Assembly (NCBI GenBank): GCA_024741835.1
Contig: JAENRP010000360.1
Location: 1 to 42,667 of the forward strand
Direction: 5' to 3'
DNA: 42,667 nt
Source of the DNA: Diplocarpon mali
Taxonomy: Eukaryota; Ascomycota; Leotiomycetes; Helotiales; Drepanopezizaceae
Shown: piece after piece, positions 1 to 42,667 of the stretch
Layout: every line of letters begins with the position of its first letter
How positions within the stretch are numbered: position 1 is the stretch's first letter
Notes under the pieces: model-generated
What the model was told of the DNA's origin: nothing
Seen by the model: only the letters and a program-made list of their open reading frames with translations
The model's database searches: none
Position numbers and translations under genes: made by a program

Positions 1-52
1 CGCGCCCTAAGGTATAGATTCACATTTTGGCCAAGCGGTATTATATATAATA
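1..52 (+). repeat. R 5' LTR, distal end
   Basis: Positions 5-52 match 418-465 with only C/T and G/A differences (for example GTATAG versus GTGTAG, CCAAGCG versus CCGAGCG). The window starts inside this LTR. Confidence 0.6.
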
Positions 53-66
53 GTTATAAGCCCTAT
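53..66 (+). other. R primer-binding site
   Basis: GTTATAAGCCCT directly follows the LTR end. It fits GGTTATGAGCCC, the complement of the anticodon region of initiator tRNA-Met used by copia-type elements, with one G-to-A change. Compare the B1 site at 8986. Confidence 0.5.
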
Positions 67-252
67 AAGTATAGCGATAATTCTTTTTGCATTCCTTTTG
101 CGCAAGGTTTAGCCGACGTTTCTCACTTTAAAGTTCTATTAGTAAACTACTTTTTAAAGAATTCGGTAATGATTATACTCAGTTTCAACTGCATTAATAG
201 AAGTTTTAATAGATTTAAGTAAAATAACCTCTAATATATAGCCGAAGAAAAA

Positions 253-465
253 TGCATTCCGGCCTTCCGACTACCTATTTCCTACTAGCTTAGCAGTCTA
301 TACGCCATATCTACGCTACTATAGACTAGGCTAGTACTTAGGCCGCTGGAAAAACTATTCTTCTAGCGACCTAGGAGGTATATTATATAGAAAATAGGCT
401 AAATATGCTAGTATATGCCCTAAGGTGTAGATTCACATTTTGGCCGAGCGGTATTATGCATAACA
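253..465 (+). repeat. R 3' LTR (left edge inferred)
   Basis: The right 48 bp match the 5' LTR tail. The left edge is placed at the first TG after a purine-rich tract. The end TAACA abuts copia B2 sequence (AACCGCGAGATCC, matching the B1 complement). Confidence 0.45.
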
Positions 466-478
466 AACCGCGAGATCC

Positions 479-944
479 ACTTGCAGTCCTGGCTTAGGAG
501 TCGATTTCCTAGAAATGGCAAGATCTACTCGCGGTCCTGGCTTAGGAGTCGATTTCTTAGAAATAGCAAGATCCACTTACAGTCCTAGCTTAAGAGTCGA
601 TTCTAACGAATCTGCGAAGTTCACTTGCGGTCTTAGCTTAGGAGTTATTTCTGCGAATTTCACTTGCAATCTTAGCCTAAGAGTTATTATTAGCGAATCT
701 GCAGAATCCACTTGCAGTCCTAGCTTAAGAGTCATTTCTATTAAATTCACTTATAATCCTAGCTAAAGAGTTATCTTTAAGGATACTTTGCAATCTACTT
801 ATAGTCCTGGCTTAAGAGTTATTTTCGCAAACTTCACTTGCGATCCTAGCTTAAGAGTCCATCTATTCTCCTTATCCTTACTAAATTATATTAGGGCAGA
901 GAGTGCACTTTCCTTAAAGGAATCTACTTATAGGTCTGGCTTAA
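479..944 (-). repeat. In-frame array of ten 23-bp motifs (B2 copy)
   Basis: Copies of the 23-bp near-palindrome start at 479, 527, 575, 623, 662, 710, 749, 797, 836 and 927. The first eight intervals are 48 or 39 bp, multiples of three, so the array reads as protein repeats such as STxSPSLRV on the plus strand. The last copy is broken at 944 by a P LTR and its remainder continues at 1264. The apparent reading frame at 515-766 is only this array. Confidence 0.9.
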
Positions 945-964
945 TGTAGAGACCTAGAAGAAAA

Positions 965-1060
965 GGAGTCACGTGATAGTCACGTGACAATCGAGGAGTC
1001 ACGGGATAGAGAGTCGAAGGAGGAGTCATATGATATAAGTCACGTGACAAAGTCATATGA
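965..1060 (+). promoter_or_regulatory. CACGTG-rich repeats in the U3 of P-LTR1
   Basis: Palindromic CACGTG at 970, 981 and 1041, its double-transition form CATATG at 1027 and 1054, and a variant CACGGG at 999, most preceded by AGT or GGAGT. They resemble repeated binding sites for bHLH-type regulators. This is inferred from sequence only. Confidence 0.4.
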
Positions 1061-1080
1061 TCGGCTAAGGGTCGAAGGGG

Positions 1081-1090
1081 GTATAAATAG
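1081..1090 (+). promoter_or_regulatory. TATA box of the P LTR
   Basis: GTATAAATAG here corresponds to GTATATATAG in the other P LTR copies, just upstream of a conserved GGACYACTRTTGTACTTAGA that probably holds the transcription start. Confidence 0.5.
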
Positions 1091-1357
1091 GACTACTGTT
1101 GTACTTAGAGACAGCGCGCAATGCTAACTACCTATTCTACCCCTAACTAGTGAATTGTCCTAGTTCTTGTCTTCGGAGAGCCCGCTTGTAGTGCTTCCTC
1201 CCTCTTGTCTTTGGTCTTCACATAGGCCTATTCTTGTATTGTTCCTGCTCCCTCTTATATTAAGAGTCAATTTCTATAATATTACTATAAGAGGGAGCAG
1301 GAACAACACAAGAATAGGCCTATGTAAAGACCAAAGACAAAGAGGGAGGAAGCACCA

Positions 1358-1606
1358 TGTTACGGCCGCATCACGTGCACGGTTATATCACGTATCGGTC
1401 AGGTGCACAAAGTCAGGCGCACGCTAAGGTAGCAAGGTGGCTGGATCACGTGCACGCTAGTGAAGCACCTGTACTTATTCTGGAGGAGCTTTACTAAAGA
1501 CTCTCTCTCCTTTATCTTTTCTTTTCCATTATATAGTATACCTCTTGAGGTAATACAGTCAGCGTTCGATTCTCGCCTACTGTACGCTCTAGAGCTAGTC
1601 GTAATA
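1358..1606 (+). repeat. G 5' LTR
   Basis: It begins TGTTACGGCCGC and ends GTCGTAATA (from GTCGTAACA). It pairs with 8245-8493 over the same length. CACGTG palindromes near its start (CATCACGTGCAC) have become TACGTATAT in the 3' copy, a clear trace of RIP. Confidence 0.95.
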
Positions 1607-2526
1607 TAAGAAAAGATCAACTCAACCTCTGCTAAGAAGCTTAATATCTACCCCCTTTAGAATCGTCACTTCGAACTGCCTTAAGCAATTCGATCTTTCG
1701 ATTTTGATACTTCTACTACGAACTGCCCTAAGCAACTCGTATATAGCGCCTAGATCTTACTGATCTAGTTTTTAGAGAAAGCTAAGCAATAACCTTCGAA
1801 TATGAGATTAGCTCGTTTTTTTCGACTAACCTACTCCATTTTGCAAATGGAAATTCACCTTCAATTTCAATTTAAAAAAAAAAATTATTCACTATGCCCT
1901 CGCTTCGCTAGCGTAGGCTGCTGCCTAGAGCAGTATAATAACTTCTCTCTTCTCAACTCTCTCCCTCCCTTATAAATACTCTATACCACTCTTTTTCATC
2001 GACCTCATACTCGTCGATAATATACTCGTCGACAACTCTCCTTATACTCTTCGATACTCCCCCTCTTCTGCGAAAGCCTCGAATATAACTCGACTCTTCG
2101 AAGCCCCTTACTCCTTCCTTTGAAACACTTAGGTACGAAACTAAGGGACCTATACCTATATATATATATAGAGACTTGGTCAGCCTTAATAGGTTATACT
2201 ATACCGTTAGAGACTAAGTCAACTTTAGTAGAGTGATAAGCTTTAGATCCCTAGACCCTACTTCCCTAGATTTGCACTATACCCTTAGATAACCTTATTA
2301 TAACTCCTGATTAGTAAAGAGATATAATCCTAAAGTAAAACCTTCTTTCTTAAGATCTATAAACCTATAATACCTTAATATATACTCTACTAAAAGGCTT
2401 TAAGAATATATATAGCTCTGCTTATACTAATCTTCCCCTTTTTAAATAGGTTACTATTTAGCATTAGGTCCCTTTAGACTAAACTAGATAATATAGAAAG
2501 AGTTAGTACTTATAACCTCCAATCTT
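1607..2526 (+). other. G leader region, no gene seen
   Basis: AT-rich, low-complexity leader between LTR and gag. A partial duplication (CGAACTGCCYTAAGCAA at ~1674 and ~1720) and pyrimidine-rich stretches (1930-2110) are visible. I could not recognise a tRNA-complementary primer site after the LTR. Confidence 0.6.
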
Positions 2527-2570
2527 ATGCCACTTAGGAGAAGTAAAAGGTTAACCGCACCTTTACCACC

Positions 2571-2699
2571 GGGCCTTACTGCCACCAGTTCTATAGGCCT
2601 TACTGCCACTAGTTCTACGGGCCTTACTGCTACCAGTTCCACTAGTTCTACAGGCCTTACTGCTACCAGTTCCACCAGTTCTACGGGCCTTACTGCCAA
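2571..2699 (+). repeat. Minisatellite in G gag
   Basis: Five copies of GGSCCTTACTGCYACCAGTTC-type units, encoding GLTATSST(SST), with 24- or 36-bp periods. All periods are multiples of three, so the array stays in frame. Confidence 0.8.
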
Positions 2700-2766
2700 C
2701 CCTAGTCCTAAAGATATTCCCTCTCTTAAGCCTACTTAGGAAGAAACCTCCCTTAGTACCGATTTT

Positions 2767-2789
2767 ACTCTTAGGCCTAGACTGCAAGT
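2767..2789 (+). repeat. 23-bp motif in G gag
   Basis: ACTCTTAGGCC-type left arm and GCAAGT right arm. Read in frame as TLRPRLQV. Confidence 0.85.
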
Positions 2790-4541
2790 AGATTCTTAAA
2801 ATACTCCCCTTCTATCGATTGAAGTTAAGGAAGAACTAATATCTACTCTTACTATATTAGTCCCTCTCTTCTTAGCTGCTTAGCAGGCCGAAATCGCAAA
2901 CCTTATTAGCGCTACTATAGCCGCTGCTCTTTAAAATAATACTACTGCCCCTTCTTCCTTAAGTGCTAGCCCTTAGAATACTCGGTCCCTTACTGCCGAC
3001 TTGCTGCCTCCCTTAGACTACTACCTTTTAATCATTAGACCTTTAGTCCTAGCCGTCGACTCCTATCGAATTAAGTACCTTTAAACCTATTTTAATAACT
3101 ATTAAGGCAAAATCACTTATAACGCTTAAAAGATAGCTATAAAGGTATTTATTTAAAAGTACTTAAGTAACTTTACTTTAAGAGAAGATTAGATTACTAC
3201 CTACTTTAAGTATATAATAGGTAAAGCTTAAAACCTAATCTTATAATATATAGATCCTATCTTTACTAATAAGTTTATATATACTACTAATATCCTTAAG
3301 GTCTTAGATTAAAGGTTCTTTAACTATAATTACATTTAGTCTATTAAGCTTAAATATAGTAAGCTAATTATAGGTTTAATATTATATAATAAGTTTTAAT
3401 TTAAGTTCGTTACCCTTGCTATAGCTAATAAGATCGATTAGTCTCGCTAATTCGATAATATCTATAAAAAGGTCTCCTTAGCTTTAAAGAACGACCTTTA
3501 AGTAAAGAAGTATAAAATAAATAATAATTATACTACTTTAAATAAATTCTTAGTTATTGCAGACTATAAGGCCTATAATATTAAGTAAGAAGAAGCCTAT
3601 AATATTCGATAAGTTGCCCTTGCTATTGCCTTCTTCCCTTTAAAGGACCGCGTCCTTAGCATATTGAAAAGGGAGTTATAAAGACCTATAGCTATAGCTA
3701 CTTCCTTAGCTCTTTGCACTTATTCTCCCTTGCCGGCGGCTTATTAAGAAAGGTCTGCCAGCCTAAAGCCGTCGTCTAGTCTCTACTATAACTATAGAGT
3801 CCTTAATTATTATATAATAGACTGCCTTAAGCTAAAGAAGTAGGGCAAGTTTATAATAGCTAAAGTTAAGATGGAAAACGACCTACTATTAGGAAACTGC
3901 TAAGCTATAGCAAAGACTCCTATTATAGTATAGGTTATAATTTATAAAAAGACTTAAATTTTAATTCCTACCTATTAATAAGCGGCCGCCAGTTTTTAAT
4001 TCTTATAGAACTAGCTTAAAATAGATCATTTATTAAAATAGTTACCTATATTAATAATAAAGCTAATATTTTCAGTATTATTAAAACATCTTTAGTATAC
4101 TAGCTCTCTTAAAGACTTAAGGTAAAGTTCATTAAACTGCTTAAACCGATTACCCCTACTAGCTATAATAGCCTTAAGGGAGAAACCATTCGATTTGCTA
4201 TCTTACTTATCCTTATAATCGATAGGCGATAAATAAACTTCCCTTTTTTAATTATAAGCTTAAGAGCAACTGACGTTTTAATTAGTAAGAAGTTCTTAAA
4301 GTACTATAACCTTAAATAATCCTATAGAAAAGGGAAAAATAGTATATCTTAATTTAAGGATATGCCTATTATCTCCTACTTTAATCGATGCGTATTAATC
4401 GATCTCTTATAGCTAATAAAACCCCTAATAGCCTAATAAGATATCGATTATTAAGCAGCTATAATAAATGCTAAGGATAAAGACCTAAGAATAGCCTGAG
4501 CCTAGCTCTTAGTGCTAGCAAGTAATAACGCCTCGAATCCT

Positions 4542-4654
4542 ACTCCTAGTCCTAGCCTGCGAGTAAAATCTACGAACTCGAATCCTACTCCTGGTCCTAG
4601 CCTGCGAGTGAAATCTATAAACTTGAATCTCACTCTTAGTCCTAGCCTGCAAGT
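4542..4654 (+). repeat. Three 23-bp motifs at 45-bp spacing in G pol
   Basis: Copies at 4542-4564, 4587-4609 and 4632-4654, with a 22-bp linker. In frame they read TPSPSLRV, TPGPSLRV and TLSPSLQV. They lie between protease and reverse transcriptase. Confidence 0.92.
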
Positions 4655-6519
4655 GGCCTCTTATAGACCTAGGGATAGCAGTTTCTTTAAAGACTTAAAA
4701 AGAGATTTGAACTATTTAAAAAAGGCCTTATTAAGAGTACTAGTCCCTTTGCTCCTTCTTTTAATAAAGAGAAACGCTCCTTTAAAGATAGCTTGCTAGA
4801 TTAGCCTAATCTTAGCCTTAGCAATCGGCGCCTTCTACTACCGCTTTATAACTAAGGCAAGGCGAGCTATATAAACTTAAGAACTGGCGCTTAAAGAGTT
4901 TATATTTATAAGCTTAGTTTATAATCTAAATTAAGAGATCAATCGCTAAGAATTGGCTAGGCAAGCTGAAATTAGCTCCCTTGGCCTTAGTTCGGCGCTA
5001 TAAGTTAAGTATAAAAGCAATAACAAGCTAATAGACTAAAAGCTCTTACTTTAGTATGCTAAGTTTAAAAACGTCTTTAGTCGCTAGGCCTCTGATTAGC
5101 TATTGAAACCTAGGCTAAGGGTAGATTATAAAATTAAGCTAATAGGCGAGAATAATTTAATAATCGAGCCCCTCTACCGCCTTACTAATAAATAGCTTTT
5201 AAAGGTTAAGAGCTATATTCTTAAGAACCTATATAAAGGATTTATTAAAGCTTTAAGTTCCCCTTAGGCAGCCCTAATCCTCTTTATTAGAAAAGCTAAT
5301 AGCTCCTTACATTTATATATCGATTACCAGAAACTAAACGCTTTAATAAAGAAAGACCCTTACCTAATTCCTTTTATTAATAAGATAATAGCATATATAT
5401 TAAAAGCTTATATTTTTATAAAAATCGATATATAATAAGCCTTCTACTATATCCGCATATTAGCTGATGCCGAAGACCTAACTACCTTTCGCACGTATTA
5501 TAAGACCTATAAATATAAGGTTTTGCCATTTGAGCTAATAAATAGGCCTACTACCTTTTAGTAGTTTATTAATAATATTCTCTTTAACTACTTTAACGAT
5601 TTCTATTTTACCTACTTAAATAATATTCTAATCTACTTTAAAAAACTCCCTTAACTATAAGATTTATATTAAGAAGATCTTAGGAATTCTTTAACACTAT
5701 AGCCTTTAAGTAGATATTAAGAAAAGCGAGTTTAAGGTTACTAAGACTAGGTTTCTAAGGTTTATTATTAGAGTTTATAAAATCGAGGTAGACCTTAATA
5801 AGGTCTTAATCATTTAAGAGTAGAAATATACTAAGAATGTACGTAATATATAGAGCTTTCTAAGGTTTTATAATTTCTACTAAAGGTTTATTTAAGGCTA
5901 TAGTTGTATCTGCCGACCTTTAATAGCTCTTATAGGAAATATTCCTTTTAATTTTAATAATACTTATAAAGAAGCTTAGGAAACTCTGCGCTTAAGCTTT
6001 TAAATAACCCCGATTTTATGCTACTATTACCTTTAAAAGTAGATAAGGCTTAAGACCGACGCCTCTAATAGTATAATCGCTAGCGTACTCTCTTAACTCT
6101 AAGAAGATAATAACTACTACCCAATCGGATACTTCTTAAAGATTATAAATAACGCTAAGCTAAATTACCCTATTTATAATAAGGAGCTCTTAGCGATTTT
6201 TAGATTATTCTACTAGTATAAAGCAAAGCTACTTAGAGCCTAGAAAACAGTATACGTATATATAGATTATAAAGCCCTTAAGTACTTTATAATAACTAAA
6301 GACTTAATAGCCTAGCAGGCCTGCTAGGCGGAGTTCTTCGCTAAATTTAACTTCCTTATTATATACCAAATAGGCATAACGAATACGCTGGCTAATACAC
6401 TCTTACATCGAGACTAGGAGCTAACCCCTCTTAAGGCTAGGAAACGAGCGTTATACTACCAGCAGCTCTTGCCTAACGATAAGCTCTTTATAAAAGTACT
6501 TGCTATTAGAAACGATTCT

Positions 6520-6587
6520 ACTCTTAGGCCTGCCCTACAAGTGACTTTAGCGCAAATCAATTCCACTCCCGGGCCTGGCCTACAAGT
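6520..6587 (+). repeat. Two 23-bp motifs at 45-bp spacing in G pol
   Basis: Copies at 6520-6542 and 6565-6587, read TLRPALQV and TPGPGLQV, between RNase H and integrase. The second (CCCGGGCCTGGCC centre) is among the best palindromes. Confidence 0.92.
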
Positions 6588-8229
6588 GACGATTATACTA
6601 ATCGCGCTAATAAAGGCACCTGCCGACCTAACGTCAAAGGTCGAGTACGATATAGCGAGCTACTATATTATCGATAAAGTCATTTAAGCTAATAAGACCT
6701 CCCTTAAGCTATAGAAGTTCCAAGATAAGGCGTAGAGCTATAGCCTTAACTATAAACTTAGCTAAGGCAAACTCTTCTTCTAAGGTAGACTTATTATACT
6801 ATCCTAATCTCCTAAACTGCAAATAGCCCTAATTCGTTATATATATAAGCAACCTTGCGTCGTATATATTAGAATTGGGAAAATAAGGCTTCTAATAGGA
6901 AGAAAATACTATTAGAAAAGCCTTAGCAGTAACGTTAGCATTTACATCTAGAACTATTATTATTCGAAAATGAAAGCTTATTATAATAAGACCCTAGGTT
7001 TCTTACAACCTTTGCCAATTCCCAAACGAGCTTACTAATACTTAATAATAGATTTTATAAAGCTTCCGCTTAATGAACTTAATTATAATTTTACCTTTAT
7101 AATTATCGATAGGTTATTAAAGAAGGCAGTTTCAGTTCTATGCTATAATTCGATCGATATAAAAGGCCTTATAGAGTTGTTTTTAATTTATTAGATATGC
7201 CATTTCGATATGCCCGACTCGATTCTATTAGATAGAGGCGCTTAATTTGTCTTTACCTTTTAGAAAGAGCTTTATCAAATACTAAGTATAAAGGTTAAGC
7301 TAACTACAGCCTATAACCTTAATATCGATAGCTAAACTAAGATTATAAACTAGTACTTAAAATAATGCCTTAGACCGTTCTACTTATACTATTAAGATAA
7401 TTAGAGTTATCTCTTACTTTTAATAGATATTGCCCAATTAACCTTACTATACGAATCGCTAAGTCAAATTTCCCCTTTCCAAATGCTAAACAGCTATAAA
7501 GCTTGCTCCTCTTAGAATTTAATTAACCTAAAGCCTTTATAGATAGCAATTGAGAGAGTAAATTGTAAAATAGTACTTTATATAGCTACTAAAGCTTAAA
7601 AAGTAGTCCAATTCGCTTAATCATCTCTTTAAGTATAATAGGCTAAAATGAAACGGCTCGCAGACCTTTACTGCTAGTTAGTTGATTGGACTATAGGAGA
7701 TAATGTACTAATTAGTATTAAAAACTAAAAGCTCGATCGGCTGAGCCGGAAGCTCTCCGATAAGTAGTATAACCTAGTAAAAGTACTAGAAAAGCTAAGA
7801 GAAAGCTAAAAGCTACAATTGCCTAATTCGCTCTATTCGATCTACCTTATTTTCCACTTGCACTTACTACGTAAATATATTCCCAACCCCCTGCTAGGAC
7901 AAGTTCGGGAACCTCCTACCCTAATTAAAGTACTACTAGAATAGGAGGAGTAGGAGATAGAAGAAATAATTAGATCTTGTATTTAAGCTTAAAAGCTCAA
8001 ATATTAGATTAAGTGGAAAGGAGCTAATAAAGACCTCAAATAGTACTTATACTCTAATGCTATAATAGTACTATATGCTATTCGAGATTTCCATCTAAAA
8101 AACGCTTAAGCTAAGGGGCTACCAAGGGCGCTATTAAGCTAGCTTAGGTTATATAATAATAGAGTTAACGATTATAAGGACTTAGAGGATAATACGCTTA
8201 TAGATACAACTGCGCAAGCGCAGTTTTTC

Positions 8230-8244
8230 AAAAGGGAGGGGTAG
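8230..8244 (+). other. G polypurine tract
   Basis: AAAAGGGAGGGG immediately upstream of the 3' LTR, and overlapping the end of pol. Confidence 0.8.
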
Positions 8245-8493
8245 TATTACGGCCGCATTACGTATATAGTTATATCATATATTAGTCAGGTGCATAAAGT
8301 CAGGCGCACGCTAAGGTAGCAAGGTGGCTAGATCACGTATATGCTAGTAAAGCACTTGTACTTATTCTGGAGGAGCTCTACTAAAGACTCTCTCTCCTTT
8401 ATCTTTTCTTTTCTATTATATAGCGTACCTCTTGAGGTAATACAGTCAGCGTTCGATTCTCGCCTACTATACGCTCCAGAGCCAGTCGTAACA
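8245..8493 (+). repeat. G 3' LTR
   Basis: 249 bp, begins TATTACGGCC (from TG) and ends GTCGTAACA. It is followed by the target duplication CACCA and the rest of P-LTR2. Confidence 0.95.
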
Positions 8494-8790
8494 CACCACA
8501 AGCGGGCTCTCTAAAGATAAGAACTAGGACAATTCACTAGTTAGGGGTAGAATAGGTAGTTGGCATTGCGCGCTGTCTCTAAGTACAATAGTGGTCCTAT
8601 ATATACCCCTTTCTTGGTCCTCATCTGACCATGTGACCTATGTCACGAGATCCTCCACTTCTAGGTCTCTATATTACCTTTAAGATAATATAAAGTCTAT
8701 CTTTGATTTTAACTTTAAAGATCACTTTATAGTTATTGTTTATAAATTATATAAATTGATTATTAAAAACTCTTATATAATTCAACTCTA

Positions 8791-8985
8791 TGTTAAGATG
8801 GGTGATACAGCTATCACTTCGATGTATTATCATATGACCCTACTGCTTAATCAGTAGGATATTGATACGTATATAGCTATAGGGAAGAAAGGGGTAACCT
8901 TCCTTCCTTAACTCTTACTAATATATTGACTATCGACCTTTAGAAGCCTCCTTTACCTACTGCGCCGACTTACTTAAGCTTAATA
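8791..8985 (+). repeat. B1 5' LTR (uninterrupted; empty site for C)
   Basis: Begins TGTTAAGATGGG, ends CTTAATA (from CAACA). At 8875-8884 it retains the undisturbed target TACGTATATAGC that is split by element C in the 3' LTR. A third copy is inverted at 23277-23471. Confidence 0.93.
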
Positions 8986-9004
8986 GGTTATAAGCCTTAG
9001 TTAG
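8986..9004 (+). other. B1 primer-binding site
   Basis: GGTTATAAGCCTTAGTTAG matches GGTTATGAGCCCAG, the complement of the initiator tRNA-Met anticodon stem-loop used as a half-tRNA primer by copia. The differences are transitions. Confidence 0.7.
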
Positions 9005-9104
9005 ACTGATAATAGATTATTGACTTCCTTTAAAAAGCACTTGCGCTATAACTATTAGTAGGAAGTTGAACGAGACTTATAGTAAGAGGCGAGCAATCGG
9101 CGAA

Positions 9105-9236
9105 TAGGAGGTATGATTCCCTATTTAGCCAACCTGTATTATAAGAGGTATGATTCCTTGCTTTATAACCCTTTAATACTGCAAAAGGTATAATTCCTTG
9201 CTTTACTATATTTTATAAGAGGTATGATTTCCTATG
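9105..9236 (+). repeat. Leader repeats of B1
   Basis: Four copies of (A/T)AGAGGTATGATTCCYTG at about 9106, 9142, 9183 and 9215, spaced 32-41 bp. They lie in the leader upstream of gag. Function unknown. Confidence 0.7.
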
Positions 9237-9383
9237 TTATAGCCTAAAAACCCTTTTTAATAAGAGGACTTCCTTCCTATTTAATACTTTTATAACACCT
9301 GCTATTTAATCATTTCGACTTTTCGATAGGAGGAGTGCCCTTAACTATTTAATTTATTTGATTTTAATGCAATTCTATTCGAA

Positions 9384-12300
9384 ATAGCAATAGCTTCCGA
9401 TTCTAATCGAAATACCAGACCTAAAGACCTCTAACTCTTTCGAAAGAACTAGTAATAATAGTTCGACAATTTAGAGCTTTACTTTAAGAGCAAAGGCATT
9501 GAAATAGCGATTTAAAAGACACTTATTAAATACGCAAGAATAGCCCCTTATACTCCCTCTACTAATTCGTCTACTTCTACTTTAATAGCTAATATAACTA
9601 CTAAGGATTTGCTAGATATATTAAATAAGCTTAGCTTAAGAGCCTTAGTAGATAATAATCGAAAATCCCAAAGGCAGATTTTAAATATGGAAAAGGAAAA
9701 GGAGTATAAGCTGGCCTTAGCTAAATGCAAGCTTAAGATTAATAGAGGTTTAAGTAATAAAGATTAAGATTTTATTCAAGTTTATAATAATATAAAGATA
9801 AGATAGGATACTTTAAAGGTAAAATACTCTTAAATAACTGCCCTTAATACCTAGTATCTACTATAGCAGATCACTTTATTTTAGTATAGAAAAGATAAAG
9901 ATAGTAAGGATATAGATATAAATATAGACTCTGCTTAATCTATATTATATAAAGTAAAGAGGAGAGTAAAAGCCGCAGATCTTAGGATAGCTATAACTTT
10001 GAAAGAAACTTAGCTTTTTAGTTTCTTACTTAATAGCCTCCCTCTTAAGTTTGCTATTATAAAACAATCTCTTCTTATTTAACCTAACCTTAAGATTTAT
10101 AAGAAGATCGACTTCCTTCGAACTGTCGAATAAGACCTCGAAGGACGCTTTAAATCGGCAAATGCCATATTATAAGGTAATAATAAGCCTAAGAAGAGGA
10201 AGGAGCGTAGGATAAGCCCTTAAGCTTATCGGGGATGCTACTTCTATAATAGTGCTTATAATATTACTAATTATAAAGTTAAAAGGCAATTAATCGATAT
10301 AGTTGCTAGCTTTAATATTAAAAAGCAATCGAAGCAGAAGTTAAGAAGCAAACTGCCCTTATCCTACCAAAGGCCGCAACTATTAAGGAAAGTTAAAGGA
10401 AAAGGCTATTTAGCTAGAACTTTAGCAGATACCTTTAATAATAATAATAGGTTATTTGAACTTAAATCCACTTCTAATAATTCAAATGATAATTATAATA
10501 AAGATACTTATATTTTAAAAGCCGATCTTTATAAGATCCTTGAATCCGATTGGTATAGTAATACTAATTATATAGCATATATAACTAATAAACCCTACCT
10601 ATTTAAAGGCCCGCTTATTAAAATAAAAAGGCGCTCTATTAAAGTTAGTAGTAAAAGGTTATATACAGACTCAATAGGTATAGTAGAGATGAATATCGCT
10701 AGCATTTCTTTCCTTTTATAAAATGTTCTCCTTATGCTTAGCTTAAGTATTAATCTTTTATTTAACCGCAAGATCTATATAGAGTTGAATTATATAAGAG
10801 TTTTTAATAATTAATTTATATAATTTATAAATAATAATTATAAAGTGATCTTTAAGGCTAAAATCAAAGATAGACTTTATATTATCTCAAAGGTGATATT
10901 ATAGAAATTGACTCCTAAGCCAGACTTATAAGTGGATTCCTTTAAGGAAAGTGCACTCTTTACCCTAATATAATTAAGTAAGGATAAGGAGAATAGATAG
11001 ACTCTTAAGCTAGGATTATAAGTGAAATTTATAAAAATAACTCTTAAGCTAAGACTATAGGTAAATTATAAGGTATCTTTAAAGGTGACTCTTAAGCTAG
11101 GATTATAAGTGAATTTAGTAGAAATAACTCTTAAGCTAAGACTATAAGTGGATTCTATAAATTTACTAATAACGACTCTTAAGCTAGGATTATAAGTGAA
11201 ATTTATAAAAATGACTCTTAAGCTAAGATCGCGAGTAAAATTCGCGAATTCGTTAGAAATGACTCTTAAGCTAAAACTATAAGTAGATTTTGCTATTTCT
11301 AGGAAACCGACTCTTAAGCTAGGACTGCGAGTAGATCTTGCGGTTTTATTAAAAACGACTCTTAAGTTAGGCTTATAATTGAAAAATAGCAAAACCTTAA
11401 ACTACTATTACTAGTCCTTTTTAGCTGCTAATAACAAAGTATCGATTGATAATAGGCTATTAAAGCTATTAGAAGTCGAAAGCCTATTAAAGTATTAGCT
11501 AATATATAAAAGATTTGCGCATTTAAGGCTAAAGAAATTAAGGGGCCTATATAAGGTCTTAACCTTAAAATAGAAGATCTAAGTATTAAAGGATCGCCTA
11601 GTATACCGAATTTGCAAGCTAATAAAACTTCGAAATCAGATATAAACTAAGCTTAATTTATAGAAAGATTTAATACTAGCGCTAATATCTATTAATACTA
11701 CTAGACTATTTATAACTTTAATAAAAGGAAATAATTAGTTTTCTTAAATAGTAGATAACTCTACTTAATAGATATAGACTATTTATATTAAAACTAAATC
11801 TAAGCTTATAGAAAAGTTAAAAACTTGGAAAGTGATAAAGGAATGCTAGACCTAGTTAAAGCTAATAGCTATTAGGTCTAATAATATATTAGAGATTAGG
11901 GCAAAGCTTAATAAATAGGCAAAATAAGGAGTTTATTATAAACTAACTATAATATATAAAGGTTCCTATTAAAATAGTATTACTAAGCAAAGTATCTAGC
12001 AAGTAGAGACTAACTATTACGCTTTATTATAAGATATTAACCTACTATTGGAATTCTAGGACCTTACGGTTAAAGCAGATATATACTTACGAAATAAAAT
12101 AGGTAGTAGACTAATAGTTAATAGTATTTGAATATTACTATATAAGGCATATTTCGGATAGAAACTAAGCCTAGACTATATCTATATCTTTAAAAGTGTC
12201 TACTACTCTTATATTAGCTTAAAGTCCTAGCCTATAGGTATAAAGAGTAAGAAGCTAATAGACTAAGGTAGAGAATATATATTTGTTTAGTATATTAAAT

Positions 12301-14480
12301 AGATAATAAAGCAATAGATAGTATATGCGCTAGATCTAGGGTAAGTAATTATATCTTTAGTAATTGAGTTTAATAAATTTCGAAATAGGAAGGAGCTATC
12401 CTTAAAGCTTTATATACTTAGAGATTCGTAAGGTATACTACTTAATAGTAATACTATTAAGCTGAATTAATAACCCCTTTCTCTTAGCTTAGGTATATTA
12501 AGCGCACCTGCTGATCGACAACCTGCTGGTCGCCTAAAGGCCGAATAGACTATTCCTATCGTTTGCAAACTACCTAAAGTATAAAACAACTTTAATATTA
12601 TTATTCCTTTAGTTAAAGCACTTATAGTAAAGGATATTCCTAAAATAGGTATAAGTAATAATAAGCCTTTACTACTAAAGAGCAGTTCCTTAAATAATAA
12701 GCTTATAGAATCCATAGCCGAACTTACGCCTTTAAAGAGGAATAGAGACTTAAAATCAAAAGATACTTTAGATAAACGCAAGTCTAAGCGTATCTAGGCT
12801 ATAATAGCGCATAAGATCTATAAGCTCGAACTTTAATAGAGCTTTAATAAAGATAATGCGTTCCTAGCCGCTAGGAGGATAATGAAAATCTCTCTTTTAA
12901 AGATATACGATAAAGCTATTAATAATTTAAAGAATAGAGTAGTATGGAATAAGGCAATCTAAGAGGAAATAAGCTCTCTTATTACAAATGGCATATAGAT
13001 AAAGGAACTAATGCTAAAGGATGTAAACCTAGTATTAATAAAGTGGGTCTTTATAATCAAGATATATGTAAATAGGACCTTAGAATATTATAAGGCAAGG
13101 CTTATAGCTAGGGGCTTCTTCTAATAGTATGGAGAAGACTACTTCAACATATTCGCGCCAATAGTTCGCATAAACACCCTTTATATATTTATAGTGATAG
13201 TAGCTGCTAAGGACCTTAAATGCAGATAGTATGATATTAAAAATGCATTTACTAAAGAAACTATAAAAGAACGGATTTTTCTATCCCAACCTAATAGTAT
13301 TCTTATATACGTTAGCCACTCTTTCTATATACTCTATAGTATCTATAGGCTTAAACAATCAGCTTATAATTAGAACCTCTTATATAGTTTTACTCTAGTA
13401 GAAATGGGATTCATTTAAAGCCTAGCTAACCCTTATCTATTTACCTATACTAAGCGTAGAATCAAGTTGCTATTATATATTAATAATATTACTATAGCTG
13501 CGAAAACAACTACCTAATTAGATTGGTTCTTTATAACTATTTAAAAACGTTTTAATACTAAGGATCTAAAGGGAATTTATAAGATCCTTAGCATCTGCGT
13601 TATAAGGAACCACTTTACTTAAAAACTCTAGTTAGACTAAGAGTAGTATATTAAGAAGATCCTAGACCGAATAGGAGTCTTTACTTATACTCCCAACTTT
13701 AAGCTAAAGCGTACTCCAATCGAAGGAAAGTATAATAAGTTAGAGCCTATTAATGAAAATAAGTAGAAAGGAGATTTAAAGAAGTACTAATAGGATATTA
13801 GAGCGATTATATATACTATAGTATATATAAGACTAGATATTGCCTTTATTATTAAGTAACTTAATCAGAACTTAAAGGATCTGACGATTCGATATAAGAA
13901 TGTAATTAAGCGACTTAAAAGGTACCTTCGATCGATAATTATATAAAAGGTAAGATATAGACTAACGAAATACATAAGCGTAAAGCTTAAGGTATATACC
14001 GATTCCGATTAGGCAAATATAAAAGGTTAGAAAAGTATATTTAAAAGTATAGTAGTACTATATAGCAGACTTATATTATAAGGAAGTAAGAAGTAGAAAT
14101 CAATAGCTATCGCAAGCACTAAGGCCGAATATATATTAATATTATTAAATTATAAGTAAGGATTATAGATTGCCTAAGTTCTAAAAGATATAGGTTTTAT
14201 TAAGTATATTAGATAAGATAGGAATTGTATTAATCTCTAAATAGATAATATAAAAGCGATTGCACTTGCAAAGAATCTATACTTATATAAGCGATTAAAA
14301 TATATTAATATTACCTACTACTTTATCTGCAACCTTATTATAAAGAATAAGTTATTAATTACCTATATCCTAACCGATCGAATAGTAGTAGATAGATTTA
14401 TAAAGCTATTAAAGACAGTTGCAAAGTTTAAAGCATTTAAAGATATACTAAAGTTGCAAAAGACAATAGGGGCTTAGCAG
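9384..14480 (+). pseudogene. B1 gag-pol (Ty1/copia), degenerate
   Basis: One constant frame of about 5.1 kb with frequent TAA/TAG. The start is placed at ATAGCAATAGC (9384), probably ATG changed to ATA. Visible parts: gag with MEKEKEYKLALAKCKLK (~9690); a worn zinc knuckle (GCYFYNSAYNITN, ~10240); protease DWYSNTNYIAYITN (10548), the family's D-T-G being N-T-N; the ten-copy motif array (10911-11380); GAG-pre-integrase KRFAHLRLKKL (11508); integrase (to ~12400); RT with YYKARLIARGF and YGEDYFNIFAPI (~13090), catalytic box LLYINNI in place of YVDD (~13480); RNase H with YTDSD.ANIKG and SIAIASTKAEYI (13995-14130). The insertion of ~150 residues of array between protease and integrase is unusual for copia. 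Transposition activity is lost. Confidence 0.92.
10911..11380 (+). repeat. In-frame array of ten 23-bp motifs (B1 copy)
   Basis: Copies start at 10911, 11001, 11040, 11088, 11127, 11175, 11214, 11262, 11310 and 11358. Intervals are 90, 39, 48, 39, 48, 39, 48, 48 and 48, all multiples of three. Read in the pol frame they give TLKLGLQV-like units with V-[KD]-F linkers. Confidence 0.93.
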
Positions 14481-14491
14481 GCTTAAGGACG

Positions 14492-14641
14492 ACTCCTAGG
14501 CCCGCCCCGCGAGTTAGGTCATATAGTCTTATAAAGGAAAGTTTTTTAAATCAACTCCTAGGCCTAGACCGCAAGTTAAGTCATATAATCTTATAAAGGA
14601 ACGCTTTTAGGAAAATTAACTCCTAGTCCTACCTTGCGAGT
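14492..14641 (+). repeat. Three 23-bp motifs downstream of B1 pol
   Basis: Copies at 14492-14514, 14554-14576 and 14619-14641. Their spacings, 62 and 65 bp, are not multiples of three, and they lie past the likely end of pol, so here the motif spreads as DNA and not as a protein repeat. The linkers share TCATATARTCTTATAAAGGAA. Confidence 0.9.
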
Positions 14642-14771
14642 AGAGTTTAGTGATTTCAATAGAGGTTGCTATTAATTGATTGTTTTTAATTTAAAGAGAT
14701 ACTTAAAAGTTAGATTAGCGTAAAAGGATAGTTATTATTTTCCTAATTGCAGGTCAATCGGAGTAAGGTCT

Positions 14772-14780
14772 AAGTAGGGG
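14772..14780 (+). other. B1 polypurine tract
   Basis: AAGTAGGGG directly before the 3' LTR. The inverted B3 copy has CCCTTACTT at 26414-26422. Confidence 0.65.
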
Positions 14781-14864
14781 TATTAAGATAGGTAATATAG
14801 CTATTACTCTAATGTATTATCATATGACCCTACTGCTTAATCAATAGGATATTAATACATATAT

Positions 14865-15163
14865 TGTAGGTTCTATACCGGTAATCGATATTCATGTGAA
14901 TATAGTTGAGTACTTGTTGTCAAAAAGAATCTATTGTAATGTCTGTCTATCTTTATATGACTGAGATAGTACCTTTATACCTATGAATGTCCTCCCTCCT
15001 ATAGTCCCTCCTAGCCGCATATGGATATCCTTCTGAGGTCCTCCGGCTAAATAGCCGTCCGAAATACATACGAAACCCCTTATATCGCATATGGTACAGC
15101 TGTGTAGGATGACCCTAGGAACGAGGGCAGCTTGCCTCCTGCATAGGAATCTGCGTACTAACA
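14865..15163 (-). repeat. C 3' LTR
   Basis: Plus-strand sequence begins TGTAGGTTC and ends GTACTAACA (minus-strand TGTTAGTAC...CCTACA). It pairs with 22604-22902, and the differences seen are transitions (for example TGTCAAAA versus TATTAAAA). Confidence 0.96.
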
Positions 15164-15475
15164 CCAGCAGTACTCTCTTTTGAAAAGACCTTTTTAACTC
15201 GCATAAGGAAGTACGCAGAACAGGTGCATAAAGGAGGCAGATCGGTAGCAAATAATCAAATGACAACAAAGAATAAAATAGCAAAGACAAATAGCTTGAT
15301 AGCAAAGGCAGGTGTAATAGGTGGTAAGGATAGTATATAGGAAATAGAATAGCAAAGATAAAGGCAAATAGCAAAGAGGGAAAGGAAAGGTGTCCAAGTG
15401 ATAGAAGCAATCTAAAGTCTTTATTCGAGCCTTATAGTGGTGCGATTATAGTCCAGTTGCGTTCTGGTAGGTTCA

Positions 15476-15496
15476 AGACTCTTTATTAAAGAGTCA
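15476..15496. other. Perfect short hairpin
   Basis: GACTCTTT, loop ATT, AAAGAGTC. It is a strong isolated stem in the 3' region of C. No run of T follows that would mark a bacterial-type terminator, and its role is unknown. Confidence 0.4.
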
Positions 15497-16771
15497 TCCG
15501 GAGTTGTAATCCACTATGGCTATGAATTATAATGATCTATAGAAGGGAAAAGAGGGGCCTCTGAGAAGGCATATATATCGAGCTTCCCTCCTCCTTTGAT
15601 CTCTTAACTCTAACTCCCACTTCTCGTAAGTAGGTCGATTCCCCCTCTTGCTTTTGAGTTGATTAACCCTTTGGTAGATCTCATCCTATATCAACTCATC
15701 ACTAATATCATCATTATTAGTAAGTGCTCCGATTGTTGGCCGACCCCCTCTAATATACATATCACTGACTTGGATAGTGCTCGAATGCAATCCCGAGGAC
15801 CTGCCCGAGGCCTTTCGGGTGCTATGCGTATATTGTGCGCGTGTGATATTAAGAAAGGAGGCTGGTAAGAACAATACTGGCTATGTATGCGCATTTAATA
15901 CTCTCACTTCTAAGAAGTGTGACTACTGCATTGCGTAGTAGGCAAAGTGTGTCCTAGTAGGTGCCCTCTGATATCCTCTTGCTCTGATGACCTCTGATAG
16001 ATGTCCGTTTTAGATACCTATCTAGGCTTAGGATAAGTATATTATCCTCCGGGATGCTTAGGTTGGCGGCGACGTCAAAGCAATCCAAGAGGCGGCCCGA
16101 ATCCTGTCTAAGGAGACTTAGATACAAATCTCTATAGTCCCGAAGACTCAGGATGCCCTTTAGCTGGCCTAGCTGAACGAAGCTTGTGCTCTCTACTGCA
16201 GTATCGACCTTGCGAATACCTAGCAAGCTATACGTGCCCTTGAATCTATCTGATATCGATGACTGACTGTTCGCAAGATCTGTTGCGCGCTGTCTGGGGC
16301 GGCAATGCTGCCCTTAGGCGTCTTAAGACTTAAGGCGCCGAGGTGCTCAGCGCCCTCTAACGTATGGAGGGGCTATCCAGCTCGGCTGGGGGCCGTTCTT
16401 GGGCTCCCTCTAACAATGTCTGCCGCCAAAAGGGTAAGGGCAGACAGGTCCCTTCTGAGGGCTCTCCGGAGGGCGGGGATCTAGATCTCGGTGATCTGGA
16501 TAAACCGAATCTAGAGGAGATCGCGGCCGCTCTTGCTCAGGTATAAGCTCAAGAGGAGCGGGCCAACTTGGCCGCTGCTTCGGGTAGTGAGGCTTCTGGG
16601 CCTCAAGGGTTTAGGGATCTACGCCTTAGAAATCCCAGTGCTTAAGATAGGTGCTTATCAGGGGTAGAATCGTTGGTAGATCGTTGTCTTTAGCAATATA
16701 ATAATCGCTGCTTTGCCATAACCTCCTTCTTAAGTACTGCTCGAGTGATAAAAAAATGCAAGTACGCGCAG

Positions 16772-16852
16772 GTAAGTAAGAAAAGATAAAAGAAGGTAGT
16801 AATAGCAAGTGTAAGCAAGAAAAGATAAAAAGAAGGTAGTAATAGCAAGTAT
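16772..16852. repeat. 40-bp tandem duplication
   Basis: Two copies of GTAAGYAAGAAAAGATAAA...GGTAGTAATAGCAAGT in the 3' region of C, differing by one added A and one C/T change. Confidence 0.85.
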
Positions 16853-16929
16853 AGGAATATATCTCGCAGTAAAATAAAATAAAAAAAATTGCCAATAGCT
16901 TGCAATCAAAAATATCGGATATTGTCAAT

Positions 16930-19900
16930 CTAGGACCTTTTCAGGTCTGGTTGTGCCCTGATAGGCCTTTGTACCTATCCCTCCTTCCTGACAGTTATCG
17001 AATTGGTGTCCACCAGTTGCTGAAGGGCCTGATTTGGATTGGCTTTTATTATAGCGTCGGCGGGGTTGCTAGCGCCATCGATCCAATGTATCTCTATAAG
17101 CTCCCTGTTCTCGTACGATTGTCGAATAGCCATTATGTCGATTATCAATCGCTTCTCCTTTGTAGTGCCCAATTTAACAATACACTTATATAAGGAGAGG
17201 GAATCTGTACACACAACGGTAGGGAGGCGGGGTAGACTTAGCTTAGCTATCACCATATCGATCGTCGTAGCTATGGAAACTAGCATATCAATACCCGCCA
17301 CTATGGCATACAGTTTGGAGGCCAGTATAGCTCTCGTCACTCTCTTATACTTCGTCGAGCTGTAGTATAGAATATTGCCTTTCAGAGTAAACTGCGATTC
17401 TCCTTCCTCTTCAGTAGCTAGTACGATGATATAGCTGATCTGCGAGCTTAAATCCTTGTTATTGGCAAAAGATCTATCGACAAATGCGAATAGTTTGGCG
17501 TTTTGCAAATTGACAGCAAGGTAGGTCAGGCCTCTTTCGGGGTTGTTTCGGATCCATTTGAGTCGCTTATTCAGATTCTCCGCATCTTAAACTGTCAGAT
17601 CCTGGTGTTAGGCTGCCGCTGACAAATCGAAGGAAGCTTCTAGCTAGCAGATTGTAGCTAAATAAGCTCCTCTTGCTCTTTGCTCTAGGTATTGTTGCTT
17701 ATAGCCCTCTTGAGAAGTGTCGACTAGTTCCAGCCTTTGGCCCTGGCCCTTTTGTCGCATATGTATTATATCCCCTTCCTGGGAAATAATACACCTATTG
17801 AAAGCTAGTGATTCGGTGCTCGACAGGTGCTGTATTGGCTTTGTAAGGAATCCTACCCTTTTGATCTCGTCCTCCTCCTTTTTCAAGAAGTCTGCTTCTC
17901 CAAGTATTAAAGTATCGTCCGTTTGTATTCCTACTATGCCGAAAAAGGGAGAAGTGCTTAAGGTTAATAATAGACAGGGGTTATAAGTTGAGTTGGCCAT
18001 ACCGAGATTGCTGCGATGGTACTTGTAGTAGGTGCTGAACTAGTAGTTTCCTGATTCGGGAATGCTGTAGAGCGGCAGCACCACTTTAAAGACCGTACCT
18101 GCAGGGAATAGCTTAGCGATATCTTATAGGGGAAATACAAATATATCGCATAGTAGCTTTGAAGCTGCTTGGGTGTATGCTTGTGTGATGTCCCGTAGGC
18201 TAAGAATGCCTTCCTTGCCCTATTCTTTGAAGTGTTCCCGGATTGATGCCGAAAGTAATACTAAAAGGCGTTGGCTTGCTTATTGGATGGTTAGGGATTG
18301 AGTGATTATGCCTTCCTCCTTCTTGCCGGTGTCGTTCTAAGCCTGTACAACTAGGCGTGATTTCTCGAATGGGTGATCTGTCTCCTTCCCCTTTATCTTA
18401 TCAACCATTCTCGATTTGAAGATCCTTTTGCCTTTTATAGCAGGGTCATTTTTGTTCATCGGTACGAATACCCCCCTGTTTATTAGCCCTTGGTACTCCT
18501 TCAGGCGAGATTGCTGGAAAGGGCGCTTGGGTATGGTAATCTTGCCTTCTGCCTGTAGCTTCTGCGACAGTTCCTGGTCCCTATTCTCCTTCTCCGTTAG
18601 GAATACCTCCGATTTGGCCATATATGGCTTGTTGTCTGCTCTAAAGGATATCCATATCTCAGTATTATAGTTGTTATCGATTGTGGGAAGACCGGAAATA
18701 GGCTTAACAAAGGGAACCTTTACTCTTGGCGATTGCTTGCGGCTATTAAGTTGCGGCTCAACTAAGCGAGAGGGCTCTACTTCTTTATCGACGTCGGTTG
18801 CGTTCTGCTCCCTTTCGGTGGTCGTTCGATCCTTGGGTTCAGTTCCTCTGGTTTCCTCTAGGCAGTTTTCTTTATTGTCGATTTTGAATAGGCGTACGCT
18901 TGTCGACTTGAAGTGCTTTGTTCTGCCGCCGATATTGACTATATAGGTTTCGTTCTCTAAGCCTAGGAACTCGAATGGGCCTGTCCATCCTCCCTTCTCC
19001 CGATATACTAACACTGGGTCTTTTAGCCTCAAATCGTAGATATGAGTGGTTCTGGGGCCATTCCTTATGCCCAAAGCGTCGTTGACCTTGCGAGTAGCAT
19101 GGATCTTCCTAACTTCCTTTATGGCCTTCTTAATTGTTGCTGCCCTTTGTTCTACCGACGGATTTGGTGGATCCAGTTCAGTCAGCCTCGGATATGCCCC
19201 GAAAACGAGCAGGGTAGGAATCATCCTATTAGGCCCCGCTGTGTCGTTGACCGCTTTAATAGCCATTTGCAGCCTCTCATCGTCGCTCAATCGGGGGTGT
19301 TCAGCTGTCATTATCTCGAAGGCACGTCTTAGAGGGCGATAATACCATTTGACCTTGCCAATAGAGTGGTGCGCCTTTATAGAAACCAGTTTAGGGGTTG
19401 TTCCTATAGATCTTAGAGAGCTTCTGAACTCTGCCGAGTTGAAGTTGGTGCTATAGTCGTATACTACAAAATCAGGAGGTCTAATATACGTATCTAGCTA
19501 AGCCAATTTGAGGGCTCGAAATACTGCGTCGGCCGAATGTGCTTCTGTTCCCTTCTGTAAGAACCTTGCGGCTCTAAATCCCGTCGCTTTATCAACCATA
19601 TAGAGGGCGTTCCTTCTACCGAACTGAGCAATATCGATATATATAGTATGATTAAAGTCGATATCATCTTATAGCTTGAATCGGAATCTATAAGGAGCGT
19701 CGGCGTGGAGTTGACAATGTCGGCATATTTCCCTTACTCTTGCCATAATGCTGGAGTCGACGTTATGACCGGCCTAGTTCAGGAGGTGTTTAAGGCGTTT
19801 TACCGACGGATGTCCGAATCTTTTATATAGCCTTCGGATCTCCATTTCTGTCAAGTGGCATATATTGATCGTACCCTCTGAAGTCATTAGAAGTTGCTCT

Positions 19901-22485
19901 ATTGTATCGAGTAAGAGCCATAGGTGCCTGTGTTTTCTGACGATTAAGTGTTTCTCCTTACCGATTATAAGCAAATTGCGCAGATTGTCGTATTTAGCTC
20001 CCATTTTGTCGAGTTGTTGCAAGCAGACCAAAAACGGTATATCTGCCTCTACAATTAAGAACTCTATAGGGCCTGCCGGTGTTCGAACAGTTGTCTTGCC
20101 GATTGCATTTCGCGAACCTGCCCCAAAGGTAATTTTGTGCTTTTCAGCGCCGAGTGGAGCTAGAACTGCGTCCTATATATTTTATAAGGCTTTGAATTGG
20201 TTGATTCCTCCTACATTTTTATTCGAGGCGCTTGTGTCGATTAGGAATCCTTAGAAGAATTGATCCGTCCACTGGGTTATAAATACCTTAGGGTCCGTTC
20301 GTATCAGTTTATTAACCCTTATTGTCAAGAGGTATTCAGCCTTCTGCTTTTCAAGCTGGTCAAGCACGGTTCTCGAGTTATACTCCTTCTTAGAAGCTAG
20401 GAATACTATAGTGAAGTTGATATCACTATCCTTAGGGTCGCTAATTGCTTAGTCCTCCTCTTCCGAAGAGGTTTCCTATTCATCCTCATCGGTCCTGTTG
20501 CCTTCCGAATATGCTCTGTTGTCTTCCCGTGAGAGGTATGCCTTGTATGTTTTGTCTGTTGGCTTGTACCCTTCGGCTTGTCGGCTTGCTATATAGCGAG
20601 ACTTCTAGGCGGCTCTTTCTTCTTCCGAGTGCTTGCTACTGTGGCAGTCCTTTTTCTGGCATATAATGCACCCTATGTAGCCTGGTTTTGGTTGGAAGGT
20701 TGTTCCTCTCTTATTACCCTAGGCAAACTTCATCTTTCTATCCGAAAAGTGCGCTATAGATTGCCCTTGCTCCTCGGCCAAATAATATCGGGGTCTATTG
20801 GTAGCTGAACCGGGGTGCTAGGGTTTGGATGGTCCGTCCTGGGCAACTACTCCTGCGCAAGCCTGTAAGCTATCTAATAGGGCTGGGAACGTCGCTGGTG
20901 GCTTAAAAAGTGCCATTTGGAAGAGCCGATTCCCGGAGACACCTTGTATGAGTCTGTCTTTAATCGATCGATCGTTCCTTATACTAGCATATAGGCCTAA
21001 TTGCAGGTTTTATAGCTCCCTGGCATAGTTCTTGAGTTGGGTTAGGATCGGTTTCCCCCTCTGATAGTCTTCTTATCGGAATAGGTCAAATATCAGCCGA
21101 AACCACCTCCCTAGGAATCTGCTACTTCTCTCTTCGGTCTTATAATTGGCCCGAATGGCCTTTACTAGCTCGGCAAACTTGAAGTTCTTATTTTGCAGGT
21201 ACCGATAGTAGTACGTCGAGGCCGAGTCTTGTAGTATAGATGGAAAGGCTCTATGCTATATGCTCTGGTCTACCGAGGCTCTTTGGCACAAATCGGCGAA
21301 TATATAAAGCTTCTCATTGAGGTGATCTTTCCTACCTGAGTACTGAGTCTCCTTGGTATACATCTTACTTAGATTTACAAGGGTTTTGGCCTGATCTGAA
21401 GTCAAAGGTTCTATAATATACTAGGATGGTTGAGCGTTGCTCCAGTTATGATCTGGAAGCGCTCCTAAACCCTTCCCTATGGCAAAGGGTGGCAATGATC
21501 CGTCTCTCGGTTGGATCGGCGGCATCGGTGTTGGATTCGGGATCTCTAGGTATTGCAAGACTGGAGTTCGTTCTAATCGGGGTTGATAAGGTGTTCTTTC
21601 AGGGTTGTACTATTCGGTTGTTTGTCTCGGAGTGTCTACTTTATATAGGTTGTCTTGCGAAGTGTTGTTGTACTTAGGGTGTCCTTGCCGAAGCGAGTCT
21701 TGGCGTGGTGTCTCCTGTTTAGCTATGGTAACCCTCCGAGCGGGTGGCTTGCTTGTTCGTATGGATTCGGCAAATTCTGAAGCAGACCTTGTTCCATATC
21801 TCGGAGATTATGCTATAACTGAGTTCGGTACTTCTTGGGTCTGTGACTCTAGCTGGTCTTCTGGCCACTCGTTTCCTTCTTAGTATACTGTATTGAAAAG
21901 TGCCTAGCTGATTGAAACGCCCTTCCTGCGCTGAATGTATACTCTGTAGTACCGAAGGTCGTCCCTTAGGCGTCGTCGAACGTCCTTATCTAGCGATTTA
22001 AAGTCGCCAACTGTCTAATCTTGGAACTCCTCTTAGAAGTCCTCGGCGAGGTATAACCCTCTCCTTTTGCCGTCTTATAATGTCTTTCGGAAGTTCTCTG
22101 CGTATTGATCTTTTAGTCTAAGGGCCTCTTCGCTAGGTTGATCCTCCTAGGGTCTTGTATCCCTTTCGGGGTCCCTTGGTGTCTGGGGTTGCCTTGGATT
22201 AAGCGGTATTAATAGTCCCCCCTCGATCATTTCCTGATATTGTCCGGACATTGCTCTACGCCTTAATAGGGTCCGAAAGAAGTCCAATGTAGTTGTGTTT
22301 TGCGTATTATTACGCTATTGTCTAGTTATAGTCGGGATACCGATTGCACTCCGGTTTTGCCCTAATTGTGATACGTGATGGAACGCAGGTAGAAGAGGAT
22401 AGTATCTACCTTTAAAGTAATAACTCTGGCTAGATTCGCGTACCTTTCGCCTTTTCCCCTCCGGTGGTAACTGATATTACTTCAT
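16930..22485 (-). pseudogene. C gag-pol (Ty1/copia), mostly readable
   Basis: A single minus-strand frame of about 1,850 codons from ATG at 22485 to TAG at 16930, broken by TAG/TAA at Gln/Trp positions (the third codon is already TAA). Order: gag with SILQDSASTYYYRYLQ (~21220); cysteine box CIICQKKDCHSSKH (~20650), the CxxC...C type common in ascomycete copia; protease DTSASNKNVGG near 20225 (Gly of D-T-G changed to Ser); GAG-pre-integrase RRLYKRFGHPSVKRL (~19810); integrase (19800-18950); RT from FKSRMVDKIKGKETDHPFE (~18400), DITQAYTQ (~18190), PLYSIPE (~18065), catalytic GIQTDDTL (~17925); RNase H from FAFVDRSFANNKDLSSQ (~17480) with STKYKRVTRAILASKLYA. The longest unbroken stretch is 324 codons (18337-19311). 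The stop at 16975 is probably a changed Trp. Confidence 0.95.
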
Positions 22486-22585
22486 ACGTTTGGGTTAGTA
22501 TTTAAGGTAAGCTAGAAATACAATCAAGTACTCCTTAAATTAAGAAAGAATTCTTTAGTTTAATAACCTTGCTATCTATGGTAAA

Positions 22586-22595
22586 GGTGCTACCA
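22586..22595 (-). other. C primer-binding site, probable
   Basis: The minus strand reads TGGTAGCACC, close to TGGTAGCGCC, the complement of the 3' end of initiator tRNA-Met. It lies 8 bp from the LTR; the gap is the palindrome CTGATCAG. This differs from the half-tRNA site used by B1. Confidence 0.5.
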
Positions 22596-22603
22596 CTGAT
22601 CAG

Positions 22604-22902
22604 TATAGGTTCTATACTAGTAATCGATATTCACGTGAATATAGTTGAGTACTTATTATTAAAAAGAATCTATTATAATGTCTGTCTATCTCTATATGAC
22701 CGAGATAGTACCTTTATACCTATGAATGTCCTCCCTCCTATAGTCCCTCCTAGCCGTATATGGATATCCTTCCGAGGTCCTCCGGCTGAATAGCCGTCCG
22801 AAATACATACGAAACCCCTTATATCGCATATGGTACAGCTGTGTGGGATGACCCCAGGAACGAGGGCAGCTTGCCTCCTGCACAGGAATCTGCGTACCAA
22901 CA
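22604..22902 (-). repeat. C 5' LTR
   Basis: 299 bp; minus strand begins TGTTGGTACGCAG and ends CCTATA (from CCTACA). A palindrome ATTCACGTGAAT at ~22629 is ATTCATGTGAAT in the other LTR. Confidence 0.96.
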
Positions 22903-23018
22903 TATATAGCTATAGGGAAGAAAGGGGTAACCTTCCTTCCTTAACTCTTATTAATATATCGACTATCGACCTTTAGAAGTTTCCGTTACCTATTGCGCCG
23001 ACTCACTTAAGCTCAATA

Positions 23019-23276
23019 GATAGATAGATATTATAATAGATTCTTTTTAATAATAAGTATTATAGCAAGGAGGTTCTCTGATAGTAAACTTAATAGTAAA
23101 CTAGAAGAGGGCATAAAGAAGTATAAGGTGCAAACGACGATATTAGATATCTTGATTCTTATAAGAGCTCTTTAACTACAAGCTATTTAAGGTAAGCGGG
23201 CTTTTAAGCGAAGCCGCTAAGTTATATAGCAAGTCATATAATATATTATATATAATATATTATATAATAGATTATA
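23019..23276. other. Spacer between B1 and B3, nothing recognised
   Basis: Starts with GATA repeats (23017-23030) and ends in an AT palindrome-rich tract (23235-23276). The middle (23070-23220) has moderate GC, has no open frame of note, and matches no other part of the window that I saw. It is the best candidate here for original host or unrelated sequence. Confidence 0.5.
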
Positions 23277-23471
23277 TATTGAGCTTAAGTGAGTCGGCGC
23301 AGTAGGTAATAGAAACTTCTAAAGGTCGATAGTCGATATATTAGTAAGAGTTAAGGAAGGAAGGTTACCCCTTTCTTCCCTATAGCTATATACGTATCAA
23401 TATCCTATTGACTAAGCAGTAGGGTCATATGATAATACATCAGAGTGATAGCTATATCACCTATCTTAATA
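23277..23471 (-). repeat. B3 3' LTR
   Basis: 195 bp, reverse complement of 8791-8985, begins TATTGAGCTT and ends ATCTTAATA. It keeps an undisturbed TATAT site for C. Confidence 0.93.
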
Positions 23472-23472
23472 C

Positions 23473-23719
23473 TATAAGAGGGAGTAGGAATAACATAAGA
23501 ATAGGCCTAAAGGAAGACTAAAGACAAAGAGGGAGGAAGTACTATAAGCGGGCTCTCCGAAGACAAGAACTAGGACAATTCACTAGTTAGGGGTAGAATA
23601 GGTAGTTAGTATTACGCGCTATCTCTAAGTATAATAGTAGTCCTATATATACCCCTTTCTTAATCCTTATCTAACTATATGACCTATATTATAAGATCCT
23701 CTACTTTTAGGTCTTTATA
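23473..23719 (-). repeat. P-short 3' LTR
   Basis: Begins TATAAGAGGGAG, ends GTCTTTATA. Same length as the partner at 26164-26410 and the more heavily mutated of the pair. Confidence 0.92.
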
Positions 23720-23999
23720 TATGCCTTAACTAACTTAAGTAGCGGCCCCTGCTACTATTAGTAAAGAATAAAAGACTCTTGTAAGTTGAGAATACTAATC
23801 CCTATTTGCAAAAACAATAAGTATAAGTAAGGTTAGTACCTAAAGTTGTAAAGGTAGGGAGAGGAGAGAGGGTTTTTTTTTTTTTTTTTTTTTTTAAACC
23901 TATAGGTTGGGCCTGCGAGTGGATTTCAAAGAAATATATAGAAGGAGAGGGGAAAGGGGGGAGGTGCGGTAGTAAACGAATAAAAATGATAAAAACTCC
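23720..23999 (-). other. P-short 3' end, poly-T run and unmatched sequence
   Basis: Includes a run of 23 T (23873-23895), i.e. poly-A on the element strand, and a GGGAGAGGAGAGAGGG purine tract beside it. A degenerate 23-bp motif lies at 23898-23920. No reading frame was recognised. Confidence 0.6.
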
Positions 24000-24020
24000 T
24001 TTTCCTCTTTTAGTAATACG

Positions 24021-24043
24021 ACTCCTAAGCTAGGCCCGCGAGT
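24021..24043 (-). repeat. 23-bp motif
   Basis: ACTCCTAAGCT left arm with GCCCGCGAGT right arm, near the end of the P-short gag region. Confidence 0.9.
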
Positions 24044-24450
24044 TAAAAGCTTAAAGTTATTAAAGCTATTAAATCGCAATTTTAAAGAAAATTCGAAGAT
24101 AATTTAAGTAATCTTAAGCATATATGCCCTAACCAACTTAAGAGGCGTTCTTATTAAAGAAAATCCAGGCTTTATATAAAATTCGACTGATAATCTAGGA
24201 ATTTCTTTAATATAATCGTATACAATTATTAAGCCTTTCTAAGGTAATAACTTGCTTATTCAACCTAAAGGAAGCTGGATTTAGGTATTTAGAGTTCGTA
24301 TACTAGTTTTTGCCTTTTAAAGCCTATCGATTACTAAACTAAGAGGCGTAATGATTTTCCTAAAGAAGGCCTTTAATTAAGGTTTCTAAACGTTAGATAT
24401 AGAGTTTAGAAAACTAGGCTTCGAGTTCCTTGATTTTTAAGGCAGATTTT

Positions 24451-24473
24451 ACTCTTAAGCTAGGACTATAAGT
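24451..24473 (-). repeat. 23-bp motif in P-short gag
   Basis: Reads TYSPSLRV in the gag frame. It sits at the same place as the copy at 29313 in P-long (TCGPDLRV). Confidence 0.88.
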
Positions 24474-25426
24474 AAAGGGAATTACTACTAGATTTCTCTT
24501 TGCCTCTTTAGTAACCTTTAAAGCCTTTGAATGTTCTTGCATTAGGCTTTTAAGATCTTTAGTAAAGGAGGAGGTAGGCTCTTTCTCCTTTTCTATTGCC
24601 TTAATAGACCTTTTGCTAAGGTCTGATTTCAAGGCAAAGGTCGAGAAGTCTTCGAATTGAGCGTATATTATAGGATTACGCTTATCAATTCTAAAATGCT
24701 TAATAATCCTATTTTAAAGGCTAGTAGGTAATCTAAGTAAGAAAAGGCGTCCTCTTTTAACTTTACTAAGAATCTTTTAATCGATTAAGGTATTCGACAC
24801 TTAAGTGAAGGTCTGATAGTAGTTTTTAAGTTCCTTAGGAGTATAAGTAATAAGAACAAACTCCTTTAGAAAGGCCAGAGTATTGCAAATCTGCTATCTA
24901 TTAAATTCCTGAAATTCAGATTTAAAAGCCTTAGCAAGGAGTTCTTAGGATTTGCAAAGCTTCTACTTAAGCAGAGATTTAATAATATCTTTATTAGTTT
25001 AATCGCAATAGTAGGGAAGTCGATTGATCATCTTATTATATTTAATACCGAAATTATAATAAGTCTCCTTATATTATTTAAGGAAATTAGTAATATTAGC
25101 TCTAGTGAAATGAGGAGCGCTAAGGGAACTAGGAAGGGGAAAATGATTAGTAATAGCTTTAAAGGCGGCCATTATCGCTTTATTCGATTTAATAGGAAGG
25201 GAGCTAGGTCGAATATAAGGCCTAAGGTATTCCGAGGAGTTTTCAGAATCCGAGTCAATCTTAGAGTGACTAAGGCGAGCTTGAAAAGATTCGGGCAAAG
25301 GGTCGGAAGGAGGTTTAAAATTGATATTTTTAGTATTTTCAAATATTGATATTGAAAAAGTAGGTATAGTTATTAAAGGGGAAGATAAAGAACTTAAGTT
25401 ATATAAAATTGCATTTTTATATTCCT

Positions 25427-25449
25427 ACTCGCAGGCCTGGCCTAGGAGT
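25427..25449 (-). repeat. 23-bp motif, well preserved
   Basis: ACTCGCAGGCC then TGGCCTAGGAGT. The inner arms GGCC/GGCC and outer ACTC/GAGT pair. It lies in the P-short leader; the P-long counterpart is at 28304. Confidence 0.92.
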
Positions 25450-25960
25450 GAAAATCCGGCTTTTGCGGAAAGTTTATTTATACTTTACTAAGACTTCTTT
25501 AATAGGTGCAAAGCAGTAAATAAAGGTACTGCAATCACTAGCAGTAAGAAAAGGTTTATCGAATCAAAGACTAATTTCTAAGATAAAGTTTTTAAGAAAG
25601 ATTTATCTTAGCTTTTAGGACAATTCCTATTAGTTCTTAAAATTAGTATATCCTAAGGGTTATTTCCAAAGTAAAGAATAGGGTTCTATCGAGTAAAGGC
25701 GGCTAAAGTATCTAATTTAGCTTTTTAAGAAAACTGAAGAGATACTCCCGATTGGAGCTTTCGTTTAGTATTATATAAATACTCGAAACTGCTATTATTT
25801 AAAGTAGCTATAATAGCTAATCAAACTTCTTCGTATTAAAGAGGCTGGAAACCCAACAATCGTACTAATAAGCTAACAATTTAAGCTTTTTAGATCAAAG
25901 GTAGGAGAGATAGAATAAGGGCCGAAATGGGAAAATCTGAGGTTATTAATAGTAAAGAGT

Positions 25961-26068
25961 GGCAATCGATAGTTCCAAATAACTGAGTGATTGCAAGGTC
26001 GATAATAGAGGAATGACAACCGATAGTTATAAATAATTGAATAATTGTAGATTTAAAAGGGGTTTTCG
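25961..26068 (-). repeat. 54-bp tandem duplication in P leader
   Basis: Two copies of GRCAAYCGATAGTT..AAATAAYTGA, starting at 25961 and 26015. P-long has a single related unit near 27795-27830. Confidence 0.75.
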
Positions 26069-26163
26069 AAGGGTTGATCTCTTATCTGCGAACTAAGAGA
26101 ATCAAGAGGAGAAGTTGTATAAAGACGAAATCTTAAAGGAATCGTCCTTATATAGATCACTAA

Positions 26164-26410
26164 TATAAGAAGGAGTAGGAATAATATAAGAATAGGCCTA
26201 AGGGAAGACTAAAGACAAAGAGGGAGGAAGCACTACAAGCGGGCTCTCTGAAGATAAGAACTAGGACAATTTACTAGTTGGAGGTAGAATAGGTAGTTAG
26301 TATTGCGCGCTGTCTTTAAGTATAATAGTAGTCCTATATATACCCCTTTCTTGATCCTCATCCGACCATATGACCTATGTCACGAGATCCTCCACTTCCA
26401 GGTCTCTATA
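26164..26410 (-). repeat. P-short 5' LTR
   Basis: 247 bp, ends GGTCTCTATA and is followed by the duplication ATAC. It retains the TATA element (minus-strand GTATATATAGG) near 26335. Confidence 0.92.
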
Positions 26411-26552
26411 ATACCCTTACTTAGACCTTACTCCGATTGACTTGCAGTCGGGAAAATAATAACTATCCTTTTATACTAATCCAACTCTTAGGTATCTCTT
26501 TAAATTAGAAATAATTAATTAATAATAACCTCTATTAAAATTACCAAACTCT

Positions 26553-26704
26553 ACTTGCAAGGCAGGACCAGGAGTCAATTTTCCTAAAAGCGTTCCTTTA
26601 TAAGACTACGTGACTTGACTCGCGGTCTAGGCCTAGGAGTCGATTTAAAAAAAACTTTCCTTTATAAGACTATATAACCTAACTCGCAGGGTAGGCCTAG
26701 GAGT
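26553..26704 (-). repeat. Three 23-bp motifs in B3
   Basis: Copies at 26553, 26618 and 26682, the inverted counterparts of 14619, 14554 and 14492, with nearly the same spacing. Confidence 0.92.
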
Positions 26705-27387
26705 CGTCCTTAAGCCTACTAAGCCCTTACTATCTTCTGCAACCTTAGTATATCTTTAAATGCTTTAAACTTTACAACTATCTTTAGTAGCTTTATAAAT
26801 CCATTTACTACTATTTGATTAATTAGGATATAGGTGATTGATAACTTATTCTTTATAATAAGGTTATAGATAAAGTAGTAGGCAATATCGATATATTTCG
26901 ATCGCTTATATAAGTGTGGATTCTTTATAAGTACAATCGCCTTTGTATTATTTGCTTAAAGATTAATATAATTCCTATCTTATCTAATATACTTAGCGAA
27001 ACCTATATCTTTTAAAACTTAGGCGATCTATAATCTTTACTTGCAATTTGATAATATCGATATATATTCGGCCTTAGTGCTTGCGGTAGCTATTGATTTC
27101 TACTTCCTACTTCCTTATAATATAGGTCTGCTATATAGTACTACTATACTTTTAAATATACTTTTCCAACCTTTTATATTTACCTAATCGGAATCGGTAT
27201 ATACCTTAAGCTTTGCGCTTATATATTTTAATAGTCTGTATTTTACCTTTTATATAATTATCGATCGAAGGTACCTTTTAAATCGCTTGACTATATTCTT
27301 ATATCAAATCGTCAGATCCTTTAGGTTTTAACTAAGTTGCTTAGTAATAAAGGCGATATCTGGTCTTATATATACTATAGTATATAT

Positions 27388-27632
27388 TATAGAGACCTGA
27401 GATGGATAGGTCTTATGACATATATCATATAATCGACGCAGGATAGTAGGAGGATAAAAGGGCCATCTTTTATATATAGAAATAGCGCATATCGCTATAG
27501 TACTAAATATACTCCATACTTAGGACTTATTCTTAATATCTTATCTAAGAGAGCCTGCTTATAGTGCTTTCTCCTCTTGTTTTTAAGTCTTCCCTTAGGC
27601 CTATTCTTATATTATCTCCCCTCAATTTTATA
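27388..27632 (+). repeat. P-long 5' LTR
   Basis: Begins TATAGAGACCTGAG (from TGTAGAGACC), ends TTTTATA. It shares GAGAGCCTGCTTATAGTGCTT and TAGGCCTATTCTTAT with the other P LTRs, but its U3 is quite diverged. Confidence 0.85.
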
Positions 27633-28349
27633 TTAGTAACCTATACAAGGACCGATTTCTTAAGATTTCCATCCCTATACAACCTTATTAATCTCTTAGT
27701 TCGTAGATAAGAGACCGGCCTTTGAAATACGTCTTCGAAACACTTATAGTATTTTAATCAACTCCAAAACCTTATCCTTAATCGCTTAATTACTTAGAAC
27801 TATCGATTTTCGTTTAGCAACTATTAACAACCTTAGATTTTCCCTTTTCGGCTCTGCTTTAAAAACCCCTATTTTCTTCCTTAACTCTGAGATTTTCGGA
27901 ATTTTCGGCTTCTTAGTATGAAAAGTTTGGCGAACCTTATAATAGCAATCTTAAATAGCAGTAGTTTCAAGTACTTAAGTAATATTAAGCGCAAACTCCA
28001 ATTAGAAGTGCCTTCTTAGAATCTTTAAAAATCCGAATCTGATAATTCAGCCGCCTTAGCTAAATAGAACTTTAAGAATTGCCTTAGAATTGTCTTTAAA
28101 GACCCCTTTATTCTAAGGACTAATAGGAATTAGCCTAAAGGCTAAGAAGAATCTTAAATATAAACCTTATCTTAGAAATTAGTCCTTAATTAAGTAAACC
28201 TTATCTTATTACAATTAGTTGCAACGCTCCTATTAGCTATTTAGCACCTACTTAGAATCTCTTAGCAAACTTAGATTAAACTTTTAATAGAATCCGGAAT
28301 TCTACTCCTAGGCCTAGCCTATAAGTAAGAGGATAAAAAGACGTCTTTA
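27633..28349 (+). other. P-long leader, no gene seen
   Basis: Starts TTAGTAACCTATACAAGG at the primer-site position; P-short has TTAGTGATCTATATAAGG there. The tRNA is not recognised. Homologous to the P-short leader. A 23-bp motif is at 28304-28326. Confidence 0.6.
28304..28326 (+). repeat. 23-bp motif in P-long leader
   Basis: ACTCCTAGGCC left arm, AGCCTATAAGT right arm. Confidence 0.9.
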
Positions 28350-31200
28350 AATAACTTAAGACTGCTACTTACTTTTTTAATATTAATACTAGAAAATACT
28401 AAAAATAATAACAATTTTAAACTTTTTACTAACCCTTTATCTAAATCTTTTCAAACTCGTCCTAATCACTCTAAGATTGACTCAGATTCTGAATATTCTT
28501 TAAGCCCTTTTAAATTTCGAAGTACTCCTCTTAATAATCAATCTCGCAATATTAAAGCTTCTCCTTTACCCCTTATAGATTCTATTAACTTAAACAGTTA
28601 GTATAAAACGATAATAGCCGCATTTAGGGCTATTACTAGTCACTTTCCCCTCCTTAATTCCCCTAGCACTCCTCACTTCACAAGCGCTAATATTACTAAT
28701 TTCCTTAAGCAATATAAGGAAACTTATTACAATTTTAATATTATATAAAAGGATATGATTTCTCAACTTCCTTACTACTATAATTATATAAGTAAGGATA
28801 TTATTAAGTCCCTTCCCAAATAGAAAACTTATAGTTTATAGGAACTCCTTATCAAGGCCCTTAAATCTGAATTTCGCAAATTTGATAAATAGCAGATTCG
28901 CAATACCCTAGCTTTCTTAAAGGAATTTATTCTAATCACTTATACTCTTAAGGAACTTAAGAACTACTATTAGACTTTTACTTATATATCGAATACCTTA
29001 ATCAGCTAGAAAATACTTAGCGAAGTTGAAAGAGGCCGCCTTTTCTTACTTAGATTACCTACTAGCCTTCGAAATAAGATTATTAAGCATTTCAAGATCG
29101 ATAAGCAAGACCTTATAACCTTCGCCTCATTTAAGGAATTCGCAGCCTTTACTTTAAAATCAGATCTTAATAAGAGAACTATTAATGCTATAAAGTAGGA
29201 AAAAGCCCCTACTCCCTCTTATACTAAAGACCTTAAGAGCCTAGTCCAAGAATATTCAAAGGCTTTAGAAGTTATAAAAGAGGCAAAGAAGAACCTAGTA
29301 GTTATACCCTTTACTTGCGGTCCTGACTTAAGAGTAAGATCCAACCTTAGAATTAAAGAACTTAAGACCCAATTTGCAAAACTCTAAATTTAAAGCTTAG
29401 AAACTAGGATTAATAATCTCTTATAAGAAAAATAGCATATTCCCTAATTTAGTAATAGGCAAAACTCGACTACTATAAGCTAATATAGTAGTTCCTATTA
29501 CCAGACTCCTGCTTCTTATTATTCGGAATAACCAGCTAATATAAGAACTTAATAGTTAACTAAAGAAGGAGAAATTAATCCTAACTAGCACTCTACTAAT
29601 ATTAATACTATAGGGTACTAAGGGAATAGCAATAGAAGACAACTAACCTGCAACTTTTGCAATAATAAAGAACCCAATTGCGCTCTATATAAGTATTGCA
29701 ACGATTGCCCTCTTTTCTATCGTTTTATTAACACTAGGGTTATGCATATTAATAAGTATAAGATGCTTTGCATTAGAGATCCTAAGCTAAAAGCTATCCC
29801 TATTAAAAAGCACCAGAATCGCTTATGGTTATAGACTATTCGAACGATAATATATAGTATGAAATAGGATAAGAATTTAGTCGAACGATAGCATATTATA
29901 GATATAAATGCTAAAATTCCAACTTATATATATACTAGTCCAACTAGCAACCTACCTAAGGGAGTTCTTAAAGACCTAGCTTTTAATCAAACAGCTATAG
30001 AAGTTAAAGGCATCTCTATCTTAGGATAGGTTAATAATAATATATCTGCTGATATTAATACTACTTCTATATCTAAAAACCCTTAGAATACTTAGCGTCC
30101 TTCTAAATCTACTACTCCCCTAATACTAATAAAACCAGCTAAAGTCCAGAAATCAATGCGTGCAACTTAGGAATCTTAATATAGAATCCAAACGCTAAAA
30201 GATACTTAACAATTTAAAACTGCAGTAGATAAGGATAAAGCCGATATAGTAGACAAATTGATTAGAGATATAATAGATAAAGATAGCTTTAAGCTTAAAG
30301 ATTAAGAAGTTGAAGTTATTACGCAGACCCTTAACCTTAAGCGAAAGAGACAGATGTTAAAATAGGAAAAATTCGTCGATAAATACGCTAGTTCAACTGC
30401 AATAGAGAAAGCCATAGAGAATATTATAGCCTAGCAAATTAACCTTATATTTAAAGACCTATTTAGTTTAACTAAACGCTTTAATAAAGTACTAGGAAAG
30501 TATATCCCAATTGCCTTTAAAGATTTGAATAATAATAAGGAAATGGAAATTATAATATAAAAGAACTTTAAAAAGTACTTAACCTTAATCAAATGTCTTT
30601 AGATTGCAGAAAATGAAGGAACTTAAAGGTACTATAATATTATAGCAATAGCTTTAATATCTTAGAATATCAATCGAAATTGTTTAGCAGTTGCGATAAA
30701 AAGCCCTATTATTATTTATTTAATAGAAGAATCAGTTAAAGCAAAGGCTTTAATCGATTATAGTTTAGAAGTTAATATAATAATTAGAAAAGTGGCAGAA
30801 ATAGCTCGATTGATAATCGTTAGCGATCGACTCTTTATTTATTCGACTATCTTTAGATCGAAATACAATTTTAATAGATAGGTGAAAAACGTAAAGGTTA
30901 GAGTTAAAGGAATTGTTAATTATATTGACTTTCTAATAATAGAGAATTCTTTAAATAACATTCTTTTAAAAATGCCCTTTATTTTAAAATCTTAGCTAAT
31001 ATTTAACTATCTTAAAGATAGTCTTATAAAAGCTAGTCTTTAGAATATAGATCGATCTTTAAAAAGACAAATGGTTATCGCAAGAGATATAGCTGAATTT
31101 TAAAATAAAGTTTTAGGAAACGATTAGCTAGCATAAGGGCTAGGCTTAATACTAGTAAAGGAAGGCACCTAGCGAGGAGTTATAGCAAAAGAAAGGTAAG
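28350..31200 (+). pseudogene. P-long gag with C-terminal protease-like part, degenerate
   Basis: One frame with many TAA/TAG. N-terminal segment with HSKIDSDSEYSLSPF (~28470); capsid-like helices after FTSANITNFLKQYKETY (~28680); NLVVIPFTCGPDLRV with a 23-bp motif (29313); zinc-finger-like cysteines CNFCNNKEPNC..YKYCNDC (~29650); a long charged segment; and a protease-like stretch KAKALIDYSLEVNIII (~30750), where the family has D-[ST]-G. The boundary with pol is unclear, as pol lies in another frame. The start is not fixed; the first codons with clear similarity to P-short are near 28380 (ENTKNN). Confidence 0.75.
29313..29335 (+). repeat. 23-bp motif in P-long gag
   Basis: ACTTGCGGTCC then TGACTTAAGAGT, read TCGPDLRV. 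It shares position with 24451 in P-short. Confidence 0.9.
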
Positions 31201-31549
31201 TTTGCCGATTTTGAATAATAGTAATTTGACTCGCGGTCCTAGACTAGGAGTCAAATTTAGAATTTTAAAAAATAGTACAATCGGCGTTTTATTAGCTTAA
31301 CAATTAAGAAAAAAGAAAAATAAGGTAAAGAAGAGAGTTTGTTTTATAAATTTCGATAATTCACTAATCATTTTGAAAAACTTAAAAACCACTTATAGGC
31401 CGGACTTGCAAATGAAAAACAATAAAATTACTAATAATATTTCTATCTACGCACTTTAAATTAATAATTTAGAAAATCTTTTATTTATTTTTAAAAAGGA
31501 AAATTCGGACCGTTTCGCAAGATTTGATAAAAAAGGAAAGAAGTAAAGA
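31201..31549 (+). other. Gag-pol junction of P-long
   Basis: No clear frame. Two 23-bp motifs: 31229-31251 (ACTCGCGGTCC...CTAGGAGT, well preserved) and 31391-31413 (degenerate). Confidence 0.55.
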
Positions 31550-33357
31550 AGTATAGTATTAGCTAATATTCGAACTATATATAAGAGCAAGGCTGATAAA
31601 GTACGACCGGTAGATTAGGGAATCTCTAACGGCTTAAAGCTTAAAGGACTAGATAATTAATTTGAATAAGATAAGAAGCTTCGACCTCTAAAGCTAGGTA
31701 GCAAATTCGATAAGTTTATTATAAGCAGATTTTTTAATAAACCTATTGGATATTAGCTAATAAAAGAACATTTCGATATACTAAAAATTAGAGATGACTT
31801 AATAGAATAAGAATGCAAACTACTTTATAAAACCTTAATAAATCGAAAGGACGCCTTAGCTTTTGACTAGATAGAACTTGGCCAGATTCGAAAAGAGGTC
31901 ACGCCTTATATTAAGATTAAGATAATACCTTATAAAGCCTAGTAAGAGAAAACATTCGAAGTCCTTAAAGCTCTTTAAGAAAAGGTAATCGAAATATTAA
32001 AGGATAGGCTAAAGCAAAGTATTCTCGAGTTCTATAATAGCCCTTATAAGAATAAATGGTTTTTAATTACTAAGAAAGAGAAGGGAACTTATAGACTAAT
32101 AATAGTAGTAGTAGAGATGAACCGAGTAATAGTTAAGGATACTAACGTTCCTTTAAATATAGATGAGTTCTTAAATGAATTTGCAAGATTAACCTATAGC
32201 TCTCTTATTAACTTCTTCTTTAGATATGACCAATTTATTCTTAATATTAAATCGAGAGATATAATAGCAATTCAAACCCCTCTTAAACTACTTTAAATGA
32301 TAAGATTACCTTAAGGGGCTATAAATTCGATCGCTCAATTTATCTGAGTAATCTATAAGATATTAGTAGATTATATACTTAATATTGCGCTCCTTTATAT
32401 AAACGATATAGGAGTAAAAGGATTAAGATTATTCTATAACTATAAAGAAGTTCTCCTTAATATATAGCAATTCATAATGAAACACATTTAGAACTTAGAC
32501 TAGGTACTTATATAATTCGAAAGGGCAAGAGTAATAGTTAGTCTAAAGTTATAATACTATCTTCTATCGATAGAAATTATTAGTTTTATTACTAATTCTA
32601 ATAGCCGAAGTCCTTAAAGGGCTAAAGTACTTAAAATCGACAAATAGAAGAGGTATAATAATATAGCAGAAGCTCGCGCGTTTATTAGTATTATAGTATA
32701 CTATCGCATCTAGATCAAGGATTTTACTAAAAAGGCAGCACCTATTTACTCCTTATTTCGGAAAGGGGCTGAGTTTCAGTAGGAGAAACCCTAAATAGAG
32801 GCTATAAAACAACTGAAGCAAGCGTTGCTTAAAGCGCCTTATCTAATTAAAATAGACTATAGAGCCGACGCTAGGCCAATTATACTAATAGTTGACATAA
32901 GCTTAATTAGATAGGGTGCCGTCCTTTAATAAGCTGATAGCTAATAGAAAAGACATCTAGCTTGCTTTAAAAGTGGTCTTTAGAATCCAATAGAGACAAA
33001 GTATAATACTATTAAATAAAAATGCAAAGGCGCCTTAAAGGCGATGAAAAAGATAAGAAGCGACTTCTATAGCACTTACTTTATTCTTAAAACCGATACT
33101 AAAGTGCTAGTAGAATAACTGAATAGAGCTATAAGCGACCTATTAAAAGCCTTACTAATAAAATAGATTGCTTAAATAAGACTAATAGACTTTAAAGTCA
33201 AATATATTCTAAGAATGAAAAACACTACTACTAACGGCCTTTTAAGAAGAACTCGGCCCTACCCCTTTGATTTGATTAAAGAAGATAAAATAGATATTAA
33301 TAAGTAGGTAGAAAATGAAGTTAGTTATCTATTAATATATCGCCTTAAAGGGACTCG

Positions 33358-33380
33358 ACTCGCAAGCCTAGCCTGCGAGT
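33358..33380 (+). repeat. 23-bp motif in P-long pol, different phase
   Basis: Outer arms ACTCGCA and TGCGAGT pair over seven bases. In the pol frame it is read in another phase than elsewhere (TRLASLACES), so the usual T-P-x-P-x-L-x-V reading is not obligatory. Confidence 0.88.
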
Positions 33381-34792
33381 CAAATAAGAGAATTTTATCA
33401 CCTAACTACTTAGGTAACTTTAAAGAAATCGCAAAGTTTTTAATCACGCTTAAACGACTAAAGACAGTTACTCCTAAGGATTTTTAGAAATTCAAAGCTA
33501 AAGCTTTAATTTATCTAATATAAGGAAGACGATTATTTAAAAGGAGCGATAACTTATTCCTTATATAATTCTACTTAAATGACGAAAAACTAAGGGCTAA
33601 GGCTATCTAGGATATTTATAAGGAAACTGGCTATTAAGGAGCTAAGTCTACTTACTACTAACTCTTAAGAAAATTCTTTTAGAAAGGCTCTTTTAAGGAC
33701 TATAAAGCTTTTGTAAAGAGTTGCGTCCCTTATTAAAAACGAAAACCTAATTGTAAGGAAAATCCCTTATTCCTAACCTAGCTATTAGGCCTTTTTTACA
33801 AAGTCAGCCTTAATATTATATAAGTATTAACTATTAAGAATAGGATAATATATTTTATTTTAATAAAGGAAGACCTATTAAGATAGCCTAAAGGACGACC
33901 TTTAAAATCTGCTAACTTTAAATCTATTGCAAAGTTCCTTTAAGAAGACGTAGTCTATTACTATAGACTTTTTAGCAGATTAACTATTAATAGAGGCCTT
34001 AAAAACAAAGGAGTAGTTAAAGCTTTCTTATAAAAATATAGCATTAAATAGGTTCAAATCTTAGCGTATAACTCGAAAGCTAATAGAGTAGTAGAATAAA
34101 GATACTATAATATTCTTAATAGTCTATCCAAAGTTACTTATAAAGGATTTAAGGATTAGATAAAACACTTTTATAAAATACTCTTTGCTTATCGAACGAT
34201 AATCTATAAACCAACTGGAGTTATATCATTCTTCCTTATCTATAGCAAAGAGGTATAGCTCCTTTTTGAATCCTAATAGCCTATTTAGAGATTGTTCGAT
34301 TATAATCAAATTCGAAACCGTTCCGATTTGCTTATAATAAGATGCCGATAACTTAAGCTCTAAGATATAGATATAAAGGAAATCATTTTGCGAAAGAAAT
34401 AATATTAGGAAAAAGCTAAGGAAGCGTAGGCTGCTTTTAAAGTACTTAAAACGCACCTTATTTAAAAAGATAATCTTATCTTAATCTATAATATTATAAG
34501 AAGTATTAATATATCTGCAGATACTAAACTTAACTATTAATAGCTTAATCTATTTAAGGTTAAGTTTAAGTAGGAAGAAAAGGGATACTATTCTCTTTAG
34601 GAACTTAATAGAGTCGATATTAAAGGAACCTTTGCAGCCAACCGACTAAAGTACTTTTATTAATACGACTAGACCTTATTCCCTTTAAAAGACAAATCAG
34701 AAATTGATACAACCTCCGAATCTTCTATAGGAACCGACGGCGATATAAGCAATTTTAAACCCTTAGATAAAGATTAAGATTTTTCTAATTTA

Positions 34793-34815
34793 ACCTATAA
34801 GCCGGTCCTATAAGT
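34793..34815 (+). repeat. 23-bp motif near the end of P-long pol
   Basis: RIP-worn: ACCTATAAGCC then GGTCCTATAAGT, read TYKPVLQV. Confidence 0.75.
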
Positions 34816-34897
34816 AAAGAATATCAAAATACCTAACTAATCGCGACCTTAAGTTATTATTCTTAAAATATCCGAAGAACGTAAGTAGGAATATTAA

Positions 34898-35230
34898 ACG
34901 ATTTCCTAGCCTATCAATTGTCTTACCTTCCTCTAATCCTTATTTTTATATTTTCAATAAGGTCGCCTCCTTTATTATTTAAGATATAGATCTTTTAGGA
35001 TCACCTTAAATTCTTACCTACTCTAACTTATTTTATATTCTTAATATTAGCCTTTAATTATAATATTCCTATTACTTTCCTTAAATAATAAATAAAAAGT
35101 CCAATTTCCTTAATATATATATAGCAAACCTATTGCAGCTTATATGCCCTTTTAATTCTTATACCCTATTAAACTCTCTTATTTATACTCCCTATCTTTT
35201 ATAAGTAATATACCTTTAAAGAACTTACAA
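34898..35230 (+). other. Gap between P-long pol and X1
   Basis: AT- and pyrimidine-rich; CT-rich runs (34918-34945, 35160-35200) just upstream of the X1 start look like fungal promoter sequence. No LTR end, target duplication or reading frame seen. Confidence 0.5.
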
Positions 35231-36055
35231 ATGGTTTTATCTGCTGCGATAAGGGATAAATAAGCACTAGTTATAAACTTCTCTTAGGATAGTAGAGCTA
35301 TTGCATTATTAGAGAACTTCAAATCGACCTACGCAGCCTTAGGAAATATAAAGTAATAAAAACTCCTTTTAACTTACGCGAATGCTATTAGTAACCTTTT
35401 AACCCAGATGGCCTTTGGAATTCTCTAATTTGACGACTTCTTAATCGAAGAATTAAGACTAAAGGGAATCTCTAAAGAGGAATTCTTAGCTAATGCAAAT
35501 TAATATATGACCTTGGTTAATACTTTTAGAATAGACCGAGATAAAAGGGAAGAATCTATTTAACAATTGGATAATTTAGCTACTAATAAGAGAGGACTTT
35601 TATTTCGTTCACGTTTCCTAATAAATATTGATTCTAATAATAGAAGGCGAGTATTATTAAAAATTCTTGAGGAAAACACTCCTATAGCTAGAGCTATTCA
35701 AATTCTTAATTTCTTTATCATTTAAAAAGGAGTAGCAAAATTCTAAGGCAATCGAATTCGCAGTCGCAGATTTATAGGCTTATCTAATGCAGTACTTATA
35801 ATAGTTAATAGAGTTATAAAAAGATCAAATTAGGCTATAGATATTACCCTATCTAATAGTACTATTGTTAATATGCTAAGGCTCTGCGCTTCTACTTATG
35901 GTTTGCTTATTTTAAAAGAAAACTAGACTCTTATACTAGAGTTTAGATAAGATTTCTTTAATAATAAAGAAGAGAATTGGTTATTTATAATTAAGCCTAC
36001 TTTGAAATTCGCCTCTTAACCTAAAGATATAATAAGCACTGAACTATATAATTTA

Positions 36056-36078
36056 ACTCGCGGTCTTAGATTAGGAGT
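36056..36078 (+). repeat. 23-bp motif in X1 (first)
   Basis: ACTCGCGGTCT then AGATTAGGAGT; read in frame as TRGLRLGV, the reverse-orientation reading. The X2 equivalent is 39976. Confidence 0.9.
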
Positions 36079-37441
36079 TAGAAATGAGAATTTTAAAACT
36101 GGACCCAACCTGCCTTTTATTAAAATAATTCTAAAAACCGCTGCCGAATAGACTGCTCGAACGCTTAGCGCAGCCTCTTTGGAATTTTCGGAATCTTCAA
36201 AGGACTCTCCTTTAGCTAAACAATCAATTTTAGCTCAACCTTTAAAAAGGATAGATCGTTCGATAGCCACCTTAGCTAATTTGCAATTTAAAACCAAAGG
36301 ATTGCGCGCTTGCTTAAACTCCTTCTCTAATAACTTAAAGGAGCTAGTTCTTAACTTCTTTATATCTATATGCAATCGATTTAAAAACGATAATATAAGG
36401 GAAGACCCTATTCCTCCTACTCTAAAGATAACTAAGAGAGCTATTAGATAGATTCAATAGCTTATCCTAGATGAATTTACCCTTATAGATATTATTCAAT
36501 TCTTTAATAATTATAAAAGTTAAGAACCTAGTCTTTTAAATGCTAAGTAGGACTATTTTATCTTACAAGAAAGAGAACGCGAAGAGGAATCTATTAATTA
36601 AGACATTTGTAATTATAGCAATATGCCTCAATCGGTTATTCTCAACCTTAAACTTAAAGAATGATATAATATTCAAGTGTCCTTTATAATAAAAACTCGC
36701 TTTCGATAGTATCTTCCTAGCGTAGGAATCGAAGGAAGAAGACTTTGCAACTTTTATATTCGCTCTCTTTCGATTTACTATAGTCTTAATTATAAAGGAT
36801 TTAATATTAACGAAATCATTAAATACCTCAAACTTCTCTATATAGCAGAAGATATTGATCTTTTTCTAATCCACTTTAATAATTAATTCTTCGTCTCTTT
36901 AAGGATACGCAAATCCAACCTATTAATAATAGAGGCATCTTTAAGTGCTATAAAATTCAGGGCTGATCCTAAAGCCTTAAAGGCATTAAAGCCAATTAAA
37001 TAGAATAATTCCTTCTTATCAATATTGCTAAATAATAAACAGTAAGAGGAAATAGAGGAAGAAGGGTCAATTGTAATGCCTAAACCCTTCGGATGCCGCT
37101 TCCTAACCGACAATTTTACTACTAATGATAGTGCTTTTATAAATACATTCCTCTCTATTATAAGATAAGAAGCAAAGATGTATCTTTATTACTTCTACCT
37201 TATAGATAGCGCGACCTTTATACCTTCTTATTTTCTTTATAATATAATATTCAATCTCACTTAATAAGTCCTTCGAATGTACTATAGACTCTACCTCTTA
37301 GTTATAATAGCAAGAAGTAGAGGAACCTATCAGCTTATAGCCTACCTCGAACCTCCCTAATTGATTAGCCTTAGTCTTTATAATTAAGTCGTTTCGATAA
37401 AGAGAGATATAAGTGCTACTAATAAAGAAATTCCGATTTTC

Positions 37442-37464
37442 ACTTGCGGTCTTGGCCTATAAGT
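37442..37464 (+). repeat. 23-bp motif in X1 (second)
   Basis: ACTTGCGGTCT then TGGCCTATAAGT, read TCGLGLQV. The X2 equivalent is 41392. Confidence 0.88.
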
Positions 37465-38326
37465 CAATTTTATTAAAAAGCAAGTCTTAGATTATCAGAT
37501 CTTACTAATCGAATAAGGGCCAGCTTCTAAAAGCCTTAATAGGTAGGTCGGCTCTTAATCGAGTATAAAACTCACTCTATCTATAAAGAAGATAAGTCGA
37601 TAGACTTCTTAAGCACTTAGTTCAAAATCTCAACTAGCTTAAATAACTGTAAAATTAAAGCGAAAGGAGATCTTGCGACCTATTACTAATAATAGCAATC
37701 CAATTATAGTAATAATAAAATAAGGATACCTTTTTAAAATGCTTTTGGACAATCCTTATAGGACTAGTGGTTTTATAACCTTTTGCAATAATTATATAGC
37801 CATTTGCGATAAAAACACCTTAGAAAATGAGACTCGAATCTCCAATCTTATCTTTTTAGTTTCTACTTTAAAGTAACCTCTAGTACTTCGATAGATTAAT
37901 ACAAGTAGGACTACTGCACCTTTTAAGGCAGCTTTTCATCTTAAGAACTATAGCAGCCTCTTTAAAGCCATTATTAATCGACGCTCTTAGACAGATCTAT
38001 CAGTTATAATCGAAGTATAAGAGTTGTTTCTTCTTAATAAAGACGAATTGAAAATCCACTTTATAAAATATAATCAGAAGCTCTTTAATGCCCTTATTAA
38101 AGCCTAGATAAATATTATAAACACTAAGTCGCTTCTTTATAGACTTAAGTCTTAAAGATAATGCGATAAAGTAAATACTATCTAAGAGCCTAATGCACTA
38201 ATTGATAAAGGTATTATTATAAGAAAATTCGAAAAAGAGACGAACTAAGACGCTAGTATAATATTAGACCCTGATTTAGGAACTAATCCCCTATTTTTAC
38301 CCTTAAGTTTAGAAACGCTAAGACTG

Positions 38327-38349
38327 ACTCGCGAGCCCGGCCTGCGAGT
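38327..38349 (+). repeat. 23-bp motif in X1 (third)
   Basis: ACTCGCGAGCC then CGGCCTGCGAGT, read TREPGLRV, GC-rich and little altered. The X2 equivalent is 42214. Confidence 0.9.
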
Positions 38350-38602
38350 GAGGTTGGACTCGGCTAGCTTAAGCCTACGAGAAGGTTCGGATGAACCTCG
38401 GTTACCAAATCTAGGAGTACTAATAGAAGATCCTTTAAAAAAGGTTCCTAAAGCTAAGAAATCGCTAAGAAATAAGAACTAATATAAGAGAAGAAGACTC
38501 TAAAGTGATAATAGAACTGACAATTAAGTCGACTCAATCTAGAGAATTATAGTCTACTCCCCCTTTGAAAACCATTTAAAGAAATTGCAAATTAGATATT
38601 GA

Positions 38603-39087
38603 ATTTTTTTAAGATTATCTACTTTCTATATACTTACACCTCTTTATTCTCTATTTATTATTCTATTCTATATATATTCTTTACTCTACTTCGTTCTTTA
38701 TATGATCTACCCTTTGATTATTTCCTTTATATACAACTTTCTAACGCTTACCTTTGAAATGTTATCCTTACCTTTAAAGAATTATCATTTACTAATTATA
38801 GGTCCTTATATGCGTTATACCCTACTTTTGTTCCTACTTCTAAGCTTATTATGCCCACTTTTCCTTTATATACTAGCGCGATTCTAAACTCTATAAATAA
38901 GCCTCTTCCTATACAACGATTTTACTTTTTTTTACTTTCTCTACAACCCTATTAGACCTATAATACTAGCACTACTATTATTGTCTTTCTATTATTAATC
39001 TTTTCTAGTATAGGCCTCCTATATTGTTAATCTTTCTTAAATAATCATCTCTTTATTTAGAGCTACCCCCCTGCCGACTAATTCATT
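38603..39087 (+). other. Gap between X1 and X2
   Basis: Very AT-rich, with pyrimidine tracts and poly-T (38928-38942). The short open frame at 38702-38887 is Leu/Ile/Phe-rich, as expected of CT-rich noncoding sequence, and I do not call it a gene. No repeats or LTR ends seen. Confidence 0.5.
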
Positions 39088-39975
39088 ATAGCACTATTAA
39101 GCTCAAATAAGAAAGCCATACTTAAGAAGAATATATCAGTTATTGCCTTAGGCAGCAAGTTAATAAATACTACTAGTAATAAGCTAATGTTAGAGGGTGG
39201 CTTTTTATAAGAGGGCAAGTTATTAAGATCATTAGAAGATATAGTAAGTACTTATAAAATATTAGGTAAAATAGAATAATAGGTATTCCTAAACTTATCT
39301 ATTAAAGTATTGAACTATAGAATCTCTATAGTTAAAGAAGGATTTTTAGGCTTCGATGATTTTCTTAAGAATAAGCTTAAGATAAAGGGAATCGATTGTG
39401 AAAAATTCCTATAGGAATATTAAAGGTATGCTAATTCAGTTGATCTATTTCAAAAGAATTGAGATAAGAAAAATAAGTGTATAAAAAGGTTATTGCAGTT
39501 TATAAGTAGCACCTATAGTACACTTTTTCAAATATACTTTATAATTGATATTACCGCTAATAACGCCTTACAAGGGCTCGGCAAAATTTTTAAGATATAT
39601 TAACTAATAGCAAAGGCTATATAGGTATTGAATTATTTCACTATTTAAGAGGGTATGAAAAAGCTGCAGGGAAATAGTACGCGAGGTAGAAAATTTATAG
39701 GTTTCTCAAGTACTATTATCTACTCTGCTATTTAGACTATAAAGGACAGCCCCTTCTAGTATAATAATATTGCATTACTAGACTAAATAGTTCTAGATAC
39801 CCTCGGTTTGCAATAGTTATAATATAGTTTACTTATTATAAAGGAAAAGATGATCTATCTAGTTGAGTATACTATAAACTACTTCAATAATAAGATAGAA
39901 AGATAGGAGTTTATTATACCTACCGCTTAGAAAATGCTACTACCTTTAGAAGATTTAACTAATAAGTAAAATTTG

Positions 39976-39998
39976 ACTCGTAGGCCCGGCCTATAGGT
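39976..39998 (+). repeat. 23-bp motif in X2 (first)
   Basis: ACTCGTAGGCC then CGGCCTATAGGT, read TRRPGLQV, after FNNK-E-...-FII as in X1. Confidence 0.88.
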
Positions 39999-40161
39999 GG
40001 AAGTACTATATAAGGAGGATATCCTTAAGCCGGAGGTGCTTATAATACTTAGAACTCAAATAGCTAACTATTGCGATTATTAATCATTAGACTCAGACGA
40101 GTTTGATTCACCGTTCCTAGAGATGCCTTAAATACCTAGAATACCAGTAGTAAAGAAGTTA

Positions 40162-40184
40162 ATTTATAAGCCTGGCCTATAGGT
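40162..40184 (+). repeat. 23-bp motif in X2, extra degenerate copy
   Basis: ATTTATAAGCC then TGGCCTATAGGT, read IYKPGLQV. X1 has no counterpart that I could find. Confidence 0.65.
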
Positions 40185-41391
40185 TAGAATATATAATAAT
40201 ATAGACTCTAAAGATGATCTGATAGATAAAGAGAATAACCCTATTACTAATATAATGGAAATTTTTAATAATATTAAGAAGGATACAGCCGATATTATAT
40301 AAACCTTTTCCGAAGACTTATAAAAATTTGTTTTAAAATTCTATAAGTTAATAATAAAGCGTTTGAAAAAGGAAGGTCAGGGAGAAGTTTTGCTAATATA
40401 GGAAGCGATGGCAAGAGCTATTAAATAAATCATAAAGCTATAATAAGACGAATTTTCTATAAACAATATTATGCATTTCTTTATTAAGTATAAGAAATCA
40501 AAGGGCGACTACTATATCCTTAAAGAAAAGCTAGAAAATAGTATAATAATCATATCTATAGAGTGCTATAAAGTTCCCTTTAATATTAAGATAATACTTT
40601 AATATAGCAATAGATTCAAGATTGCGATAATACTAAAGATGAAGATACGATTGAGCAAATTTGTAATAGGGATGTTTAAGGACTTTAGTTTCGAAAAATT
40701 TTATACTCTATATAAACGATAATATATATAATATTATAGGCTAATAACGGTATCTCTGACTAATAAGCAAGTTTCCTCTAATATATATAAATTTTGCACT
40801 GCACTCGACCTAAAGTTGTTTTTACTATACCTAGGGAATTATGCAATTGTAGCTACTAGTAATAGAATAGCAAGCTAGATTAAGAAAGATGTATTATTAG
40901 GTTTTGCTAAGTTTAAGGTAGAGCCTAAAGCTTTGAAATTATTCTATAATATCGCCTGGACTCCCGCTTAATATAGTACTATACTAACTAGTAATAACCT
41001 AATATTACTTTATAGCAAAGGTTTTTTAAATATACCTAAATTATTCAGCTGCGCTTTCCTAAGTACTATACGCACGCATAGTTATAATAATTATAGAAAG
41101 AATTCATTTTTAACATTAGCATAAGAGGAGCTAGAAATGTACCGATACCATTTCCGGACCTTAGATAAGAAGCCAAGTCCCCCTTCTGCCTTCCTTTATA
41201 ATATGACTTATAGCTTGATATAGCAGACCTTAAGGATGCACTATAGTCTATATCTTAGTGCTCTATTAACTTATTATAATTCTTTATATAAGCTAGTAGC
41301 GTATCCTAAGCTTATATAGTTTATAGGTATTAACTACTATTCGCAAATTGTTTCTACTAAGATTAACGCTAATATAAGATTCGTAAGATTG

Positions 41392-41414
41392 ACTCCTAGG
41401 CCTAGCTCGTAGGT
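41392..41414 (+). repeat. 23-bp motif in X2 (second)
   Basis: ACTCCTAGGCC then TAGCTCGTAGGT, read TPRPSSQV, followed by DYYMIL (X1: DYQILL). Confidence 0.88.
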
Positions 41415-42213
41415 TAATCCACCTAATAATAGAACTATTGACTACTATATGATTCTAGCAGCTAAATAATCGACCGGAGAATTTGCTATATAGGAAAAGT
41501 CTTATAAGTCATCTATACTTATACCCTATCGCCTTAAGAACTCTTAGTAGATCTTATTAAATCTGGCATAAAGCGCAGCTTAATAGAAAGAATTAAATAC
41601 TAAAGATAGAATAATTCTAAAGGAGTATATCTCTAATAAGACTACTCTATTCTTAGTATTTATAAGACAAGGCACCTTTATTAACTTAGATTCTGATAGA
41701 AAACTTAAAAAGGGTGGTTTTCTCGCTATTAGTAATAATTATACAGAAGTTATTAGCAATAAATCACTTGAGAATAGCGCTAACTTAGAAGAATTCATTA
41801 TCGATTCCATTTGCATAAAGAAACTAAGCATAGTAAGATAGAATATTGCTAGAGAAGCCTTAGCTAAGTTTTATATAACACTTAGTATAATAAAAGGTAG
41901 TCTACTATCAGACGCTCTTATAAGAAGACAATTATAGAGTGATCTATTAGTAGTAATGACTATAAAGGATTTGTTTATAAAAGACGTATCTTAGCTAATA
42001 GCATATCTAAAGAAGTATAAATAAGAACTTTTTAAAGATTTTGCTAGTACTTAAAAGCTAGTTTAATAACTAGAGCTATAGTTATATAGCAATAAGTCTT
42101 AGATAAAGACCAAAGATATAGATGATAATATCGAAGCTGATAATATAATTAATAAGACGATACTCCTTAAGAAGTATAGCACTAAGAAGCCTTATATAAA
42201 GACACCTGATATA

Positions 42214-42236
42214 ACTCCTAGGCCTAGCTTACAACT
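42214..42236 (+). repeat. 23-bp motif in X2 (third)
   Basis: ACTCCTAGGCC then TAGCTTACAACT, read TPRPSLQL, in the tail region as in X1. Confidence 0.85.
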
Positions 42237-42552
42237 TGATCTATTAAAGGGTAAGGCTAAGGAAGTAGTGTTTATAGAATCTCCTACCTCTCCCTCCTCT
42301 ATTACCGACAATTCCCTTAAGGATAATAACAATAATAATAACGATAATGCTACTATATAAGTCTCTCTTTCTATTAGCAGAAGCCGTCATACTATACTAG
42401 CATCCGCAAGGAGCATAGAAGCTCCTGCCATACCGAGACCTACCTTATTAGATACTAATAGCAATGCTATAAGAAGAAGTAGTCGTTTGGCAAAGAGAGT
42501 ATTATCTAATGATAGTTCTCCCTATCCTTTAAAGAGAACTAAGGAAAACTGA

Positions 42553-42667
42553 CGCTTAGGTTAGTTCTATTTTAATTGTTTTTTTTGCGATTCTATAGCT
42601 TATTTGTTTGTTTTGCTGGTTTCTTTTTCTAACTCCTGGGCCTGGCCCGTAGGTGAAAAGCGCATAT
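42553..42667 (+). other. Sequence after X2
   Basis: T-rich, then a GC-rich, little-altered 23-bp motif at 42632-42654 (ACTCCTGGGCC and GGCCCGTAGGT arms). No frame or LTR seen. Confidence 0.6.

Follow-up and report, generated by a model that had tools for sequence, protein, structure and literature searches.

The 23-mer and its host elements in the window

The window, a stretch of 42,667 nucleotides from Diplocarpon mali (contig JAENRP010000360.1), holds Ty3 and Copia LTR-retrotransposons, two regions (X1 and X2) without a match to any Pfam family, and 47 copies of a 23-bp dyad-symmetric element, the 23-mer, that score at least 14 bits with a weight matrix. These copies are arranged as follows.

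479..858, minus strand: array of nine 23-mers at 48/39-bp spacing (weight-matrix matches at 479, 527, 575, 623, 662, 710, 749, 797 and 836); site cluster shared, reversed, with the 10911 array
2767..2789, plus strand: single 23-mer, gag side of Ty3 element A (weight matrix; 47/47 flank-anchored copies genome-wide are 23 bp)
4542..4654, plus strand: three 23-mers at a 45-bp period upstream of the element A RT, in phase with the RT domain (RVT_1 in frame window:2403; 4542-2403 divisible by 3); 165 genome matches to the stretch
6520..6587, plus strand: two 23-mers at 45-bp spacing, 3' of the element A RNase H, in phase (frame window:2401, RT_RNaseH at residues 1213-1316, 23-mers at residues 1373 and 1388); close copies of the site have one or two units
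10911..11380, plus strand: array of ten 23-mers upstream of the first Copia RT (weight matrix), all in phase with that RT (RVT_2 in frame window:10803; all ten starts minus 10803 divisible by 3)
14492..14641, plus strand: three 23-mers 3' of the Copia RT at 62- and 65-bp spacing, not codon-periodic; first unit filled in 95/95 flank-anchored copies
23898..23920, minus strand: worn single 23-mer adjoining a T run (weight matrix)
24021..24043, plus strand: single 23-mer (weight matrix)
24451..24473, plus strand: single 23-mer, site cluster in common with 29313 (weight matrix and clustering)
25427..25449, minus strand: near-consensus single 23-mer (strict search and weight matrix)
26553..26704, minus strand: three 23-mers, second copy of the Copia tail cluster (weight matrix and clustering)
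28304..28326, plus strand: single 23-mer, 5' part of Ty3 element P (weight matrix)
29313..29335, minus strand: single 23-mer, gag side of element P (55/55 flank-anchored copies are 23 bp)
31229..31251, minus strand: single 23-mer, element P, in the RNase H frame if there is no intervening frame change
31391..31413, plus strand: worn 23-mer (15.0 bits), element P, frame as for 31229..31251
33358..33380, plus strand: GC/GC-type 23-mer, element P, RNase H-integrase interval, read in another frame (frame window:28001, RNaseH 1599-1705, Integrase_H2C2 1861-1917, site at about residue 1786); 175 flank-anchored copies, 23 bp in 100/100 listed
36056..36078, minus strand: single 23-mer, unclassified region X1, no Pfam match (weight matrix)
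37442..37464, minus strand: single 23-mer, X1 (weight matrix)
38327..38349, minus strand: GC/GC-type 23-mer, X1 (weight matrix)
39976..39998, plus strand: single 23-mer, X2 (weight matrix)
41392..41414, plus strand: single 23-mer, X2 (weight matrix)
42214..42236, plus strand: single 23-mer, X2 (weight matrix)
42632..42654, plus strand: single 23-mer, end of X2 (weight matrix)

By eye, protease-like sequence precedes the 10911..11380 array and pre-integrase-like sequence follows it.

An earlier note had described the copies as fixed in length at 23 bp and present in both orientations, and both statements hold. The hardly mutated element at ~14.9-22.9 kb is free of copies, as the note had said (none between 14642 and 23897). 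The six copies it had counted in one Ty3 element were found at 2767, 4542, 4587, 4632, 6520 and 6565, and its three plus three tail copies at 14492-14641 and 26553-26704. Two other counts needed correction: where two arrays of ten had been seen, the second has ten units (10911-11380) and the first has nine (479-858), and the singles cover the range given, from 23898 to 42654, but number 16 and not about 18. Some units are worn or shortened. One in the ten-unit array (~10950-10980) is, by eye, beyond recognition, and in stretches L009 and L028 one unit retains 8 of its 23 bp.

Copy number, hosts and placement

The 23-mer observation is confirmed. A strict search (at most 3 mismatches) detected 12 copies in the window, whereas 100 shuffles gave none. 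The weight matrix, trained on the window and 20 stretches of ~10 kb each from the same genome, gave 213 copies at 14 bits or more in these 242,666 bases, and none in the reversed sequences. The count is nearly independent of threshold (214 at 12 bits, 212 at 18, 207 at 20), with the reversed control at 0 throughout. Genome-wide (49.4 Mb), a mutation-tolerant pattern matched 6,575 sites and the backwards controls 0. Sampled copies lie inside repeats, and on contig 1 three islands hold 41 of the 42 sites, the remaining one, at 292.1 kb, lying elsewhere in ~490 kb. Ten solitary half-sites lie outside motif copies, compared with 3 in the reversed control, numbers too low for a conclusion. Our literature search found no description of this 23-bp dyad element, two protein searches for homologs elsewhere returned no matches, and the viral and prokaryote collections do not contain the exact motif.

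The hosts belong to at least four LTR-retrotransposon families, two Ty3 and two Copia, in which the copies occupy 23 independent sites with differing flanks. This is far above chance and upholds the earlier description of a discrete 23-bp dyad element in several unrelated families. Most of these sites lie in phase between polyprotein domains, or else in 3' tails, and in eight of the nine clusters with a Pfam-anchored frame the 23-mer begins on a codon boundary. Unit number is variable within families. The 23-mer seems to be placed where harm to the element proteins is small.

Apparent constraint on the DNA

The 23-mer seems to be constrained and preserved as DNA, judging by where it changes. 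Comparing the modal sequences of the 23 sites with the consensus, 24 of 25 transversions fall at positions 5, 9, 12, 14, 15 and 19 (binomial 2e-13), as do 23 of 27 polymorphism events within families (2e-10); the six positions were picked post hoc, and both p values stay <1e-4 after multiplication by the ~100,000 choices of six from 23. True tandem units vary at the 17 other positions in 3 of 153 cases, against 35 of 272 for their spacers (Fisher 6e-5), and at the six positions in 6 of 54, which is spacer-like. These figures supersede a cruder array comparison (Fisher 2e-14) that pooled spacers and outer flanks and overstated the contrast. Copies recruited by their flanks only (100 + 47 + 55) have just 3 transversions outside the six positions. 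The flanking bases are also regular, with Y at -2 in 23/23 sites and R at +2 in 22/23. The six variable positions are largely mirrored about the dyad, with a mirror correlation of 0.93 over 11 pairs that is mainly due to pair 9/15; position 14 has no varying mirror. Changes distributed in this way suggest a DNA site under selection, a reading absent from the earlier note.

The degree of constraint may be overstated, since most copies were recruited by motif likeness and decay has made one or more array units unrecognisable. A recent common origin would likewise keep copies alike, and some peptide constraint may coexist.

Mobility and descent

The 23-mer had been proposed to be mobile or actively copied, and active mobility is not supported. 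At four flank-anchored sites, all 297 copies read (100 listed of 175, plus 47/47, 55/55 and 95/95) are exactly 23 bp and none is empty. Signs of target duplication are weak: direct flank identity over 7 bp is 120 against 105.8 expected, and similarity at 4, 7 and 10 bp has p values of 0.037, 0.025 and 0.029, uncorrected, with ten lengths tried. There is no perfect target duplication >2 bp among 38 flank clusters. Compared with a MITE, in which terminal inverted repeats lie between target-site duplications, the 23-mer has the dyad, with these flank values for the duplication. Arm variants at one site follow subfamilies. At the integrase-side site of element P, transversions reach 0.017 per base in the motif and 0.002 in the flanks (13 copies), about eightfold; exchange between sites was considered here and dropped, as the variants track subfamily markers over 3.2 kb. 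Vertical inheritance holds within families and leaves the sharing between unrelated families unexplained.

Mobility in the past is a different matter, though we consider it doubtful. A 23-bp selfish insert may once have spread through retrotransposon ancestors, by a transposase or by reverse-transcriptase template switching, leaving vertically inherited relics as the present copies. The fixed length and the 23 independent sites in four or more families would fit such an insert, as would the position in phase between domains, in the sole phase open in both orientations, and the direct flank similarity given above. Two distant Ty3 relatives (L011 and L027) have a matching linker with no 23-mer, that of L027 being ~60 bp shorter than the linker of element A, so the 23-mer was gained or lost in the past and is not needed by every element. 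However, these linkers align poorly and are not clean empty sites, and no empty site occurs among the copies read. The tandem units are also less changed at the 17 motif positions than the spacers between them, and a focus of change on six positions is unexpected for a dead relic.

Hairpin, peptide and tandem growth

An RNA or single-stranded DNA hairpin in element transcripts, acting as a packaging, dimerisation, translation or reverse-transcription signal, is improbable. It would be consistent with the RNA fold of the 36-mer (~-12 kcal/mol in both orientations, z ~-3) and has a precedent in the conserved hairpin site of fungal GalEa Copia elements (PMC5445492). Pair 9/15, however, does not covary, being complementary in 108 copies against 118 expected, and positions 5 and 19 are mismatched in nearly all copies (both pyrimidines in 195/213), which favours half-sites over a hairpin. 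Only pair 8/16 is complementary more often than expected (140 vs 121). The presence of both orientations relative to coding, the several sites per element and 0 Rfam matches at gathering scores also speak against a hairpin.

The palindrome could instead be the by-product of a conserved linker peptide, T-P-x-P-x-L-R-V, located for instance at processing sites of the polyprotein; such a peptide would account for the common phase of eight of nine anchored-frame clusters and for the sites between domains. We do not favour it and regard it as very improbable, since the codon-position test goes largely against it. Transversions at the four-fold positions 3, 6, 18 and 21 number 0, 0, 1 and 0 in 213 copies, and with such near-invariance the peptide cannot by itself be what is preserved. 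In that phase, the tolerated changes at 5, 9, 14, 15 and 19 are mostly non-synonymous. The integrase-side site of element P is read in another frame, and the Copia tail, which is not codon-periodic, also keeps the 17 positions (0/17 vary, six units).

Ordinary tandem-repeat growth with vertical descent in a few repeat families fits the variable unit number and the confinement of sampled copies to repeats, but the attribution of between-family likeness to chance or old homology is already contradicted by flanks that differ among the 23 sites of the Ty3 and Copia elements and by a backwards control of 0 against 6,575, and this explanation has very little probability left.

A possible shared recognition site

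Our preferred reading, which we hold tentatively and from sequence comparison, is that the 23-mer may be a cis-acting, dyad-symmetric recognition site in duplex DNA that selection maintains and that unrelated retrotransposons have in common. The site would consist of an ACTCSYAGKC half-site and its inverted counterpart, separated by a 3-bp centre and bordered by AT-rich shoulders (a pyrimidine at -2, a purine at +2). Its carriers are unrelated LTR-retrotransposon families, two Ty3, two Copia and perhaps the X regions, with several copies each, at positions where harm is presumably small: between polyprotein domains, in phase, or in 3' tails. In active elements, selection would keep the DNA sequence, and dead copies would then be worn by a RIP-like C-to-T process. 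A dimeric sequence-specific protein, made by the elements or by the host, would most likely bind the sites, and this predicted binding would help element expression, escape from silencing or targeting. The analysis yielded no candidate for such a protein, and neither X region has a Pfam match.

Half-site variants were compared between sites of the same element for signs of joint switching. The gag site of element A was found in 13 copies, 11 of which have the linker array in the same stretch. The five G-type arrays all go with a G/C gag site, the five T-type arrays all go with a gag site that has T at 9 or A at 15, and the remaining copy is mixed. This concordance may be mere linkage. The RNase H-side site of element A remains G. 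For element P, matching by eye gave 16 site pairs, and these showed no link (T9/C15 5, T9/A15 1, G9/A15 5, G9/C15 5). A bolder proposal, which we think unlikely, is that unrelated Ty3 and Copia elements converged on, or parasitised, one putative dimeric DNA-binding protein via in-frame 23-bp linker sites. These sites would form a shared anti-silencing, activation or targeting code, and the joint switch of half-site variants (AGGC vs AGTC) at two sites of one family would represent element-protein co-evolution.

Comparison with known systems

There are several known systems with features of the 23-mer. The VANC motifs of Arabidopsis VANDAL transposons, as described in PMC5735166, are also short transposon-repeated DNA motifs, often in tandem arrays and with variants between relatives; the VANC6 motif also occurs in the unrelated AT9TSD1. 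They are 8-9 bp long and non-coding, with a known element-encoded binding protein, whereas the 23-mer is a 23-bp dyad of fungal LTR retrotransposons with a predicted binder. Most of its anchored clusters lie inside polyprotein frames; the tail units of the first Copia element are not codon-periodic. Rickettsia palindromic elements, in the summary given in PMC2996958, occur in bacterial housekeeping genes and are taken as insertions. They too are palindromic DNA in frame at assorted sites, in their case in unstructured protein parts. The sampled 23-mers lie in retrotransposons, with no empty site among the copies read, and it is the DNA rather than the peptide that looks conserved. The same source describes PARCELs, coding tandem repeats with dyad symmetry that are tied to mobile elements in some taxa. 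PARCELs are a 25-residue protein repeat with a varying palindrome, whereas the 23-mer is fixed in sequence, its peptide varies, and its codon-periodic units are 39, 45, 48 or 54 bp.

The Conserved Hairpin Site of GalEa Copia elements is likewise a palindrome in fungal retrotransposons, and its extended site is common to distant families in five species (PMC5445492). It lies directly after the 5' LTR. The anchored 23-mer sites are internal or 3' of the RT, several per element, and occur in Ty3 elements too. Bacterial REP sequences are high-copy palindromes of 20-40 bp, but they are described as prokaryotic, extragenic and GTAG- or CGTC-tagged (PMC3733652), whereas the 23-mer consensus starts with ACTC and ends with GAGT.

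If the recognition-site reading is correct, unrelated retrotransposons share one cis-acting code, and polyprotein linkers can hold DNA-level sites. It would then be possible to test directly, in a fungus, whether elements and host compete over one DNA-binding protein, and 23 bp at 6,575 sites would be a clean handle for finding that protein.

Copy number and distribution

The recurrence of the 23-mer, whose consensus is ACTCCTAGGCC-T-RGCCTGCGAGT, is real: the window holds 12 copies at ≤3 mismatches, against none in 100 shuffles. At ≤2 mismatches, the source genome (49.37 Mb in 676 contigs, searched as a whole genome and, judging from its elements, that of a fungus) has 412 matches on the forward and 452 on the reverse strand. 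With a weight matrix built from the window and 20 further ~10-kb stretches (242,666 bases in all), 213 copies in those bases score ≥14 bits; 47 lie in the window, where the earlier note counted about 50. A self-complementary pattern allowing C-to-T wear matched 6,575 sites genome-wide; variants with C at position 14 are among the forms that it overlooks. Sites with the unworn form number 297. The backwards control (the same sequences reversed) gave zero for the two-mismatch, weight-matrix and wear-tolerant searches.

The DNA around the 213 copies, out to 1 kb, has 23-41% GC, and five 5-kb control stretches of 46-59% GC have no 23-mer, a result that is weak when taken alone. Contig 1, which is complete within the first 50 of the 6,575 sites listed, has 41 of its 42 sites in three islands (0.1-3.7, 394.9-441.9 and 506.7-522.8 kb). 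Its sole site outside the islands is a single 23-mer at ~292,109 (292.1 kb), at least ~100 kb from the nearest listed copy. Contig 2 has no site among the matches listed before contig 3 starts. All 21 top-ranked places of the two-mismatch search belong to clusters of sites that are also present at other loci; they were picked as best matches and hence are not a random sample.

Host elements

Flank clustering gave 27 clusters, which were merged by hand to 23 sites (19 into 7, 20 into 26, 21 into 5, 10 into 3). Pfam matches assign sites to two Ty3 and two Copia elements, bearing out the claim that the motif occurs in both groups.

Elements carrying the 23-mer, with Pfam matches
Ty3 element A (window): RVT_1, RNase H; SH3 match below the Pfam cut-off
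Ty3 element P (window): RNase H, integrase H2C2
First Copia (window): RVT_2
Second Copia (locus L011, same genome): SH3, RVT_2; gag match below the cut-off

The worn region at 35000-42667 has seven 23-mers and matched no Pfam family on either strand; it could be unrecognised parts of element P, or could code for an accessory protein. The reported absence from element C also holds: there is no copy in this hardly mutated element at ~14.9-22.9 kb (none in 14642-23897). It has ~46% GC and, by eye, ends resembling LTRs at about 14.87 and 22.61 kb; the neighbouring elements are worn and have copies. The stops and C-to-T/G-to-A changes in the elements fit repeat-induced point mutation, we infer. A separate 24/33-bp tandem repeat lies at 2572-2696, just ahead of the gag-side 23-mer of element A.

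Two further Ty3 elements have linkers without the 23-mer. One, on the opposite strand of L011, is 32.5% identical to A across the RNase H-integrase part; the other, in locus L027, has 36-49% identity and a linker ~60 bp shorter than that of A. Because linkers so distant align poorly, these two show only that the 23-mer is not in every Ty3 of the genome.

Reading frame

In eight of the nine clusters with a Pfam-anchored frame, the 23-mer begins with the first base of a codon. By simple arithmetic, the chance of at least eight at one in three is ~0.001.

Clusters with a Pfam-anchored frame
Element A, 4542: in phase
Element A, 6520: in phase
First Copia, ten-unit array, 10911: in phase
Second Copia, L011 5015: in phase
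Second Copia, L011 6479: in phase
Second Copia, L011 8468: in phase; 275 codons past RT, perhaps outside the ORF
Element P, 31229 and 31391: in phase, assuming no frame change across 1.5 kb
Element P, 33358: out of phase

The gag-side clusters at 2767, 28304 and 29313 and the tail clusters have no anchor and were excluded; 2767 and 28304 are in phase with RNase H frames, and 29313 is out of phase. Whichever way the consensus is oriented, the favoured phase is free of stops, and it is the sole phase for which this holds. All nine anchored clusters fall outside the Pfam matches of these searches.

Constraint on the DNA sequence

Only transversions were used to assess constraint, since the C-to-T process makes transitions uninformative. 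They are concentrated at positions 5, 9, 12, 14, 15 and 19, which account for 24 of 25 transversions from consensus at the 23 sites, 249 of 261 over copies and 23 of 27 events of within-family polymorphism. Counts at mirrored positions correlate at 0.93 (11 pairs), chiefly via pair 9/15. Among the 213 copies, four-fold positions 3, 6, 18 and 21 have 0, 0, 1 and 0 transversions, and four-fold position 12 has 96. Among true tandem units, sampled in six families, 3/153 of the other 17 positions, 35/272 spacer positions and 6/54 of the six positions are variable.

Because motif-based searching biases the sample, we also used copies chosen by their flanks. Transversions outside the six positions numbered 0 in 100 copies, 1 in 47 and 2 in 55, against ~38 expected from flank rates of 0.002, 0.017 and 0.022 (our own arithmetic; rates from 13, 12 and 4 copies), a contrast that is overstated because anchored copies may be closer kin. 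A crude flank-rate count in other families found the 23-mer no less variable than its flanks. At a fourth flank-anchored site (95 copies, by eye), one copy has a variant of another unit.

C-to-T wear over the 213 copies is 0.44, 0.34 and 0.29 at positions 5, 8 and 16 versus 0.01 and 0.06 at 2 and 22. Wear differs between CT contexts, and it may be context that protects the outer ACT and AGT.

Interpretation

The earlier note proposed a mobile or actively copied mini-element. Patterns anchored in the flanks, with a gap of 0 to 30 allowed, were searched for empty sites at four sites, and every copy read holds exactly 23 bp (100 listed of 175, 47/47, 55/55 and 95/95; lengths checked by script for the first three and from printed strings for the fourth), which argues against present mobility. 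In a six-frame search at the P site, 150 of 257 candidates were scored, and the rows listed align across the 23-mer. Array unit number varies, from one to five 45-bp units. Direct flank similarity was tested at ten lengths, three of which gave an uncorrected p of 0.025-0.037. Mobility may still account for the original spread of the 23-mer. At matching places in loci L009 (~2010-2019) and L028 (~3139-3148), one array unit of 23 bp has shrunk to 8 bp, perhaps by deletion inside the palindrome.

The palindrome could instead act as a hairpin, in RNA or single-stranded DNA. Folded as RNA, the 36-mer reaches ~-12 kcal/mol in either orientation (~-5 as DNA), and pair 8/16, alone, is complementary clearly above expectation (140 vs 121). 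However, the bases of pair 9/15 are complementary in 108/213 copies (118 expected), and in 195/213 both bases of pair 5/19 are pyrimidines. At position 9 the base is G or T (A in 2/213), and at position 15 it is C or A (T in 4/213), so that the two states are the identical half-site change, one per side; position 9 is polymorphic in seven families and position 15 in six. Such uncompensated change in each half is predicted by half-site recognition in duplex DNA. Variants at the P site track subfamilies. In element A, the linker-array type equals the gag-site type in all 10 unmixed loci, which could reflect co-evolution or linkage. The flanks have Y at -2 in 23/23 sites and R at +2 in 22/23, and these bases belong to a loose RAWTY shoulder that flanks the 23-mer on each side.

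The 23-mer was not found in the literature searched, where coverage of subscription papers and bioRxiv is limited, so its novelty is relative to that search; the two papers with literal matches to any of four 10- or 11-letter parts of the motif look unrelated. The VANC6 motif of Arabidopsis is also present in the unrelated AT9TSD1, so motif sharing between unrelated elements exists (PMC5735166). VANC motifs are short and non-coding, and the parallel is one of likeness, not membership (PMC5735166). The 23-mer would most likely be a duplex-DNA site under selection, recognised by a putative sequence-specific and probably dimeric protein, and would be common to several retrotransposon families.
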